A stretch of 64,000 nt of DNA, from the NCBI RefSeq assembly GCF_003709565.1, contig NZ_QNRC01000011.1:1-64000 (forward strand). The letters run 5' to 3'. Of this stretch, positions 1 through 64,000 are shown one piece after another. The stretch is from Paracoccus sigandri. Its GTDB lineage: Bacteria; Pseudomonadota; Alphaproteobacteria; Rhodobacterales; Rhodobacteraceae. The notes beneath the pieces are model-generated. The model was given only the letters and a program-made list of their open reading frames with translations. It was not told where the DNA came from and did no database searches. Each line of letters starts with the position of its first letter. Position 1 is the stretch's first letter. Both the position numbers and the translations under genes were made by a program.

Positions 1-1
1 G

Positions 2-151
<150 letters not shown>

Positions 152-367
152 CAGACGAACCCACCCGCAGAAACGCCGCCTAATAGAGGTCCCGCCGCCA
201 GCGACCCGACAACGACAGAGCCCGAAGCCAGACCGCGCCGAAAAGCGCGGTAGGCCACCAGGCGAGGCGCGCTTGCGTCCATCTGCCGATGGGCAAGGGT
301 TCAAATCGAGGTCCATCGGGTGTAGATGGTGACATCCAACCATAAGAACACCGAGGCAGAGATCGAC

Positions 368-592
368 ATGTTCAGAGCAAGCACGGCCTTTCTGGCTGTT
401 TCATTGGCATTGGCAGGATGCGGCGGAGGTTATGGCTATGACAGCCCCGCGAACAGTGCGGCCGTCCGGACCGTCGGCGGGGCGGCGGCCGGTGCGCTGG
501 TCGCGGATGCCGTTGGCGGATCCGGAACCAAGGGGGCGCTCATCGGGGCGGTGGCTGGCGGCCTGTCCTGCGCGTCCGGCACCTGCCACTGA
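368..592 (+). CDS. Small glycine-zipper lipoprotein (putative)
   Basis: A 74-residue protein. It begins with a short positively charged signal peptide and a lipobox, LALAGC, around residues 12-17, so it is probably lipidated on the cysteine and anchored in a membrane. The mature part is rich in Gly/Ala with GGAAAGALVADAVGGSGTKG, a glycine-zipper pattern like that of 17-kDa surface antigen/OsmB-type proteins. An in-frame ATG at 326 would put 14 hydrophilic residues before the signal; the ATG at 368 behind a GAGGCAGAG stretch is preferred. Two cysteines close the protein (CASGTCH). It is monocistronic, and no specific function can be given. Confidence 0.7.
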   Translation: MFRASTAFLAVSLALAGCGGGYGYDSPANSAAVRTVGGAAAGALVADAVGGSGTKGALIGAVAGGLSCASGTCH

Positions 593-713
593 GGCATGGG
601 GTGCATCGCGAACTGTCCATAGCGCAGGCGTGATCCCGATCGAGGCGACGTCAATCGAGGCGGCGTCACATGGGCATGTGATCGATCGCCTGTCCCGAGC
701 TTCCCACGGGATC

Positions 714-742
714 GCCGGGCGGGTGGAGGAGACCCGCCCGGC
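714..742. terminator. Perfect 11-bp hairpin between convergent genes
   Basis: GCCGGGCGGGT (714-724) pairs perfectly with ACCCGCCCGGC (732-742) across a 7-base loop. It lies between the convergent ends of the lipoprotein (592) and the permease (841), where a terminator is expected. No T-run follows on either strand, so a Rho-independent role is only likely, not shown. Nothing else coding is seen in 593-840. Confidence 0.45.
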
Positions 743-840
743 ACGTCCCCGTTGGGGATCGCGATCCCTCTTTCCGCCTGGTCATGCCCTGCCGATAAGC
801 GGCATTTCCGACGCGGGGCATTCCTCGGCGGGGCGCAGGT

Positions 841-2241
841 TCAGTGCCCTTCCAGATCGCCCGACAGGCCGGCGCCTCTGGGCGGGATGCCGTTGAACAG
901 GATGTTCAGCAGAAGCGCGGAAAACGTGCCGATCAGGATGCCGCTGCCGAAGGTGCGCCCGAAGATCTCGGGCAGCTGGCTATAGATGCCCGGCGCGACC
1001 ACCGGAATCATCGCCAGCGCCAGGCTGACCGCCACGATGTAGATGTTGCGCCGGTTGCCGACGAAATCCGCCCGCGCCAGGATCTTGACCCCGGTCGCCG
1101 AGACCATGCCGAACATCACGATCGCCGCGCCCCCGATCACATAGCTGGGGATCGAGGCGCTGATGAAGGCGACCTTCGGCAGGCATCCCAGCAGGATCAG
1201 GATGGCGCCGCCGGCCGCGACCGCCCACCGGCTGAGCACGCCGGTGATCTGCAGCAGCCCGACATTCTGCGCATAGGTGGTATAGGTGAAGGTGTTGAAG
1301 ATGCCGCCGATGATATTGCCGATCCCGTCGGTGCGCAGGCCGCGCGCCAGCCGTTCCTCGGTGATCTTCTGGCCGGCCATGTCGCCGACGGCCAGGAACT
1401 GGCCCACCGCCTCGATCATCATCACCACCATGACGGCGCAGAGCGCAAGCGTGCCCCACAGGTTGAAGATCGGCGTGCCGAAGGCGAAGGGCGTCACCAG
1501 GTTGACCCAGCCCGCATCGCCCAGGCCGGTGAAGTCCACGCGCCCGGCGGCGATCGAGATGACGAAGCCGAGCGTGATCCCGATCAGCACGCCCAGATTG
1601 GCCAGGAAGCCCTTGAAGATCCGCGTCACCAGCAGGATGGTCGTCAAAACGATGGCGGCGACGGCCAGGCCGAAGGGCTCGCCATAGGCCGGATTGGGGA
1701 CCGGCCCGTCGGGGGTGTTGATCGTCGGCGTCCCGCCCGCGGTCCAGTTCACGCCCACCCGCATCAGCGAAAGCCCGATCACCAGCATCACCGTCCCGGT
1801 CACGATCGCCGGGAAGAACCGCACCCATTTGCTGAAGAATTTCGCGGCGATCAGCGTGAAGACGCCCGAGGCGATGACGGCGCCGAAAACCCCGCGAATG
1901 CCCAGGTCCGGGTCGGTGCCGGTGGCGATGATCGCGGGCACGGCGGTGAAGCTGATCCCCATCATGATCGGCAGCCGCGCCCCGATGTTCCAGATGCCCA
2001 GGCACTGGATCATCGTCACGATGCCGCAGCAGAACAGGTCCGCGCTGACCAGCAGCGCGATCTGTTCCTTGGACAGTCCAAGCGCGTTTCCGACCAGAAG
2101 CGGCACGGCGACCGCGCCCGCATACATCACCAGCACATGCTGCAGACCCAGCGCGGCCAGCTTGGGCAGCGGCATCTTCTCCTCGATCGGGTCGTGTTTC
2201 TGGACCGGCTCGGCATATTCCATATCGGTGGCCACGCTCAT
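841..2241 (-). CDS. NCS2-family purine (xanthine/urate-type) permease
   Basis: A 466-residue integral membrane protein with about a dozen hydrophobic segments. It carries the NCS2 signature around AQNVGLLQITGVLSR and the family pattern GGAAIVMFGMV near the last third, as in XanP/UacT-type proton-driven nucleobase transporters of the inner membrane. The ATG at 2241 is chosen because GGGGAGGAGA lies just upstream; the longer frame back to 2337 adds a low-complexity charged leader without a ribosome site. It is transcribed away from the LysR gene at 2398, and the shared intergenic region holds an inverted repeat, suggesting control by that regulator. The exact substrate (xanthine, urate, uracil or another N-heterocycle) is not predictable, but a heterocycle carrier fits the catabolic genes that follow. 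Confidence 0.88.
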   Translation of the reverse strand: MSVATDMEYAEPVQKHDPIEEKMPLPKLAALGLQHVLVMYAGAVAVPLLVGNALGLSKEQIALLVSADLFCCGIVTMIQCLGIWNIGARLPIMMGISFTAVPAIIATGTDPDLGIRGVFGAVIASGVFTLIAAKFFSKWVRFFPAIVTGTVMLVIGLSLMRVGVNWTAGGTPTINTPDGPVPNPAYGEPFGLAVAAIVLTTILLVTRIFKGFLANLGVLIGITLGFVISIAAGRVDFTGLGDAGWVNLVTPFAFGTPIFNLWGTLALCAVMVVMMIEAVGQFLAVGDMAGQKITEERLARGLRTDGIGNIIGGIFNTFTYTTYAQNVGLLQITGVLSRWAVAAGGAILILLGCLPKVAFISASIPSYVIGGAAIVMFGMVSATGVKILARADFVGNRRNIYIVAVSLALAMIPVVAPGIYSQLPEIFGRTFGSGILIGTFSALLLNILFNGIPPRGAGLSGDLEGH

Positions 2242-2340
2242 CGGTTCTCCTCCCCTGCGGCTTCGACCGGAGCGGCGTTCTCCTCCCCCGCTTCCGTTTT
2301 CCGAACCATCTTGTGCGATTGACCATTCATTTAACAACTA

Positions 2341-2382
2341 GCATAATTTACTTTATACATTCGTTTATTTTATGAATTATGC
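2341..2382. promoter_or_regulatory. AT-rich divergent promoter with inverted repeat GCATAATT-N26-AATTATGC
   Basis: Between the permease start (2241) and the LysR start (2398) lies an unusually AT-rich stretch. GCATAATT at 2341-2348 and AATTATGC at 2375-2382 form a perfect inverted repeat with 26 bases between. Long-spaced inverted repeats in divergent LysR promoters are typical regulator-binding regions. The LysR ribosome site (CCCGGAGGA) abuts the right arm, which would fit autorepression. Confidence 0.5.
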
Positions 2383-2397
2383 CCGGAGGAACAGCGC

Positions 2398-3339
2398 ATG
2401 GAGCCGACCCTGAAGCAGCTTCGCGCCTTTGTCGCCGCCGCCGAAGCCGGACAGTTCACCCGCGCGGCCGAGCGGCTGGGACTGTCGCAATCGGCAGTCA
2501 GCACTCTTATCAACCAGTTGGAGCGAAACCTTTCGCTGCGGCTGTTCGACCGCCATACCCGGCTGCTGCGCCTGACCGAATCCGGGGCCGAGGTGCTGGC
2601 CGTCGCCCGGCGCGCGATCGGCGACATCGACAACATGATCGAAAACGCGCGAGAGCTGAACACGCTCAGCCGCGGCCGCGTGGCCATCGCCTCGGGGACG
2701 CTGCAGGCCGCCTTGCTGCTGCCGCGGCTGATTCGGGCCTTCAACCAGCGGCACGAGAATGTCGACGTGTCGCTGCATGACGTGTCCGAGCGGGTGATGA
2801 TCGACATGGTCAAAAGCGGCAGCGTGGATATCGGCCTTGGAACCCTGCCCGACAACGACAGCGAGATCGTCGGCACGCCGCTTGTCACCGATTCCTTCCT
2901 GGTGGTCATGCGCCCCGAACATCCCATCGCGCGGCGCCGGTCGCTGCGCTGGAAGGACCTCGAGGGTGAGACGCTGATCGGTCCGCAGCGCGGAAACCCG
3001 ATTCGCGACCGGTTCGAGGCCGAACTGGCGCGGGCGGGAATCACCCTGACCCTGCATCGATCCTTCCAGGACGTGTCCCTGCCGCTGACCATCATCGGCA
3101 TGGTCGATGCGGGCCTGGGCGTGGCGATCATGACCTCGACGGTCATCCCGCTGGCCCGGTCGATGGGGCTGGTGACGGTGATGCCGAACGAGCCGCAGAT
3201 CGAGCGCGACATCTCGCTGATCATCCGCAGCGACCGCTCGCTTTCGCCGACGGCCCGGCAGTTTCGCGACTTCCTGCATCGCTCGGTGCAGGAGGAGGCG
3301 CGGCGGCGATCGCGTGCGCCGCGGGCATCACATTGTTGA
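2398..3339 (+). CDS. LysR-type transcriptional regulator
   Basis: 313 residues, the normal LysR length. The N-terminal winged helix-turn-helix (about residues 5-65) contains AAERLGLSQSAVSTLINQLE and LRLFDRHTRLLRLTE; the C-terminal part is a periplasmic-binding-like effector domain. It is divergent from the NCS2 permease and is followed on the same strand by the amidohydrolase-UbiD-UbiX operon after 265 bases, so it probably controls one or both. It resembles the second LysR of the island (14792-15712) along its length, including the DRHTR and LSPxA segments, so the two look like paralogues. The effector is unknown. Confidence 0.9.
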   Translation: MEPTLKQLRAFVAAAEAGQFTRAAERLGLSQSAVSTLINQLERNLSLRLFDRHTRLLRLTESGAEVLAVARRAIGDIDNMIENARELNTLSRGRVAIASGTLQAALLLPRLIRAFNQRHENVDVSLHDVSERVMIDMVKSGSVDIGLGTLPDNDSEIVGTPLVTDSFLVVMRPEHPIARRRSLRWKDLEGETLIGPQRGNPIRDRFEAELARAGITLTLHRSFQDVSLPLTIIGMVDAGLGVAIMTSTVIPLARSMGLVTVMPNEPQIERDISLIIRSDRSLSPTARQFRDFLHRSVQEEARRRSRAPRASHC

Positions 3340-3343
3340 CAAT
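3332..3343 (-). promoter_or_regulatory. Candidate GntR operator ATTGTTGACAAT upstream of the amidohydrolase operon
   Basis: ATTGTTGACAAT is the exact reverse complement of the two ATTGTCAACAAT sites in front of the GntR gene near 13138-13185. It overlaps the stop codon of the LysR gene and lies about 260 bases before the first amidohydrolase. The palindrome ATTGT-N2-ACAAT has the size and symmetry of a FadR-subfamily GntR operator. The shared site links this operon to the molybdenum-hydroxylase operon; that the GntR protein binds it is inference. Confidence 0.5.
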
Positions 3344-3604
3344 CTGATTCGAAAGTGCTTTGCTTGACCTCGAGTAGAAGCAAAAGGCTGCATCTCACGC
3401 GGCGTTAATTGCTCATTTTTCCATTCGGAAGGTGAGTAATGCCGTGCAAAATGCATCCCTGAGACAATCCACCCGCATTCCAGCACCCGTCTTCGCCGCA
3501 TCGCGGCGGGCGCGTTGCCATGCCACCCCGTTCTCCGCCCGGAGACCGGGGGGATCGTCGCTGCCTGCTCGGAACCTCACGACACCAAACAGGAGGTCGA
3601 AACC

Positions 3605-4531
3605 GTGATCATAGATCTTAGCTGCTATCCAACGGACCTTGTTGATCTCGCCTGGCGCCATGACGGCGAGCCTTTCACCGGAGAGCGGCTGCTCAGGATG
3701 ATGGACGGCCCGTTCTACGTCAACGGCAAGCCCCGGCGCATCGACAAGGCGTTCATCCAGCCGCCGCAGGGCAATACCATCTATACCGATGGCGTCCTGG
3801 AAGCGGAAGGCAAGGCGGCGATCCGCCAATACATGGCCTATACCGAGAAGATGGTGACCGAGCATCCCGACCGCTTCCTGGGCTGCTTCGTCTACAACCC
3901 GCGCTATGGCACGCAGAACGGCGCCGAGGAAATCGCGCGCTATGCCAAAGAGTTCGATTTCAAGATGGTCCAGCTGCAGGCGAACATGCACGCCTATCGC
4001 CCGGACCGCGCGCTGGACTGGCTGCGCCCGGCGATGCGCGTCTGTGCCGACCTGGGGCTGATGGTCAAGGTCCATACCGGCGACGGGCCCTATTCGATCC
4101 CGACCGAGTTCTACCCGATCATCCGCGAATTCCCCGAGGTGAACTTCATCCTGGCGCATTTCGGGGTGCAGACCGGCGGCGTCTATGTGTTCGAGCCGTT
4201 CCAGATGGCGATGGATGCGCCCAACGTCTATGCCGAATCCGGCTGGTGCCTGCAGTCGCGGATCGTGGAATTCGCCAAGGAACTGCCCAAGCACAAGATC
4301 CTGTTCGGCAGCGACACGCCCCCGAACGAGCCCGGCATGTGGCTGAACCTGCTGGAGGTTCTGTGCCACGAGCCGCCGCAGGGCCTGAACCTCGATGAGG
4401 ACACCCTCGAAGACTATCTCGGCAACAACGTTGCCCGGATGATCGGCCTCGACCCCACCCCGCCCCCGGCGAGCGTGGCCGAAGCCGAAGCCTATCTGAA
4501 GGCCAAGGGCGTCCAGCTTCAGCCCGCCTGA
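3605..4531 (+). CDS. Amidohydrolase-2 family protein A, lacking the HxH metal motif
   Basis: 308 residues of the ACMSD-like amidohydrolase-2 superfamily, closely similar to its downstream neighbour. The start is GTG at 3605, preceded by AGGAGGT at a good distance and matching the neighbour's N terminus. The family's N-terminal metal-binding HxH is replaced: where the neighbour reads DTHLHPT, this protein reads DLSCYPT (Ser6 and Tyr8). Later motifs are kept: HTGDGP (His157), AHFG (His185) and GSDTPPN (Asp237). Loss of HxH suggests an altered metal site, a non-catalytic partner of a heteromer, or a changed reaction. It is followed 32 bases on by paralogue B, then UbiD and UbiX. The substrate is unknown; hydrolysis, decarboxylation and hydration are all known in this superfamily. 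Confidence 0.85.
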   Translation: MIIDLSCYPTDLVDLAWRHDGEPFTGERLLRMMDGPFYVNGKPRRIDKAFIQPPQGNTIYTDGVLEAEGKAAIRQYMAYTEKMVTEHPDRFLGCFVYNPRYGTQNGAEEIARYAKEFDFKMVQLQANMHAYRPDRALDWLRPAMRVCADLGLMVKVHTGDGPYSIPTEFYPIIREFPEVNFILAHFGVQTGGVYVFEPFQMAMDAPNVYAESGWCLQSRIVEFAKELPKHKILFGSDTPPNEPGMWLNLLEVLCHEPPQGLNLDEDTLEDYLGNNVARMIGLDPTPPPASVAEAEAYLKAKGVQLQPA

Positions 4532-4563
4532 GCCATCCCGGTAACAGATCACAGGAGACGAGC

Positions 4564-5511
4564 ATGATCATCGACACGCACCTCCATCCCACGAATCTCG
4601 TGGACGAGGCATGGCGCCACACCGGCACGCCCTTTACCGGCGAACGGATGCTGAAGCTGATGGACGGCCCCTACATGATCAACGGCAAGCCGCGCCGGAT
4701 CGACATGGGCTTCATCCAGCCGCCGCCGGGCAATACCGGCTATCGCGACGGCAACCGCATGGGGCGCGACGGCATCCGCGACTACATGTCCTATATCGTG
4801 GAACTGTGCGAGAAATACCCCGACCGGTTCATCGGCAACTTCGCCTACAACCCCCGCTGGGGCCCGGAAAACGGCGCGGCCGAAATCGAATTCCATCACA
4901 AGGAATACGGTTTCAAGATGATCAAGCTGCATGCGAACATGCACGGCTATCGTCCCGACCGCGCGCTGGACTGGCTGCGCCCGGCGATGAAGATGTGCGC
5001 CAAGTACAACATCGTCGTGCTGATCCACACCGGCGACGGCCCCTATACCATCCCGACGATGTTCTATCCGATCATCCGCGAATTCCCGATGGTCAACTTC
5101 ATCATCGGCCATTTCGGGATCCAGACCGGGGGGAACTATTCCTTCGAATCCTTCTGGATGGCGAATGACACGCCCAACGTCTATTGCGAATCCGGCTGGT
5201 GCTTCCAGTCGCGGATCGTGGAATTCGCCAAGCAGCTGGAAAAGCACAAGATCGTCTTCGGCACGGATTCGCCGCCCAACGATCCGGGGATGTGGCTGCG
5301 CGAACTGGAGGTGCTGTGCCACGAGCCGCCGCACGGGATGAACCTGTCCGAGGACGACCTGGAAGGCTATCTGGGCAACAACATCGCCAGGCTGGTCGGG
5401 CTGACCCCGACCCCGCCCCCGGCGAACCTGGAGGACGCCAAGGCGCGCCTGACCGATACCTACGCCAATGTGGACCGCGCGACCGGCAAGAGCCTGCTGG
5501 TGCCCGCCTGA
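4564..5511 (+). CDS. Amidohydrolase-2 family protein B, complete metal site
   Basis: 315 residues, a TIM-barrel metal-dependent enzyme. The N terminus DTHLHPT gives His6 and His8; HTGDGP (His155), GHFG (His183) and GTDSPPN (Asp235) complete the expected metal-binding and catalytic set. ATG at 4564 follows CAGGAGACGAGC. It shares most of its length with protein A, so the pair arose by tandem duplication. The superfamily includes 2-amino-3-carboxymuconate semialdehyde decarboxylase, gamma-resorcylate decarboxylase and 4-oxalomesaconate hydratase. The next gene is a UbiD decarboxylase, so a carboxylated ring or ring-cleavage product is a reasonable guess. The precise reaction cannot be assigned from sequence. 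Confidence 0.88.
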   Translation: MIIDTHLHPTNLVDEAWRHTGTPFTGERMLKLMDGPYMINGKPRRIDMGFIQPPPGNTGYRDGNRMGRDGIRDYMSYIVELCEKYPDRFIGNFAYNPRWGPENGAAEIEFHHKEYGFKMIKLHANMHGYRPDRALDWLRPAMKMCAKYNIVVLIHTGDGPYTIPTMFYPIIREFPMVNFIIGHFGIQTGGNYSFESFWMANDTPNVYCESGWCFQSRIVEFAKQLEKHKIVFGTDSPPNDPGMWLRELEVLCHEPPHGMNLSEDDLEGYLGNNIARLVGLTPTPPPANLEDAKARLTDTYANVDRATGKSLLVPA

Positions 5512-5577
5512 CCCCATGCGTGACAACGCGCCGCCGGCACCCCGGCGGCGCATCCCCCGCCAGGACCGGAGCGACCG

Positions 5578-6960
5578 ATGCCTCACACCGAATTCCACCG
5601 CCAGGACGTGCGCCGCTTCCTTGCCGATTACCGCGCCGCCCATCCCGAAGACATTCTGACTCTGACGGATCCGGTCTCGGACGACCAGGACGCCACCGCG
5701 CTGGTCTTCGCCCTTGCCGCCAAAGGCCGCGCGCCGCTGATCGAGATGACCTCGGTCGGGGGCTTGGGCGCGGATGTGATCACCAACATCTTCGGCTGCC
5801 GCAGGCGCATCGCCCGGATGTTCGGCACCGACGTGGCTGGCCTGCACGCCGCCTATCAGGCCGCCGCCCGCCGCGCGAGTCCGCCGGAAATCGTCGCCGA
5901 CGCCCCGATCCTGGAAGACGTCATCACCCAGAACATCGACCTGAACGGCCTGCCGATGCTGAAACATTTCGCCACCGACCGGGCGAAATACATCACCAGC
6001 GGTATCATCATCGCCGAACATCCCGACACCGGGGCGGGCAATCTCAGCTATCACCGCTCGATGATCAATTCGCCCGACACACTGGCCACCAGCCTGCATT
6101 CGCGCGGCCATCTGTGGCGGCTTCTGAACATGGCCAGGGAGGCCGGCCGGCCGATGCCCGTCGCCATGGTGATCGGCGCGCATCCGCTGTTCATGATCGC
6201 CGCCTCAGCCCGGCTGGCTTTCGGCGAGGACGAGCGCAGCATCGCCGGCGGCCTGTTGGGCGAGCCGTTGCAGGTGGTGCGGACGCCGAAATACGGGCTG
6301 CGCGTGCCCGCTTACGCCGAGATCGTGCTGGAAGGCGTGATCGAGCCGGAGGCCCATGTCGCCGAGGGTCCCTTCGGCGAGTTCACCGGCTATTCCTCGG
6401 ACCGTTCGACCAACAACCTGTTCCGGGTCGAGACCGTCCTGCGCCGCCGCCAGCCGATCCTGGTCAGCGTCATCGGCGGCAATTCCGCCGAGCACCTGAA
6501 CCTGGGCCGCGTCCCGCGCGAGGCCGAGATGGCCGAGAAGATCAGGCAGCGTTTCCCCAGCGTGACCGAGCTGCACTATCCCGCCTCGGGCACGCATTTC
6601 CACGCCTATGTCGCGCTGGACCAGCAGCGCTTCGGCGAGGCGCGGCAGGTGCTGATGGGGATCCTGGGCTGGGACCCTTATCTGAAAACCGTGATCGCGG
6701 TGGACAGCGACGTGGACGTGACCCGCGACGAAGAGGTCCTGTGGGCGCTGTCGACGCATTTCCAGCCGCATCGCGACGTGATGATCATCGATTCGCTGCC
6801 CGGCAACGCGCTGGACCCCTCGGCCTCGGGGATCGGCACCACCTCGCGCATGGGGCTGGACGCGACCCGCGGGCCGGACTTCCACGGCACTCGCGCGCTG
6901 ATCGACGAGGGCGCGAAGGCGCGCGCCGCGGCGCTGCTGCGGGCGGCGGGCCTGTCATGA
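5578..6960 (+). CDS. UbiD-family prenylated-FMN-dependent decarboxylase
   Basis: 460 residues, in the range of the family (about 450-500). The catalytic triad of UbiD enzymes is visible: Arg160 in NLSYHR, and Glu263 and Glu268 in EGPFGEFTGY. These enzymes use prenylated FMN, made by UbiX, for reversible decarboxylation of aromatic or unsaturated acids in the cytoplasm. GGAG precedes the ATG at 5578. Its stop overlaps the start of ubiX (ATGA), so the two are translationally coupled. The operon (amidohydrolases A and B, UbiD, UbiX) and the lack of ubiquinone genes nearby argue for a catabolic enzyme rather than ubiquinone synthesis. Two-gene UbiD/UbiX modules act, for example, on furan-dicarboxylate, but this substrate is unknown. 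Confidence 0.92.
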   Translation: MPHTEFHRQDVRRFLADYRAAHPEDILTLTDPVSDDQDATALVFALAAKGRAPLIEMTSVGGLGADVITNIFGCRRRIARMFGTDVAGLHAAYQAAARRASPPEIVADAPILEDVITQNIDLNGLPMLKHFATDRAKYITSGIIIAEHPDTGAGNLSYHRSMINSPDTLATSLHSRGHLWRLLNMAREAGRPMPVAMVIGAHPLFMIAASARLAFGEDERSIAGGLLGEPLQVVRTPKYGLRVPAYAEIVLEGVIEPEAHVAEGPFGEFTGYSSDRSTNNLFRVETVLRRRQPILVSVIGGNSAEHLNLGRVPREAEMAEKIRQRFPSVTELHYPASGTHFHAYVALDQQRFGEARQVLMGILGWDPYLKTVIAVDSDVDVTRDEEVLWALSTHFQPHRDVMIIDSLPGNALDPSASGIGTTSRMGLDATRGPDFHGTRALIDEGAKARAAALLRAAGLS

Positions 6961-7562
6961 GCGCGGGCGCGGCAGCCGCCCCGGACCGGCCGCGCATCGT
7001 GGTGGGCATTTCCGGGGCCTCGGGCGCGGTCTATGGCAAGCGCGTGCTGGAAGTGCTGCGCGACATGGGGGTCGAAACCCATCTGGTCATGTCGCAGGCC
7101 GCGCGGATCACCATCGCGGCCGAGGCCGATTTCACGCCCGCCGATCTGGAAGGGCTGGCCTCGGTCACGCATTCCAACAAGGATATCGGCGCCTCCTGCG
7201 CCAGCGGATCGTTCCGCACGCTGGGGATGATCGTGGCGCCCTGTTCGGTGAAGTCGCTGTCCGAGATCGCCTGCGGCATGACCACCGGCCTGCTGACCCG
7301 CGCCGCCGATGTCACGCTGAAGGAACGGCGGCGGCTGGTGCTGATGCTGCGCGAGACGCCGTTCCACCTGGGCCATATCCGGTCGATGGCGGCGGTGACC
7401 GAGATGGGGGCGATCGTCTATCCGCCGGTCCCGGCCTTCTATGCCAAACCCGCCGGCCTTGCCGAGATGGTGGATCATACCGTGGGCCGGGTTCTCGACC
7501 TGTTCGATCTGGATACCGGCCTGTCGCATCGCTGGACGGGGCTGCGCCATCGCGACGACTGA
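6957..7562 (+). CDS. UbiX-family flavin prenyltransferase
   Basis: 201 residues. The N-terminal IVVGISGASGAVYGKRVLEVL is the flavin-binding signature of the family; CSVKSLSEIACGMTTGLLTRAADV and the RETPFHLGHIRSM segment carry the conserved active-site residues. The enzyme joins dimethylallyl phosphate to FMN to make the cofactor of the UbiD protein encoded just upstream, with which its ATG overlaps by four bases. It is slightly longer at the N terminus than typical UbiX (about 190). It ends an operon: a strong hairpin follows at 7588. A dedicated cofactor enzyme within the operon is usual for catabolic UbiD modules. Confidence 0.93.
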   Translation: MSAGAAAAPDRPRIVVGISGASGAVYGKRVLEVLRDMGVETHLVMSQAARITIAAEADFTPADLEGLASVTHSNKDIGASCASGSFRTLGMIVAPCSVKSLSEIACGMTTGLLTRAADVTLKERRRLVLMLRETPFHLGHIRSMAAVTEMGAIVYPPVPAFYAKPAGLAEMVDHTVGRVLDLFDLDTGLSHRWTGLRHRDD

Positions 7563-7587
7563 CCGCCCCGCCACTGCCGCCAGATGA

Positions 7588-7616
7588 AAACGCCCCGCCA
7601 TGCCGGCGGGGCGTTT
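7588..7616. terminator. Bidirectional terminator between ubiX and the CobW gene
   Basis: AAACGCCCCGCC (7588-7599) pairs perfectly with GGCGGGGCGTTT (7605-7616) around a 5-base loop. The GC-rich stem flanked by A and T runs gives a short T-tract in both directions. It sits between convergent operons: UbiX ends at 7562 (plus) and the CobW-like gene ends at 7657 (minus). Confidence 0.8.
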
Positions 7617-7656
7617 GTCTGTTGCCCGCGCCCGGATCGCTCCGGGCGCGGGGGGC

Positions 7657-8679
7657 TCAGCCCTCGACCTCCGACAGGCAGTTGCGCAGCTCGGCTTCCA
7701 GCCCGGCCTTGTCCAGTTCGCGGCCGATGAAGACGATGCGGCTTTCGCGCCGCTCGTCCGCGCGCCAGGGATGGTCGGGGCGCAGGTCGATCAGTTCATG
7801 CACGGCTTGCAGCACGTGGAACCGCTCGTCCCCTGCCATCCAGAGGATGCCCTTGGTGCGGAAGGCGGTGGTGCCGTTCTCCGACAGGTGCCGCTTCAGG
7901 AAACCCAGCAGCCGGTCGTGGTTGAAGGGCCGGTCGAAGGTGAACGAGACCGAGCCGACGCTGGGGTCGTGATGGCTGTGGTGGTGATGGCCGTCCAGGT
8001 CCAGCAGCCTGGCGCGCTCGGCGACATAAGAGGGCGTGAAGCCGCTGATCCCCAGGATCGCGCCCAGGTCCACCACGCCGTATTGCGAGCGCAGGATGCC
8101 CGCCGTCTGGTTCAGCTGGCGCAGATCGCCTTCCAGCGCGTCCAGTTCCGCCGGCCCGGCCAGGTCGGTCTTGTTGATGATGATCCGGTCGGCCGAGACG
8201 ATCTGGTCCACGGCCTGGTTCTCGCGCCCGTCCAGCTGCTTGTCGTTCAGGTGCTGGCCGATATGCTTGGCGTCCACCAGCGTCACGATGGCGTCAAGCT
8301 GGACCGCCTCCATCACCTCGGGGTCGATGAAGAAGCTGGTCGCGACCGGGGTCGGGTCGGCCAGGCCGCTGGTCTCGACGATCACATGGTCGAACTTGTC
8401 CTTCTGCGCCAGCAGCTTCTTCATCACCTGGATCAGGTCGTTGCGCACATCCACGAAACAGCAGATGCAGCCGTTCTTCATCTGGAAGATCTCCTCGTCC
8501 GAGGCCAGGACCAGGTCGGAATCCACGTCGATCTCGCCGAATTCGTTCTCGATCACCGCGATGCGATGGCCGTGACGCTCGGTCAGGATATGGTTCAGAA
8601 GCGTGGTCTTGCCCGCCCCCAGGAAGCCGGTCAGGATCGTGACCGGCACCTTTTCCTTCTGGACCTCATATACCTGCAT
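7657..8679 (-). CDS. CobW/G3E-family P-loop GTPase, putative metallochaperone
   Basis: 340 residues. The G3E motifs are clear: Walker A GFLGAGKTT near residue 18, the metal-binding GCICC near residue 71, ETSGLADP, and NKTD. A His-rich loop (GHHHHSHHD) joins the GTPase to the C-terminal CobW_C domain. Proteins of this family use GTP to insert metals (Zn, Co, Ni) into client enzymes. The start overlaps the end of the molybdenum-hydroxylase large subunit by 14 bases, so it is the last gene of that operon. A client role for the hydroxylase or the metal-dependent amidohydrolases is inference; neither a Zur site nor cobalamin genes are nearby. Confidence 0.88.
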   Translation of the reverse strand: MQVYEVQKEKVPVTILTGFLGAGKTTLLNHILTERHGHRIAVIENEFGEIDVDSDLVLASDEEIFQMKNGCICCFVDVRNDLIQVMKKLLAQKDKFDHVIVETSGLADPTPVATSFFIDPEVMEAVQLDAIVTLVDAKHIGQHLNDKQLDGRENQAVDQIVSADRIIINKTDLAGPAELDALEGDLRQLNQTAGILRSQYGVVDLGAILGISGFTPSYVAERARLLDLDGHHHHSHHDPSVGSVSFTFDRPFNHDRLLGFLKRHLSENGTTAFRTKGILWMAGDERFHVLQAVHELIDLRPDHPWRADERRESRIVFIGRELDKAGLEAELRNCLSEVEG

Positions 8680-10972
8680 CCTGAAGCTCCTTCTTCCTTG
8701 CCCGCAGACCGTTCAGGACGTCCTCGGGGGTGATGGGATAATGGTGGAACCTGACGCCGATGGCGTCGTAAACGGCGTTGGCGATGGCCGGGCCGATGGC
8801 GATGATCGGGTCCTCGCCCACGCCCTTGGCGCCCCAGGGGCCGCCGGGATCGGGCGCGGCCTCAAGGATGATCGTCCGGATGTCGGGCATGTCCATCGAC
8901 AGGGGCATCTTGTAATCGACCAGCCCCGCGTTCAGCGAACGCCCGTTGGTGCGGTCGATCACGTAGTTCTCGGTCAGGGTGTGGCCGATGCCCTGCTGGA
9001 TGCCGCCCTCGATCTGGCCCTGCGCGGCGATCGGGTGGATGACCTTGCCGACATCGTGGACCGGCACCACGGTCCTGCATTCGATGATGCCGGTCTCGGT
9101 ATCCACCTCGACCTCGACGAAATGGGCGGCGAAGGAATAGGACTTGGTCGGCATGTAGCTGCCCGAGGCGATCAGGTGTTCCGCCGGGATCCCGCGCGAG
9201 GGGCCCATCGCCTCATGCACGGTCAGGCTGGTGCCGGGCTTGTCGCGGGCGGTGATGATCCCGTCCACCATCTCCAGGTTCTCGACCTTTTCCTGAAGTT
9301 TCTCGGCCCCGCGCGCCAGAACCCGTTCGCGCAGTTCCGCCGCCGCCATCCTGGCGGCCGAACCGACCAGATAGGTCGTGTGGCTGGCGAAGGCGCCGAT
9401 GTCCCAGGGCACCACGTCGGTATCGCCATGCACGACATGGACGGATTCGAAGGTGACGCCCAGTTCCTCGGCCACGATTTGCGCCAGCGCGGTATGCGCC
9501 CCGGTGCCCAGCCCCGCCGCCCCGGTCAGCAGGGTGACGCTGCCGTCCTCGTTCATCTTGACGGTGGCGTTGCCCTGTTCCTTGATGCCGGGATAGGCGC
9601 TGGAGCCGTGCATCTCGCAGCCGATGCCCCAGCCCCTGCGGACCGAGGGGCGGCCCGCCACGCCGCGATCCGCGCCGCGTTTCGCCTGCCAGCCGAAGGC
9701 CTCGATGCCGTGGCTGATGCAGGCTTCCAGCCCGCGCCCGACGATGGGATGGCCCGAGGGCGCGATATCGCCCTCGCGCACCGCGTTGCGCAGCCGCATT
9801 TCGGCGGGGTCGATGCCCAGCTTCTCGGCGGCCTCGTCCATCTGGATGTCGATGGCGAAATAGGTCTGGACCACGCCATAGCCGCGATAGGCCCCGGCAA
9901 TCGGCGTATTGGTATAGACCGCCCGCCCGTCCAGCCGGACGTTCTCGCAACGGTAAAGCGAGGTGGCCGAGGCCGTGCCGACATTGGTCACGCCGGGGCT
10001 GTGCGAACCATAGGCGCCGGATTCATAGATCACCTTCATATCGCGGGCGACCAGGGTGCCGTCCTTGCGGAAGCCCTGCTTCAGCCACATGCGGAATGGA
10101 TGACGCGAGCGGCCGGCGATGAAAGTCTCGCGCCGGGTGAATTCCATCTTGACCGGGCGGCGGCATTTCCTGGCCAGCAGCGCGCAGAGGAATTCGTGCT
10201 GGAACAGGTCCTGCTTGGCGCCGAAGCCGCCGCCCATGTGATCGACCAGCACCCGGACCTTGTTCAGCGGCAGGCCCAGCACCTCGGCCAGCGCGCCGCG
10301 CACCATGAAGGATGTCTGGGTCGAGGTCCAGAAGGTCAGCTTGTTGCTGCCGTCCCAGTCGGCCACGCAGACATTCGGCTCCATATAGGTCGGCACCGGG
10401 CGGCCGCCCTCGAATTCGCCCTCCAGGATCAGGTCGGCCTCGGCGAAGCCCTTCTCGACGTCGCCGCGCTCGATATGGACGGGCGGGATCACCAGGTTGC
10501 CGCCGGGGCCGACCTCGTGGATCTGCGGCGCGCCGGGGGCCTGTGCCGCGTCGATGTCATAGACGGCGGGCAGGGGCTCGTAGTCGACCTCGATCAGGTC
10601 CAGCGCCTCGTCGGCGATCTCCTCGCTGACGGCGGCCACGGCGGCGACACCCTCGCCCCAGAAGCGCACCTTGTCCTCGAGGATATACTGGTCCTTGGTG
10701 CAAGAGGCCGAACGCGGATGCGGCGAGCCGTAATGCAGCACCTTGGGCACGTCGTGATGGGTCAGCACCGCCTTGACGCCGGGATAGGCCAGGGCCTTCG
10801 ACACGTCGATGCGGGTGATCCTGGCATGGGCGATCTCGGCGCGCTTGATCTTGCCGTGCAGCAGGCCCGGCAGGTGATAGTCGCCGGTATACTTGCCCTC
10901 GCCCGTGACCTTCTCGATCACGTCGGCGCGCTTGACGCTTTTGCCGACGATGCGGAAATCCTGCTTGGTCAT
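8666..10972 (-). CDS. Xanthine-dehydrogenase-family molybdenum hydroxylase, large (Mo) subunit
   Basis: 768 residues, the usual length for the Mo-binding subunit of three-subunit hydroxylases. The aldehyde-oxidase a/b hammerhead domain occupies roughly residues 15-125 and the molybdopterin-binding domains the rest. Visible motifs are GGGFGAKQD, GAYRGYGVVQ, and GAKGVGE near the end, whose glutamate is the expected catalytic base. The enzyme hydroxylates a carbon next to nitrogen, or an aldehyde/acyl ring carbon, with water as oxygen source. GAYRGYG argues against form I CO dehydrogenase, which has AYxCSFR. The start directly abuts the stop of the Fe-S subunit gene. The substrate is unknown. 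Confidence 0.92.
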   Translation of the reverse strand: MTKQDFRIVGKSVKRADVIEKVTGEGKYTGDYHLPGLLHGKIKRAEIAHARITRIDVSKALAYPGVKAVLTHHDVPKVLHYGSPHPRSASCTKDQYILEDKVRFWGEGVAAVAAVSEEIADEALDLIEVDYEPLPAVYDIDAAQAPGAPQIHEVGPGGNLVIPPVHIERGDVEKGFAEADLILEGEFEGGRPVPTYMEPNVCVADWDGSNKLTFWTSTQTSFMVRGALAEVLGLPLNKVRVLVDHMGGGFGAKQDLFQHEFLCALLARKCRRPVKMEFTRRETFIAGRSRHPFRMWLKQGFRKDGTLVARDMKVIYESGAYGSHSPGVTNVGTASATSLYRCENVRLDGRAVYTNTPIAGAYRGYGVVQTYFAIDIQMDEAAEKLGIDPAEMRLRNAVREGDIAPSGHPIVGRGLEACISHGIEAFGWQAKRGADRGVAGRPSVRRGWGIGCEMHGSSAYPGIKEQGNATVKMNEDGSVTLLTGAAGLGTGAHTALAQIVAEELGVTFESVHVVHGDTDVVPWDIGAFASHTTYLVGSAARMAAAELRERVLARGAEKLQEKVENLEMVDGIITARDKPGTSLTVHEAMGPSRGIPAEHLIASGSYMPTKSYSFAAHFVEVEVDTETGIIECRTVVPVHDVGKVIHPIAAQGQIEGGIQQGIGHTLTENYVIDRTNGRSLNAGLVDYKMPLSMDMPDIRTIILEAAPDPGGPWGAKGVGEDPIIAIGPAIANAVYDAIGVRFHHYPITPEDVLNGLRARKKELQDAGI

Positions 10973-11464
10973 CTATGCCTCCACGCCCTGCTGCGCCATG
11001 CGCTTGCCCGCGCTGCGGATCGCATCGAAGATCTTGGTATAGCCGGTGCAGCGGCAGATATTGCCCGACAGGCCGAAGCGGATTTCCTCGTCCGTGGGCA
11101 GCGGGTTTTCGTCCAGCAGGCATTTCGCCATGATCAGGATGCCCGGCGTGCAGAAGCCGCATTGCGAGGCGCCGTGTTCCATGAAGGCCTCCTGCAGCGG
11201 GTGCAATTCGTCGGGGCTGGCCTGCAGCCCCTCGACGGTGGTGATCTCGGCCCCCTGGGCCTCGATGGCCAGCATCAGGCAGGCATTCACCGGCTGGCCG
11301 TTCACGATGACGGTGCAGGCGCCGCAATCGCCGACGTCGCAGCCCTTCTTGGTGCCGGTCAGCCCGCCTTCCTCGCGCAGCGCGTCCAGCAGCGAACGAT
11401 GCCCCTCGACGGCGAAGCTGCGGGATTCGCCGTTCACCGTCAGGTCCAGAAGCGTCTTTTTCAT
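10973..11464 (-). CDS. Molybdenum hydroxylase, 2Fe-2S subunit
   Basis: 163 residues. The plant-type ferredoxin cluster ligands are in KKGCDVGDCGACTVIVNG, and the second, all-helical cluster is bound by CGFCTPG and CRCTGY. It passes electrons from the molybdenum centre to the FAD subunit. The ATG at 11464 overlaps the TGA of the FAD-subunit gene, and its own TAG is immediately followed by the ATG of the large subunit, so the three genes are translationally coupled. A longer in-frame upstream extension is rejected because it would run deep into the FAD-subunit gene. Confidence 0.94.
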   Translation of the reverse strand: MKKTLLDLTVNGESRSFAVEGHRSLLDALREEGGLTGTKKGCDVGDCGACTVIVNGQPVNACLMLAIEAQGAEITTVEGLQASPDELHPLQEAFMEHGASQCGFCTPGILIMAKCLLDENPLPTDEEIRFGLSGNICRCTGYTKIFDAIRSAGKRMAQQGVEA

Positions 11465-12324
11465 GCCGCGACCTCCATCGCCTGGGAAACCGCGCGGCGG
11501 GTCAGCACGCCCACCATCTCGCGGCGATACTCCGCAGAGCTGCGGACATTGCTGATCGGGGTGCATTCCTGCATCGCCTGTTCCGCCGCGGCCGACACCG
11601 CCGCCGCGTCCAGCCGCGATCCGACCAGGATCGCCTCGGCCCTCGGCGCGCGCAACACGACCGGCCCCACCGCGCCAAGCGCGATGCGGGCGCCGGTGCA
11701 GGTGCCGCCCTCGGTGTCCAGGCTGACGGCCACGCCGACCGTCGCCAGTTCCATCGCCTTGCGCCGGCCGTGCTTGATATAGGCGCGGCGGCTGCCCGGC
11801 GCCGGGGGCGGCACGGTGATGGCGGTGGCGATCTCGCCGGGCGTCAGGACCGAGCGGCCGGGGCCGGTGAAGAAATCGGCCAGCGGAATGACCCGCCCGC
11901 CGCCGGGGCGCCAGGTCTCGATCGCGGCGCCGTCGGCGATCAGCGGCGGGATCGTATCGGCCGAGGGCGAGGCGCGGCAGATATTGCCGATCACCGTCGC
12001 GCGGTTGCGGACCTGGATCGAGGCCAGAACCTTCAGCGCCCCGTGCAGGTTGGGATAGCGCGCCGCAAGGCCGGGCGCGGCTTCCAGTTGGCCCGCCGTC
12101 ACCATGGCGCCGAAGCGCAGCCCGGTTTCATCGGCGTAATCGACCCCGGAAAGGCCGGGGACGCGCTTGATGTCGACAAGGTGCTTCACATCCCGCAGGC
12201 GCTCGCGGATCTCGACAAGCAGATCCGTTCCGCCGGCAAGGATGAACGCCCCGTTCCCCAGCGTCGTCAGAAGGTCCGAGACCTCCTCAAGGTTTCGTGG
12301 CTCGTGGTACTCGAATCTACGCAA
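11461..12324 (-). CDS. Molybdenum hydroxylase, FAD-binding subunit (TTG start)
   Basis: 287 residues of the CoxM/CutM type. FAD-binding motifs AGGTDLLVEIRE (near residue 31) and IGNICRASPSAD (near residue 112) are present, and the C-terminal CO-dehydrogenase flavoprotein domain follows. The start is TTG at 12324, with a strong AGGAGGG ribosome site six bases before it; no in-frame ATG would preserve the conserved N terminus. It follows the GntR gene by 95 bases on the same strand, so GntR-FAD-FeS-Mo-CobW appear to form one operon. It oxidises the Fe-S subunit and passes electrons to an acceptor that cannot be named. Confidence 0.92.
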   Translation of the reverse strand: MRRFEYHEPRNLEEVSDLLTTLGNGAFILAGGTDLLVEIRERLRDVKHLVDIKRVPGLSGVDYADETGLRFGAMVTAGQLEAAPGLAARYPNLHGALKVLASIQVRNRATVIGNICRASPSADTIPPLIADGAAIETWRPGGGRVIPLADFFTGPGRSVLTPGEIATAITVPPPAPGSRRAYIKHGRRKAMELATVGVAVSLDTEGGTCTGARIALGAVGPVVLRAPRAEAILVGSRLDAAAVSAAAEQAMQECTPISNVRSSAEYRREMVGVLTRRAVSQAMEVAA

Positions 12325-12419
12325 TTCGCCCTCCTCTGGCTATTGGTCTCAAGCATCGGTCTTCCTGCCTGGCCGCTTTCCGATCGGGGCTTCGCCGGGG
12401 TCTTTTCCTTTCTGTCCGC

Positions 12420-13127
12420 TCAGACGGGTCCTTCCGCGCTTTCGCGAAGGAATTCGCGTTCCAGCGCCCGCAGCAGCTGCGTGTTCACGGCTTCGGCCTC
12501 CTGTCCGTCGCCGCGCAGCAGTGCCGCAAGGGTCCTGGTATGGGCGGTCACGCCCGAAAAAGCGGATTGCCGGCCGGGATTGCGCGTTCCGAGCAGCGGC
12601 TGGCAGTCGATCAATTCATGCACGAAGCGGGCGATCATCGCATTGCCCGCCAGTTCGGTGAAGGCGACATGGAACGCGCGCGAGAAATGCCGCGCCTCCT
12701 CGATGCGCCCCTCGTCATAGGCCGCCGCCTCCTGGCGCAGGATCGCCTGCAGCCGGTCGCGGCCGGCCTCGTCCAGGCGCCCGGCCAGCAGCACCAGGGC
12801 CGCGCCCTCGTTGACGATCCGCGCCTCCATGATCTGATGCGTGGTCTCGGGCGAACATTGCATCACCCGCGCGCCCTGATGCCGCGCCAGATGCACCAGC
12901 CCGGCCTGCGCCAGCCGCAGCAGCGCATTGCGCACCGCCTGGCGATTGGCATTGGCGGCCTCGGACAGCTCGCGCTCGACCAGCCGCTGGCCGGGCTGGA
13001 CCCGGTGCTGCTGGATCGCCTCGTGGACGATGCGGAACACCCGTTCCTCGGCCTCCGGGCCGCTCTTGCGTCCCGGATCTTCCGCGGAAAGCGGCTCGTC
13101 GGTCATATGTGCTGCGGTGTGATTCAT
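12420..13127 (-). CDS. GntR-family (FadR/FCD subfamily) transcriptional regulator
   Basis: About 235 residues. The N-terminal winged helix (around residues 25-85) includes GQRLVERELSEAANANRQAVRN; the helical FCD domain follows with the FHVAFTELAGN metal/ligand-binding stretch. ATG at 13127 is chosen; an upstream ATG at 13205 would run through both palindromes and an internal ATG at 13106 lacks a ribosome site. Two ATTGTCAACAAT palindromes lie right upstream, the nearer only 10 bases from the start, so autorepression is likely. It heads the molybdenum-hydroxylase operon and is divergent from xdhC. FCD regulators usually sense a small organic acid made or consumed by the pathway. Confidence 0.9.
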   Translation of the reverse strand: MNHTAAHMTDEPLSAEDPGRKSGPEAEERVFRIVHEAIQQHRVQPGQRLVERELSEAANANRQAVRNALLRLAQAGLVHLARHQGARVMQCSPETTHQIMEARIVNEGAALVLLAGRLDEAGRDRLQAILRQEAAAYDEGRIEEARHFSRAFHVAFTELAGNAMIARFVHELIDCQPLLGTRNPGRQSAFSGVTAHTRTLAALLRGDGQEAEAVNTQLLRALEREFLRESAEGPV

Positions 13128-13137
13128 GGCTTTCAGG

Positions 13138-13185
13138 ATTGTCAACAATTCGACTTTGAGGCTAAGCTGGGACATTGTCAACAAT
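13138..13185. promoter_or_regulatory. Two ATTGTCAACAAT operators in the GntR/XdhC divergent promoter
   Basis: ATTGTCAACAAT occurs at 13138-13149 and again at 13174-13185, identical over 12 bases and over further flanking positions (ATTGTCAACAATTC). Start-to-start spacing is 36 bases, about three and a half helical turns. Both lie between the GntR start (13127) and the XdhC start (13264). A third copy, inverted, is at 3332-3343. Symmetry ATTGT-N2-ACAAT and position point to the adjacent GntR protein as the binder. Confidence 0.65.
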
Positions 13186-13263
13186 TCTGATGCGACCATC
13201 TTCAACCACGCTCTTCACGGCTAAGGCAGTCGAGCGGACCTCTGACAACCACATGGAGGCCCC

Positions 13264-14232
13264 ATGACCCAGGACTTGAAGACCCCGGCACGGCCGGACG
13301 CACGGCATCCCGCGCTTGCCGATCCATGGGAGGCGGCGCTGGCGTCGGGGCCCGGAACGGTGATGGCGGTGCTGACGCAAACCCATGGTCCCGCTTACAG
13401 AATCCCCGGCGCGGCAATGTCGATCGCGGCCGATGGCAGCTTCGCCGGCGCGCTGACATCGGGCTGCATCGAGGCCGACCTGATCCTGAATGCGCAGCGC
13501 GTGCGGGACGGGGGCGCGCCGCTGCGGCTGCGCTATGGCGAGGGCTCGCCCTTCCTGGATCTGCGCCTGCCCTGCGGCGGCGGCATCGAGGTGATGCTGT
13601 TCCCGATTCGCGATTTCGACGTGCTTGCCGCCCTGTCGCGCGCCCGTGCGGCCCGGCGGCCCGCGACGCTGATCCTGTCGGAAACCGGCCGGCTGAGCCT
13701 TGGCGGCGGCGGCGAAACCCCCGCGGACGGCTTTCCCATCGCGTTCAAGCCCCCGATCCGCTTCGTGATCTTCGGCGCCGGCCCGGAAGCGGCGGTTTTC
13801 GCCGATCTGGTGCAATCGCTTGGCTACGATCACGTGCTGCTGTCGCATGAGGAGCAGGGGCTGAGCGCCGCCGAGCGGATGGGCTGCAATGTCCGCAGGC
13901 TGGACCGGCTGCCCGATTTCGCCGAACTGGTGCCGGATGACCGCTGCGCGGCGCTGCTGTTCTATCACGATCACGATTATGAGCCGGAAATCCTGCGCCA
14001 TCTGCTGGCCCGCCCGGCCTTCTATATCGGCGCGCAGGGCAGCCGGGCCACCCAGGCCAGCCGGTTGCGGCAGCTGGCGGAGATGGGCGTGGCCCCGGAA
14101 CTGCGCGAACGGGTGCGCGGGCCGATCGGCTTGATTCCGTCCTCGCGCGATCCGAAACTGCTGGCGATTTCCGTTCTGGCCGAGGTGGTGATGATGGCGG
14201 GCGATCAGGTCCTTGTCCCGGCGGTCGCATGA
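13264..14232 (+). CDS. XdhC-family molybdenum-hydroxylase maturation protein
   Basis: 322 residues with both XdhC domains: the N-terminal XdhC/CoxI part (GPGTVMAVLTQTHGPAYRIP, SGCIEADL) and the C-terminal Rossmann domain (FVIFGAGPEA, then YIGAQGSR). XdhC proteins bind molybdenum cofactor, promote its sulfuration and deliver it to xanthine-dehydrogenase-type enzymes in the cytoplasm. GGAGG precedes the ATG. It is divergent from the GntR-hydroxylase operon and shares the palindromic control region with it, so it is very probably the dedicated maturation factor for that enzyme. Its stop overlaps the next start (ATGA). Confidence 0.9.
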   Translation: MTQDLKTPARPDARHPALADPWEAALASGPGTVMAVLTQTHGPAYRIPGAAMSIAADGSFAGALTSGCIEADLILNAQRVRDGGAPLRLRYGEGSPFLDLRLPCGGGIEVMLFPIRDFDVLAALSRARAARRPATLILSETGRLSLGGGGETPADGFPIAFKPPIRFVIFGAGPEAAVFADLVQSLGYDHVLLSHEEQGLSAAERMGCNVRRLDRLPDFAELVPDDRCAALLFYHDHDYEPEILRHLLARPAFYIGAQGSRATQASRLRQLAEMGVAPELRERVRGPIGLIPSSRDPKLLAISVLAEVVMMAGDQVLVPAVA

Positions 14233-14783
14233 GATGCCTGGGCGCCCTTCTGGCCGCCGGCCGCTCGACGCGCTTCGGGGCCGGGGACAAGCTGCTGGCG
14301 CCCTGGCGGGGGCGGCCGCTGGTCGGCTGGGCGGCAGAGGCCCTGGCGGCATCGGGCTGCGACGAGGTGATCGCGGTCATATCCGCGCCCGAGGTCGGGG
14401 CGGTCCTGCCCGATGGGTGCACGCTGCACCGGATCGCGCCGGGCCTGCCGATGTCGGCCTCGTTCAAGCTTGCGCTGCGCATCGCGCGGGACAGGCAGGC
14501 GGACGGGTTGCTGCTGTGCCTGGGCGACATGCCCAATATCGATGCCGGGCTGCTGCGCCGGCTGCGGTCCCTGCCGGGCAGCGGCGCCTGCCTTGCGGCC
14601 GGCCGGCGGATGCCCCCCGCTTATATCGCCGCCGGGGATTTCGACCGGGCGCTGGATGTCGAGGATGGCGACCACGGGGCGCGGGCGATCATCGCGGCCC
14701 TGCCCGAGACGCGGCTGATCCGCATCGACGAGGACGCCGCCCATGACGTCGACCGGCCCTCCGACCTGACCCGCCCGGCCTGA
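14229..14783 (+). CDS. MocA-like molybdenum cofactor nucleotidyltransferase
   Basis: 184 residues of the MobA-like NTP-transferase fold. The nucleotide-binding LLAAGRSTRFGAGDKLLAPW is at residues 6-25 and the metal-binding LCLGDMPNI near residue 97. Such enzymes attach CMP (MocA) or GMP (MobA) to molybdopterin; MocA is the usual partner of xanthine-dehydrogenase-type enzymes, and the coupling to xdhC supports cytidylyl transfer. It is translationally coupled to xdhC. It converges on the LysR gene at 14792 with only eight bases between. Confidence 0.85.
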   Translation: MRCLGALLAAGRSTRFGAGDKLLAPWRGRPLVGWAAEALAASGCDEVIAVISAPEVGAVLPDGCTLHRIAPGLPMSASFKLALRIARDRQADGLLLCLGDMPNIDAGLLRRLRSLPGSGACLAAGRRMPPAYIAAGDFDRALDVEDGDHGARAIIAALPETRLIRIDEDAAHDVDRPSDLTRPA

Positions 14784-14791
14784 GGCAGCCG

Positions 14792-15712
14792 TCAGGCGTC
14801 GGTTTCCAGATGCGCGGCCCGGATGGCGGCGGCATTGGTCAGGATCAGTTCCCGCAACCGCTGCGCTGCGGGCGACAGGCTGCGCTGGCGGTGCTGCAGG
14901 ATCGAGATTTCCCGCGTGACGCGCGGCTCGACCAGTTCGATGGTCCGCACATGGACGGCCGGGGCCAGCTGGCGCGAATTCTCGGGCAGCACGGAAATGC
15001 CCATCCCCGCCGAGATCATGCTGATCGCCGTGGTCGAGAACCGCACCTCGTAGCTGGGACGGAATGCCGGGGCGACGCGGATCATGGTCCGTTCGACGAT
15101 CTCGCGCAGCGGGTTCTCGGCGGCCAGCACGATCAGCCTTTCCTTCGCCAGGTCCTGCCAGCGGACCTGCTTCAGCCGCGCGAAAGGATGATCCGCGCGG
15201 CAGGTGACCATCAGGCGGTCGCAGATGACCGGCGTCGCCTTGATCTCGGGGTCGTCGTCGACAAGCGTGCCGATGGCGATGTCGACCTGGCCGCCCTTCA
15301 GCGCCATGCGGATCCGTTCCTCGGCCATGTCGTGAAGCTGGACCGCGACGCCCGGATGCTGTTCCAGAAAACGCGCAAGCAGCGGCGGAACGATGGTCGC
15401 CGCCAGGACGATCGAGGCGGCGACGGCCACCCGGCCATGCTTCAGCGCGGCGCTGTCGCGGACGCCGCGCGTCGCCAGTTCCAGGTCCTCCAGGACCTTG
15501 CGGGCCTGGGGCAGGAATTCCTGCCCGATCGCGGTCAGGCTGACCATCCGCGTGTGCCGGTCGAACAGCGACACGCCCATCTCGGCCTCCAGCTCGCGGA
15601 TCAGGATGCTGACGGCGGGCTGGGTCAGGCCAAGGCTGTTGGCGGCCAGATTGAACCGCCCCAGGTCGGCGACGGCGATGAAGGCGCGGATCTGGCGCAG
15701 CGTGACGTTCAT
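14792..15712 (-). CDS. LysR-type transcriptional regulator (paralogue of the one at 2398)
   Basis: 306 residues. The DNA-binding part includes LAANSLGLTQPAVSILIRELE and VSLFDRHTRMVSLT; the effector domain follows. It lies 54 bases downstream of the ABC-transporter ATPase on the same strand, so it may be the last gene of the transporter operon. It resembles the LysR at 2398 throughout (for example GRVAVAASI against GRVAIASGT, and LSPAAQRLRELI against LSPTARQFRDFL), indicating duplication within the island. Its target could be the transporter operon or the hydroxylase genes; the inverted repeat at 21835 is one candidate site. Confidence 0.88.
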   Translation of the reverse strand: MNVTLRQIRAFIAVADLGRFNLAANSLGLTQPAVSILIRELEAEMGVSLFDRHTRMVSLTAIGQEFLPQARKVLEDLELATRGVRDSAALKHGRVAVAASIVLAATIVPPLLARFLEQHPGVAVQLHDMAEERIRMALKGGQVDIAIGTLVDDDPEIKATPVICDRLMVTCRADHPFARLKQVRWQDLAKERLIVLAAENPLREIVERTMIRVAPAFRPSYEVRFSTTAISMISAGMGISVLPENSRQLAPAVHVRTIELVEPRVTREISILQHRQRSLSPAAQRLRELILTNAAAIRAAHLETDA

Positions 15713-15766
15713 CCCCGCGCCGCAAGGCGCGACGATGCCGCTTCGATATGGCCTGCGTCCCGCATT

Positions 15767-17302
15767 CTAGGCCTCTTGCGCCACATGCCCTGCCTTCTGC
15801 CCGGCCATCAGCAGGCCGACTTCCTCCAGCCTGCTGCGATCGGCCGGCACTTCCCCCAGGATCTGGCCGTGGAACATGACGAGGATCCGGTCGCAGATCG
15901 CAAAAAGCTCCTCCAGCTCGGTGGAAATCAGCAGGATCGCCCGGCCGGCATCGCGCTGTTTCAGCATCTCTTGCAGGATGAATTCGATCGCCCCGATGTC
16001 AATCCCCCGCGTCAACTGGCTGACCAGGATGAAATCGGGATCGCGCGCCAGTTCGCGGGCGACCACCAGCTTCTGCTGGTTGCCGCCCGAAAGGTTGGCG
16101 ATCCGTTCTTCTTCATCCGGGGTCTTGATGCGGAAGCGCGCGATCAGGTCGCGCGTATGGGCGGCGATCCGACGCCGCTGCAACATGCCCCGCGCCGCGA
16201 AGGGCGGCTGGTCATAGCGTTCCAGGATGGCGTTCTCGGCCAGGGACAGCGGCATCAGGATGCCCATCTTGTGGCGGTCCTCGGGGATATGGGCGAAGGC
16301 GCGGGCGTTGATCTCGGCCGGGGACAGCCCGGTGATGTCGCGGCCGTTCAGCGCCAGGCGGCCGCTGTCGATGGGCAGCAGCCCGGCGATGGCCAGGGCC
16401 AGCTCGGTCTGGCCGTTGCCCGAGACGCCGGCGACGCCGACGATCTCGCCCCGCCTGACCTGCAACCCGATGTCGCGCAGCGCGGGCAGGCCAAGGTCGT
16501 TGCGGCAGGACAGGCCCTCGACCGACAGGACCACATCGCCCGGATCGGCCGGGGCGCGCGGCAGTTCCATCAGCACGTCGCGGCCCACCATCAGCCGCGC
16601 CAGTTCGCGCGGATCGGTATCGGCGACGCGCGTGGTATGGACGACGCGGCAGTCGCGCATGACGCTGATCCGGTCGCTGACCCGCATCACCTCGTCCAGC
16701 TTGTGCGAGATGAAGATCACCGTCTTGCCGTCCTTCACCAGCCCGCGCATCAGGTCCAGCAGCCGGTCGGTTTCCTGCGGCGTCAGCACCGCCGTCGGCT
16801 CGTCCAGGATCAGCAGGTCGGTGCCGTGATACAGCACCTTCAGGATCTCGACCCGCTGCTGTTCGCCGACCGACAGATCCTCGATGACGGCATCGGGGCG
16901 GACGCCCAGGCCGTAGCGATCGCTGAGTTCGCGGATGCGGGCATGGACCTTTTCCATGTCGTGGATCAGGCGCAGGGGCGATCCCTGGCCCAGCACATAA
17001 TTCTCGGCCACGGTCAGGTTCGGAACCAGCATGAAATGCTGATGCACCATGCCGATCCGGTGCCGGATCGCCTCGCGCGGGGAGCCGATGTTCAGCGGCC
17101 TGCCCTTGTAGATGATCTGCCCGGAATTGGGGCTGAGAATGCCGCAGAGGATGCTCATCAGCACGCTTTTGCCGGCACCGTTCTCGCCCAGAAGCGAATG
17201 GATCTCGCCCTCCTCGACCTCCAGCGTGACGCCGGCGCTGACGATGATCTCGCCGAAGGATTTGTGGATGTTGTCCATTCGCAGGAAGGGACGCTCGCTC
17301 AT
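15767..17302 (-). CDS. BMP-type (nucleoside-like) ABC importer, ATP-binding protein
   Basis: 511 residues with two fused ABC domains, as in RbsA/MglA and the ATPases of BmpA/YufN nucleoside systems. The first domain has Walker A GENGAGKS, signature LSVGEQQRVEI and Walker B LLILDEPTAVL. The second has the degenerate GVSGNGQTEL in place of Walker A, which is normal for this class, plus signature LSGGNQQK. The usual D-E-P-T of the second Walker B reads SQLTRG here (VSQLTRGID), so only the first site is likely to hydrolyse ATP fully. ATG at 17302 follows GAGAGG and lies four bases past the permease stop. Confidence 0.9.
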   Translation of the reverse strand: MSERPFLRMDNIHKSFGEIIVSAGVTLEVEEGEIHSLLGENGAGKSVLMSILCGILSPNSGQIIYKGRPLNIGSPREAIRHRIGMVHQHFMLVPNLTVAENYVLGQGSPLRLIHDMEKVHARIRELSDRYGLGVRPDAVIEDLSVGEQQRVEILKVLYHGTDLLILDEPTAVLTPQETDRLLDLMRGLVKDGKTVIFISHKLDEVMRVSDRISVMRDCRVVHTTRVADTDPRELARLMVGRDVLMELPRAPADPGDVVLSVEGLSCRNDLGLPALRDIGLQVRRGEIVGVAGVSGNGQTELALAIAGLLPIDSGRLALNGRDITGLSPAEINARAFAHIPEDRHKMGILMPLSLAENAILERYDQPPFAARGMLQRRRIAAHTRDLIARFRIKTPDEEERIANLSGGNQQKLVVARELARDPDFILVSQLTRGIDIGAIEFILQEMLKQRDAGRAILLISTELEELFAICDRILVMFHGQILGEVPADRSRLEEVGLLMAGQKAGHVAQEA

Positions 17303-17306
17303 GTCG

Positions 17307-18239
17307 TTACCTCTCGTCATAGGGCGTGCCCAGTTTCCGCGGGGCGGCGCTTTTGCCGCCGACGACGATCAGGGCGACGATGGTCATCAGATAGGGCAGC
17401 GCCTGGAACGCCTGATAGGGGATGTTCAGCATGGGCTGGGCCTGAAGCTGCAATTGCAGCGCGTAGAACAGCCCGAACAGCAGCGACACGAAGAACGCGC
17501 CGACCGGCGACCAGCGCGCGAAGACCACCACCGCCAGCGCGATGAAGCCGCGCCCCGAGGTGATGCCCTCGACGAACTGGTTGGAATGGCCAAGCGTCAG
17601 GAAGGCCCCGCCCAGCCCCGCCAGCCCGGTCCCGATCAGCACCGCGCCATAGCGATAGGCCGCCACGCTGCGTCCCGCCACGTCCACCGCCTTGGGATGG
17701 TCGCCCACCGCCCGCAGCGTCAGCCCGAACGAGCTGCGGTAGAGCAGGATCACCGCCAGCACCGTCACCAGCACGGTGCTGTAGACGATCAGGTTCTGCC
17801 TGAACAGCGCCTCGCCGAAGAAGGGCAGGTCGCTGAGCCAGGGGATGCGGACCGGGCGGGCGATATCGACCCCGCGCCCGGTCGAGACGTAATAGGTGCG
17901 GAACAGAAAGGCGGTCAGGCCCAGGCCCAGCAGGTTGATCGCCGCGCCGACCACGATCTGGTTGGCCTTCACGGTGATGGTGAAGAAGGCGAAGATCAGC
18001 CCGAAAGCCATCCCCGCCGCGATGCCGGCGGCAAGGCCCAGGGGAATGCTGCCGGTGGCGAAACTCGCGGCGAAACCGCAGAAGGCGCCCATCAGCATCG
18101 TGCCTTCCAGCCCGATGTTCAGAACGCCCGCGCGTTCGGAAATGACCTCGCCGATCGAGGCGAAGATCAAGGGCGTCGCCAGGCGCCAGGCGGCGCCGAG
18201 AAGGGTGGCGAGGAAGCCGAGGGTGAGGATATCCAGCAT
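17307..18239 (-). CDS. BMP-type ABC importer, permease subunit 2
   Basis: 310 residues, about nine hydrophobic segments. It starts with MLDILTLGFLATLLGAAWRLATPLIFASIGEVISERAGVLNIGLEG-like sequence; the GxxxERxGVxNxGLEG pattern is typical of the BPD_transp_2 permeases of nucleoside importers. It forms the inner-membrane channel with the permease at 18250. The two permease genes are ten bases apart and the ATPase follows closely. Family members move guanosine, uridine or other nucleoside-like molecules; the substrate here is unproven. Confidence 0.9.
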   Translation of the reverse strand: MLDILTLGFLATLLGAAWRLATPLIFASIGEVISERAGVLNIGLEGTMLMGAFCGFAASFATGSIPLGLAAGIAAGMAFGLIFAFFTITVKANQIVVGAAINLLGLGLTAFLFRTYYVSTGRGVDIARPVRIPWLSDLPFFGEALFRQNLIVYSTVLVTVLAVILLYRSSFGLTLRAVGDHPKAVDVAGRSVAAYRYGAVLIGTGLAGLGGAFLTLGHSNQFVEGITSGRGFIALAVVVFARWSPVGAFFVSLLFGLFYALQLQLQAQPMLNIPYQAFQALPYLMTIVALIVVGGKSAAPRKLGTPYDER

Positions 18240-18249
18240 GATCTGCTCC

Positions 18250-19350
18250 TTAGCTGCGCCGGCGCGGCCAGATGCGGATGGCGGCGAAGGCCACGACCGA
18301 CAGGATCACGATCCCCTGGATGATCGAGACCAGCACCTGCGGCACCTGCGAGGTGATCTGCATCAGTTCCGAGCCCGACCGCAGCACGGCGAACAGCCCG
18401 CCCGACAGGATCGCCCCCAGGGGATTGTTCCCGGCCAGCAGCGCCACCGCGATCCCCTCGAACCCGTAGCCCGGCGAGATGTTCTGATAGAGCCTGTGGG
18501 TGACGCCCGCGACCTCGAAAGCCCCGGCCAGCCCCGCCATGCCGCCGCTGATGCACATTGCGGCCATCATGTTGCGCCCGGCATTCATCCCGGCATAGCG
18601 GGCGGCGTGCGGGTTGATGCCCACGACACGGACGGCATAGCCCGCGCTGGAGCGATAGAGGAACACATAGAGTACCAGGGCCAGCGCCACCGCGACCAGG
18701 ATGCCGATATGCAGCCGCGTGCCCGCGATGAGATCGGGCACCCAGGCCTCGCGGAACAGGCGGGCCGATTGCGGATAGGCGGCGCGCGCGTCCCTCATGG
18801 GGCCTGTGACCAGCCAGCTGGTGCCGATCAGCGCGATATAGTTCAGCATGATCGTGGTGACGATCTCGCTGGCCTGGAAGCGGACCTTCAGAAAGCCCGC
18901 GATCCCGCCCCAGATCGCCCCGCCAAGCGCCCCCGCGACCAGCACGGCGGGGACGTAGAGCCAGGGCGACAGGCCCTCGAAGCTGATGCCGATCAGCGTC
19001 GCGCTGACGGCACCCGCGTAAAGCTGTCCCTCGGCGCCGATGTTCCACATGTTGCAGCGGAAGGCGACGCACAGCCCGGCGCCGATCAGGATCAGCGGCA
19101 CCGCCTTCAGCAGGATCTCGGTCACCGACCTGAAATCCTGAAAGACGCCGAGGATCATCACGTTGACGACGTCGGCCCCGTCGAACCCGTTCAGCGCCAG
19201 AAGCACCGCGCCGCAGGCCAGCGCGATGGCGACGGCGGCGGCTGGAAGGGCCACCGCGACGGCGGCGCGGGCGACGGCCCTGCCGACAAGGCGCAGGATC
19301 GGGACGGCGGCAGCCCCCCGCCCGTCCCGTTCGATCTGTGTCATGGTCAT
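18250..19350 (-). CDS. BMP-type ABC importer, permease subunit 1
   Basis: 366 residues, BPD_transp_2 family. NMWNIGAEGQLYAGAV around residue 105 is the hallmark of the larger permease of these systems, and further membrane segments follow to the C terminus. ATG at 19350 is preferred, as GGGGGAAAGG lies just before it; the frame could start at 19371 or 19344. Lies between the substrate-binding protein gene (19405) and permease 2, all on the minus strand. Together with the ATPase it forms a complete importer. Confidence 0.9.
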   Translation of the reverse strand: MTMTQIERDGRGAAAVPILRLVGRAVARAAVAVALPAAAVAIALACGAVLLALNGFDGADVVNVMILGVFQDFRSVTEILLKAVPLILIGAGLCVAFRCNMWNIGAEGQLYAGAVSATLIGISFEGLSPWLYVPAVLVAGALGGAIWGGIAGFLKVRFQASEIVTTIMLNYIALIGTSWLVTGPMRDARAAYPQSARLFREAWVPDLIAGTRLHIGILVAVALALVLYVFLYRSSAGYAVRVVGINPHAARYAGMNAGRNMMAAMCISGGMAGLAGAFEVAGVTHRLYQNISPGYGFEGIAVALLAGNNPLGAILSGGLFAVLRSGSELMQITSQVPQVLVSIIQGIVILSVVAFAAIRIWPRRRS

Positions 19351-19404
19351 GAAACCTTTCCCCCGTTCCACCGCGGTCCCGGCGGGACCGCGACGGGGTT
19401 CCCC

Positions 19405-20394
19405 TCAGTTGGAATGGGTCTGGATGTTTCCAGCGGCGATCTGGGCGGCGACTTCCGCCACCTCGGCCTTGATCGCGTCGGGCACGGCGACCGGCCCATC
19501 CTCGCGGAAGGTGAACTGCATGACCTTTTCGTCCTTCAGCCCGAAGACCACGTTCGCCTCGGGCGGCGCGCCGTCCCTGATGCCGCGCACCACCTCGACC
19601 ACGCCCTGCGCGTAATCGGCCACATAGAGGCCGAGGATATTGTCCGGCGCCACCGGGGTGAAATCGCTGAAGATGCTGAAGGTGCGCACATCGGCCCCGG
19701 ATTCGGCTATCCCCTGATAGCCGCCGACCGTCGCGCCCGAGGCATTCGGCAGCACGAAATCCGCCCCCTGCGCGATCATGCTGAGCGCCGCTTCCTTGGC
19801 GGCGGTGGTGTCGGTGAAATTGCCGATATAGGCCTCGCTGATGGGGAAATCGGGATCGACGCTGCGCACGCCGTTTTTGAAACCCTCGAACGCCTGCTGG
19901 ATCGGCGGGATCTCCATGCCGCCGACAAGCCCGGCCTTCTTGCCCATCTTCGCCGCGATCACGCCCATCAGGTAGAAGGGCTGGCTGGTATCGGTGTGCA
20001 GCCCGATCACCCTGCCTTCGTGGATGTCGCTGGACGAGATCAGGAACCAGGTCTCGGGGTAGTCCTCGGCCACGCTCAGCGCGGCGTCCTGGAACTCGAA
20101 GCCATGGCCCAGGATGACCTGATAGCCCTGGCTGGCATAGTCGTAGAACGCCTTCTCGAACGAGGCCGGGTTCTGCTGAAGCTCGACATAGCTGATCGTC
20201 GCACCCAGCTGTTCCTGAACCCCTTTCAGGGCGTTGTATCCGATCCGGTTCCAGCCCTCTTCCGAGACGCTGCCGGGCACCAGAAGCCCCATCTTCAGAT
20301 CCTCGGCCCAAGCCTTCCCGGCCGGCAACAGGCCCGCCAGGACACCAGCCATGCCGCCCATCAGCACGGCACGCCGAAACACACGCGATTCCAT
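19405..20394 (-). CDS. BMP-family substrate-binding protein of the ABC importer
   Basis: 329 residues. The N terminus MESRVFRRAVLMGGMAGV begins a signal peptide cleaved near KAWA-ED, so the protein is periplasmic; there is no lipobox. The mature part is a BMP/PnrA-type binding protein (LKMGLLVPGSVSEEGWN, then YQVILGHGFEFQDAA and GLVGGMEIP). The family binds purine nucleosides and related compounds, while some members bind other ligands. GGGGAGGAGA precedes the ATG. It follows the deaminase-like gene by 66 bases and leads into the permease genes. Confidence 0.9.
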   Translation of the reverse strand: MESRVFRRAVLMGGMAGVLAGLLPAGKAWAEDLKMGLLVPGSVSEEGWNRIGYNALKGVQEQLGATISYVELQQNPASFEKAFYDYASQGYQVILGHGFEFQDAALSVAEDYPETWFLISSSDIHEGRVIGLHTDTSQPFYLMGVIAAKMGKKAGLVGGMEIPPIQQAFEGFKNGVRSVDPDFPISEAYIGNFTDTTAAKEAALSMIAQGADFVLPNASGATVGGYQGIAESGADVRTFSIFSDFTPVAPDNILGLYVADYAQGVVEVVRGIRDGAPPEANVVFGLKDEKVMQFTFREDGPVAVPDAIKAEVAEVAAQIAAGNIQTHSN

Positions 20395-20460
20395 CGTTGT
20401 TCTCCTCCCCTACGTGTTTTTTGTTCTCCCGCCGCCAACCGCCCGAAGGCCAGCCGGCGG

Positions 20461-21771
20461 CTAGACGCGCTCGGCCACCCGGAGCGTTTCCGGCTGGGCC
20501 AGCGCGACCGCGCTTTCCGAGACCAGCCGCCCGCGGGACAGGACCTGCATGTGGTCCGCACCGCCGGCGACCAGCCTGTCGGTATCGGCGCAATCGGTCA
20601 GCACAAGGTCCGCCCATGCGCCGGCGCGGATGCCGTAATCCTCGCCCAGCCCCATCAGGCGGGCGGGGGCGGTGGTGATCAGCCGATGCGCGGCGGACAG
20701 CTCGTCCGCCATCAGATGCCCGGCCAGCAGGGTCCAGCGGGCGATCTCCAGCAGATCTCCCGAGCCGGTCGGCACGAAGGGATCCTGGATATTGTCCGAG
20801 GCCGTCGCGATCACGACACCGCCGCGCATCAGCTCGGCCACGCGGGTCAGCCCGCGCGGCGGCAGGGTCTGGCTGTCGCGGCCCTGCAGGTAAAGATTCG
20901 CGGCCGGCAGCGTCACCGCCCCGACATCGAGGTCGATCATCCGCTGCATGATCCGCTCGAATCCGGCACGCGGCATGGCGCTGAGCACCGAGACATGGCT
21001 GAACACCGTGCGCCCCTGCATCCCGTAGCGCTCGACACAGTCAAGCGCCGTGTCGAAATGCAGGGAGGCGGGGTCCAGATGTTCGTCCAGATGCAGGTCG
21101 ACCGGCTTGCCCGCCCGCGCGGCGGCGGCGAACAGCATGTCGATATAGCGGTCGGGGTCCTCGGCAACCGCCGGCGTGCCGCCGACGACATCGCCCAGGG
21201 CCACGGCCGCGTCGATATTCGCCCCAAGCCAGTCGTAATCCTGCCCCGGATGCGCCATCATGAAGGCCACCAGCTGCAGGCTGATGCGGTCGCGCCATTC
21301 GTCCCGCAGGCGCGCCAGCGCCTCGATGCCGTGGAAACGGGCATCCTTGTCGACATTGACATGGCTGCGGATGGCGGTCGTGCCACGTGACAGGCAGCGC
21401 TGCATGGTCCGGCTGGCCCGCCGGGTAATGTCCTCGGGGCCTGCGGTGCGGGCATATTTCGCGAAGGCCTCGCGCGCGCCCTGCAAGGTGCCCGACGGGT
21501 TCGGCGTGAAGGGCAGCACCCCGGTCTTGTCCAGATGCTGGTGCATGTCGACGAAACCGGGCGAGATCAGCATGGAGGACACATCGACCCGGTCGGTCTC
21601 GGGGCCGGCCTGCAGGTCAGGGCCGACGGAGTCGATGCGGCCCCGCGCTCCGATCAGGATGTCGGCCCGCTCGGCCGTGCCGCCGTCCCGGATGACCAGG
21701 CCGCCCGACAGCAGCAATGCCCGCCGCCCGTTTGCGATATCGAAGGATAGCTTCCGGCGGTCCGCACACAT
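20461..21771 (-). CDS. Cytosine-deaminase-like amidohydrolase
   Basis: 436 residues of the amidohydrolase superfamily, CodA-like branch. Expected metal/catalytic elements are seen in order: DMHQHLDKT near residue 76, RSHVNVD, HLDEHLD (the H-x-D-E metal and proton-shuttle motif), FSHVSVLSAMP, and SDNIQDPF holding the final aspartate. Related enzymes deaminate cytosine or isocytosine or hydrolyse cyclic amides/ureides. It is the first gene of the transporter operon, so the importer probably brings in its substrate. The short AT-rich promoter upstream carries the inverted repeat at 21835. The exact substrate cannot be inferred. Confidence 0.85.
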   Translation of the reverse strand: MCADRRKLSFDIANGRRALLLSGGLVIRDGGTAERADILIGARGRIDSVGPDLQAGPETDRVDVSSMLISPGFVDMHQHLDKTGVLPFTPNPSGTLQGAREAFAKYARTAGPEDITRRASRTMQRCLSRGTTAIRSHVNVDKDARFHGIEALARLRDEWRDRISLQLVAFMMAHPGQDYDWLGANIDAAVALGDVVGGTPAVAEDPDRYIDMLFAAAARAGKPVDLHLDEHLDPASLHFDTALDCVERYGMQGRTVFSHVSVLSAMPRAGFERIMQRMIDLDVGAVTLPAANLYLQGRDSQTLPPRGLTRVAELMRGGVVIATASDNIQDPFVPTGSGDLLEIARWTLLAGHLMADELSAAHRLITTAPARLMGLGEDYGIRAGAWADLVLTDCADTDRLVAGGADHMQVLSRGRLVSESAVALAQPETLRVAERV

Positions 21772-21834
21772 AGGCCTGTCCCCTGTTTCCTGAGATGCAT
21801 CTGCAAGAATAGTGACGCGGCCTTTATTTAAACA

Positions 21835-21855
21835 AATTCATTATTTAAATGAATT
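21835..21855. promoter_or_regulatory. Inverted repeat AATTCATT-N5-AATGAATT upstream of the transporter operon
   Basis: AATTCATT (21835-21842) and AATGAATT (21848-21855) are perfect arms around ATTTA, within an AT-rich stretch about 65 bases before the deaminase-like gene start. It is a plausible operator/promoter; one of the two island LysR proteins or an unlinked regulator could bind. It does not match the ATTGT-N2-ACAAT sites. Confidence 0.4.
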
Positions 21856-22234
21856 GATAAAAATATCGCAACTGATGGTGCTGGCCGATGCGGCGGCAGA
21901 TCTGAAGACGACCCGGCCGGCGTCTGATCCGAGGTATCTCGCCCGCGGTCGCGGTGGGGGTGGCCGACACAGGCACTGGCATGCCGGAAGGTTTTCCGAC
22001 ATGCCAGCGACCTTGTGAATAGATGGCTGTCCAAAGCTGCTGCAGGACTTCGACCACAATAGGCCGAAGGATACGGCGACCTGCAACGGTTTGTATCACT
22101 TGCTGAAAATTCGCTTGTGAGCCCAAATCCCGGACCGCATGACTTATTCTTGCCGGCTAAGGGGCCCGCGGTAAATTGGTGCGATTGCCTAGGCAGCTTT
22201 GCCTATGCCGGGTGGCGGCGTGGCGGGAACGCGT

Positions 22235-22246
22235 CTTGTTGACAAG
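22235..22246. promoter_or_regulatory. CTTGTTGACAAG palindrome, possible fourth GntR-type site
   Basis: CTTGTTGACAAG shares the ten-base core TTGTTGACAA with the site at 3332 and differs only in the outermost base pair. It lies about 180 bases before the sensor kinase. It may mark the kinase operon as part of the same regulon, or be chance. Confidence 0.3.
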
Positions 22247-22428
22247 CCCCCGGTCGCGGTGTTCTGCAAGAGCCGATGCCCTGCGGGAAGCGGCCGGATG
22301 CCGCCGCGCCCCGGAAAACGGCGGGCCGGAGAAGCGGAGATGGCGGCGGATGAGACGGCGGAGGGGCGCATGAACGGGCGGGACCGGACCCGCGATCGGG
22401 CCGGCGCGGACTGCGGCGGGGCGGTGTC

Positions 22429-24741
22429 GTGAGAAACTCGCTGGGGGCGCTGCTGGCGATCGGCCTTGCGGGGCTGCAATTCGTTGCCGTGCTGGTGATC
22501 GTGTTCTCGTCCTACCTGACCTCCGAGCGGGCCTTGCTGGACCACGCGCGCAACCTGCTGAGCGATGTCGGCACCAACACCATCGAGCATTCCAAGGGCT
22601 TCCTGAACCCGGCGCGGGGCGCGGCCGAGCTGGCCGCGCGGCTGGCGCAGAACCATATCGTCGCCAGCGACAACCCCGATGCGCTGGAGCAGCTGCTGTT
22701 CCAGCAATTGCAGATCACCCCGCAATTCGCCGGTCTTTACTACGGCAGCGAGGATGGCGGCTTCGTCTATGTCATGCGCAGCGCCGGGCCGGGGCCGTTC
22801 CGCACGAAATTCGTGCTGATCGACGGCGAGGAGCGGACGACCGAGCTGGTCTGGCGCGACGACGACTTCAACGTGATCGAGCGGCAGTTCGATCCCGCCG
22901 ACACCTTCGATCCCCGGACCCGCCCCTGGTATGTCCGCGCGCGTGAGGCGATGGGAACGATCTGGACCGATCCCTATATCTTCTTCTCGTCCCAGCAGCC
23001 GGGGATCACGCTGTCGGCGCCGGTCCTGAACGATGGCGACGGCATTCGCGGGGTCGTCGGCGTGGATATCGAGATCAGCGAGATCTCGGATTTCCTGGCG
23101 CGGCTGAAGATCGGCGATACCGGCAAGGCCATGATCATCAACAGGAACGGCGATGTCATCGCGCATCCCAATCCCGACCTGATCAAGACCGAGGACAGCG
23201 ACGGCACCCTGCGCTTCACCAGCATCAACGAGATCGAGGATCCGATCGCGCGCGCCGCCTTCGGCTCGGACGACGCGGATCCCGATTTCCTGGTCAGCAA
23301 GGAGGAACCGTTCGAGTTCAGCCATGACGGCGCGGTCTATGTCTCGACCCTGATGCCGATCATCAGCGAGATCCTGCCCTGGACCATCGCGGTCTATGCG
23401 CCCGAGGACGATTTCACCCAGGTCATCAAGAAGAACCGCGAGGACAACCTGTGGATCGCCGCGCTTGTCGCCGGGATCACCGGCTTCATCGGGCTGCTGC
23501 TGGCCGAATTCATCCACAAGCCGGTCAAGGCCTTCGCCGTCCGCTCGGCGCTGATCTCGCAGGGCGAGATCGACCCGTCCGAGCCCCTGCCGCGCACCTA
23601 CAAGGAGCTGGCCCATGCCAACGAGACGCTGGTCCAGCAGATCGTCGCGCGCAAGAAGACCGAACAGGAATATGGCCAGACCTTCGACCTGGCCTCGCGC
23701 GGGATGGCGCAGATCGAGCCCGCGACCGGGCGTTTCCTGCGGGTGAATGCCAGCCTGTGCGAGATGACCGGCTATGACGCGGCGGAACTGACCGGGATGC
23801 GGATCTCGGATCTGGCGCAGCCGGGCAGCGGCGTGCAGTTCGCCTCGGGCGAGGGGCCGCTGGACGCCTCGTTCGCGATCAACCAGGAGGCCTGGCTGTT
23901 GCGCAAGGACGGGCGGCCGATCTGCGCGGCGGTGAACGCGATCCTGATCCGCGATCACGAGGGCCGGCCGCTTCATGCGGTGGTGACGATCGACGACGTG
24001 ACCGAAAGCAAGGAGAAGGAAAGCCAGATCGCGCAGCTGAACAGCGACCTGTCGCACCTGGCGCGCGGCAACACGATGGGCCAGATGGCCGCCGGCCTGG
24101 CGCACGAGCTGAACCAGCCGCTGGCGGTCATCGCCCAGGATGCCGACACCGCGCTGCTGATGCTGGACCAGGATGCCCGGCGCGATCCCGAGCTGCGCGA
24201 GATCCTGGCCGAGATCGAGCAGCAGTCGCATCGCGCCGCCGACATCATCCGCGCCCTGCGCGGCTTCATCCGCAAGGACGAGGGGACCCGCACCGCCTTC
24301 GATTTCGTCAATCTTTTCGGGCAGACCCGGCGGCTGGTCCAGGCCGAGGCCAACCAGGCGGGCGTGACCATCCGTGCCGATCTGGGCGATCTGCCCCCGG
24401 TGCTGGGCAACCGCATCCAGGTGGCGCAGGTGCTGGTCAACCTGCTGCGCAACGCCATCGAGGCGATCGCGGGCGATCCGCAGGCCGAGCGCATCGTGAC
24501 GGTGACGGCACGGCGCGACGGCGACCGGCTGGAGGTCGCGGTCCGCGATACCGGCCCCGGCATCGCCCAGGGCGTCAACCTGTTCAGCCAGTTCGCGACC
24601 ACCAAGCGCGACGGCATGGGGCTGGGCCTGTCGATCTGCCGCACCATGGTCGAGGCGAATGGCGGCCGTCTGTGGCACGATCCCGAGGTGACGCCGGGCG
24701 CCTGCTTCCGGTTTACCTTGCCTTTTGCCGCGACAACCTGA
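22429..24741 (+). CDS. Membrane sensor histidine kinase with Cache and PAS domains
   Basis: 770 residues from a GTG start. Transmembrane helix 1 is at about residues 8-28 and helix 2 at about 340-357; between them a roughly 300-residue periplasmic dCache domain (FDPRTRPWYVRAREAMGTIW, then ITLSAPVLN) should bind a small ligand. A cytoplasmic PAS domain spans about 415-530. The phosphorylated histidine is His559 in LAHELNQPLAVI, a FixL/TodS/DctB-like H-box, and the ATPase domain (LLRNAIEA, DTGPGI, GMGLGLSI) ends the protein. It is followed 99 bases on by its probable response regulator and then a TonB receptor. Ribosome site and start are weak, so the N terminus could shift slightly. Confidence 0.9.
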   Translation: MRNSLGALLAIGLAGLQFVAVLVIVFSSYLTSERALLDHARNLLSDVGTNTIEHSKGFLNPARGAAELAARLAQNHIVASDNPDALEQLLFQQLQITPQFAGLYYGSEDGGFVYVMRSAGPGPFRTKFVLIDGEERTTELVWRDDDFNVIERQFDPADTFDPRTRPWYVRAREAMGTIWTDPYIFFSSQQPGITLSAPVLNDGDGIRGVVGVDIEISEISDFLARLKIGDTGKAMIINRNGDVIAHPNPDLIKTEDSDGTLRFTSINEIEDPIARAAFGSDDADPDFLVSKEEPFEFSHDGAVYVSTLMPIISEILPWTIAVYAPEDDFTQVIKKNREDNLWIAALVAGITGFIGLLLAEFIHKPVKAFAVRSALISQGEIDPSEPLPRTYKELAHANETLVQQIVARKKTEQEYGQTFDLASRGMAQIEPATGRFLRVNASLCEMTGYDAAELTGMRISDLAQPGSGVQFASGEGPLDASFAINQEAWLLRKDGRPICAAVNAILIRDHEGRPLHAVVTIDDVTESKEKESQIAQLNSDLSHLARGNTMGQMAAGLAHELNQPLAVIAQDADTALLMLDQDARRDPELREILAEIEQQSHRAADIIRALRGFIRKDEGTRTAFDFVNLFGQTRRLVQAEANQAGVTIRADLGDLPPVLGNRIQVAQVLVNLLRNAIEAIAGDPQAERIVTVTARRDGDRLEVAVRDTGPGIAQGVNLFSQFATTKRDGMGLGLSICRTMVEANGGRLWHDPEVTPGACFRFTLPFAATT

Positions 24742-24840
24742 CAAAAAGGATTGAAAAACCGGGTGGTCCGGGGAATGCCCTGCCGCGGCGGGACATGTTC
24801 GCCGCCCGGATCCATGGGTTGCGACCGGTAGCTGGGGAAG

Positions 24841-25476
24841 ATGCCGATGCCTGACAGCGTTCAGACCGTGTTCATCGTCGACGACGATGCGGCGATCCGG
24901 ACCTCGTTGTCGCGGGCCCTGCGCAAGCGCGGCTATGTGGTCGAGGTCTTCGATTCGGCGCTGGCTTTCCTGGAGGCCCATGACGGCCATTGCTCGGGCT
25001 GCCTGATCCTCGACCAGGGGATGCCCGGCATGACCGGGCTGGAGCTGCAGGAGCATCTGGCCGCGGCGGGTCATCCCTTGCCGATCATCTTCATCACCGG
25101 CCATGGCGGCGTGCCGGAATCGGTGCAGGCGATCAAGCGCGGCGCGGTGGATTTTCTGGAAAAGCCGTTCCGCCAGTCGGTGCTGATCGAACGCATCGAC
25201 GCCGCGCTGGAAATGGCCCGCGACCTGGCCCGGACCAAGGATCACAACCGCCAGATCCGCCGGAAATTCGACCGCCTGACCGCGCGGGAACTGGAGATCG
25301 TGCAGCTGATGCTGGCCGATCCCTCGGCCGTGTCCAGCAAGGAGATCGGGCGGCGGCTGGAGATCAGCCCGCGCACCGTGGACCATCACCGCGCGCGGAT
25401 CCTGGAAAAGCTGGAACTCAGCTCGGTCGTGGAGCTGATCGACCTGGCAAGGCGGTCGAACCTGGACCAGGTATAG
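24841..25476 (+). CDS. FixJ/NarL-type response regulator
   Basis: 211 residues. The receiver domain has the acidic pocket DDD at 14-16, the phospho-accepting Asp58 in LILDQGMPG, and FITGHGG and EKPF with the conserved Thr and Lys. The C-terminal LuxR-type helix-turn-helix contains LTARELEIVQLML and SSKEIGRRLEISPRTVDHHRA. Domain order and the FixJ-like spacing fit a partner for the kinase encoded just upstream. Probable targets include the TonB receptor gene downstream, whose promoter has a perfect palindrome at 25519, though this is inference. Confidence 0.92.
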   Translation: MPMPDSVQTVFIVDDDAAIRTSLSRALRKRGYVVEVFDSALAFLEAHDGHCSGCLILDQGMPGMTGLELQEHLAAAGHPLPIIFITGHGGVPESVQAIKRGAVDFLEKPFRQSVLIERIDAALEMARDLARTKDHNRQIRRKFDRLTARELEIVQLMLADPSAVSSKEIGRRLEISPRTVDHHRARILEKLELSSVVELIDLARRSNLDQV

Positions 25477-25518
25477 GGGCCGGCGCGCCCCTCGGGTCCG
25501 GGCCGCGCGCACCCCATA

Positions 25519-25534
25519 ACATGCAGTTGCATGT
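25519..25534. promoter_or_regulatory. 16-bp palindrome ACATGCAGTTGCATGT before the TonB receptor gene
   Basis: ACATGCA (25519-25525) and TGCATGT (25528-25534) are perfect inverted arms with GT between, about 75 bases upstream of the receptor ATG. It lies 42 bases after the response-regulator stop, where a promoter for the receptor would be. The binder may be the response regulator or a metal-responsive repressor. Confidence 0.5.
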
Positions 25535-25607
25535 TTGTGGCGGCCGTGCTAGGGCGCGCGCCAGCCAGGATGCAGATCCAGCCAGAAACCCGAACGGAGT
25601 TCCTTTC

Positions 25608-27614
25608 ATGGCCGCGCATCCCGTCCGTCGTTCCGGCACCGCCACCCTGCTTGCCCTGCTGTCGGGCACGGCGCTGTCGCTTTCCGTCCTGCCCGCCGCC
25701 GCGCAGCAGACGGAGCCGGCCCCCGGCTTTTCCGGCAGCCTGGTCCTGGACCCGATCATCATGCGCGCCCGCGACATCGACGGCAATGCCGCCGACCGGG
25801 GCACCAGCGAATATGTCGCCGATGCCGAGCTGGAGCGCGCCCGGATGGGCGATCTGCGGGACCTGTTCTCGGGCATCGCCTCGGTCTCGGTCGGCGGCGC
25901 GATCCCGGTGGCGCAGAAGATCTTCGTCAATGGCGTCGACATGCTGAACACCGCCGTCACCGTCGATGGCGTGTCGCAGAACAACCGGATCTTCCACCAC
26001 GTCTCGGCCAATGCCTTCGATCCGGGGCTGATGAAATTCGTCCGCGTCGATGCCGGCGTGGCCGCCGCCGATGCCGGGCCCAACGCGCTGGCGGGCGCGG
26101 TGGTGATGGAGACGGTCGATGCCGCCGACATCCTGGACGCCGGCCAGCGCTTCGGCGGCAACCTGCGCCTGTCCTATGACAGCAACGGCAAGACCTTCGG
26201 CCGATCCGGCACGCTGGCGATGCAGCAGGACGGTTTCGAGGCGCTGGCCTATCTGAAATCGGCGACCGGCGACGATTACAAGACCGGCGCGGGGCGGACC
26301 ATCGCCGGCACGGCGGCCGATCTTCAGGCCGCGCTGCTGAAGCTGGCCTTTGAGGCGGATACCGGCCACCGATTCGAGCTGTCGGCGCAGCGGATGCGCG
26401 ACGACGCGCTGCGCCGGTCCCGCGCCAATATCGAGGACACCTTCGGCGGCCGCCCCTATACCGAGCTGCGCCGCTATGACACGACGCGCACCACCTATGC
26501 GCTGTCATACGAGAATACCCAGGCCGAGGGGCTGTGGGATCCGCGCATCGTGCTGGGCTTCTCGGACGTGGCGGTCAAGGTGGACCAGCCCGATTTTCCG
26601 ACCGTCGGGCGCAGCGACGGCAGCTCGGACAGCCGCAACGGCAGGATCGAGAACCGCTTCCACCTGAACGACACCGACACGATCACGGCGGGCGTCGATT
26701 TCTACAGCCGCAGCAGCCATTACATGGACGCCCAGCCGATGGACCTGACCGAGAAGTCGCGCAACCTGGGCCTCTATGCGCAGGCGCGGCTGGAGCCGAC
26801 CGAGCGGCTGTCGGTCTCGACCGGGCTGCGCTTCGACCGGCAGAAATTCACCGGCGTGGATGGCTGGCGCGACACGGTCTCGGGCCTCAGCGGCAATGCC
26901 TCGGTCGCCTATGAGGTGCTGCCGGACCTGAGCCTGCGCGCCGGTATCTCCAGCGTCTTCGGGGGCATCGCGCTGGAGGACAATTTCCTGTTCGACACCT
27001 TCACCAGCTATGACGGGCTGAAGCCCGCACGATCACGAAATTATACCGTCGGCTTCGACTACGAACTGGGCGAGCTGCGCCTGGACGGCGAGGTCTTCCT
27101 GACCGCGGTGGACAATGCGCGCGGGGTGCTGCGCGGCGAGGCGGTGAATTTCGACTTTGAAAGCAGGGGCTACAACCTGGGCCTGGGCTATGGCTGGGAG
27201 GGCGGCTTCCTGCGCGCCAGCTATGCCTATAGCAAGATCGAGGTGAACGGCGCGCGGGCCACCAGCTATGACGCGGTGGACCTGGGGGCGCCGCTGGGGG
27301 GCGTCCTTGCCATCGAGGCGCAGCATAGCCCGGCAGGCAGCGACTTCACCTATGGCGGCAGCGTGCAGGCGGCGCAGGCCTATGACGACATGCCCGGAAT
27401 CGCCGAGCGCGGCATTCCCGGCTATGCGGTGCTGAACCTGTTCGTCGAATATGCCTCGCCCACGGTCCGGGGGCTGACGATCCGGGCGGCGGCGAACAAC
27501 GTCCTGGACAAGGACTATGCCGACCGGGCGACCTATGGCGCCGATTTCAACTCGGTCGCGCCGCTGAAAGAGCCGGGACGGTCCCTGTCGCTGGTCGCCT
27601 CGATGCGGTTCTGA
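25608..27614 (+). CDS. TonB-dependent outer-membrane receptor
   Basis: 668 residues. A signal peptide (about 1-35, ending LPAAAQQ) leads to a plug domain (DLRDLFSGIASVSVGGAIPVAQKIFVNGV, then GPNALAGAVVMETVDA) and a 22-strand type beta-barrel ending in SLSLVASMRF with the C-terminal aromatic residue needed for outer-membrane assembly. GGAG stands ahead of the ATG at 25608. These receptors import metal chelates, heme, cobalamin or sugars with TonB energy. The neighbouring MarR and NicO/DUF1007 genes hint at metal handling, but nothing in the sequence names the ligand. Confidence 0.9.
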   Translation: MAAHPVRRSGTATLLALLSGTALSLSVLPAAAQQTEPAPGFSGSLVLDPIIMRARDIDGNAADRGTSEYVADAELERARMGDLRDLFSGIASVSVGGAIPVAQKIFVNGVDMLNTAVTVDGVSQNNRIFHHVSANAFDPGLMKFVRVDAGVAAADAGPNALAGAVVMETVDAADILDAGQRFGGNLRLSYDSNGKTFGRSGTLAMQQDGFEALAYLKSATGDDYKTGAGRTIAGTAADLQAALLKLAFEADTGHRFELSAQRMRDDALRRSRANIEDTFGGRPYTELRRYDTTRTTYALSYENTQAEGLWDPRIVLGFSDVAVKVDQPDFPTVGRSDGSSDSRNGRIENRFHLNDTDTITAGVDFYSRSSHYMDAQPMDLTEKSRNLGLYAQARLEPTERLSVSTGLRFDRQKFTGVDGWRDTVSGLSGNASVAYEVLPDLSLRAGISSVFGGIALEDNFLFDTFTSYDGLKPARSRNYTVGFDYELGELRLDGEVFLTAVDNARGVLRGEAVNFDFESRGYNLGLGYGWEGGFLRASYAYSKIEVNGARATSYDAVDLGAPLGGVLAIEAQHSPAGSDFTYGGSVQAAQAYDDMPGIAERGIPGYAVLNLFVEYASPTVRGLTIRAAANNVLDKDYADRATYGADFNSVAPLKEPGRSLSLVASMRF

Positions 27615-27619
27615 CAACG

Positions 27620-27638
27620 GCCCGGACGAGGGCCGGGC
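27620..27638. terminator. Short hairpin between convergent TonB receptor and MarR genes
   Basis: GCCCGG (27620-27625) pairs with CCGGGC (27633-27638). It is the only clear inverted repeat in the 42 bases between the two converging genes. No T-run is present, so termination is only suggested by position. Confidence 0.35.
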
Positions 27639-27656
27639 GATCGGCCCTGTCGCGCT

Positions 27657-28181
27657 TCAGCGGTAAAGCCGGTTCAGCATCCGCACCAGGTCATAGGCCT
27701 CGTCGGTGCTGATATGCGGGGCGAAGGCGGCCTGGATCTTTTCCATGTAGACCTGCCAGATCCGGTGATGCAGCCCGCGCGCCTGCGGCGTCAGGCGAAG
27801 GATCTGCCCGCGCCCCGCGCCGGGCCGCGCCGCGCGCCGCAACAGCCCCGCCTTCTCGATCCGCGCGACATGGCGCGACAGCGCGTATTGCGGCACGAAC
27901 AGCCGCTTCTGCAGGTCGATCATGGCGATGCCGTCCTTGCCCGCCTCTTCGGTGGCCAGCAGGATCTCGTACCAGATCGGATCGGCGATCCCCATCTCGC
28001 GCAGGCTCTTCTCGATCCCCGGCATGACCGTGCGCTGGATGCGCAGCAGCGCGAAGAAGACGCGGTTATAGGCGATGTGGGGATCGTCGTCGCCGAATTG
28101 CGGCAGACCCGTCCGGGCAAGAGGGTCAGGGCTGGATGTCACGATGGCCTCTGGCTGGCTTGGGGCTGTGGCGCCGACCAT
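27657..28181 (-). CDS. MarR-family winged-helix regulator
   Basis: About 174 residues, with a central MarR winged-helix domain: LEKS-like MPGIEKSLREMGIADPIWYEILLATEE, the recognition region LQKRLFVPQYALSRHVARIEKAGLL, and the wing GRGQILRLTPQ. The ATG at 28181 has a poor ribosome site; an in-frame GTG at 28142 with AGAGG upstream is an equally good start. MarR proteins usually repress a divergent gene and respond to a small ligand. Here the divergent genes are the DUF1007/NicO pair (start 28305), giving a plausible target 123 bases away. Confidence 0.82.
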   Translation of the reverse strand: MVGATAPSQPEAIVTSSPDPLARTGLPQFGDDDPHIAYNRVFFALLRIQRTVMPGIEKSLREMGIADPIWYEILLATEEAGKDGIAMIDLQKRLFVPQYALSRHVARIEKAGLLRRAARPGAGRGQILRLTPQARGLHHRIWQVYMEKIQAAFAPHISTDEAYDLVRMLNRLYR

Positions 28182-28304
28182 AGGACAGCCCGCGACCCGA
28201 GGCGAGTCCGCCCCATGGGTGCGCTGCGGGCAATGTCCCGCCCGGCCGGCGGGCCACCGTCGCTTCGCCTTGCCGCCCGCCCCCGGCCCGCGATAAGAGG
28301 GCGC

Positions 28305-28964
28305 ATGCGCCATATCGGGTCCCTGACGGTCTGCCTGTGCCTTGCCGGCTCTGCCGCGGGGGCGCATCCGCATATCTTCGTGGATACCGGCCTGACCCTG
28401 CGCTTCGACGACCAGGGCCGGCTGGGCGCGGTGGGCGTCGTCTGGGTCTATGACGAGCTCAGCTCGATGCTGATCCTGGGCGACCTGGAGCTTGACGGCG
28501 ATGCCGATGGCGAGCTGACGCAGGTTGAGCGGCAGCGCCTGCAGCAGGAGGGCAGCACCTGGCCGGAGGATTTCGACGGCGACCTGTATCTCAGCCAGGC
28601 GGGGCAGGCGATCGCGCTGTCGGGGCCGCGCGACAGCATCGTCGATTACCGCGACGGGCGGCTGATCGAGACCCATCTGCGCCCCCTTGCCACGCCGCTG
28701 GCGCCGCAGCCCCAGCCGGTCGCGATCAAGGTCTATGACCCGTTCTACTATACCTTCTACGATCTTGCCGCCGCGCCGAAGATGATCGGCCGCGGCGATT
28801 GCGAGGTCCGGATCGAGCGCGCCGACATCGCCGCTGCGCAGAAGCTCTATGCCGACGAACTGGAATTGCTGAACGACGAACAGATGCTTGACGAAGGCCA
28901 GTCGCCCCAGCTGGGCGGCGCCTTCGCCGACGAGGTGAGGGTGACATGCGCCGCGCAGCCCTGA
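28305..28964 (+). CDS. DUF1007-family periplasmic protein
   Basis: 219 residues with a signal peptide cleaved near AGAHPH; the mature N terminus AHPHIFVDTGLTLRF is the DUF1007 signature. The family is found next to NicO-type nickel/cobalt exporters, and its histidine-rich start may bind metal; the function is not established. AAGAGG precedes the ATG. Its end overlaps the next gene by 19 bases, so the two are co-translated. Confidence 0.85.
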   Translation: MRHIGSLTVCLCLAGSAAGAHPHIFVDTGLTLRFDDQGRLGAVGVVWVYDELSSMLILGDLELDGDADGELTQVERQRLQQEGSTWPEDFDGDLYLSQAGQAIALSGPRDSIVDYRDGRLIETHLRPLATPLAPQPQPVAIKVYDPFYYTFYDLAAAPKMIGRGDCEVRIERADIAAAQKLYADELELLNDEQMLDEGQSPQLGGAFADEVRVTCAAQP

Positions 28965-29824
28965 TCGTCATCGCCGTGCTGGCGGGCTTCCTGGCGCTGT
29001 TCCTGCTGATGGGGCTGGACGAGCGCCTGGCGCGGATGGCGCTTGGCCTGCAGCGCGACTATCAGAACGCGCTGGCCGGGGCGCTGCGCGCGCTGCGTGC
29101 GGGCCAGCCCGGCGCGGTCGCGGGATTCCTGGGGATCTGCTTCACCTATGGCTTCCTTCATGCGGTGGGGCCGGGCCATGGCAAGGCGGTGATCGGCGCC
29201 TATGGGCTGGGCTCGCAGCGGGGGCTGGGCTGGATGGTCGGGCTGGCGGCGCTGTCCAGCCTGGCGCAGGCGACGGTCGCGGTGGTGCTGGTCTATGCCG
29301 GTGTCTGGGCCTTCGGCGGCGCGCGCGACCGGATAGAGGGGCTGGCCGGCGCGGCCGAGCCCTTCTCGGCCCTGGCGATCGCGCTTCTGGGCGGGCTGCT
29401 GTGCTGGCGCGGCGCCCGCCGCGTCATCGCCGCGCGCCAGCCGCACCGGCATGACGCGCATTGCGGCTGCGGCCATGCCCATGCGCCGGATCCCCGGCAG
29501 ATCCAGTCGCTGCGGAACTGGCGCGAAGCCGCGGCGCTGGTCGCCGGCGTGGCGCTGAGGCCCTGCACTGGCGCGCTGTTCCTGCTGATCCTGACATGGC
29601 GGCTGGGTCTGGACGGGATCGGGATCGCCGGCGCCTATGCGATGGGCCTGGGCACGCTGATGGTCACCGGGCTGGCCGCCGCGCTTGCCGTCGCCCTGCG
29701 CGGCGGGGTGATGCTGTCGCTGCCGCGTCTTCGCGGCGGGGCAGGGGCGATGGCGATGCTGGAGCTGGGCGTCGGCGGCGCCATCGCCGCGCTGGCGATC
29801 AGCGCCGCCTGGGGCATGGTCTGA
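28946..29824 (+). CDS. NicO/RcnA-like nickel/cobalt transporter
   Basis: 292 residues with about six membrane helices. The family motif HAVGPGHGKAVIG is near residue 71, a His/Cys-rich cytoplasmic loop (HRHDAHCGCGHAHA) around residue 170, and RPCTGALFLLI near residue 205. These are marks of the NicO family, which moves Ni(II) or Co(II), mostly outward. Coupled to the DUF1007 gene. Possible control by the divergent MarR protein. Substrate direction is inference from RcnA. Confidence 0.87.
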   Translation: MRRAALIVIAVLAGFLALFLLMGLDERLARMALGLQRDYQNALAGALRALRAGQPGAVAGFLGICFTYGFLHAVGPGHGKAVIGAYGLGSQRGLGWMVGLAALSSLAQATVAVVLVYAGVWAFGGARDRIEGLAGAAEPFSALAIALLGGLLCWRGARRVIAARQPHRHDAHCGCGHAHAPDPRQIQSLRNWREAAALVAGVALRPCTGALFLLILTWRLGLDGIGIAGAYAMGLGTLMVTGLAAALAVALRGGVMLSLPRLRGGAGAMAMLELGVGGAIAALAISAAWGMV

Positions 29825-29842
29825 GCCACCCGCCGCCGCGGC

Positions 29843-30442
29843 CTATGTGGGATAGCCGAAGGTTTCGAAATCGCGGGCGTAGTGGTCGCGCACGCGGATC
29901 CGGTCAGAGGGCTCCCAGTCGATCTCCAGCACGTCCGAACGCAGCTCGTGCGGGGGGATCTCGGGCGGCTCGACCCCCAGGCGGGAGGCCATCGCGGCCA
30001 GCGGCGCGGCCAGCCCGTCCTCCAGCCGGAAGACCTCGACATCCTTGCCCAGGAACTCCCATTGCGGGCGCAGGTGGTTGTCCAGGTGGAACTTCTCTCG
30101 CTTCTGGCGGTCCAGGTTCTCCTCGACCCAGGCCGAGAAGGCGGGCAGCCCCTTCCAGAAGCTCTCCTTCGCCAATTGCGCGCGCATCCGGTATTCGCTG
30201 GCGATCCGGTCATAGGGGTTGCGCACGATGGTCAGCGCATAGTCGAAGAACCCCTCGCCCAGCAGCGCCCGGATATCCTGCGCGCGAAAATGCTGCGGCG
30301 TGCAGCGGTTGGCATGGGGCACCCCCATCGAGAACAGCCGCAGCGGCGCGATTCCCTTCATCCAGCTCTCGACCGAGGTGCCCCCAGCCTTCGGGATATG
30401 GATGAAGAGGACGCGTTTGCCGTTATGCTGGATGAAGGGCAT
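29843..30442 (-). CDS. Sulfotransferase-family protein (Sulfotransfer_2 type)
   Basis: 199 residues. The 5'-phosphosulfate-binding loop FIHIPKAGGTSVESW is at residues 13-27, and the 3'-phosphate-binding segment VRNPYDRIASEYRM lies near residue 92. It would transfer sulfate from PAPS to a glycan or other acceptor. It is the last gene of a minus-strand cluster with a pyruvyltransferase, a second sulfotransferase and a glycosyltransferase, so modification of a surface polysaccharide is likely. The acceptor is unknown. Confidence 0.82.
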   Translation of the reverse strand: MPFIQHNGKRVLFIHIPKAGGTSVESWMKGIAPLRLFSMGVPHANRCTPQHFRAQDIRALLGEGFFDYALTIVRNPYDRIASEYRMRAQLAKESFWKGLPAFSAWVEENLDRQKREKFHLDNHLRPQWEFLGKDVEVFRLEDGLAAPLAAMASRLGVEPPEIPPHELRSDVLEIDWEPSDRIRVRDHYARDFETFGYPT

Positions 30443-30503
30443 AATCGTCTGCTCGGCTCCGGTTTATGCTATCGGTTTTGGTGCAACGATCGGAGGAGCT
30501 GCT

Positions 30504-31625
30504 TTATGCAGCGATCTCCGCCTGGATCCGATAGCCGTTTTCCTTGAAGAACTCCTGCATTTCTCCATAGCAGGACTTCAATGCAGCATTGGTTCGGTTC
30601 CAGTCATGATCCAATAGCGCCTGTGCGGGATCACGCCATTCCTCGCGAACGTCCTGATAGGGCAGCTGATAGAGGTCGCAGAACTCTCGAATACGGGAGT
30701 CATAGACATAATAGTAACATGGCCTCCCCTGAAGCAGGGCGATCATGTTGCCGTGAAAACGGAAGCCGATGATGGCATGCAGTTCCGAGGCGCGATCAAG
30801 CCATTCCTCGATACTTCTGACGCTGACCATGTGAATGATCAGGTCTTCGGCAGAAAGGCGGTTTTCGATGTCGATCCGATCAAGAACTTCCCTTGCAGCG
30901 GCGATCCTGTCTTCCATGGGAAGCTGCTTGTCGGCAATATTGAATTCATTCATCACGCCTTGCTCGAAGAGATACAGCGCTGCGCATTCGTCTATGCCAT
31001 AACGGATCGCGTTCACATGAGCTTGGCGCGCTTCGTCAGGAGAAGCGCAGTACATGCTTTTTCTGAGGCCCGTATGCAAGGAAACCCCGATACGGCGCCG
31101 CTTTGTGCCAAGATCGGCGTCAACGGAAACTTCCGGGCACTTCAAGCTGTAGAACAGTGACGGGCAGCCGGTGACCCGGATATTTTTTCCGCCCAACCGC
31201 TCGACGACCGCCGCCGTAAAGCTCCCCCGAACCGAGATGCTGGCCGAACGTTCATTCAAGCGGGCGATGAAACCCTTCGCTCCATCATGCCCATCAAGGA
31301 AGTCGACGCTGCTTTGAGGACTCTGCGCGCCAAGCCCGACAATCGTCAGAGGGGCATCGATGCTGTCCAGGGTCTTGTTTGCGGCATCGAAATCAAGCTT
31401 GTGATGAAGGTAGGTTGATCCGCGGATCAATGCACGCGATACATGCCGATCCGGGGTCTTGCCGAAGGGAACGCGGATCGTTTCTCCAAGATCCACCTGC
31501 CGCAGAAGTGCGGCACAAACGAGCATGTCACCGTAATTCGGCTTCCAGCGCGAGGTTCGCATGTCCGGCCAGGTTGTCAAGTCATCCTTGAACGAATGAT
31601 TGAAGTGCACAAGGGCTGTCGTCAT
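30504..31625 (-). CDS. Polysaccharide pyruvyltransferase-family protein
   Basis: 373 residues of the PF04230-like fold. Visible landmarks are NYGDMLVCAALLRQV near residue 29, a GVSLHTGLRK stretch mid-protein, and RFHGNMIALLQGRPCYYY near residue 300, the conserved R-x-H-x3-A-x-x-x-G-x-P pattern. Members attach pyruvate ketals to sugars of exopolysaccharides, or act as related surface-polymer enzymes. AGAGGA precedes the ATG. Base composition is visibly less GC-rich than the flanks, as is that of the next gene upstream (31717-32454), which suggests that these two came in by transfer. Confidence 0.82.
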   Translation of the reverse strand: MTTALVHFNHSFKDDLTTWPDMRTSRWKPNYGDMLVCAALLRQVDLGETIRVPFGKTPDRHVSRALIRGSTYLHHKLDFDAANKTLDSIDAPLTIVGLGAQSPQSSVDFLDGHDGAKGFIARLNERSASISVRGSFTAAVVERLGGKNIRVTGCPSLFYSLKCPEVSVDADLGTKRRRIGVSLHTGLRKSMYCASPDEARQAHVNAIRYGIDECAALYLFEQGVMNEFNIADKQLPMEDRIAAAREVLDRIDIENRLSAEDLIIHMVSVRSIEEWLDRASELHAIIGFRFHGNMIALLQGRPCYYYVYDSRIREFCDLYQLPYQDVREEWRDPAQALLDHDWNRTNAALKSCYGEMQEFFKENGYRIQAEIAA

Positions 31626-31716
31626 CTTTTGTCCTCTGCCTGCCGTGCCGGATGTACCGTATTACGATTGGCGCTGATAATATGTCGGGCGCTTTCGTGA
31701 AGATTGTGTGAACGAT

Positions 31717-32454
31717 CTAATGCTTGAGTGATCGTCCCAACACTGCCGCCGTGCTTTCGGGATCATGAGCTTCGCCTAGAAAATCAAAGATCTTCTGGAC
31801 ATATTCCGGCCCTTCCGAATAACGCTCATATTCGATGGTGAAGGAGTGTTCGGGGTTTGCCGTGGCAAAGTTCTTGAACATGGTCTCTGCGCGCTGAAGT
31901 TCTTTCACCACTGTTGCCTTGGGATGTTTCGCCCACCAGCTGGATTTCGAGACGGCATCATGATCGCGGGTTTGGAACAGGAAGCGCGCATTCGGGAATG
32001 TATCGCGCAGAATTTCCATGTATGTCTGGAAGAAACGAGGGTCTTCGTGAAAGCGAATTTCCTTGAAGCCGCTGACGCGACATCCAGGGGCTGGCTTCAG
32101 AATCTTTTCAACGAAAAGATTCATCAGGGAATAGGTAAAGTCGATGGGGTCGACATCTTCCGCACCAGCCCAGGGATCGTAGGGTTGACCCAGAATTTTC
32201 TTGAGATATGGGCGACGATCTTCCGTGCGCTTTGGCAGATCCTCACGGCGCCATTTGTACATGTCGTTGTTTGCCACGAAATTGGCTGCGCGAGACAGGA
32301 AATAAGTCAGATTCCCGTTTTCACCGCGAATGCAATATCCTGGAATGGAATTAAGCAAGCTCTGTGTCAGCGTTGAGCCCGAGCGACCGTAGGTGACAAC
32401 AAAAACATAACCGTCCTTTGGCATATACAGAGCAGGGTAGAGGCCGGAGCTCAT
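31717..32454 (-). CDS. Sulfotransferase-family protein
   Basis: 245 residues. The N-terminal FVVTYGRSGSTLTQSLLNS is a classic PAPS-binding P-loop of Sulfotransfer_1/3 enzymes, and RFLFQTRDHDAVSKSSWW matches the 3'-phosphate site. AAGGA lies ahead of the ATG at 32454. Twelve bases separate it from the large glycosyltransferase gene, so they are probably co-transcribed. The gene is lower in GC than the genes on either side of the cluster. Two different sulfotransferases in one glycan cluster imply a multiply sulfated product. Confidence 0.85.
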   Translation of the reverse strand: MSSGLYPALYMPKDGYVFVVTYGRSGSTLTQSLLNSIPGYCIRGENGNLTYFLSRAANFVANNDMYKWRREDLPKRTEDRRPYLKKILGQPYDPWAGAEDVDPIDFTYSLMNLFVEKILKPAPGCRVSGFKEIRFHEDPRFFQTYMEILRDTFPNARFLFQTRDHDAVSKSSWWAKHPKATVVKELQRAETMFKNFATANPEHSFTIEYERYSEGPEYVQKIFDFLGEAHDPESTAAVLGRSLKH

Positions 32455-32466
32455 TTCTTTTCCTTC

Positions 32467-35109
32467 TTACTTCTTCTTCTTGTCGGCGGCCTGTATCATC
32501 TCCAGGCGTTGGATGAGCGGCACCACCGCGCTGTTCCAGTCGCGGCCCGTCATGTCCGCGCGTGCGCGGGCGGACAGGCGCTGGACCAGATCGGGATCCG
32601 CAGCCAGCCGGGCCAGCGCCGACAATGCCTCGCCGACGGTTTCGCGCTGCGACAGGACGACGCCGTTTTCCCATTGGCGCACGACCTCGGTCACCGCCCC
32701 CGCATCCGTCGCGATGGGGATCACGCCGGAACGCATTGCCTCGAGGATCGTCAGCGGCAGGCCCTCGTAATAGGAGGGCAGGATGAAGACATCGGCCCAT
32801 TCGAAGGCCTCGGCCAGCCCTTCCGGCGTGGTCAGCGGCGGCTCCAGCAGCCCGGCGATATGGGGCGGGATCTCGAGCGCGCTGTCGCCCAGAACCGTCT
32901 TGCCGATCAGGCGCCACTCGATCGGCAGGCGCGTCGCCTCGGCCGTCTCGACGATCGAGATCAGGCGCTCGACCCCCTTCTGGTGGTCCAGCCGGCCCAG
33001 ATAGATGATGCGCAGCGGATCCTGCGGGGATCTGGTGGCGCGACGGGCGTCGATCCGGGCTTCGGCACCCTCGGGCAGGTCGAAACTGGGGGCGTTCAGC
33101 AGCGGCACGATCTTGTCTGCGGGGATGCCCATGCCGTGGCACCAGTCGCCCAGCTGCTCGGAACAGGGCAGGATCGCGTCATAGGCATGTTCGAAGGCCA
33201 GTCCCAGATAGGTATTGCCGACCAGCCGCTTGAAGGGGCTTTGATCGCTGAGATGCAGCGACAGCGCGGTCTTGACGCCGAAGCGCTTCAGCCGCCCCAT
33301 CACGCCCGAAATGGCGCCGCCGTGGAAGTTGATGACCGCGTCCAGCCAGGACAGCATCGCGGTGGCCTGCCGCTGATCGCCGAAACGCGACCAGTCGGGC
33401 ACGTCGGTGCCCAGATAGTTGGAATTCGCCGGCCCCCAGGTCGTGAAGGTCGGATCGGCAAGGAAGGTGACGCTTTCGAAGGTGTCGCGCCATTCGGCGC
33501 TGAACTGGCAGCTCTGGGCCTCCAGCACGAAGAGATGCGGCCGCCAGCCGGCGCGCTTCATCGCCCGCGCGGTGTTCAGCGCCACCCGCTCGACCCCGCC
33601 GAATTCGACCAGGGGCAGCACGAAGCCGATGTCGCGCCCGTCCCTGGCGATGCGGGGATAGGCGGCGTCGGCCTTGGTCGGGATGCGGCTGATCTCGTGC
33701 GTGCGGCCGCGCCAGGGGATGTCGGGCTTGCGCCAGTCCCAGCTATAGGCCAGCGCGTCGCGGTTGGGCGAGGCCTGGTAGCGGGCGGCGACGGCCACGA
33801 AGTCATGGGCGGCGGCGGTATAGAGTTCCTCGCCGTTCGAGAACAGCGTCTCGGGCAGTTGCAGCCGCAGAAGCGTGGTGGGCACGGCGCAGGGCCGGGC
33901 GGCGACGCCCGAGGCCCAGGCGATCGAGCTGTCGCGCACGATGTCCGAGAACAGGCCGGGCCGGACCATCAGCATGGCGGCATGAAGCTCGGTCGAGCCC
34001 TGGGCTTCCTGTTCGTTCCAGCCGATGCGCTCGGCCTCGCGCGGCTCGATCTCCAGCGCGGCGAAGCATTGCTGAGCAAGCCGGCGCTCCATCGTCCACA
34101 GCACCGCATGCAGCAGCCGCGCGCGGCGCAGCTGGTCCAGCACGGCCGAATGCGTCATCAGCAGGATCGGCGGCATGTGGTGCTGGCTGTTGTCGGTCTG
34201 GGTGCGCCACCACAGCCGCTCGAATTCGGCCATCGGCATCCGCCGGGCGTCGGGGACGTCGGGATCGACGGTCAGCAGCACCTCGCCCCGGTCGGCAAGG
34301 AAGATGGCATAGCGCGGCGCCTCCTGCTGCTCCAGCTCCAGCAGGCCGCGCGGGCTGAACAGCTTCTTGTGCTTCTTGCGCATCTCGCTGCGGATCGCGT
34401 CCGAATCGCGCTCGGAATCGGCCAGCATGGATTCGGCGCGCTTGCGATAGAGGAAGCCGAAATTCTCGATGTTGCGGCCGCGGAAACCGGCCTCGGCGGC
34501 GGTCAGGAAGAAGTCCCAGTCCTCGAAGCCGGATTTGAACGAGGTGTCGAAATAGACCCCGGCCTCGAAGACCTCGCGGCGGATCAGGCTGCCGGCCTCG
34601 CAGACATTCATCACCGTATGGATCAGCAGCGAATAGTCGCCGCCGTAATCGCCCGCCCAACGCAGGCCGAACATGTCGATATTGGGATAGATCCAGCCCG
34701 CGTCGGCATGCTTCTCCAGCGCCGCCATCGCGTTGGCCATCGCATCGGGGCGCAGCCGGTTGTCGGCGTCCAGCATGTAGATCGCCTCGACCGAGGACCA
34801 GGTCGCCAGCGCGTGGCGGATGCCGTGGTTGCGGGCATCGCTGAGCCCGCCATTGGGCTTGCGCAGATAGGTGATGCGCTCGGGATAGCTCAGCGCATAT
34901 TCGCGGCAGACCAGGTCGGTCTCGGCATGGGGGCAGCCGTCATTGACCAGCACCAGCTGGATCTGGAACCCCGCCCGCTGCGCCAGGACGCTTTCGATCG
35001 CCTCGGACAGCAGCACCGAATGGCGGAAGATCGGCACCACCACCGCCACGCGGGGCGCCGTCACCGGCGTGCCGCTCATGGCCTGGGGCCTAAGAAGGGT
35101 CTGTTGCAT
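32467..35109 (-). CDS. Two-domain glycosyltransferase: GT2 fused to GT4
   Basis: 880 residues. Residues 20-300 form a GT-A (GT2) domain: VAVVVPIFRHSVLLSEAIES, then the metal-binding LDADN with Asp114-x-Asp116. Residues 490-870 form a GT-B (GT4) domain: FVLPLVEFGGVERVALNTA, IIYLGRLDHQKGV and the family E-x7-E motif in YYEGLPLTILEAM. The 190 residues between show no clear family. Such fusions add two sugars in succession in capsule or O-antigen assembly. GAGGTG precedes the ATG. It ends with a lysine run (ADKKKK). It follows the DUF6212-like gene and leads to the sulfotransferase/pyruvyltransferase genes. Acceptor and sugars are unknown. Confidence 0.88.
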   Translation of the reverse strand: MQQTLLRPQAMSGTPVTAPRVAVVVPIFRHSVLLSEAIESVLAQRAGFQIQLVLVNDGCPHAETDLVCREYALSYPERITYLRKPNGGLSDARNHGIRHALATWSSVEAIYMLDADNRLRPDAMANAMAALEKHADAGWIYPNIDMFGLRWAGDYGGDYSLLIHTVMNVCEAGSLIRREVFEAGVYFDTSFKSGFEDWDFFLTAAEAGFRGRNIENFGFLYRKRAESMLADSERDSDAIRSEMRKKHKKLFSPRGLLELEQQEAPRYAIFLADRGEVLLTVDPDVPDARRMPMAEFERLWWRTQTDNSQHHMPPILLMTHSAVLDQLRRARLLHAVLWTMERRLAQQCFAALEIEPREAERIGWNEQEAQGSTELHAAMLMVRPGLFSDIVRDSSIAWASGVAARPCAVPTTLLRLQLPETLFSNGEELYTAAAHDFVAVAARYQASPNRDALAYSWDWRKPDIPWRGRTHEISRIPTKADAAYPRIARDGRDIGFVLPLVEFGGVERVALNTARAMKRAGWRPHLFVLEAQSCQFSAEWRDTFESVTFLADPTFTTWGPANSNYLGTDVPDWSRFGDQRQATAMLSWLDAVINFHGGAISGVMGRLKRFGVKTALSLHLSDQSPFKRLVGNTYLGLAFEHAYDAILPCSEQLGDWCHGMGIPADKIVPLLNAPSFDLPEGAEARIDARRATRSPQDPLRIIYLGRLDHQKGVERLISIVETAEATRLPIEWRLIGKTVLGDSALEIPPHIAGLLEPPLTTPEGLAEAFEWADVFILPSYYEGLPLTILEAMRSGVIPIATDAGAVTEVVRQWENGVVLSQRETVGEALSALARLAADPDLVQRLSARARADMTGRDWNSAVVPLIQRLEMIQAADKKKK

Positions 35110-35121
35110 CCCGTCACCTCG

Positions 35122-36540
35122 TCAGAACTGCAGGCAGATGTTCGAGAAGGTGGACCAGCCATAGGCATTGCTGTGCTGATCCTTCGGCAGGCGGGTCATC
35201 AGGTAGATGTCGTAGGGCGCGTCCAGCGGCTCGGGCAGAAGGACATGGGCCTGCCCCTCCTCCTCGGGCGCCAGCCGGATCCAGCCCGAGGCGAGCTTGG
35301 GGTCGAAATCGGGCAGCCGGCCGGGCTTGTGCGGGCGCTGGTCCTGCGGCAGCAGGGCAAGCTGGTATTCGACCGCCGGCGCCTCGGCATGGCGGGTGGC
35401 CAGCGTGGCGAAGACCTGGCGCGCGCCGGGCAGGGCGATGCCCGGCAGGATGCCGCAGGCCACGCGCTGGGGCACGACATGGACCAGCAGCGCCTCGCTG
35501 GACTGGAACAGCGGCACGGTGCTGTTCAGCGATTCCAGGTCGATCGCGGTGGCCAGCGTGTGGCGCTCGACCCGGCGCAGGCGGTTCCGGCCGCCGACCT
35601 GGATCACCGCATGGGCGGGGATCGGCGCATTCGCCCCCGCGATCCAGCGCCACAATTGCAGCGCGGGCAGGGTCTCGACCGGCTGGCCGTCGACCTCGGG
35701 ATGGAAGCGCGGCTCGGGGTGCTGGACGGCGCTGGACAGCTTGACGACGCCCTCGCCCTGGTAGCTGACATTCAGCATCAGGCTGATCGTGTCCGGCCCC
35801 AGCGCGCGGTCCAGCGAGAAGCGCAGCCAGCCCTGTTCCAGCCGGGCCGCCGAGACCTCCCAGATCGCCAGGGTCTCGTTCGTGTCGGGGCTGAGCAGGC
35901 TGACATTCAGCATCCCGCCCTCGGCGGGGGCGGTCTCGTTGCTGATATGGATCGCCAGGTCGCTCAGCCCGGTGCTGGCGCCCGGCAGGCGCTGCATCAG
36001 CCGCGAGCCGCCGCGCAGCGTGATCGGCAGCTGGCCCGAGACCGGCGACAGCGTGGTTTCCAGCGTGCGGTGCTGGGGGCCGTGGCGATAGACGAATTGC
36101 TCGAGGTTCTGGAAGCTGGCCTGGATCGCCTCGTGCTGCTGGCGCAGCAGCCCCAGTTCGCGCATGAAGCGGGTCGAGCGCTGCGCGCCCTTCTGCTGCT
36201 GCTCGGTCAGCCGGGCCACCAGCCATTCCAGCACCTTGGTGCGGCTGTCGAGGATGTCGCCCATGCCGAGCGTGATCTCTGCCGGCGGATCGATGTCCAG
36301 CCGGTCGCGCCACAGTTCGGCCAGTTGCGACAGGCGCTTCTTGCCGCTGCTGGACAGCGGCAGCTGGCCGATGATGCGCAGCATGACCTGATCCATGGGC
36401 AGCGGCAGGCCGCCGCCATCGCTGAAGGCGATGTCGCTGCGCGAGCCCGAGGCGACGATCAGGGAAACCGGCAGCGACAGGGCGCTGGCTTCGGCATAGT
36501 CTTCGGAAGCCACAAGAAGAGAGGCATGCTGTTGGGTCAT
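35122..36540 (-). CDS. DUF6212-like protein, function unknown
   Basis: About 472 residues. I recognise only a resemblance to DUF6212 proteins found beside glycosyltransferases; no catalytic motif is seen. The middle (about residues 100-160) is helical and charged with a coiled-coil look (LVARLTEQQQKGAQRSTRFMRELGLLRQQHE), followed by two beta-rich halves that could be carbohydrate-binding or jelly-roll folds. The ATG at 36540 is preferred although its ribosome site is weak; the frame stays open to 36678. It lies 12 bases upstream of the GT2-GT4 gene and heads the glycan cluster. A role in binding or presenting the glycan is a guess. Confidence 0.7.
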   Translation of the reverse strand: MTQQHASLLVASEDYAEASALSLPVSLIVASGSRSDIAFSDGGGLPLPMDQVMLRIIGQLPLSSSGKKRLSQLAELWRDRLDIDPPAEITLGMGDILDSRTKVLEWLVARLTEQQQKGAQRSTRFMRELGLLRQQHEAIQASFQNLEQFVYRHGPQHRTLETTLSPVSGQLPITLRGGSRLMQRLPGASTGLSDLAIHISNETAPAEGGMLNVSLLSPDTNETLAIWEVSAARLEQGWLRFSLDRALGPDTISLMLNVSYQGEGVVKLSSAVQHPEPRFHPEVDGQPVETLPALQLWRWIAGANAPIPAHAVIQVGGRNRLRRVERHTLATAIDLESLNSTVPLFQSSEALLVHVVPQRVACGILPGIALPGARQVFATLATRHAEAPAVEYQLALLPQDQRPHKPGRLPDFDPKLASGWIRLAPEEEGQAHVLLPEPLDAPYDIYLMTRLPKDQHSNAYGWSTFSNICLQF

Positions 36541-36870
36541 GGAAACGCTGGGTTGACGACAGTGGAGGGCGAATTGGCGTAAACAGCCGGAACCACTTGC
36601 ACATTGAACAGCCAGAACCGTTTGCGACATTTGTCGGCAAATGACAACCTCTCTGCGGTGCAGCGAAAGCCCGGCCATTCAACTGCTTGTATTATGGTCA
36701 TTTTGCGTCATCCTTGTGACATCCAGCCCGTCGCGCAGGCAGCCGATCGGCGCTTTTTGCCGCTTTTCCTGCACAGGCTGGGCGTCATGCCGCCGCGCGG
36801 TACGCGGGGACGGGTTCACAAGTCTGCGTTGTGGCATCTTTCGGCAGCGTGCTGCCCGTCTTTTGGGCGA
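36541..36870. other. 330-base intergenic region upstream of the glycan cluster
   Basis: No gene is supported here. The base composition is lower in GC than the flanking genes, as expected for a promoter region driving the minus-strand glycan cluster. Frames crossing it are extensions or shadows of neighbours. No strong hairpin or repeat was noticed. Confidence 0.5.
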
Positions 36871-37806
36871 TTATTCGCCTGCGGCGCGGCCTTCGCCGGC
36901 CGGTTCCCGGACGGGATTCGCCAGGCCCCCGACCGCCGCGGCCCAGGCAAGCGCCGGACCCAGCGAGGCGCGGAAGGTCGCGCCATGGGTCAGCCCCTCC
37001 AGCACGCTGACCCGCAGCTTCAGGTCGGGGCGCGCCTCCAGCCGCTTGGCCAGCGCCAGGGTCTGCGGCGAGGGGCGCGGCGCGACCGGGGCATCGGTGC
37101 TGCGGCGGTGTTCCTGGTCGCCCAGCATGACCAGCACCTCGGCGCGGCCATCGGCCAGGGGAACGGCGGCGGCCTCGATTCGCGCCAGGGCGCCGCCGCC
37201 GAAACCGGTCGAGGGGCTGACCGGGACATAGCCCCGGAACAGGTCCGGGCGGCGGAACAGCGTGGACAGCGTGAACAGCCCGCCGAAACTGTGGCCCCAC
37301 AGGCTGCGCCGCGCCGGGTTCAGCATCGCGCCATCCGCCGCCGCCTGCATCAGCGGGCCCGCCAGCCGGTCGCGGAAGGCATCGTCGCCGCCGGTTGCGC
37401 GGCCTCGGGCGCGGGGCTCGACGGCGCCATTTAGCGGCGCGGGGGTATAGTCCAGCGTGCGGTCTTCGGCGGCGATCTCGGTCTCGACCTGATGGCCAAG
37501 GGCGATCACGGCCAGCCCCGGCTGGCGCGACAGCTGATCGGCCGTCAGCCGGTTGAAGGCGGCATTGCCGTCCAGCATCCAGATCGAGGGCCAGCCGCCC
37601 GCCGGCACGGGCCCCGAGGGCAGGGCGCGGAACAGCCGATAGCCGCGCCCGTCCAGCGTGACGTCTAGCCGGGATGTCCGGTGCGTGGCCGGCGGGGCGT
37701 CCAGCAGCGGCCAGGTCGCGATGCCGGGCGTCGGGCGGGATTGCCCGGAAAGGGCGGTGAGGGCGGCCGCGCCCGCAAGCAGGCGGCGCCGGGTCAGCGT
37801 GATCAT
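36871..37806 (-). CDS. Alpha/beta hydrolase (esterase D/IroE-like), exported
   Basis: 311 residues. The N terminus MITLTRRRLLAGAAALTAL has a twin-arginine-like signal, so it is probably periplasmic. The nucleophile elbow GHSFGG is near residue 170, with PSIWMLDGNAAFN before it and the expected acid (LGDQEH) and base (EGLTHG) near the end. IroE/Fes-like esterases cut siderophore esters; other members hydrolyse S-formylglutathione or sugar esters. The TonB receptor is about 10 kb away, so a siderophore link is speculative. GGAG precedes the ATG. Confidence 0.8.
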   Translation of the reverse strand: MITLTRRRLLAGAAALTALSGQSRPTPGIATWPLLDAPPATHRTSRLDVTLDGRGYRLFRALPSGPVPAGGWPSIWMLDGNAAFNRLTADQLSRQPGLAVIALGHQVETEIAAEDRTLDYTPAPLNGAVEPRARGRATGGDDAFRDRLAGPLMQAAADGAMLNPARRSLWGHSFGGLFTLSTLFRRPDLFRGYVPVSPSTGFGGGALARIEAAAVPLADGRAEVLVMLGDQEHRRSTDAPVAPRPSPQTLALAKRLEARPDLKLRVSVLEGLTHGATFRASLGPALAWAAAVGGLANPVREPAGEGRAAGE

Positions 37807-37885
37807 CGGCGGTCTCCGTCGGATGGCGCTGGCTTGGGCTGGCTGACCCCGTCCTAGCGCGGGGCCGGGGCGATCTCAACGGTCG

Positions 37886-38599
37886 TCAGGCATGGTGCTG
37901 GGCGAAGATGACGATCGCCTGGACGCGCGAATTGACCCCCAGCTTCCGCAGGATCGCGCTCATGTGATAGTCGATCCCGCGCCGCGTCATGCCCATGATC
38001 AGGCCGATATCGGCATTCGACTTGCCCATCGCCGCCCATTTCAGGATCTCTTTCTGGCACGGGCTGAGGGCGCGGAAACCGGCCGAGGCGCTTCGGCCCA
38101 CGGCATTCTCGACGCCGATGGCCGCAAGCCGCGCCCGCGCGGTATTGGCGACGATCTCGGCCGCATGGACCCGGTCCTGCGAGGGGCGGTCCTCCAGCGA
38201 CAGCATGGTCAGCGCGCCCAGCCGGCCCGAGCCGCGGTTCATGGGCACGGTGATCCCGCCCTGCAATCCGACCGAGGTGATGTATTCATAGTAATCGTGA
38301 TGCGGACCGGCCTGCCAGTCGGTCCGGCGCCAGGCCAGGGTCGGGCCGGTTCCGACGGCATGGGCCAGCAGCGGATCGCGCTCGAACCAGCCGTCGCGGT
38401 CATAGGCGACGCGCTCTTCCAGCGTCCATGTGGTCAGCGTCGGGTCGGTCATGAATTCGCGCCCCGAGGCCTTGCCGCAGCACAGGTTGAAGCTGACGAA
38501 TCCCAGCGCCTGCGTTCCGCGCGTCAGGGCCGCCTCAAGTTGACGCAGGTCTTCCGCCGCGCAGATCTCGGCAACCGTCTGTGAAAGCACACCCAACAT
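37886..38599 (-). CDS. LuxR-family regulator with autoinducer-binding-like domain (solo)
   Basis: About 237 residues. The N-terminal domain resembles acyl-homoserine-lactone-binding domains: conserved W, Y and D positions can be traced in AYDRDGWFERDPLLAHA, with a tryptophan in LAWRRTDW. The C-terminal helix-turn-helix includes LSPCQKEILKWAAMGKSNADIGLIMGM. ATG at 38599 is used; GTG three codons earlier is possible. No luxI-type synthase is in the window, so it is a LuxR solo as far as can be seen. The signal could be an outside lactone or something else. Confidence 0.85.
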   Translation of the reverse strand: MLGVLSQTVAEICAAEDLRQLEAALTRGTQALGFVSFNLCCGKASGREFMTDPTLTTWTLEERVAYDRDGWFERDPLLAHAVGTGPTLAWRRTDWQAGPHHDYYEYITSVGLQGGITVPMNRGSGRLGALTMLSLEDRPSQDRVHAAEIVANTARARLAAIGVENAVGRSASAGFRALSPCQKEILKWAAMGKSNADIGLIMGMTRRGIDYHMSAILRKLGVNSRVQAIVIFAQHHA

Positions 38600-38810
38600 G
38601 ACAAACACCAGGAACCGACAGAAAACACATGCGCCGTCCGGGGCGCTGAGCGCCCGTCAACTGTCAAGTTGCACAGTTGTATTCGCACATGCAAATGATA
38701 TTGGCAGAACCGGTCGGTTTGATATGTTTGATTGCCGACTGCTGGCCTGACCGTTTCCGCGCGCGGCTGGCCGGGCTTCACGAGTATTGGTTGCGTGTAG
38801 CGCGGGGCGG

Positions 38811-38836
38811 GCAGGCGCCGGTCTTCCGGCGCCTGC
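38811..38836 (-). terminator. Perfect 11-bp hairpin downstream of metQ
   Basis: GCAGGCGCCGG (38811-38821) pairs perfectly with CCGGCGCCTGC (38826-38836) around TCTT. It lies 13 bases past the metQ stop at 38849, in the right place to end the metNIQ transcript, although no T-run follows. Confidence 0.6.
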
Positions 38837-38848
38837 GAGCGGAACGAC

Positions 38849-39622
38849 CTACCAGGAGGTCAGGACCGCGCCCTCGTATTTCTCTTCGATGAAGGCCTTG
38901 ATCTCGGGGCTCTGATAGGCCTCGACCAGCTGCTTCACCCAGGGCTGGTCCTGGTCGCCGTTCCTGACCACGATGATGTTCACATAGGGGCTGTCCTGTT
39001 CCATCGCGATCGCGTCGGTCCTGGGGTCCAGCCCCGAGGCCAGCGCGTAATTGGTGTTGATGATCGCGATATCGGCATCGGCCAGCGCGCGCGGCAGCTG
39101 CGCGGCGTCCAGCTCCATGAAGCGCAGGTTCTTCGGGTTCTCGGTCACGTCCAGCGGGCTGGGGACAAGCCCGGTGCCCTCGGCCAGCGTCACCACGCCC
39201 AGCTGTTGCAGCAGCAGCAGCGCCCGCCCGCCATTGGTCGGGTCGTTCGGGATCGCCACGCGGCCGCCCTCGGGCAGTTCGGCGATGTCTTCCAGCTTGT
39301 CGGAATAGACCCCCATCGGCGTGGTGATGGTGGTGCCGACCTCGACCAGGTCGAAGCCGCGATCCTTCATCTGGTTTTCCAGATAGGGGCGGTGCTGGAA
39401 GCTGTTGGCCTGCAGGTCGCCATCGGCCAGCGCCTGGTTGGGCACGACGTAATCGGAAAACTCGATCACCTGGATGTTCAGCCCCATCGGGGCGGCGACC
39501 TTGGCGACCTCTTCCATGATCTCGCCATGTTCGCCGGGCGAGACGCCGACCTTGATGTCCTCGGCCAGGGCGGCGGTGGCCGTCAGCGCGAGGATGGAGG
39601 CAACAGTGGTAAAGCGCAGCAT
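38849..39622 (-). CDS. metQ: D/L-methionine ABC importer, substrate-binding protein
   Basis: 257 residues. The signal peptide is cleaved near TAALA-ED, and the mature protein begins IKVGVSPGEHGEIMEEVAKVA, with NSFQHRPYLENQ and IPNDPTNGGRALLLLQ typical of the NlpA/MetQ family. Unlike many MetQ proteins there is no lipobox cysteine, so it is soluble in the periplasm. AAGGAG precedes the ATG at 39622; upstream in-frame codons lie in the metI spacer. It is the third gene of metN-metI-metQ. Confidence 0.93.
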   Translation of the reverse strand: MLRFTTVASILALTATAALAEDIKVGVSPGEHGEIMEEVAKVAAPMGLNIQVIEFSDYVVPNQALADGDLQANSFQHRPYLENQMKDRGFDLVEVGTTITTPMGVYSDKLEDIAELPEGGRVAIPNDPTNGGRALLLLQQLGVVTLAEGTGLVPSPLDVTENPKNLRFMELDAAQLPRALADADIAIINTNYALASGLDPRTDAIAMEQDSPYVNIIVVRNGDQDQPWVKQLVEAYQSPEIKAFIEEKYEGAVLTSW

Positions 39623-39654
39623 CGGATGGCTCCTTGTCGTTGACTGCGGGAAAT

Positions 39655-40329
39655 TCAGTGGCCGCGATTGCGGGGCGCGCGCTTGTCGAAGCGGGCGGCG
39701 ATCCATTCGCCGACGGACTGGACCAGCTGCACCATCACGATCAGGATCACCACCACGGCCAGCATCACCTCGGGCATGAAGCGCTGATAGCCGTAGCGGA
39801 TGCCCAGGTCGCCCAGGCCCTCGCCGCCGACCGCGCCGACCATGGCGGAATAGCCGATCAGGCTGACCACGGCCAGGGTCAGGCCAAGCGCGATGCCGGG
39901 CAGAGCCTCGCGGATCAGCACCTTGCGGATGATCTGCAGGGGCGTGGCGCCCATGGCGCGGGCGGCCTCGATCAGCCCGGCATCGACCTCGCGGATGGCG
40001 TTTTCCACCAGCCTTGCGATGAAGGGGATGGCGGCGATGGTCAGCGGCACGATGGCGGCGTCGGTGCCGATCGAGGTGCCGACCAGGGCGCGGGTGAAGG
40101 GGATGATCGCCACCACCAGGATGATGAACGGGACCGAGCGGGTCGCGTTCACGACCAGCCCCAGCACCCGGTTCAGCATCGGCGCCGACAACAGTTCGCC
40201 CCGCTGCGAGGTGGCCAGGAACACCCCCAGCGGCAGCCCGCCAAGCGTGCCGAGAACGGCCGAGGCCGCGACCATGTAGAGCGTCTGCAGCGTCGCGTCG
40301 AAAAGCAGCCAGATCAGGTTAGCGGACAT
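39655..40329 (-). CDS. metI: D/L-methionine ABC importer, permease
   Basis: 224 residues, with about five membrane helices. The permease motif EAARAMGATPLQIIRKVLIREALPGI marks the ATPase contact loop, and VNATRSVPFIILVVAIIPFTR is typical of MetI. It forms the inner-membrane channel with MetN. Its start overlaps the metN stop by 11 bases. Confidence 0.94.
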   Translation of the reverse strand: MSANLIWLLFDATLQTLYMVAASAVLGTLGGLPLGVFLATSQRGELLSAPMLNRVLGLVVNATRSVPFIILVVAIIPFTRALVGTSIGTDAAIVPLTIAAIPFIARLVENAIREVDAGLIEAARAMGATPLQIIRKVLIREALPGIALGLTLAVVSLIGYSAMVGAVGGEGLGDLGIRYGYQRFMPEVMLAVVVILIVMVQLVQSVGEWIAARFDKRAPRNRGH

Positions 40330-41380
40330 AGCCCAGCACCTCTGTCAAAAGCCCGTGGCGTTCCAGATAGGCGCGGGCCTCGTCCGCGCGCGCGGCGTCC
40401 AGCGACAAAAGCAGGTTGCCGAAGGGATGCGGGCCGATCTCCTCGATGGCGCCGGCAAGGATGTTCACGCGGATGCCCAGTTCGGAATTCAGCTGCGACA
40501 GCATCGGGTCGGTCGCGTGCCGCCCCGCGAAGGTGACGCGCAGGACCTGTTCCGAGGCGCCCTCGGGCCGGGCCTGTTGCAGTCGGTTGGCGATGAAGGC
40601 CGGCAGGGTGATGCCGGTCACGCCCGACAGGAAGGATCGCGTGGTCGCGTGGCGTGGCGCGACGAAGACGTCATAGGTCGGCCCCGATTCGACGATCCGG
40701 CCGCCCTCGATCACCGCCATATGGCTGGCGATGTCGCGCACCACGGCCATTTCATGCGTGATCAGCAGGATGGTCAGGCCCAGGTCGCGGTTGATGTCGG
40801 CCAGCAGCCGCAGCACCGTCTGCGTGGTCTCGGGGTCCAGCGCCGAGGTGGCCTCGTCCGACAGCAGCACCTTGGGCTGCGTGGCCAGCGCGCGGGCGAT
40901 GCCGACGCGCTGCTTCTGCCCGCCCGACAGTTCCGCGGGATAGCGGTCGCGCAGCGTCTCCAGCCCGACCCGCGCGATCAGGTCCTCGACCCGCGGGCGG
41001 ATCTGGGCAGAGGGAAGCCCCGCGATTTCAAGGGGAAGCGCCACATTGCCATAGACGGTGCGCGACGCCAGCAGGTTGAAATGCTGGAAGATCATGCCGA
41101 CGTCGCGGCGGATAGCCCGCAACTCCGCGCCGCGCGCCGCGCCCACGTTCCGCCCGCCCACCGCGACCGTGCCGCTGGTCGGCCGCTCCAGCCCGTTCAC
41201 CATGCGCAGCAGCGTGGACTTGCCCGCGCCGGATCGGCCGATGATGCCGCAGATCGCGCCGGGCTCGATGGTCAGCGACACGTCCTCCAGCGCGGTGACG
41301 CGGGCGCCGCCGCTGCCCGGAAAGGCCTTGCCGACCTTGTCGAAGGTGATCGCCGCACCCGTTTTCGCGCTTTCGCTCAT
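40319..41380 (-). CDS. metN: D/L-methionine ABC importer, ATP-binding protein
   Basis: 353 residues. Walker A GRSGAGKST, signature LSGGQKQRV and Walker B VLLSDEATSALDP are all present, and a C-terminal NIL domain (about residues 260-350) follows, which in MetN binds methionine and inhibits transport. The ATG at 41380 is used; the open frame to 41437 adds arginine-rich sequence without a ribosome site. No SAM riboswitch consensus was recognised in the leader. metN-metI-metQ form a compact operon. Confidence 0.93.
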   Translation of the reverse strand: MSESAKTGAAITFDKVGKAFPGSGGARVTALEDVSLTIEPGAICGIIGRSGAGKSTLLRMVNGLERPTSGTVAVGGRNVGAARGAELRAIRRDVGMIFQHFNLLASRTVYGNVALPLEIAGLPSAQIRPRVEDLIARVGLETLRDRYPAELSGGQKQRVGIARALATQPKVLLSDEATSALDPETTQTVLRLLADINRDLGLTILLITHEMAVVRDIASHMAVIEGGRIVESGPTYDVFVAPRHATTRSFLSGVTGITLPAFIANRLQQARPEGASEQVLRVTFAGRHATDPMLSQLNSELGIRVNILAGAIEEIGPHPFGNLLLSLDAARADEARAYLERHGLLTEVLGYVR

Positions 41381-41444
41381 CGCATTTCCCAAGAGGCGCG
41401 CGCAACGTCGCGGGCGCGCCCCTGCGGGTTGCCTCAATCGCCCG

Positions 41445-41474
41445 CCGGACGCAACCCCGAGGGGCTGCTTCCGG
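41445..41474 (-). terminator. Long hairpin between the SCO gene and metN
   Basis: On the minus strand CCGGA-A-GCAGCCCC and GGGGTTGC-G-TCCGG fold into a stem of about 14 pairs (one G-T wobble and one internal mismatch) around TC. It lies 42 bases past the SCO stop and 65 bases before metN, so it could end the copper-operon transcript. It could equally be part of the metN leader. Confidence 0.45.
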
Positions 41475-41515
41475 TTTCCCTGACGCTGCGGCGGCGGGGC
41501 GGCGGGCGGGAAGGC

Positions 41516-42118
41516 TCAGCCGGCCAGCAGCCTGCGCAGGGTGCCCATCGCGCGCTCATGCGGCTCCTGATAGCCGATCAGCCCGAAATACTCGCCCTGC
41601 GCGTCGAACAGCAGCACCTGGGTCGAGTGATCGACATTGTAGCCGCCCTCGTTCAGCGGCGCCTTGCGGGCATAGACGCGGAAGGCGCGGGTGGCCTTGG
41701 CGATCTCCTCGGGCGTGCCGGTGATGCCGGTCACGCCCGGCACCCAGGACACGTATTCGCCAAGGATCTCCTGGGTGTCGCGCTCGGGGTCGACGGTGAC
41801 GAACAGGACCCGCAATTCCTGGTCCTCGGCCTCCAGGTCCTCTTGCCAGGCCATGACCTCGCCCAGGGTGGTGGGGCAGACGTCGGGGCAATGGGTGAAG
41901 CCGAAGAAGACCGCCGTCGGCTGGCCCTTCATGCTGTCCTCGGTGAAGGGCTGGCCATCGGTGGTGACCAGCTGATAGTCGCCCTTGCCCAGGTCGGAAT
42001 GCATCCCGGCCGGCTGGTTCAGGCGCGGCTCGACCACCTGGAACCAGACCAGCGCGGCCAGCGCCAGCACCACCGTTGTCCACAGCGCGATCCGCAGGAT
42101 GCGAAGATTTCCGGCCAT
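41516..42118 (-). CDS. SCO1/SenC-family copper chaperone
   Basis: 200 residues. One N-terminal membrane helix (about residues 7-27) anchors a periplasmic thioredoxin-like domain. The copper ligands are visible as the CxxxC motif CPDVC in FFGFTHCPDVCPTTL and a later histidine in VDHSTQVLLFD. SCO proteins help build the Cu-A centre of cytochrome oxidase. The start lies three bases after the PCuAC stop, so the two are co-translated. Confidence 0.93.
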   Translation of the reverse strand: MAGNLRILRIALWTTVVLALAALVWFQVVEPRLNQPAGMHSDLGKGDYQLVTTDGQPFTEDSMKGQPTAVFFGFTHCPDVCPTTLGEVMAWQEDLEAEDQELRVLFVTVDPERDTQEILGEYVSWVPGVTGITGTPEEIAKATRAFRVYARKAPLNEGGYNVDHSTQVLLFDAQGEYFGLIGYQEPHERAMGTLRRLLAG

Positions 42119-42121
42119 CGC

Positions 42122-42640
42122 TCAGTGCCCCTTGTGCATGTCGTCGCCCGCCTCGCCATGACCGGCGGCGCGCGAGTTGATCGGACCGATGGCCAGCGGA
42201 AGCTCGATCTCGCCGGCCTTCTCGAAGGTCAGGGTGACGTCGACGGTCTCGCCCTCGACCAGCGGGTGGCGAAGCTGCATGAACATCAGGTGCAGCCCGC
42301 CGGGGCGCAGCTCGACCGTCTCGCCGGCGGGGATCGGCAGGCCGTCGGGCAGTTCCCGCATCTTCATCACCTCGCCCTCGACGGACATCTCGTGGATCTC
42401 CACATGGCCGGCGGCATCGGAGGCGGCGGCGACCAGCCGGTCGTCCTCGGCGCCGCCATTGGTCACGGTCATGAAGCCGCCGGCGACCGGCGCATTGGGC
42501 AGCGTCGCGCGCGAGAACGGGCCGGTGATGGTCAAATCGCCCAGCTGCCAGCTTTCGCCGCTGTCGGCGTCATGCGCGAGGGCGGCGCCCGTGATTGCGG
42601 CCGAAGCGGCCAGCGCCGCGAGGAATCTGCGTTTCAGCAT
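42122..42640 (-). CDS. PCuAC periplasmic copper chaperone
   Basis: 172 residues with a signal peptide ending near AALAHD. The family copper motif H-x-M-x(n)-M-x-M...H-L-M-F-M is seen in VEIHEMSVEGEVMKM and GGLHLMFMQL. PCuAC hands Cu(I) to SCO or directly to Cu-A of cytochrome oxidase. A His/Met-rich tail (GHGEAGDDMHKGH) adds another likely metal site. The neighbour on the 3' side is the SCO gene, its usual functional partner. Confidence 0.93.
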   Translation of the reverse strand: MLKRRFLAALAASAAITGAALAHDADSGESWQLGDLTITGPFSRATLPNAPVAGGFMTVTNGGAEDDRLVAAASDAAGHVEIHEMSVEGEVMKMRELPDGLPIPAGETVELRPGGLHLMFMQLRHPLVEGETVDVTLTFEKAGEIELPLAIGPINSRAAGHGEAGDDMHKGH

Positions 42641-42763
42641 GATGATGATCTTTCGTCTGTCGGGTCGCAGCCGGGCCCGCATCGGGGGCAACGGGCTGCG
42701 AAGCAAGCGGATATGGCGCGATGACGTGGCGCAGCTGCCCGCCGTCACCGCCGCCGGCGGCTG

Positions 42764-43204
42764 TCAGACGGGCAGCGGCGGGCCTCGGGCGGCGGGTGCC
42801 AGGACCTCGATGCGGCGTTCATGCAGCGGGACATGCGGCGCGTGGCGGGCGGGTTGCAACACCAGATGCGGCAGCGGCCCGACCGCCGCCGCGGGCCCCA
42901 GCGCGGATTGCGCATGGATCGCCCAGTCGCAGACCGGGTTGTCGTGATGGGGGTCGGGGCGATCCTCGTCGGCGGGGATCAGGCTGCCATCGGCGGCAAC
43001 CACCATGTCGACCAGCCCCTCGCCGGAACACAGCACGATGGTCAGCCGGTCGTCGGGGCCGGCGGCCAGCATCGTGCCCTGGCCGATCAGCGAGAACAGC
43101 AGGAAGGGCAGCACCAGCAGCCAGCCCAACGCGCGCCGCCGGCGGCGGCGGGGACCGCCCGTCGCGGCTGGCCTGTGGGCCGGAATGTCGCGCTGCGCGT
43201 CCAT
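42764..43204 (-). CDS. DUF2946-like small membrane protein
   Basis: 146 residues with a basic N terminus (GGPRRRRRRALGW), one hydrophobic helix (about residues 27-48), and a periplasmic part with LTIVLCSGEGL, a DPHHDNPVCDWAIHAQ stretch and many histidines. Cys and His placement is typical of DUF2946 proteins that travel with copper genes. Its role is not established; metal binding is plausible. It is the first gene of a three-gene cluster with PCuAC and SCO. Confidence 0.75.
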   Translation of the reverse strand: MDAQRDIPAHRPAATGGPRRRRRRALGWLLVLPFLLFSLIGQGTMLAAGPDDRLTIVLCSGEGLVDMVVAADGSLIPADEDRPDPHHDNPVCDWAIHAQSALGPAAAVGPLPHLVLQPARHAPHVPLHERRIEVLAPAARGPPLPV

Positions 43205-43288
43205 GTCGTTACCTGAGCGAAACCGCCCCGGTCATGCCAGAGCGGGCGCCGGAAGGAAAGGCGCAAGAGGTCGCAGGGCCCGCCCCCG

Positions 43289-46129
43289 CTACTCTGCCGC
43301 CTCGGCATAGGCTTCCAGCGGCGGGCAGGTGCAGACCAGGTTGCGGTCGCCATAGGCGTTGTCCACCCGCCCGACCGGCGGCCAGTACTTGTCCACCCGG
43401 AAGGCGCCGGGCGGGAAGCAGCCCTGCTCGCGGCTATAGGCGCGGTCCCAGTCCTTCACCAGGTCCTCGACCGTGTGCGGGGCATGGCGCAGCGGGCTGT
43501 CCTCGGCCGCGATGCGCCCCTCGGCCACGTCCGAGATCTCGTCCCGGATCGCCAGCAGGGCGGCGATGAAGCGGTCGATCTCGGCCTTGGTCTCGGATTC
43601 GGTGGGCTCAACCATCAGCGTTCCTGCCACCGGCCAGCTCATGGTGGGGGCGTGGAAGCCGTTGTCGATCAGCCGCTTGGCGATGTCGTCCACGGTGACG
43701 CCATGTTCCGCGAAGGGGCGGGTGTCCAGGATGCATTCATGCGCCACCCGGCCGCGATTGCCCATGAACAGGATCGGATAGGCCCCAGCCAGGCGGCTGG
43801 CGATGTAATTGGCGTTCAGGATTGCCACCCGCGTCGCCTGGGTCAGCCCGGCGCCGCCCATCATCAGGCAATAGGCCCAGGAAATCAGCAGGATCGAGGC
43901 GCTGCCCCAGGGTGCCGCGCTGACCGCGCCGCTATCTTGCTCGCGCGGATCGCCGGGCAGGAACGGCGCCAGATGCGCCTTGACGCCGATCGGGCCCATG
44001 CCGGGGCCGCCGCCGCCATGCGGGATGGCGAAGGTCTTGTGCAGGTTCAGGTGGCTGACATCGCCGCCGATCTCTCCGGGCTTCACCAGACCGACCAAGG
44101 CGTTCATGTTGGCCCCGTCGATATAGACCTGCCCGCCATGTTCATGCGTGATCCGGCAGACGTCGCGGACGGTATCCTCGAAGACGCCATGGGTCGAGGG
44201 ATAGGTGATCATCACCGCCGCCAGCTTCTCGCCCGCCTTGGCGGCCTTGTCGGCGAAATCCTCCAGGTCGATATCGCCGTTCGGCGCGGATTTCACCACG
44301 ACGACCTTCATCCCCGCCATCTGCGCGGAAGCCGGGTTGGTGCCATGGGCGCTGACGGGAATCAGGCAGATGTCGCGATCCTCGCCGCGCGCGCGATGAT
44401 AGGCGGCGATGGTCAGCAGGCCCGCATATTCCCCCTGCGCGCCGCTGTTGGGCTGCATGGAGAACGCGTCATATCCGGTGATCTGGCACAGCTTGGCTTC
44501 CAGGTCCTCGATCGCCTCGGCATAGCCCGCCGCCTGGTCCTTCGGCGCGAAGGGGTGCAGTGCGCCGAATTCCGGCCAGGTGATCGGCATCATCTCGGCC
44601 GCCGCGTTCAGCTTCATGGTGCAGGACCCCAGCGGGATCATCGCCCGGTCCAGCGCCAGGTCGCGATCCGAGAGCCGGCGCATATAGCGCATCATCTCGG
44701 ATTCGGCCCGGTTCATGTGAAAGACCGGATGGGTCAGATAGTCGCTGTCGCGCAGCAGGTCCTCGGGAATGGCGGGCGCCGTGGCGGGCCGGGCCGCGTC
44801 CTCGATCCCGAAGGCGTCCAGCAGCCGCGCGATTACGCCCGCATCCGTGGTCTCGTCGACGCTGATGCCGACCCGGTCGCGGCCCACCTTGCGCAGGTTG
44901 ATGCCGCGCTGCTCGGCCGCGGCCAGGATCCCGGCCTGGCCCACGCCCACGCGCACGGTGATGGTGTCGAAGAAGGCCTCGGGCGCGACCTCGGCCCCGG
45001 CACCGCGCAGCGCATCGGCGATCGTCACCGCATGCAGATGCACCCGCTGCGCGATGGCCCGCAGGCCCACCGGCCCGTGGAACACGGCATAGAAGGACGC
45101 CATCACCGCCAGCAGCGCCTGCGCGGTGCAGACATTGCTGGTCGCCTTCTCGCGCCGGATATGCTGCTCGCGCGTCTGCAAGCTCAGCCGATAGGCCTTG
45201 TTGCCCTTGGCGTCGATGGACACGCCCACGATCCGCCCCGGCATGGCGCGCTTCAGCTCGTCCCGGCAGGACATGAAGCCGGCATGGGGCCCGCCATAGC
45301 CCATCGGCACCCCGAAACGCTGCGCCGAGCCGACGACGATATCGGCGCCCATCGCGCCCGGCTCCTTCAGCAGGCACAGCGCCAGCAGGTCCGAGGCGAC
45401 CACGGCCAGCGCCCCCGCCCCATGCAGCGCGGCGATGTCGGCGCCCAGGTCGCGGATATGGCCATAGGTGCCGGGATACTGGAAGATCGCGCCGAAGACC
45501 TGCGCCGGGTCCAGGTCCTGGGCGGCGTCGCCGCGGATGATCTCGATGCCAAGCGGCGCGGCGCGGGTCTCGATCACCGCGATGGTCTGCGGATGCAGGT
45601 TGCGATCGACGAAGAACGCCCCGGCCTTCGACTTCGCCTGCCGCTTCGCCATGGCCATCGCCTCGGCCGCCGCGGTCGCCTCGTCCAGCAGGCTGGCATT
45701 GGCGATGGGCAGGCCGGTCAGGTCCGCGACCATGGTCTGGAAATTCAGCAGCGCCTCCAGCCGGCCCTGCGCGATCTCGGGCTGATAGGGGGTATAGGCC
45801 GTGTACCAGGCCGGGTTCTCCAGGATATTGCGCTGGATCGCCGGCGGCGTGACGGTGCCGTAATAGCCCTGCCCGATCAGGCTGGTCATCACCCGGTTCT
45901 TCGCCGCCACCCGCCGCATCCGCTCCAGCAGGCCCGCCTCGGACAGGGCCGGCCAGTCCAGCGGGCTCTCCTGCCGGATCGCCTGCGGCACGGTCTGCCC
46001 GATCAGGTCCTCCAGGCTCTCGGCCCCCACCGCGCGCAGCATCTCGGCCATCTCGGCCGGGGACGGCCCGATATGGCGGCGGTTGGCGAAATCGTCGGGT
46101 TGGTAATCGGTCGGGGTCCAGCGGGTCAT
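43289..46129 (-). CDS. gcvP: Glycine dehydrogenase (decarboxylating), P-protein
   Basis: 946 residues, the full-length single-chain form with both halves. The pyridoxal-phosphate lysine lies in [15 protein letters not shown], with the glycine-rich loop typical of P-proteins, and the N-terminal half starts with [15 protein letters not shown]. It decarboxylates glycine and loads the aminomethyl group on lipoyl-GcvH. GAGGGCGC precedes the ATG. A repeat/hairpin element lies between it and gcvH. It ends the gcvT-gcvH-gcvP operon. Confidence 0.97.
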
Positions 46130-46173
46130 GCGCCCTCATGCTCCATTCACGCGCCGGGCCGGAAAGGCGGCTT

Positions 46174-46222
46174 CATCTTGGCGCAAATATCCTCGGGGGG
46201 TCCGGGGGGCGAAGCGCCCCCG
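46174..46222 (-). repeat. Intergenic repeat/hairpin, copy 1 (between gcvH and gcvP)
   Basis: CATCTTGGCGCAAATATC followed by a G-rich run and a GC-rich stem-loop (arms CCGGGGGGC and GCGCCCCCGG around GAA, one bulged base). The same layout, with a few base changes, recurs at 52938-52988. On the transcribed strand it reads hairpin, CCCCCCGAGGATATTTGC, then GCCAAGATG. Both copies lie inside minus-strand operons. Confidence 0.6.
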
Positions 46223-46255
46223 GCCTTCGCCGGGCCGCCAGGCCCGGCAACGGTC

Positions 46256-46615
46256 TCAGCCGATCAGCTCGTTATAGGCGGCCTCGTCCATGAACCCGTC
46301 CATCGCGCCGGCATCCGCGGGCTTGATGCGGAAGAACCAGGCGGCCAGCGGATCGGCATTCACGTCGCCCGGCGCGTCGGCCAGGTCGCCGTTCACCGCG
46401 GTGATCACGCCCGCCACCGGGGCCACGATGTCCGAGGCCGCCTTGACCGATTCGATCACCACGATCTCCTCGCCCGCCACGACCTCGCGGCCTGCTTCGG
46501 GCAGCTCGATGAAGACGACGTCGCCCAGCTGCTCGCTGGCGTGTTTCGTGATGCCCACGGCGATCTCGTCGCCCTCGGCGCGCAGCCATTCGTGGTCTTC
46601 GGTATATTTCAGCAT
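46256..46615 (-). CDS. gcvH: Glycine cleavage system H protein
   Basis: 119 residues. It has the lipoyl domain with Lys58 in ESVKAASD, which should carry lipoate, and the typical start MLKYTEDHEWLR. It shuttles the aminomethyl group from GcvP to GcvT. GAGGAG precedes the ATG. It lies 12 bases downstream of gcvT and 126 bases upstream of gcvP, the wider gap being filled by the repeat at 46174. Confidence 0.97.
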   Translation of the reverse strand: MLKYTEDHEWLRAEGDEIAVGITKHASEQLGDVVFIELPEAGREVVAGEEIVVIESVKAASDIVAPVAGVITAVNGDLADAPGDVNADPLAAWFFRIKPADAGAMDGFMDEAAYNELIG

Positions 46616-46627
46616 GGGGTCGGCTCC

Positions 46628-47752
46628 TCAGCGTTTGTAGGACGGCGTGATGAAGGGCAGGGGGGCAATCGCCACGGGGATCCGCTTGCCGCGCAATTCG
46701 GCCCACAGGCGCGTGCCCTCGGGCAGGCGGGGATCCAGCAGCGCCATGGCGACCGGGCCGCCCACCGAAGCCCCGAACCCGCCCGAGCGGACCTGCGCCA
46801 GGGGCTCGCCCCCGGTCTCGGCCGCGAACAGGGCGACGCCCTCGCGGATCGGGGCGCGGCCCTCGGGGCGCAATCCGCGGCGGATGCGGGCGGGGCCGTC
46901 CTGCAGCTCGGCCAGGACGCGCGCGGCGCCGGGAAAGCCCCCGGCGCGGCAGCCGCCGTTGCGGCGAACCTTGGGGATCGACCAGCCAAGCGCGGCCTCG
47001 GAGGGCGTCACGCCGGCATCCATGTCATGGCCATAGAGCGGCAGCCCGGCCTCCAGCCGCAGGCTGTCGCGGGCGCCCAGGCCCACCGGCAGCACCTCGG
47101 GCTGTTCCAGCAGCGCCTCGGCGAAGCCGCGCAGGCTGGCCTCGGGGACCGAGATCTCGAACCCGTCCTCGCCGGTATAGCCCGAGCGCGAGATCCACAG
47201 CCCCGCCCCCTGCCAGTCGAAGTCGCGCAGGTCCATGAAGCGCATCGCGGCCGTGCCGGGGATCAGCCGCGCCAGCGCCGCCCCGGCGGCAGGACCCTGC
47301 AGCGCGATCAGGCCGCGATCGGCGACCGGCCGGACCCGGACGCCCTCAAGGCCGCGCAGATGGGCGATGTCCTGTTCCGCGCAGGCGGCGTTGACGACCA
47401 GCAGGAAGTGATCGCCGCGATTGGCGAACATCAGGTCGTCCATGATCCCGCCATGGCGGTTGGTGAACAGCCCATAGCGCTGCCGGCCCTCGGCCAGGCC
47501 CATCACGTCGGCGGGGATCAGGGTTTCCAGCGCCAGCGCCGCGCTCTGCAGGTTGCCGTCACGCGGAAAGACCTGCACCTGGCCCATATGGCCGACATCG
47601 AACAGGCCGGCCTGGGCGCGCGTATGCAGATGCTCGTTCAGCACCCCGGCGGCGAATTGCACCGGCATTTCCCAGCCGGCGAAGGGAACCATGCGGCCGC
47701 CCTGGGACAGGTGCAGCTGGTAAAGCCCGGTTCGGCGCAGTTTTTCGGACAT
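46628..47752 (-). CDS. gcvT: Aminomethyltransferase, T-protein of glycine cleavage
   Basis: 374 residues. The N terminus RRTGLYQLHLSQGGRMVPFAGWEMPVQF and the SGYTGEDGFEI motif are characteristic; the folate-binding domain is followed by the C-terminal barrel with GxPVAMAL. It transfers the methylene group to tetrahydrofolate. ATG at 47752 is chosen; the open frame to 47812 lies in the riboswitch expression region. It is the first gene of the operon and is under the tandem glycine riboswitch. Confidence 0.95.
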   Translation of the reverse strand: MSEKLRRTGLYQLHLSQGGRMVPFAGWEMPVQFAAGVLNEHLHTRAQAGLFDVGHMGQVQVFPRDGNLQSAALALETLIPADVMGLAEGRQRYGLFTNRHGGIMDDLMFANRGDHFLLVVNAACAEQDIAHLRGLEGVRVRPVADRGLIALQGPAAGAALARLIPGTAAMRFMDLRDFDWQGAGLWISRSGYTGEDGFEISVPEASLRGFAEALLEQPEVLPVGLGARDSLRLEAGLPLYGHDMDAGVTPSEAALGWSIPKVRRNGGCRAGGFPGAARVLAELQDGPARIRRGLRPEGRAPIREGVALFAAETGGEPLAQVRSGGFGASVGGPVAMALLDPRLPEGTRLWAELRGKRIPVAIAPLPFITPSYKR

Positions 47753-47819
47753 GCTGTCCCCTTCATGCTCTGTGCCGGGCGCCCGGCATCGGTTGACGGG
47801 CGCTGCCCGCATGTCGATG

Positions 47820-47992
47820 CCCCCTCTGTCCCTGCCCGCGAGGCGGGCGCCTGAGATCGTTATCCCTTCGGCGGGCCGACACGCTCGGCCACTCTCCAGA
47901 GTCCTTGGGGAAAACGGTCCTTTTACCTGAGAGTTTGCCGGGGCGGCTGCTCCTTCGGTCCCGGCGTGAGGCCGGTTTCTCCCGATTTCCTG
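47820..47992 (-). promoter_or_regulatory. Tandem glycine riboswitch (two aptamers) upstream of gcvT
   Basis: Read on the minus strand, aptamer 1 shows CGGGAGAAACCGG, CCGAAGGAGCA, CAAACTCTCAGGTAAAAGGAC and GGACTCTGGAGAG; aptamer 2 shows CGCCGAAGGGATAACGATC, TCAGGC and CAGGGACAGAGGGGGC. These are the conserved cores of the gcvT element, in the usual cooperative tandem arrangement with a short linker. The last aptamer ends about 70 bases before the gcvT ATG. By family knowledge glycine binding turns on gcv expression. The 5' limit is approximate. Confidence 0.93.
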
Positions 47993-48157
47993 TCCCGACT
48001 GCTAGCCGCAGCCCCGCCGCAAGGCAAGCCTTTTGTCGTAGACGGGCCGGGAAGCGGCGCTTTCTGAAGGCGGGTTCTGCCTCGATTGACAGGGCCGGGC
48101 CGATGGCCGACACAGGCGCCCGCTGCGCATCGGGGAAATCGCGCATGGAGGCCGGTC

Positions 48158-49897
48158 TTGACGCGGAAATTCTTTCAGATCGGCTTCAACAAATGCGGCA
48201 CCACCTTCATCGCCCGGCTGTTCCAGATGAACGGCATCCCGGCCCTTCACTGGCTGGAGGGCGCGCTGGCCGAGGACATCGCCTATGCCCGCCTGACCGG
48301 GCGGCAGCCGCTGCAGCGATGGGCGGCTGACACCGTGGCTTTCACCGACATGGAATCGGTGCGCTACCTGAACATGCCGGCCATCGAGGGATTCAGGGAA
48401 TACGCCTTCCTGGACCGCGCCTATCCCGGCTCGGTCTTCCTCCTGAACACCCGGCGGCTGGAGGACTGGATCGCCAGCCGCTACATGCATCGCGGCGGCA
48501 CCTATGCGCGGGCCTGGGCACAGATCCTGGGCGTCGGGCTGGGCGATCTGGCGGATATCTGGGCGGCGGACTGGCAGGCGCATCTGGCGGGCTGCCGCGC
48601 CCATTTCGCCGGCCGCCGCGAATTCGTCGAGATCGACATCGACGAGGCCGGCCCCCAGGACTACCGCGACGCCCTGTCGCCCTGGTTCGAGCTGCCGCAT
48701 TGCCCGCCGGTGCCCGGCGCGGGGGTCCGCAAGGTGCGCGCGGGTTATCTGCCGCGGCTGGCGCGGATGCTGGACATGCCCCGCCCCGGCGCGGACCTGC
48801 CCGAGGATCTGCGCCAGCGCACCGCCGAGGCGCTGGCGCGCCATGCCCGCCCCGCGTCGGTGTCCCTGGATCCGGGCAAGGACGACGCCCCCTCGCCGCA
48901 ATTCGCGCTGTTCGATGCCGCGACGGCCGAGGTCCGGGCGCAGGACGGCAGCCTCTTGCCGCTGCGCCGGGGCGAGGGCGGGAAATATCACCTGAACCCC
49001 GCCCATTCCGGCCTGCTGCGCATCGCCACGACCGTCAACGACATCGCCGAGGTGACGGGTCGCGGGACCTATCGGCTGGACATGCGGCCCGCCTGCCGGC
49101 TGGGCAGCGACGCGTCCCATCCCGTCGCCGGCCCCGTCATCGCGCCCAGCCGCCGGGCCGGGGCCCGGAACGTGTTCCTCTGGCCGATGCCCTGGATCCA
49201 CCGGCTGGGCAATGACGGTTTCCTGGGTCCCCTGACCCGGCCCGATCCCGATTTCGCCGACAAGTGGGACCGCGCCGTCTGGCGCGGCGGGCTGGCGGGC
49301 TATGCCTCGGGCGACGGTGGCCCGGACCTGGACCGCCCGGTCGAGGCCGCCATCGCCACATTGCTGCAGGCGCCCGAGGGATCGGATCGGTTCCGCCAGG
49401 CCCGGAAGGTGCTGCAGGGCTCGTCCCGCCTGTCGCTCATGGCGCGGGCCGATGCCGATCTGGACGCCGCGCTGGTGGCCGATGCGCGGGCCCGCGCCGC
49501 CCTGCGCCGGGCGGGGCTGGAGGTGCCGCTGGCCGACCGGCATGACGACGCCTTCCTGCTGTCGCATCGCTATCTGGTCTGCCTGGGCGGCACGGCGGGG
49601 CCCGAGGATTTCCTGCCCCTGGCCAACAGCCATTCCGTGGTGCTGAAGGAAGAGGACGGGTGGGAGCTGTTCCCCTCGGGCCTGTTCCAGCCCTGGCAGC
49701 ATTACATTCCGCTGCAATGGGGCGCCGCCGACCTGCCGCAGCGGCTGGCCTGGGCGCGGGTCAATCCCGATGCCTGCCGGCGCATCTCGGCCGCGGCCCG
49801 CCAGCTTTGCGCGGTGCTGGCCGACCCGGAATGCCGGCGGCGGCATCTGGCGCAGGTGCTGCGCGACTACCGCATCGCCAGCGGGCAGGCGGCTTAA
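48158..49897 (+). CDS. Sulfotransferase-GT90 (CAP10-like) fusion, TTG start
   Basis: About 579 residues. Residues 1-230 form a sulfotransferase domain with the PAPS loop QIGFNKCGTTFIARLF at the very N terminus. Residues 280-575 resemble GT90/CAP10-like glycosyltransferases of bacterial lipopolysaccharide: HRYLVCLGG, then KEEDGWELFPSGLFQPWQHYIPL. The start is TTG at 48158 with GGAGG seven bases before; an upstream ATG at 48086 would add 24 residues ahead of the PAPS loop. Monocistronic on the plus strand. It probably adds a sugar and a sulfate to a surface glycan; the acceptor is unknown. It ends tail-to-tail with the next gene with overlapping stops. Confidence 0.78.
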   Translation: MTRKFFQIGFNKCGTTFIARLFQMNGIPALHWLEGALAEDIAYARLTGRQPLQRWAADTVAFTDMESVRYLNMPAIEGFREYAFLDRAYPGSVFLLNTRRLEDWIASRYMHRGGTYARAWAQILGVGLGDLADIWAADWQAHLAGCRAHFAGRREFVEIDIDEAGPQDYRDALSPWFELPHCPPVPGAGVRKVRAGYLPRLARMLDMPRPGADLPEDLRQRTAEALARHARPASVSLDPGKDDAPSPQFALFDAATAEVRAQDGSLLPLRRGEGGKYHLNPAHSGLLRIATTVNDIAEVTGRGTYRLDMRPACRLGSDASHPVAGPVIAPSRRAGARNVFLWPMPWIHRLGNDGFLGPLTRPDPDFADKWDRAVWRGGLAGYASGDGGPDLDRPVEAAIATLLQAPEGSDRFRQARKVLQGSSRLSLMARADADLDAALVADARARAALRRAGLEVPLADRHDDAFLLSHRYLVCLGGTAGPEDFLPLANSHSVVLKEEDGWELFPSGLFQPWQHYIPLQWGAADLPQRLAWARVNPDACRRISAAARQLCAVLADPECRRRHLAQVLRDYRIASGQAA

Positions 49898-50478
49898 GCG
49901 GCGCCCGCAAGCGCCTCGAGCGGGCGCCAGCCGTGCAATGGCGTCAATGCGGGCAGGCGGGCGGCCCAGACCGCGCCGCCGCCCGCAGGCTGGTCGTGGC
50001 GGCGGTCCGGCGCAAGCCCCGCGATCCGGCACCAGCACAGCGTGCCGATGCCGCCATGCCCGACGATCAGCAGATCGCCCGCCCGATGCGCGGCAAGCTG
50101 CCGGTGCAGCGCCGCCATGCCCCGCGCGGCCACCTCCGCCGCCCGTTCCCAGCCTTCGGCGCTGTCCTCGGGCCGGGCGAAGAAGGCATCGGCCAGCGCC
50201 TCGTGCCGGGCATGGGGGACATAGCCGGTGGCGCTGCGGTCGATCTCGTCCAGGCCGGGATCGGTTTCGGGCGCGATCGACAGGGCCGCGCCCAGGATGG
50301 CGGCGGTCTCGGTCGCCTTGGTCTCGGAACTGCTGACGATCCGCGTCGTGCCCGCCAGCCAGCGCGTGCCCGCCGCCAGCAGCCGGGCGCGGCCTTCCTC
50401 GGACAGCGACCAGCGCGGCACCGGGACCTTGGGGTCGATCCGCACCTGCAGGTGGCTGAGATAGCGCAGCAGCGCCAT
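49894..50478 (-). CDS. Histidine-phosphatase-like (phosphoglycerate mutase-type) protein
   Basis: 194 residues of the histidine phosphatase fold. The second half keeps TRIVSSSETKATETAAIL and LLIVGHGGIGTLC with the expected catalytic histidine. The N-terminal RHG is missing: the sequence reads LLRYLSHLQVRIDP, which leaves a histidine in a changed setting, so phosphatase activity is uncertain. The start lies one base after the SDR stop, making it the last gene of the extended cbb operon. A role in clearing a sugar-phosphate by-product of the Calvin cycle is only a suggestion. Its stop overlaps that of the GT90 fusion gene (TTAA). Confidence 0.78.
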   Translation of the reverse strand: MALLRYLSHLQVRIDPKVPVPRWSLSEEGRARLLAAGTRWLAGTTRIVSSSETKATETAAILGAALSIAPETDPGLDEIDRSATGYVPHARHEALADAFFARPEDSAEGWERAAEVAARGMAALHRQLAAHRAGDLLIVGHGGIGTLCWCRIAGLAPDRRHDQPAGGGAVWAARLPALTPLHGWRPLEALAGAA

Positions 50479-50479
50479 C

Positions 50480-51259
50480 TCAGACGGTGGCGTTCAGCGC
50501 GCCGCCATCCAGCAGGATGTTCTGGCCGATGATGAAGCGGGCATGTTCGCTGCACAGGAAGGCGCAGGTCGCGCCGAAATCCTCGGGCCGGCCATAGCTG
50601 CGGGCGGGGATGGTCGCCTCGCGCTGGCGGCGGGCCTCGTCCAGGCCGATGCCCTGGGCCTGGGCCACGCCCCTGTCCAGGCTGTCGGCGCGGTCGGTCG
50701 CATGGATGCCGGGCAGGATGTTGTTGACCACGACGCCATGCGGCGCGACCTGCCGCGACATGCCTGCGACGAAGCCGGTCAGCCCGGCGCGGGCGGTGTT
50801 CGACAGGCCAAGCGCGGCGATGGGAGAGCGCACCGATTGCGAGGTGATGTTGACCACCCGCCCCCAGCCGCGCCCGATCATGCCGGGGACCAGCGCCTGC
50901 ATCAGCGCGACGGCCGACAGCATGTTGGCGTCGATGGCCTTGATGAAATCCTCGCGGCTCCAGTCGGTCCAGGTGCCGGGCGGCGGCCCGCCGGCATTGG
51001 TGACCAGGATGTCGGCCTCGCCCAGGGCCGCCAGCACCTTCGCGCGGCCGTCGTCCGTGGTGATGTCGGCGGCGACGGGGGTGACCTCGACGCCGTATTT
51101 CGCGGCGATCTCTCGGGCGGTGCGGGTGATCTCGGCCTCGGTGCGGCTGTTGATGACCAGGTCGACGCCCGCCTCGGCCAATGCCTCGGCGCAACCCCGT
51201 CCCAACCCCTTCGAGGCCGCGCAAACCAGCCCGCGCCTGCCCTTGATGCCCAGATCCAT
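50480..51259 (-). CDS. Atypical SDR-family oxidoreductase
   Basis: 259 residues. The Rossmann dinucleotide-binding motif is AASKGLGRG, and NAGG follows near residue 88. The catalytic serine is Ser140, but the Tyr-x-x-x-Lys of classical SDRs reads Ser153-Asn-Thr-Ala-Arg157, so proton relay by Tyr/Lys is lost. A subfamily with this LSN-x-AR pattern is widespread; its reaction is not known to me. AGGAGGG precedes the ATG at 51259. It follows rpe by 53 bases and is nearly fused to the histidine phosphatase gene, so it seems to be co-transcribed with the Calvin-cycle genes. Confidence 0.85.
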   Translation of the reverse strand: MDLGIKGRRGLVCAASKGLGRGCAEALAEAGVDLVINSRTEAEITRTAREIAAKYGVEVTPVAADITTDDGRAKVLAALGEADILVTNAGGPPPGTWTDWSREDFIKAIDANMLSAVALMQALVPGMIGRGWGRVVNITSQSVRSPIAALGLSNTARAGLTGFVAGMSRQVAPHGVVVNNILPGIHATDRADSLDRGVAQAQGIGLDEARRQREATIPARSYGRPEDFGATCAFLCSEHARFIIGQNILLDGGALNATV

Positions 51260-51312
51260 CCTGCCCTCCTGCGTTTCCCTGGGGGCAAGGAAACGCAGGA
51301 AGCCCGGAAATG

Positions 51313-51999
51313 TCAAACCGCCGCTTCGGCCGCCTCGCGGATGGCGCGGATGTTGTTGCCATAGGGCGCGGGATCGGCGACCGAGCCGCCGCGGAACACG
51401 GCCGAGCCCGCCACCAGCACGTCGGCCCCCGCCGCCGCGACCAGCGGCGCGGTCGCCGGATCGACGCCGCCGTCGATCTCGATATGGATGGGACGGTCGC
51501 CGATCAGCTCTCGCAGGCGGCGGATCTTGGCGGTCATGTCCAGGAATTTCTGGCCGCCGAAGCCCGGATTGACCGTCATCACGCAGACCAGGTCGGTCAG
51601 GTCCAGCAGATGCGCGACCGAATCGGCCGGCGTGCCGGGGTTCAGCGCCACGCCGGCCTTTCTGCCGGTCGCGCGGATCGCCTGCAGCGTGCGGTGGATA
51701 TGCGGGCCGGCCTCGATATGGGCGGTGATCAGGTCGGCGCCGGCCTCGGCATAGGCCTCGATATAGGGATCGACCGGCGCGATCATCAGATGCACGTCCA
51801 TGAAGGTCTTCACATGCGGCCGGAACGCCTTCACGGCGGGCGGGCCGAAGGTCAGGTTCGGCACGAAATGGCCGTCCATCACGTCGACATGCACCCAGTC
51901 GGCGCCCTGGTCCTCGATCGCCCGGATCTCGCGCCCGAAATCGGCGAAGTCGGCGGACAGGATCGAGGGCGCGATCCTGATCTTGCGGTCAAACGTCAT
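51313..51999 (-). CDS. rpe: Ribulose-phosphate 3-epimerase
   Basis: 228 residues, a TIM barrel. Metal and catalytic landmarks are [37 protein letters not shown] and [12 protein letters not shown]. It interconverts ribulose 5-phosphate and xylulose 5-phosphate, feeding phosphoribulokinase. The ATG overlaps the cbbX stop (ATGA). Position in the cbb operon makes it the Calvin-cycle isozyme (often called cbbE). Confidence 0.95.
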
Positions 52000-52925
52000 G
52001 GCTCGTCCCTCTTGCGGCTGCCGTCGATGTCCAGCCCGCCGGAAAAGACGCGGCTTGGACGGATATCCGCCTCGGATATGGTCGAAAGCGTCGCCGCGTC
52101 AACCGGCCCGTCGCCTTCGAACAGCCGGTTCGCCTGCCGCAGCCGCGCGCGGTCCAGCGCATTGCGGATGCTGCGGGCATTGGCGAAATGCGGCTGGGCG
52201 CGCCGCAGGCGGATATATTCCTCCATCGCCGCCCGCCCCGCCTCGTCGAAGCGATAGCCCTGCACCTCCAGCATCGTCTCCGAGATGCGCCCCAGCTCCT
52301 CGTCGGTATAGTCGGGAAACTCGATGTGATGGGCGATGCGAGAGCGGAAACCCGGATTGGCGGCGAAGAAGCGGTCCATCCGGTCGGCATAGCCGGCCAT
52401 GATGACGACCAGGTCGTCGCGGTTGTTCTCCATCACCTGCAGCAGGATCTCGATCGCCTCCTGGCCATAGTCGCGCTCGTTGTCGGGCTTGTAGAGGTAA
52501 TAGGCCTCGTCGATGAACAGCACGCCGCCCATGGCCTTCTTCAGGACCTCCTTGGTCTTGGGCGCGGTATGGCCGATATACTGCCCGACCAGGTCGTCGC
52601 GGGTCACGCTGACCAGATGCCCCTTGCGCACATAGCCCAGCCGGTGCAGCAGCCCGGCCATCTTCAGGGCCACCGTGGTCTTGCCGGTGCCGGGATTGCC
52701 GGTGAAGGACATGTGCAGCGTCGGCGTCTCATGGGCCAGCCCCATCTCGCGCCGCGCCCGGTCGACCAGCAGCAGCGCCGCCGTCTCGCGGATCCGCTGC
52801 TTCACCGGCGCCAGCCCGATCAGCTCGCGGTCCAGCTCGTCCAGCACCTCGCGCACGCCCGAGCTTTCATACTGCTCCTTCAGGTCGACCGAGGCCGGAA
52901 CCCGCTCGCTCACATCGCCATCCAT
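51996..52925 (-). CDS. cbbX: Red-type RuBisCO activase CbbX
   Basis: 309 residues of an AAA+ ATPase. Walker A is GNPGTGKTT, Walker [10 protein letters not shown], with sensor and arginine-finger region in [12 protein letters not shown]. CbbX removes inhibitory sugar phosphates from red-type RuBisCO by pulling on the large-subunit tail. ATG at 52925 is preferred over the one at 52940, which sits within the repeat element. It lies 91 bases after cbbS, a gap filled by the repeat/hairpin. Confidence 0.95.
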
Positions 52926-52937
52926 GACCCGCCCTTT

Positions 52938-52988
52938 CATCTTGGCAGAAATATCCTCGGGGGGTCCGGGGGGCGGAACGCCCCCCGG
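52938..52988 (-). repeat. Intergenic repeat/hairpin, copy 2 (between cbbS and cbbX)
   Basis: CATCTTGGCAGAAATATC, a G-rich run and a perfect 10-bp stem (CCGGGGGGCG and CGCCCCCCGG, 52966-52988, loop GAA). It matches copy 1 at 46174 in layout and most bases. The element sits just upstream of the cbbX start and may attenuate or stabilise the message between the abundant RuBisCO part and the downstream part. Confidence 0.65.
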
Positions 52989-53016
52989 CCGTCGCGGGAC
53001 GCAATCACGCCACGCC

Positions 53017-53409
53017 TCAGCGCGCGACCAGTTCGTGGGTATAGCGCATCGAGCGCCCGTCCACCTCCTGCCGCCAGGTGCGGAAGGACGGCTCTTGCGC
53101 GGGACGGTTGACGATGAAGGACATCATCACCGTCTCCCAGCCCCGCGTGCTGTCGAAGGCGTTGATGCGGATATAGCTGTCGCCATGCGCCTTGCGGCAT
53201 TCCTCCAGCTCCATCATCACGCCCTTGGCGTCCTTCAGGTCGAACATGGGATGGCCCCACATCTCCCAATAGGTGTTCCGGGGATGCGGCTCGTCGGTAT
53301 ATTCGATGCCGACCGCCCATTCCTTCGACAGGATGTATTCGACCTGCGCGCTGATCTGGGCGTCGTCCAGATCGGGCAGGAAGGAAAAGCAGCCCTGAGT
53401 GATACGCAT
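53017..53409 (-). CDS. cbbS: RuBisCO small subunit, red-type form I
   Basis: 130 residues, starting [14 protein letters not shown]. The C-terminal extension after [10 protein letters not shown] (the beta-hairpin of red-type enzymes) is present, and [12 protein letters not shown] is the conserved core. It caps the L8S8 holoenzyme. AAGGAGG precedes the ATG. It is 13 bases downstream of cbbL. Confidence 0.96.
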
Positions 53410-53422
53410 GTGGTGATCCTCC

Positions 53423-54901
<1,479 letters not shown>

Positions 54902-55981
54902 TCAGGCGGCGCGCGCGCCGGTGGTGGCCGGGTCCAGCGCCCCCGACGCATAGCGTTTTGCCATCTCGTCCATGGCGACGACCCGGATCCGGCCGGCCTG
55001 TCCCGCGGTGCCGAAACGCTCGAACCGGTCGCGGCACAGCGCGGTCAGCTCGGTCATGGCGGGGATCAGGAACTTGCGCGGATCGAATTCCTGCGGCTTG
55101 TCGCGGGCGACCTTGCGGAACTGGCCGGTCATCGCCATGCGGCAATCGGTGTCGATATTCACCTTGCGGACCCCGTGGCGGATGCCGCGCTCGATCTCCT
55201 CGACCGGGACGCCATAGGTCTGCGGCATCTCGCCGCCCGATTCGTTGATCAGGTCCTGCAGGTATTGCGGCACGCTGCTTGATCCATGCATCACCAGATG
55301 CGTGCCGGGCAGGCGGTCGTGGATCGCCTCGATCACATGCATCGCCAGGATGTCGCCATCGGGCTTGCGGGTGAACTTGTAGGCGCCGTGGCTGGTGCCG
55401 CAGGCGATGGCCAGCGCGTCGCAGCGGGTGCGCATGACGAAATCCACCGCCTGGTCGGGATCGGTCAGCAGCTGCGAATGATCCAGCTTGCCCTCGGCGC
55501 CGGACCCGTCCTCGGCCGCCGCCTCGCCGGTCTCCAGGCTGCCCAGCACGCCAAGCTCGCCCTCGACGGATGCGCCGACGCCATGGGCGGCCTCGGCCAC
55601 CCTGGCGGTGACGGCGACGTTATAGTCGTAATCGGCCGGGGTCTTCATGTCCTCGTGCAGCGATCCGTCCATCATCACGCTGGTGAAGCCGTGCCGGATC
55701 GCCGACATGCAGGTGGCCAGGTTGTTGCCGTGGTCCTGGTGCAGGCAGATCGGAACGCCTGGGTTCATCTCGGCCAGCGCCTCGACCATGCGGCGCAGCA
55801 TGATGTCGCCCGCATAGGACCGGGCGCCGCGGCTGGCCTGCAGGATCACCGGGGCATCGACCTCGGCGGCGGCCTTCACGATGGCCAGCCCCTGTTCCAT
55901 GTTGTTGATGTTGAAGGCGGGCACGCCATAGCCATGTTCGGCGGCGTGGTCCAGAAGTTGCCTCAGCGTGATCAGCGCCAT
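54902..55981 (-). CDS. cbbA: Class II fructose/sedoheptulose-bisphosphate aldolase
   Basis: 359 residues. The N terminus [24 protein letters not shown] matches Calvin-cycle aldolases; zinc ligands are in CLHQDHGNN and in the TSHGAYKF and VMHGSSS segments. It joins dihydroxyacetone phosphate with glyceraldehyde 3-phosphate or erythrose 4-phosphate. Two ATG codons in a row overlap the cbbT stop; the second (55981) has the better spacing to GGAGG and gives the conserved start. Confidence 0.95.
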
Positions 55982-57996
55982 CATTTTCCTCCGTTTTTCA
56001 GGGATTGGGCGATCAGGGTCTTCGCCAGTCCGGCGACATTTTCGGCGGTGATGCCGAAATGCCGGTAAAGGTCGGGGGCAGGGGCCGAGGCGCCGAAGCC
56101 CGTCATGCCGACAAAGCCGTCCTCGGGGCGCAGGACCTGGTCCCAGCCCTGCCGGATCGCGGCCTCGATGCCGATGCGCGGCGCATCGCACAGCACGCCC
56201 TGCCGATAGGCGGGGTCCTGCTGGGAAAACAGCTCGAAACAGGGGGCCGAGACGACGGCGGCATTGATACGCTCGGCCTTCAGCAGGTCGGCGGCGGCCA
56301 GGGCGATCTCGACCTCGGAGCCGGTGGCGATCAGCGTCACGTCGCGTTCCACAGGTGTCGCGCGCAGCACATAGGCGCCGCGCCGGCTGCGGTTCTCGGC
56401 ATCGTCGTCGATCCGCACCGTCGGCAGGTTCTGCCGCGACAGGGCCAGGACCGAGGGCGTCGTCGCCGCGGTCAGCGCGATTTCCCAGGCCTCGGCGGTC
56501 TCCACCGCGTCGGCGGGGCGGAAGACCATGAGGTTCGGGATCGCCCGCAAGGCGGCCAGATGCTCGACCGGCTGGTGGGTCGGGCCGTCCTCGCCCAACC
56601 CGATGCTGTCATGGGTCATCACATGGACGACCGGGACCTCCATCAGCGCGCCCAGCCGGATCGCGGGGCGGGAATAGTCGGCAAAGGCCAGGAAGGTCCC
56701 GCCATAGGGGACGAAGCCGCCATGCAGCGCGATGCCGTTCATCATCGCCGCCATGCCATGTTCGCGGATGCCGTAATGGACATAGTTGCCCGCATAATCG
56801 CCCGGCGTGACGGCCCGCATCCCCTGGCTGCGGGTATTGTTCGAGCCGGTCAGGTCGGCCGATCCGCCGATGGTGTTGGGCAGGGTCGCGTTGACCACCT
56901 CCAGCGCCATCTCGCTGGCCTTGCGGGTGGCGAGGCCGGGGCGTTCGGCGGCGATCTTCGCGCAATGATTGGCGATGGCGCTGCGCAGCGCGCCTGCGTC
57001 GGGACGGTCCTGCGCCTTGAGGAAGGCGGTGCGATGGTCCGAGCCGTCCAGCCGCGCCTGCCATTCGGCCCGCGCCTGCGCGCCGCGCCGGGCGATGGCG
57101 GCCCAGGCGGCGCTGACATCCTCGGGCAGGGTGAAGGGGTCGTAGGGCCAGTCCAGCGCCTTGCGCGCGGCGGCGATCTCTTCCGGCCCCAGCGGCGCGC
57201 CATGCACGTCATGGCTGCCCTGCTTGGTCGGCGCGCCGAAACCGATGACGGTCTTGCAGGCGATCAGCGAGGGGCGGTCGTCGGCGCGCGCCGCCTGAAT
57301 GGCCGCCGCCACCGCCTCGCGGTCATGGCCGTCCACCGCCTGCACATGCCAGCCGGCGGCGGCGAAGCGCGCCTTCTGGTCGGTCGAGCTGGACAGCTCG
57401 GTGCCGCCGTCGATGGTGATGCCGTTGTCGTCCCACATGACGACCAGCCGGCCCAGGCGCAGATGGCCGGCGATGTCGATGGCCTCGTGGCTGATGCCCT
57501 CCATCAGGCAGCCGTCGCCGGCGATCACATAGGTCCAGTGATCGACCAGATCATCGCCCCAGCGGGCATTGGCCATGCGCTCGGCCAGCGCCATGCCGAC
57601 GGCGGTGGTGATGCCCTGACCCAGCGGGCCGGTCGTGGTCTCGATCCCCTGCGCATGGCCATATTCGGGATGGCCCGCCGTGCGCGACCCCAGCTGGCGG
57701 AAGCGGCGCAGCTGGTCCATGTCCATGTCGCCGTAGCCCAGCAGGTGATTGATCGCATAGACCAGCATCGAGCCATGCCCCGCCGACATCACGAAACGGT
57801 CGCGGTCGGGCCAGCGGTGATCGGCCGGGTCCAGCCGCATGAAGCGGTGAAACAGCACCGTCGCCACGTCGGCCATGCCCATCGGCGCGCCGGGATGGCC
57901 GGATTTCGCAGCCTCGACCGCGTCCATGGCCAGCGCGCGGATGGCATTGGCCATGCGGGTCTCCAGCGCGGGGTCGATTCGTGTCATCTGGTTCAT
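55981..57996 (-). CDS. cbbT: Transketolase of the Calvin cycle
   Basis: 671 residues. The thiamine-diphosphate site is in [20 protein letters not shown], with [13 protein letters not shown] at the N terminus and the transketolase motif [22 protein letters not shown] in the second half. It moves two-carbon units in the regeneration phase. The ATG at 57996 follows ACGGAGGAACAG; a longer open frame upstream overlaps cbbP and is a shadow. Confidence 0.96.
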
Positions 57997-58007
57997 CTGT
58001 TCCTCCG

Positions 58008-58886
58008 TCAGGCGCGTTTCGATTCGCTGACCAGCCGGTTCACCATCGGGGTCAGGATCAACTGCATCGCCAGGTCCATCTTCGGGCCCGGAATGACGAT
58101 CGAATTGGCGCGGCTCATCCACGAGCCGTCGATCATCGCGGTCAGGTAGGGAAAATCGATGCCGCGCGGATTGCGGAAGCGGATCACCACCAGGCTTTCG
58201 TCCGGCGTCGGTATCCAGCGGGCGATGAACGGGTTCGAGGTGTCGACCACCGGGACGCGCTGGAAATTGATGTCGGTTTCGGTGAATTGCGGGCAGATCA
58301 CATGGGTATAGGCATGCATCCGGCGCAGGATCGTGTCGGTGACCGCCTCGGTCGAATAGCCGCGCGCGGCCTTGTCGCGATGGATCTTCTGGATCCATTC
58401 CAGGTTGATGACCGGCACGACGCCGATCTTCAGGTCGGCATGGCGCGCGATGTCGATGCCGCTGGCCGGGTCCGCCACCGCGCCGTGCAGCCCCTCGTAG
58501 AACAGCAGGTCCGAGCCGTCCTCGAAGGCCTGCCAGGGCGTGAAGGTGCCGGGGGCGGCGCCCCATCTCTCGGCCTCCTGCTCGTCATGGACATAGTGGC
58601 GGGTCTCGCCGCTGCCGGTCTCGCCATAGATGCGGAAGACCTCTTCCAGCTTGGCCAGCTCGTTCGCGTCGATGCTGAAATGGCTGAAGGTGTGGTCGCC
58701 CGCCTCTTGCCGGCGGGCCAGTTCGGCCTTCATGGCGGCGCGGTCGAAGCGGTGGAAGGCGTCGCCCTCGATGCTGACCGCGCTGATCCCCTCGCGCCGG
58801 AAGATCTGGTCGAAGGTGTTCTTGATCGTGGTCGTGCCCGCGCCGGAACTGCCGGTGACCGAAATGATGGGGTGTTTCTTGCTCAT
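58008..58886 (-). CDS. cbbP: Phosphoribulokinase
   Basis: 292 residues of the bacterial octameric type. The nucleotide-binding loop is [11 protein letters not shown] and the catalytic/ribulose-5-phosphate regions are [12 protein letters not shown] and [15 protein letters not shown]. It makes ribulose 1,5-bisphosphate, the step unique to the Calvin cycle with RuBisCO. Bacterial enzymes of this type are often activated by NADH. It lies 11 bases upstream of cbbT. Confidence 0.97.
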
Positions 58887-58904
58887 GTCGCTTTTCCGAA
58901 AGAT

Positions 58905-59903
58905 TCAGGCGCGGAACAGGCCGCGATTGCCGAAAAGGGCCGAGACCTCGCCCTCGGGCAGGTCGTGATAGGCGGCGACGCGGTCGACCTTCTCGGAGGA
59001 TCCGAAGACCAGCGGCGTGCGCCCGTGCAGCTGCGTGATCGTCGCGTCCAGGATCGGCAGCGCCCCGTCGGTCGCGCGGCCGCCCGCCTGCTCGATCAGC
59101 ATGGCGATGGGCGCGCATTCATAGAGCATCCGCAGCCGGCCGCGCTCGTATCCCTTCCGGGCGTCGGCGGGATAGAGGAAGATCCCGCCGCGCATCAGGA
59201 TCCGATGCGCCTCGGCCACCAGCGAGGCGATCCAGCGCATGTTGAAATTATGCGCGCGCGGCCCGTCCAGCCCGGCCAGGCAATCGTCGATATAGGCCCG
59301 GATCGGGCGCGGCCAGTGGCGGTAGTTCGAGGCGTTGATGGCGAATTCGAAGGAACAGTCGGGCAGGGTGACGCGCGGATCGGTCAGGTCAAAACAGCCG
59401 GTATCGGGGTTCAGCGTGTAGAATTGCGTGCCCTCGCCGAAGCTGACCACCAGGCAGCAGCGCGGCCCGTAGATGATATAGCCCGCCGCCAGGATGTCGC
59501 GGGCGGGGCGCAGGAAGCTGGCCTCGGCCGGGCCGCTTTCGGCGGGATAGACGGCGAAGATCGTGCCGACCGAGACGTTGGTATCGATGTTGGACGAGCC
59601 GTCCAGCGGGTCGATGGCCAGGGCCATGGTCCCTTCGTCCTGCATCGGGACGGGATCTTCCTGCTCCTCGCTGGCATACCAGCGCAGGCCTGCGCCTTTC
59701 AGCGCATCCCGGAACAGGGCATCGGCCTGGACGTCCAGCCTCTTCTGGCCGTCGCCGTCGCTGTTCGTGCCGACCTCCGCGCCCAGATTCGCCCCGCCGC
59801 GGCGGATCACCGAGGCCAGGGCGGCACCGCCGCGGGCCAGCGCCAGCATCAGCGGATGGAAATCCCGCGGGATATGCATGGTATCGATGCCTGGCACGCT
59901 CAT
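58905..59903 (-). CDS. cbbF: Fructose-1,6/sedoheptulose-1,7-bisphosphatase
   Basis: 332 residues. Metal-binding motif [12 protein letters not shown] and the C-terminal GGRATDG region are present, as in class I FBPases. It removes the C1 phosphate of fructose- or sedoheptulose-bisphosphate. ATG at 59903 follows AGGGGAGGG; an earlier ATG at 59927 lacks a ribosome site. It is the first gene of the cbb operon, and cbbR is divergent 102 bases away. Confidence 0.95.
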
Positions 59904-59977
59904 CGGTCCCTCCCCTGGCGACAGCACGGCTTGAGAGGGACCTTGACAGGTGAGGCGCTTCGATAAAATTTAATAAT

Positions 59978-59994
59978 CTGAAAATGAAATTCAG
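59978..59994. promoter_or_regulatory. Inverted repeat in the cbbF-cbbR promoter, candidate CbbR site
   Basis: CTGAA-N7-TTCAG at 59978-59994 lies in an AT-rich stretch between the divergent cbbF (59903) and cbbR (60006) genes. CbbR proteins bind degenerate TNA-N7-8-TNA-like repeats in this position. The site is close to the cbbR start, as expected for autoregulation. Match to the consensus is loose, so this is a candidate only. Confidence 0.4.
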
Positions 59995-60005
59995 GAATTC
60001 TTAAT

Positions 60006-60926
60006 ATGCGTCTGGATGCCCTGACCCTGCGCCAGCTGCGCGCCCTTCGCGCCGTGGCCGATAGCGGCAGCCTGACGGCCGCCGCCGCCACGCTGGGCCT
60101 GACGCCGCCGGCGGTTCACGGCCAGCTGAAGGCGCTGGAGGACCTGGCCGGCTGCGCCCTTGTCACGCGGGGCGAGCATGGCGCCTTCCACCCGACCTCG
60201 GAAGGCGGGGCGCTGCTGGCCGCCGAGGCGCAGATCCAGACCGCCCTGGCCCGCGCCGGACGCGAGATCCGCGCGCTGCGCCAGGGTCGCATCGGCAATG
60301 TGGTCCTGGGGGTGGTCTCGACCGGAAAGTATTTCGCCCCAAGCCTGGTGGCGCGCCTGCTGCGGCGGCTGCCGGATATCGAGGTCACGCTGCGCATCGG
60401 CAATCGCGATTCGATCATCTCGGCGCTGGGCGGGGATGAGCTGGACCTGGCGATCATGGGGCGCCCGCCGCGCGAACCGGCGGTGATCGCCGAGCCGATC
60501 GGCCCGCATCCGCATATCATCGTCGCCGCGCCCGACCACCCGCTGGCGAAGGCGGATCCGGTCACGCCGGGCGATCTGCTGGAGCAGACCTTCCTGTCGC
60601 GCGAGGAGGGATCGGGAACGCGCATCCTGATGACCCGTTTCCTCGACCGCATCGGCGAGGGCATCCCCTGGCGCGCGGTCGAGATGGGCACGAACGAGAC
60701 GATCAAGCAGGCGGTCATGGCCGGGTTGGGAATCGCGCTGATATCCCAGCACACCGTGACCGAGGAGTTGCGCGCCGGACGGCTGGTGGCGCTGAACGCC
60801 ATCGGCCTGCCGATCCAGCGCAGCTGGTACCTGATGCACCGCACCGATCGCGAGATGAGCCCCGCGACCGCCCGCATCCATGCCGAGATCCAGTCGATGC
60901 GCGGCGCCTTCCTTCCGGTGGCCTGA
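60006..60926 (+). CDS. cbbR: LysR-type regulator of the Calvin-cycle operon
   Basis: 306 residues. The winged helix contains LTLRQLRALRAVADSGSLTAAAATLGLTPPAVHGQLKALE, split by family consensus into the recognition region GLTPPAVHGQL. The effector domain has LVVxTGKYFAPSLVARL-like sequence found in CbbR proteins. It is divergent from cbbF and probably activates the operon in response to a Calvin-cycle metabolite. AGGA lies upstream of the ATG. It ends tail-to-tail with flgD. Confidence 0.93.
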   Translation: MRLDALTLRQLRALRAVADSGSLTAAAATLGLTPPAVHGQLKALEDLAGCALVTRGEHGAFHPTSEGGALLAAEAQIQTALARAGREIRALRQGRIGNVVLGVVSTGKYFAPSLVARLLRRLPDIEVTLRIGNRDSIISALGGDELDLAIMGRPPREPAVIAEPIGPHPHIIVAAPDHPLAKADPVTPGDLLEQTFLSREEGSGTRILMTRFLDRIGEGIPWRAVEMGTNETIKQAVMAGLGIALISQHTVTEELRAGRLVALNAIGLPIQRSWYLMHRTDREMSPATARIHAEIQSMRGAFLPVA

Positions 60927-60969
60927 CTGCCCGGTCGGCCCCTTCGCGGCCCATGGCACACCGCCATTC

Positions 60970-61632
60970 CTATGGCGCCTCGCGCAGGGCCTCGACGGCA
61001 TTCGCTGCGACCGGAACCCCGCCCTGGAGGATCAGCGTCACGCCATTCGCGCCCGTCTCGGCCTCGGTGATCCGGGAATAGACCCCGACCGCCTGTTCCG
61101 AGATCACCTGGCCATTGAAGGAGCTTTCCGTCCGGAAGGAATAGCGCCCGTCGGCAAGCTTTTCGCCATGGGCGTCGCGCCCATACCAGTCGACCTGCCC
61201 CGAGCCCGGCCCGATCTCCTCGCGCTTCACCTCCAGACCCGAGGCGTCCAGCGTGACCAGGGTCACGCTGTCGGCGCGGCTGTCCGGGGCGACATCCAGC
61301 GTCAGCGCGGCATTCCCGAACCAGACCGGCCCGGATGTCCGGGCTTCCTTGCCGATCCAGTCGGCCACCTGTCCCAGCCCCGAACCGCCAAGCTGCGCAA
61401 TCATCTCGTTCAGCAGCTTGTTTGTCTGCGCCTGCTGTTCGACGCTGGAAAATGTCGCCAGCTGCACCGCGAATTCCGTGCTTTCCATCGGGTTCAGCGG
61501 GTCCTGGTTCTGCATCTGCGTGGTCAGCATGCGCAGAAACGCGTTGAAGTCACTGCTGATTTCCTGCGCCTTTGAAATCGCCCCACTGCCCATGCTGCGG
61601 TCCGCCGGGCTGTTTCCAACTGCTGAGATCAT
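60970..61632 (-). CDS. flgD: Flagellar hook assembly protein FlgD
   Basis: About 220 residues. The N-terminal FlgD signature FNAFLRMLTTQMQNQDPLNPMESTEFA and FSSVEQQAQTNKLLNE are plain; the C-terminal half is the FlgD Tudor/FNIII-like region. It scaffolds hook polymerisation outside the cell. An ATG at 61632 with AAAGG upstream is used; a TTG five codons earlier is possible. It follows fliK directly (start and stop close), so the two form a hook-building operon. Confidence 0.93.
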   Translation of the reverse strand: MISAVGNSPADRSMGSGAISKAQEISSDFNAFLRMLTTQMQNQDPLNPMESTEFAVQLATFSSVEQQAQTNKLLNEMIAQLGGSGLGQVADWIGKEARTSGPVWFGNAALTLDVAPDSRADSVTLVTLDASGLEVKREEIGPGSGQVDWYGRDAHGEKLADGRYSFRTESSFNGQVISEQAVGVYSRITEAETGANGVTLILQGGVPVAANAVEALREAP

Positions 61633-61643
61633 CCTGTTGCCTT

Positions 61644-62684
61644 TCAAACTCTGATATCGATCCGGCGGTCGCCGCCAAGCCGGCCGAAGCCGTCCGCAGA
61701 AGCGGTGACGGCGGTAACGATCCGGGGCGGATCGGAGTGTTCCTCGGGTGATTCGGAGGCCTGGGACGGGTTTGCCTCGTCCTGCGGGCCGTCGCTCGTG
61801 AAGGTCAGCGAAGGCGACCCCGTTCCTTCCTCGCCGAAATATTCCAGCAGAAGATCGGCGTTGCGGCGCATCAGCTCCAGCACTTCCGGGCGTTCCGCCC
61901 AGACCAGGATATGCGGCGCGCCGTTCTGGCGGCTCAGGACCAGGCGCAGGCGCCCCAGCTCCTCTGGCGAGAGCGCGATTTCCAGCCGGTCGCCCTGCAT
62001 CCTGACCAGTGCCTCGGCGACCTGCTGAATCGCGGCGGTTCCCTGCTGCGCGGGCAGCCGATTCGCGAGAGAATGCTCCGCGATCGCGGTCGAATCGCGA
62101 GCGGCTGTCTGGAGATGGATTTGCTGCGACGATTCGGCACCCTCGACGACAGGGCCATCGGTCCCCATCGTCGCCTGCAACGGAATGTCCTTTGGAATCG
62201 GGGCAGGTTCTTCTACACCGACAGATGCCATCCGCGTCATCGTCGGCGATCCGGGCGCTTCCCTCGCGGCCTCGATCCCGGTTGCGGTGGCCCTGCGCGC
62301 CGTCTCTCCGTCCAGGATGCTGCCGTCAGCCTCCTCTTCCGGCAGCGCGCCGGAAATTCCGGTCCAGGCCTCCATGATGTCGGCGAGGGGATCCTTCACC
62401 GCACCGTCCCCGGAAGGCCGCGGTTCTTCGATATCGATTCGGATCGACCCATCTTCAACGAGAAGGGGCAGCTCCTGGTGTCCCTCATGGACGAGCTGTG
62501 CCTCAAGGCTGTCGCTCTCACGAGAAAACGCGTCACCGGCATCACTCGCGACGCGCTGCGTTTCTTCGGAGGCATTGTGATCCGGGGTGTTGCGGCTGGG
62601 CATATGGCCACGGCCTGCCCCGTTCGAGGCAGCCACGTCCCGGCCGGTTTCGGGAAAGCCAAAGAAAGCATGAACCGAACTCAT
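61644..62684 (-). CDS. fliK: Flagellar hook-length control protein FliK
   Basis: About 346 residues. The N-terminal two thirds is low-complexity, acidic and poorly conserved, as usual in FliK. The C-terminal core contains RMQGDRLEIALSPEELGRLRLVL, the Flg_hook domain that reports hook length to the export gate. AGGAGCG lies before the ATG at 62684, favoured over 62702. Coupled to flgD downstream. Confidence 0.88.
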   Translation of the reverse strand: MSSVHAFFGFPETGRDVAASNGAGRGHMPSRNTPDHNASEETQRVASDAGDAFSRESDSLEAQLVHEGHQELPLLVEDGSIRIDIEEPRPSGDGAVKDPLADIMEAWTGISGALPEEEADGSILDGETARRATATGIEAAREAPGSPTMTRMASVGVEEPAPIPKDIPLQATMGTDGPVVEGAESSQQIHLQTAARDSTAIAEHSLANRLPAQQGTAAIQQVAEALVRMQGDRLEIALSPEELGRLRLVLSRQNGAPHILVWAERPEVLELMRRNADLLLEYFGEEGTGSPSLTFTSDGPQDEANPSQASESPEEHSDPPRIVTAVTASADGFGRLGGDRRIDIRV

Positions 62685-62788
62685 GATCGCTCCTGTCGAC
62701 ATGCTTCATGATTAGCCTTTAATCCTTACCAATTATTTACTGATAACATGTATGAGTGAATTATTCCCATCCGATTGGAGAAAATTCT

Positions 62789-63037
62789 ATGCAAATCGCG
62801 AAACTGCATCCGGGATTGGTCCAGCCACATCCGGATCGCGCCGCCATCGCCCAGCTGGAACAGGCGTTTCTGGAGGAAATGCTGAAATATTGCGGCCCGA
62901 AACCGATGGCCGGCGCCTTTTCGGGGGGCGCAGGCGAGGATCATTTCGGCAGCTTTCTGGTCCAGCACCAGGCGGCGATCCTGTCCAGCGCGATCGATTT
63001 CGGACTGGCAGCACGGCTGGATGGAGGGAGAGGATGA
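62789..63037 (+). CDS. Rod-binding protein (FlgJ N-terminal-like)
   Basis: 82 residues. The stretch LEQAFLEEMLKYCGPKPM followed by FGSFLVQHQAAILSSAIDFGLAARL is the rod-binding domain of FlgJ without the muramidase part, a form common in Alphaproteobacteria. It helps assemble the flagellar rod in the periplasm. GGAG precedes the ATG. The stop overlaps the next start. It is divergent from fliK; the AT-rich gap of about 100 bases holds both promoters. Confidence 0.85.
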   Translation: MQIAKLHPGLVQPHPDRAAIAQLEQAFLEEMLKYCGPKPMAGAFSGGAGEDHFGSFLVQHQAAILSSAIDFGLAARLDGGRG

Positions 63038-63351
63038 TGGACAGGATCATGCGGAATCTGGAGGATGCGAAAGCGGCGGTCATGTGCGCGAATCCATCTG
63101 ATGCCACTGTTCATATTGAGAAAATGGTGGAAAACCTGGAGCGCGAAGGCCTTTCGCCCGCGCAGCGGGAGCGCCTGGAGCCGCGCCTGGCCGAACTGCG
63201 CGAGCTTGCCGTGGCGGCATTGTCGGGCGCGAAGCAGGCCGTCGATCATGTTCAGGCTGTCCTCGAGGCGGCGAGATCGCTGCAGACTTATGACAGCGAC
63301 GGGCGGCGGCATGTTGCACCCGTAACGGATCGAGAGCCCAGGCGCTTTTGA
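63034..63351 (+). CDS. Small helical protein, possible FlgN-type flagellar chaperone
   Basis: 105 residues, almost all predicted helical: VHIEKMVENLEREGLSPAQRERLEPRLAELRELA, then a basic tail (DREPRRF). The size and helical content resemble FlgN-type export chaperones, and the partner gene upstream is the rod-binding protein, whose stop it overlaps (ATGA). GGGAGAGG stands before the ATG. There is no decisive motif, so the chaperone role is inference from size and context. Confidence 0.65.
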   Translation: MMDRIMRNLEDAKAAVMCANPSDATVHIEKMVENLEREGLSPAQRERLEPRLAELRELAVAALSGAKQAVDHVQAVLEAARSLQTYDSDGRRHVAPVTDREPRRF

Positions 63352-63494
63352 ATAAAATCTTACAAGAGGAATGTTTGGCAGGAATCACCTCGTTCAGTAT
63401 TTGTCAATTGCCTGCCGATAGGAAGGTGATCGCACCAGACGGTGCACGGGACGGAAACGTTCCGGGGGGTCAGAAGGCCGATCTTTGCAAACGC

Positions 63495-63509
63495 GGGCGC
63501 AAAGCGCCC
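63495..63509 (+). promoter_or_regulatory. Stem-loop in the flagellin 5' leader
   Basis: GGGCGC (63495-63500) and GCGCCC (63504-63509) pair around AAA, ending about seven bases before the AGGAGG of the flagellin gene. In Caulobacter the flagellin leader has a stem-loop acted on by FlbT. Position and form are similar, which is only suggestive. Confidence 0.4.
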
Positions 63510-63526
63510 ATTCACAGGAGGACAAT

Positions 63527-64000
63527 ATGTCCAGCATTCTGACCAATAACAGCGCGCTTGTCGCCCTGCAGACCCTGAAGTCCATCAACTCGAACCTGGC
63601 CAAGACCCAGAACGAGATCTCCACCGGCAAGTCGATTGCCACGGCCAAGGACAACGCGGCCATCTGGGCGATCTCGAAGGTGATGGAAACCGACCAGTCG
63701 GCCTTCAAGACGATCCAAAGCAACCTGAACGTCGCGGATGCGGTTGTCGAAACCGCGCGCAGGGGTGCCGAAGATATCACCAAGCTGCTGCAGGAGATGA
63801 AAGATCTGGCGCTTGGCGCGACCAGCGACACCGCGGATTACGCCACGATCTGGGACGACATCGCCCACAAGAGGGACCAGATCACGTCGATCATCAATGC
63901 TTCCCAGATCAATGGCGTCAATCTGCTGAGGACCAACGTGGTCGGTACCGAAACCGATTTCGTGGTGCTTGCGTCGCTCGATCGCACCTTCGGGGCTCAT
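63527..64000 (+). CDS. fliC: Flagellin, N-terminal part (cut by window end)
   Basis: 158 residues are visible and the frame runs off the right edge. The N-terminal D0/D1 coiled-coil is plain: MSSILTNNSALVALQTLKSIN, KTQNEISTGKSIATAKDNAA and the family SNLNVADAVVETARRGAEDITKL segment. It polymerises into the flagellar filament after export. AGGAGG lies before the ATG. The central domain starts near residue 140, so the total length is unknown. Confidence 0.93.
   Translation, partial: MSSILTNNSALVALQTLKSINSNLAKTQNEISTGKSIATAKDNAAIWAISKVMETDQSAFKTIQSNLNVADAVVETARRGAEDITKLLQEMKDLALGATSDTADYATIWDDIAHKRDQITSIINASQINGVNLLRTNVVGTETDFVVLASLDRTFGAH

Follow-up and report, generated by a model that had tools for sequence, protein, structure and literature searches.

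Which compound is broken down by the gene set at 841–21771 of the window (the whole 64,000-nucleotide stretch of Paracoccus sigandri DNA analysed here), and do these genes form one pathway at all? On balance, and with slightly better than even confidence, we read the locus as serving the uptake of pterins (2-amino-4-oxopteridines, folate-derived) and their breakdown to xanthine. Pterins as the substrate class are well supported; we infer the individual substrates, the order of the steps and the assignment of enzymes to them.

Gene content of the locus

All genes named by the first-pass annotation were found, with family matches from Pfam and NCBIfam in agreement (Table 1). The start of the NCS2 gene was set by choice at the methionine of MSVATDM, the reading frame itself opening at 2337. 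AH2a probably starts at the GTG at 3605, which has a good ribosome site ahead of it, and not at the frame start at 3515. Long opposite-strand reading frames, some exceeding 900 amino acids, were set aside as shadow frames, and Pfam matched none of those scanned. Pfam and NCBIfam revealed no CoA ligase, thioesterase, ring-cleaving oxygenase or furoyl-CoA enzyme among the 19 genes scanned, in line with the earlier remark that the first two are absent.

Table 1 Genes of the locus at 841–21771, with the matches that support each assignment
Feature	Coordinates	Strand	Evidence
NCS2 nucleobase:cation symporter	841–2241	-	PF00860 331 bits; TIGR03173 (pbuX subfamily) 506.6, cut-off 414
LysR regulator 1	2398–3339	+	PF00126, PF03466
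AH2a, amidohydrolase-2 paralogue, HxH replaced by S-C-Y	3605–4531	+	PF04909; motif loss in 76/76 relatives; fixed differences from AH2b
AH2b, amidohydrolase-2, metal motif intact	4564–5511	+	candidate EC 5.5.1.3 subunit
UbiD prFMN decarboxylase, HmfF-like	5578–6960	+	PF01977 and others; best PDB match HmfF 6h6x, 252.8 bits
UbiX flavin prenyltransferase	6957–7562	+	NF004685 261 bits, cut-off 188; 4-base overlap with UbiD
CobW/COG0523 GTPase	7657–8679	-	PF02492, PF07683
Mo hydroxylase large subunit	8666–10972	-	PF02738, PF20256, PF01315; TIGR02965 335 bits, under cut-off 849.5
Mo hydroxylase 2Fe-2S subunit	10973–11464	-	PF01799, PF00111; start chosen at MKKTLL
Mo hydroxylase FAD subunit	11461–12324	-	PF00941, PF03450
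GntR/FCD regulator	12420–13205	-	PF00392, PF07729
XdhC-type Mo cofactor sulfuration/insertion factor	13264–14232	+	PF13478, PF02625
MocA-like cytidylyltransferase	14229–14783	+	TIGR03310 53.6 bits, under cut-off 186
LysR regulator 2	14792–15712	-	NCBIfam LysR matches
ABC importer ATPase, two nucleotide-binding domains	15767–17320	-	PF00005, two stretches
ABC importer permease 1	17307–18239	-	PF02653
ABC importer permease 2	18250–19371	-	PF02653
BMP-type substrate-binding protein	19405–20394	-	PF02608 138 bits
Cytosine-deaminase-like amidohydrolase, putative pterin deaminase	20461–21771	-	PF07969/PF01979; under cytosine-deaminase model cut-offs

The BMP importer does not reach the models for the vitamin B6 type: its binding protein scored 92.4 against an NCBIfam cut-off of 400, and the other components scored 236.6 against 465, 164.7 against 400 and 459.3 against 670. 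Likewise, the large subunit of the Mo hydroxylase falls short of the xanthine dehydrogenase (XDH) models, with 665.6 against 780 (NF043082) and 335.3 against 849.5 (TIGR02965). A separate XDH is encoded in the same genome.

Recurrence of the set across genomes

The gene set is real, and its genes have not met here by chance. In a species-level genome scan, the AH2a-AH2b tandem and UbiD occurred together in 78 of the 80 relatives kept, usually accompanied by UbiX, CobW, the NCS2 permease and the Mo hydroxylase, and the set recurs in alpha-, beta- and gammaproteobacteria. UbiD lay near AH2b in 79/80 loci, UbiX was found in 65 and absent from 15, and many loci carry nucleobase-type importers. The Mo hydroxylase was not found within the flanks of 10/80 loci (7/65 among those longer than 20 kb). 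This neighbourhood speaks against independent occurrence of the blocks, and supports the first-pass annotation's view of them as one functional unit. Counts of 80 refer to loci L014-L093, with L001-L004 and L007 left out; one scoring of candidate proteins took at most five per genome. The Fisher p of 7.5e-33 is overstated, because the genomes are related, hence not independent, and very small ones are among the 200 drawn. Two draws of 200 genomes were treated as one, their handles agreeing wherever both appear among the genomes listed.

Few genomes of the family to which the window belongs carry the AH2 pair (2/295), so a search among near relatives alone would have shown little. The cluster lies on many S. 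meliloti pSymB plasmids, and also occurs in Burkholderia, Ralstonia, Cupriavidus, Pseudomonas and Paracoccus relatives. One regulator table lists S. meliloti SMb20132 as a probable dehydrogenase with a value of -1.44, and the excerpted table holds nothing more on it. Among the papers listed for the open-licence literature, none dealt with a UbiD/UbiX/amidohydrolase gene cluster.

The deaminases, the AH2 pair and UbiD

The beta- and gammaproteobacterial clusters carry PRK12393 as their additional amidohydrolase; among solved structures, 2PAJ is its best match. The alphaproteobacterial clusters have the window's cytosine-deaminase-like (CodA-like) enzyme in place of PRK12393. Among 36 module genomes, PRK12393 is present in 23 and the CodA-like enzyme in 12, with both in none and neither in one (G307). 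All nine PRK12393 proteins tested from relatives exceeded the NCBIfam cut-off. Best hits, each at 46% identity or more, assigned PRK12393 to 32 loci; under a stricter requirement, 50% identity to a single member, the number was 13. Clustering also gave 32 loci, but was run over a set that took in five of the plasmid-record loci, so these are not the same 32.

We take 2PAJ to be Sgx9339a, an isoxanthopterin/pterin-6-carboxylate deaminase of the PRK12393 family, and PRK12393 is presumably of the same kind as the amidohydrolases that act on these two compounds. Activity of such amidohydrolases on isoxanthopterin and pterin-6-carboxylate is described in the available part of PMC5270733; 2PAJ and isoxanthopterin were not met together in any text of the open-licence literature searched. 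It is this PRK12393/2PAJ-type deaminase of the related clusters that points to pterins; a hydroxy-aromatic carboxylate or furoate, considered at first, is not supported. More likely, the carboxylate is made inside the pathway, and the substrate need not be one.

The window's deaminase belongs to another branch than 2PAJ. It had no match to PRK12393 at 1e-90, and it scored under the cytosine deaminase cut-offs (241.5/403 for NF005759, 223.7/438 for NF005748 and 139.9/483 for NF006685). Its HQH at 77-79, H227, E230, H259 and D326 are identical in 13 relatives. We propose that it is a pterin deaminase. The pterin deaminases Arad3529 and Variovorax F1 PDA, which attest folate/pterin use by related soil proteobacteria (PMC9513972, in excerpt), carry out the same kind of reaction as that proposed here; that excerpt mentions no AH2/UbiD cluster. 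Arad3529 represents the single further type of pterin deaminase that has been cloned.

The two amidohydrolases-2, initially taken as plain paralogues, are 66% identical, yet not equivalent. In ACMSD-like amidohydrolase-2 proteins, HxH on the first strand is the metal-binding motif; in this stretch AH2b has D-T-H-L-H-P and AH2a D-L-S-C-Y-P. AH2b retains DTHLHP in 80/80 loci. AH2a has lost HxH in 76/76 (D-x-S-C-Y-P), a count that covers 76 of the 80 loci, L051, L053 and L060 being under the 70% threshold and L059 starting at a contig edge. With H6S and H8Y fixed and H155, H183 and D235 retained, AH2a is without half of the metal motif, and on its own lacks the HxH of an active metal enzyme. AH2b combines the PF04909 domain, a TIM-barrel fold and HxH, sharing fold and metal motif with the ACMSD family (ACMSD, dihydroxybenzoate decarboxylases, IDCase, LigJ, LigW) at about 12-22% identity in structural alignments. 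No single member stands out as closest, the best 25 lying within about 2 Z (VIA-align), and AH2b, unlike these enzymes, is constantly paired with a metal-less paralogue. We propose that AH2a is the metal-less partner subunit of AH2b, and that AH2b is the pteridine ring-contracting subunit, a candidate for EC 5.5.1.3.

The solved structures nearest to UbiD are HmfF (6h6x) and AnInD, both five-ring decarboxylases. With HmfF, the furan-2,5-dicarboxylate decarboxylase and its closest solved relative, UbiD shares R152, E259, H296 and R304; equivalents of the first two occur in 79/79 sequences (the window plus 78 loci, HmfF apart), and H296 and R304 are also conserved. Residues specific to the family, such as R311 for HmfF G301, are likewise found in 79/79. 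The catalytic Arg/Glu and the neighbouring UbiX place UbiD in the HmfF branch, whereas the partner genes of the Hmf pathway (CoA ligase, furoyl-CoA enzymes) have no counterpart among the 19 genes scanned. We propose that UbiD is a xanthine-8-carboxylate decarboxylase. Our literature search found no text linking UbiD with aminoimidazole and xanthine. Another UbiD, HudA, did not decarboxylate imidazole-2-carboxylate, according to the available part of PMC7976604. That compound is a simple model of the substrate we propose for UbiD, and the HudA result counts against the pterin reading.

A proposed route from pterins to xanthine

EC 5.5.1.3, tetrahydroxypteridine cycloisomerase, converts 6,7-dihydroxylumazine to xanthine-8-carboxylate. 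In the 1960s, McNutt and co-workers reportedly described a pteridine breakdown in Alcaligenes faecalis that includes this enzyme (tetraoxypteridine isomerase) and ends in xanthine. To our knowledge, that enzymology came without genes. Its deamination, hydroxylation, ring contraction and decarboxylation correspond to the four enzyme types conserved here. The A. faecalis route is known from enzymology and the present cluster from genes alone, and we infer the link between them. EC 5.5.1.3 figured as an orphan enzyme in a 2007 survey (PMC1940265, in excerpt).

Our model suggests that the NCS2 and BMP/ABC systems would import pterin, NCS2 taking up pterin/lumazine or xanthine. Pterin would be deaminated to lumazine by the CodA-like amidohydrolase in the window, or by PRK12393 in the beta/gamma relatives, and the Mo hydroxylase, matured by XdhC/MocA, would hydroxylate C6/C7 to give 6,7-dihydroxylumazine (tetraoxypteridine). 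AH2a-AH2b, with the metal on AH2b, may then open the cyclic oxamide and re-close it as an imidazole, forming xanthine-8-carboxylate. UbiD, using prFMN from UbiX, would release xanthine, which would enter the genome's separate xanthine dehydrogenase/urate route. For CobW, a metal chaperone or supplier is our guess. The order drawn up at first, from import through deamination, hydroxylation and a hydrolytic ring step to decarboxylation, agrees with this route; the steps themselves are proposals. We put forward only tentatively, with confidence somewhat short of even, that pteridine is contracted to purine by an obligate pair of active AH2b and metal-less AH2a (the genes for EC 5.5.1.3), and that the adjacent UbiD acts on a purine, xanthine-8-carboxylate, as no prFMN decarboxylase was known to do before.

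The proposed contraction is the chemical reverse of the GTP-cyclohydrolase ring expansion. XDH is present in 36/36 module genomes; against a base rate of 57/61 family genomes, its co-occurrence is uninformative as support for xanthine as the end product.

The late enzymes of pterin catabolism could have other roles. UbiD would take the 6-carboxylate off pterin-6-carboxylate or lumazine-6-carboxylate early, and AH2b would hydrolyse the pyrazine ring to open-chain products, with no xanthine formed. This is in keeping with the use of pterin-6-carboxylate, besides isoxanthopterin, by amidohydrolases of the deaminase's kind (PMC5270733, in excerpt; the link to PRK12393 is our presumption). The proximity of UbiD and AH2b in 79/80 loci is compatible with either order. 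However, a six-ring pyrazine carboxylate seems a poorer fit for a UbiD nearest to five-ring HmfF and AnInD, and the 1960s pathway reportedly ends in xanthine; we consider this variant unlikely.

In the clostridial route, xanthine is hydrolysed, which yields a ureido-imidazole carboxylate. Such an opening by the AH2 pair, with UbiD acting on an amino-imidazole carboxylate and the CodA-like enzyme deaminating aminoimidazole, was our first hypothesis, demoted once the companion deaminase matched 2PAJ. The xanthine subfamily of the NCS2 permease, the five-ring type of UbiD and the BMP/nucleoside kind of importer would suit it, but it leaves the Mo hydroxylase, distinct from XDH, without a role and the PRK12393/2PAJ-type deaminase of 23/36 genomes unexplained, and we judge it improbable. 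Least probable by our estimate, and hardly credible, is the first-pass reading of furan, pyridine or hydroxy-aromatic carboxylate degradation: UbiD is closest to HmfF and retains H296 and R304, but CoA ligase, thioesterase and ring-cleaving oxygenase are absent among the 19 genes, one of the two deaminases occurs in 35/36 module genomes, and nucleobase-type importers stand in many loci.

Pterins arise from living cells everywhere, via folate, biopterin and pigments. In the open-licence literature searched, mostly at the level of listed matches, no gene set for later pterin breakdown was found. If true, the pterin-to-xanthine reading would give genes to the orphan enzyme EC 5.5.1.3, bring a ring contraction new to the ACMSD family and extend UbiD chemistry to purines. 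It would also explain the unnamed cluster carried by many S. meliloti pSymB plasmids and by relatives in the five genera named above.

Organization and recurrence of the module

Family scans recovered in the window every gene that the first-pass annotation had named, arranged as listed in the table. Several neighbours overlap in window coordinates, by 4 bases (UbiD/UbiX, FeS/FAD and XdhC/MocA) or by 14 bases (Mo large/CobW and ATPase/permease), and these overlaps resemble those seen within operons. The window is part of contig 13, and the genome measures 4.9 Mb.

Gene layout of the set at 841..21771, and other features in the window or near the module in relatives
Feature	Position	Strand	Remarks
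NCS2 permease	leftmost	minus	
LysR-AH2a-AH2b-UbiD-UbiX block	right of NCS2 permease	plus	
CobW-Mo large-FeS-FAD block and FCD-GntR	right of UbiX block	minus	
XdhC-MocA pair	right of FCD-GntR	plus	
Second LysR	right of XdhC-MocA	minus	
Four-gene BMP importer, then cytosine-deaminase-like amidohydrolase (20461..21771)	right end of set	minus	
Sensor histidine kinase (FixL-like C-terminal part) and FixJ-like response regulator	22429-25476, directly past the cluster		both under FixL/FixJ-type model cut-offs; probably unrelated to the cluster
NicO-type nickel/cobalt transporter adjoining DUF1007 protein	27714-29824		
Folate-binding aminomethyltransferase, GcvT-like	46628-47812		
Calvin-cycle genes	53423-59927		RuBisCO large subunit (NCBIfam 789 bits), class II fructose-bisphosphate aldolase, class 1 fructose-bisphosphatase
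Class II aldolase near module	relative's locus L027:414-1211 and 11 others (Shinella, Ensifer, Mesorhizobium and the like)		PRK06486, over its cut-off
Arylmalonate decarboxylase/EutA-like protein near module	L065:14288-15037, L046, L052, L057, L085 (Burkholderia, Paraburkholderia, Marinobacterium)		under both cut-offs
Mo hydroxylase large subunit, different domain order	L093:5087-7483 and 22 other loci		stands in beta/gamma loci where the window has its three-subunit enzyme

A species-level genome scan gave 235 relatives, of which the best 80 were retained with flanks of up to 10 kb per side, each stretch being given to its best query. Among these best 80 of 235 loci, AH2b is present in 80/80, AH2a in 79/80 and UbiD in 79/80, and the three occur together in 78/80, mostly with companions, which upholds the earlier proposal that these blocks belong together. 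The locus lacking AH2a (L059) starts at its contig edge, and that lacking UbiD (L041) stops ~160 bases past AH2b; in three Rhodoplanes loci UbiD lies upstream and is only 41-42% identical. Within the same best 80 of 235, CobW was found in 73, UbiX in 65 and NCS2 in 51. The window's Mo large subunit occurs in 47 and another Mo hydroxylase type, which presumably resembles isoquinoline oxidoreductase, in 23, so that 70 loci carry one of the two types and none carries both. The AH2 pair, UbiD and their companions are one unit.

The module is also found on plasmids. AH2b was matched at 80-95% identity by 91 plasmid records from Sinorhizobium, Ensifer, Paracoccus, Caballeronia, Shinella, Cupriavidus, Burkholderia, Ponticoccus, Ochrobactrum and Paraburkholderia (182 places in total, 2 per record among the matches listed). 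The same kinds of companion genes were seen in five annotated records and, using tblastn, in four unannotated ones. Paracoccus sp. TOH carries a partial set (AH2 pair, UbiD, UbiX, CobW, NCS2 and deaminase), and no Mo hydroxylase was found within 15 kb. G023, a genome of the window's own genus, has neither the AH2 pair nor a deaminase of the window type. Thus, the distribution of the module is patchy, and perhaps it has been moved horizontally.

Two alternative deaminase types

Beta- and gammaproteobacterial loci carry an extra amidohydrolase. All nine proteins tested, drawn from 32 loci, reached 662-788 bits with NCBIfam PRK12393, for which 543 is the cut-off, and none passed the threshold of the model for 8-oxoguanine deaminase. 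Two of these proteins were compared with the PDB, and 2PAJ was the best match of both: 545.6 bits versus 229.7 for the next, aligned almost end to end, for Comamonas, and 455.9 versus 298 for Pseudomonas. We take 2PAJ to be Sgx9339a, which Hall and colleagues (2010) reportedly showed to deaminate isoxanthopterin and pterin-6-carboxylate; no paper joining the code 2PAJ with isoxanthopterin was found in the open-licence literature. Because the deaminase of the relatives is of this PRK12393/2PAJ kind, pterins are likely the substrate class.

Within the limited flanks of the best 80 of 235 loci, PRK12393 occurs in 32, the window-type deaminase in 9, both in none and neither in 39. We extended the check genome-wide to 36 of the 80, hand-picked for spread, requiring E <= 1e-110 for the window type and a PRK12393 score over its own cut-off. 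The window type was present in 12/36, PRK12393 in 23/36, both in 0/36 and neither in 1/36. In the window's own family, the window type occurs in 2/295 genomes, exactly those with the AH2 pair. Among 200 genomes from the family of the Ralstonia member G310, PRK12393 accompanies the AH2 pair in 37/37 genomes, versus 8/163 without the pair (Fisher p = 7.5e-33, which is no true probability, given the relatedness of the genomes and the very small size of some of them). The two share a contig, within ~17 kb, in 34/37 and lie on separate contigs in 3/37. Judged from these sequence comparisons, the window deaminase is the likely counterpart of PRK12393 in module genomes. It scores under the cytosine-deaminase model cut-offs, and H77, H79, H227, E230, H259 and D326, presumably the deaminase motif residues, are identical across 13 aligned relatives.

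A candidate route from pterin to xanthine

Alongside the conservation, companion genes and deaminase swap, we observed motif loss (AH2a is without the metal-binding HxH that AH2b has), residue conservation and fold. In 1960s work on Alcaligenes faecalis, isoxanthopterin was reportedly deaminated to 7-hydroxylumazine and oxidised to tetraoxypteridine, which is said to be isomerised to xanthine-8-carboxylate (EC 5.5.1.3) and converted to xanthine. These four steps correspond to the module's four conserved enzyme types. The deaminase would convert pterin to lumazine, and the Mo hydroxylase would oxidise this to tetraoxypteridine. The AH2 pair would hydrolyse the cyclic oxamide and re-close it to xanthine-8-carboxylate, chemistry that could be within reach of an amidohydrolase, and UbiD would release xanthine. 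AH2 as cycloisomerase together with UbiD as xanthine-8-carboxylate decarboxylase is a tentative assignment, with the balance slightly against it. As a guess, the class II aldolase might trim pterin side chains.

In a 2007 survey, EC 5.5.1.3 counts as an orphan activity whose gene is rated 'difficult' to recover (PMC1940265), and a metabolomics table assigns one ion to tetrahydroxypteridine or xanthine-8-carboxylate, as expected of isomers (PMC5941619). In searches of open-licence literature we found no paper tying UbiD or an AH2 pair to pterin breakdown, which does not establish absence from the literature. The nearest there, on Variovorax folate deamination, has deaminopteroate as the last product identified (PMC9513972).

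Among solved structures, HmfF, which decarboxylates a five-membered ring, is nearest to UbiD at 252.8 bits; AnInD, the next family, reaches 149. Equivalents of HmfF R152, E259, H296 and R304 are kept in 79/79, and we take H296 and R304 to bind substrate. By analogy, this likeness would suit decarboxylation at purine C8. Counting against it, the pyrrole-2-carboxylate decarboxylase HudA is described as inactive on imidazole-2-carboxylate and little active on imidazole-4-carboxylate (PMC7976604).

Apart from the window's Mo hydroxylase, the genome encodes a xanthine dehydrogenase on contig 54 that passes the model cut-off at 1291 bits, together with OHCU decarboxylase of the urate route. Since the window's Mo large subunit reaches only 335 bits to the same model, the window enzyme probably acts on something other than xanthine. 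A precedent for the proposed Mo step comes from a review of insect pteridines, which gives positions 6 and 7 of pterins as sites hydroxylated by xanthine dehydrogenase (PMC11121863). Presence of xanthine dehydrogenase does not discriminate (36/36 module genomes versus 57/61 family genomes). Xanthine would be the end product, and its sequence-predicted separate route could allow the organism to use it.
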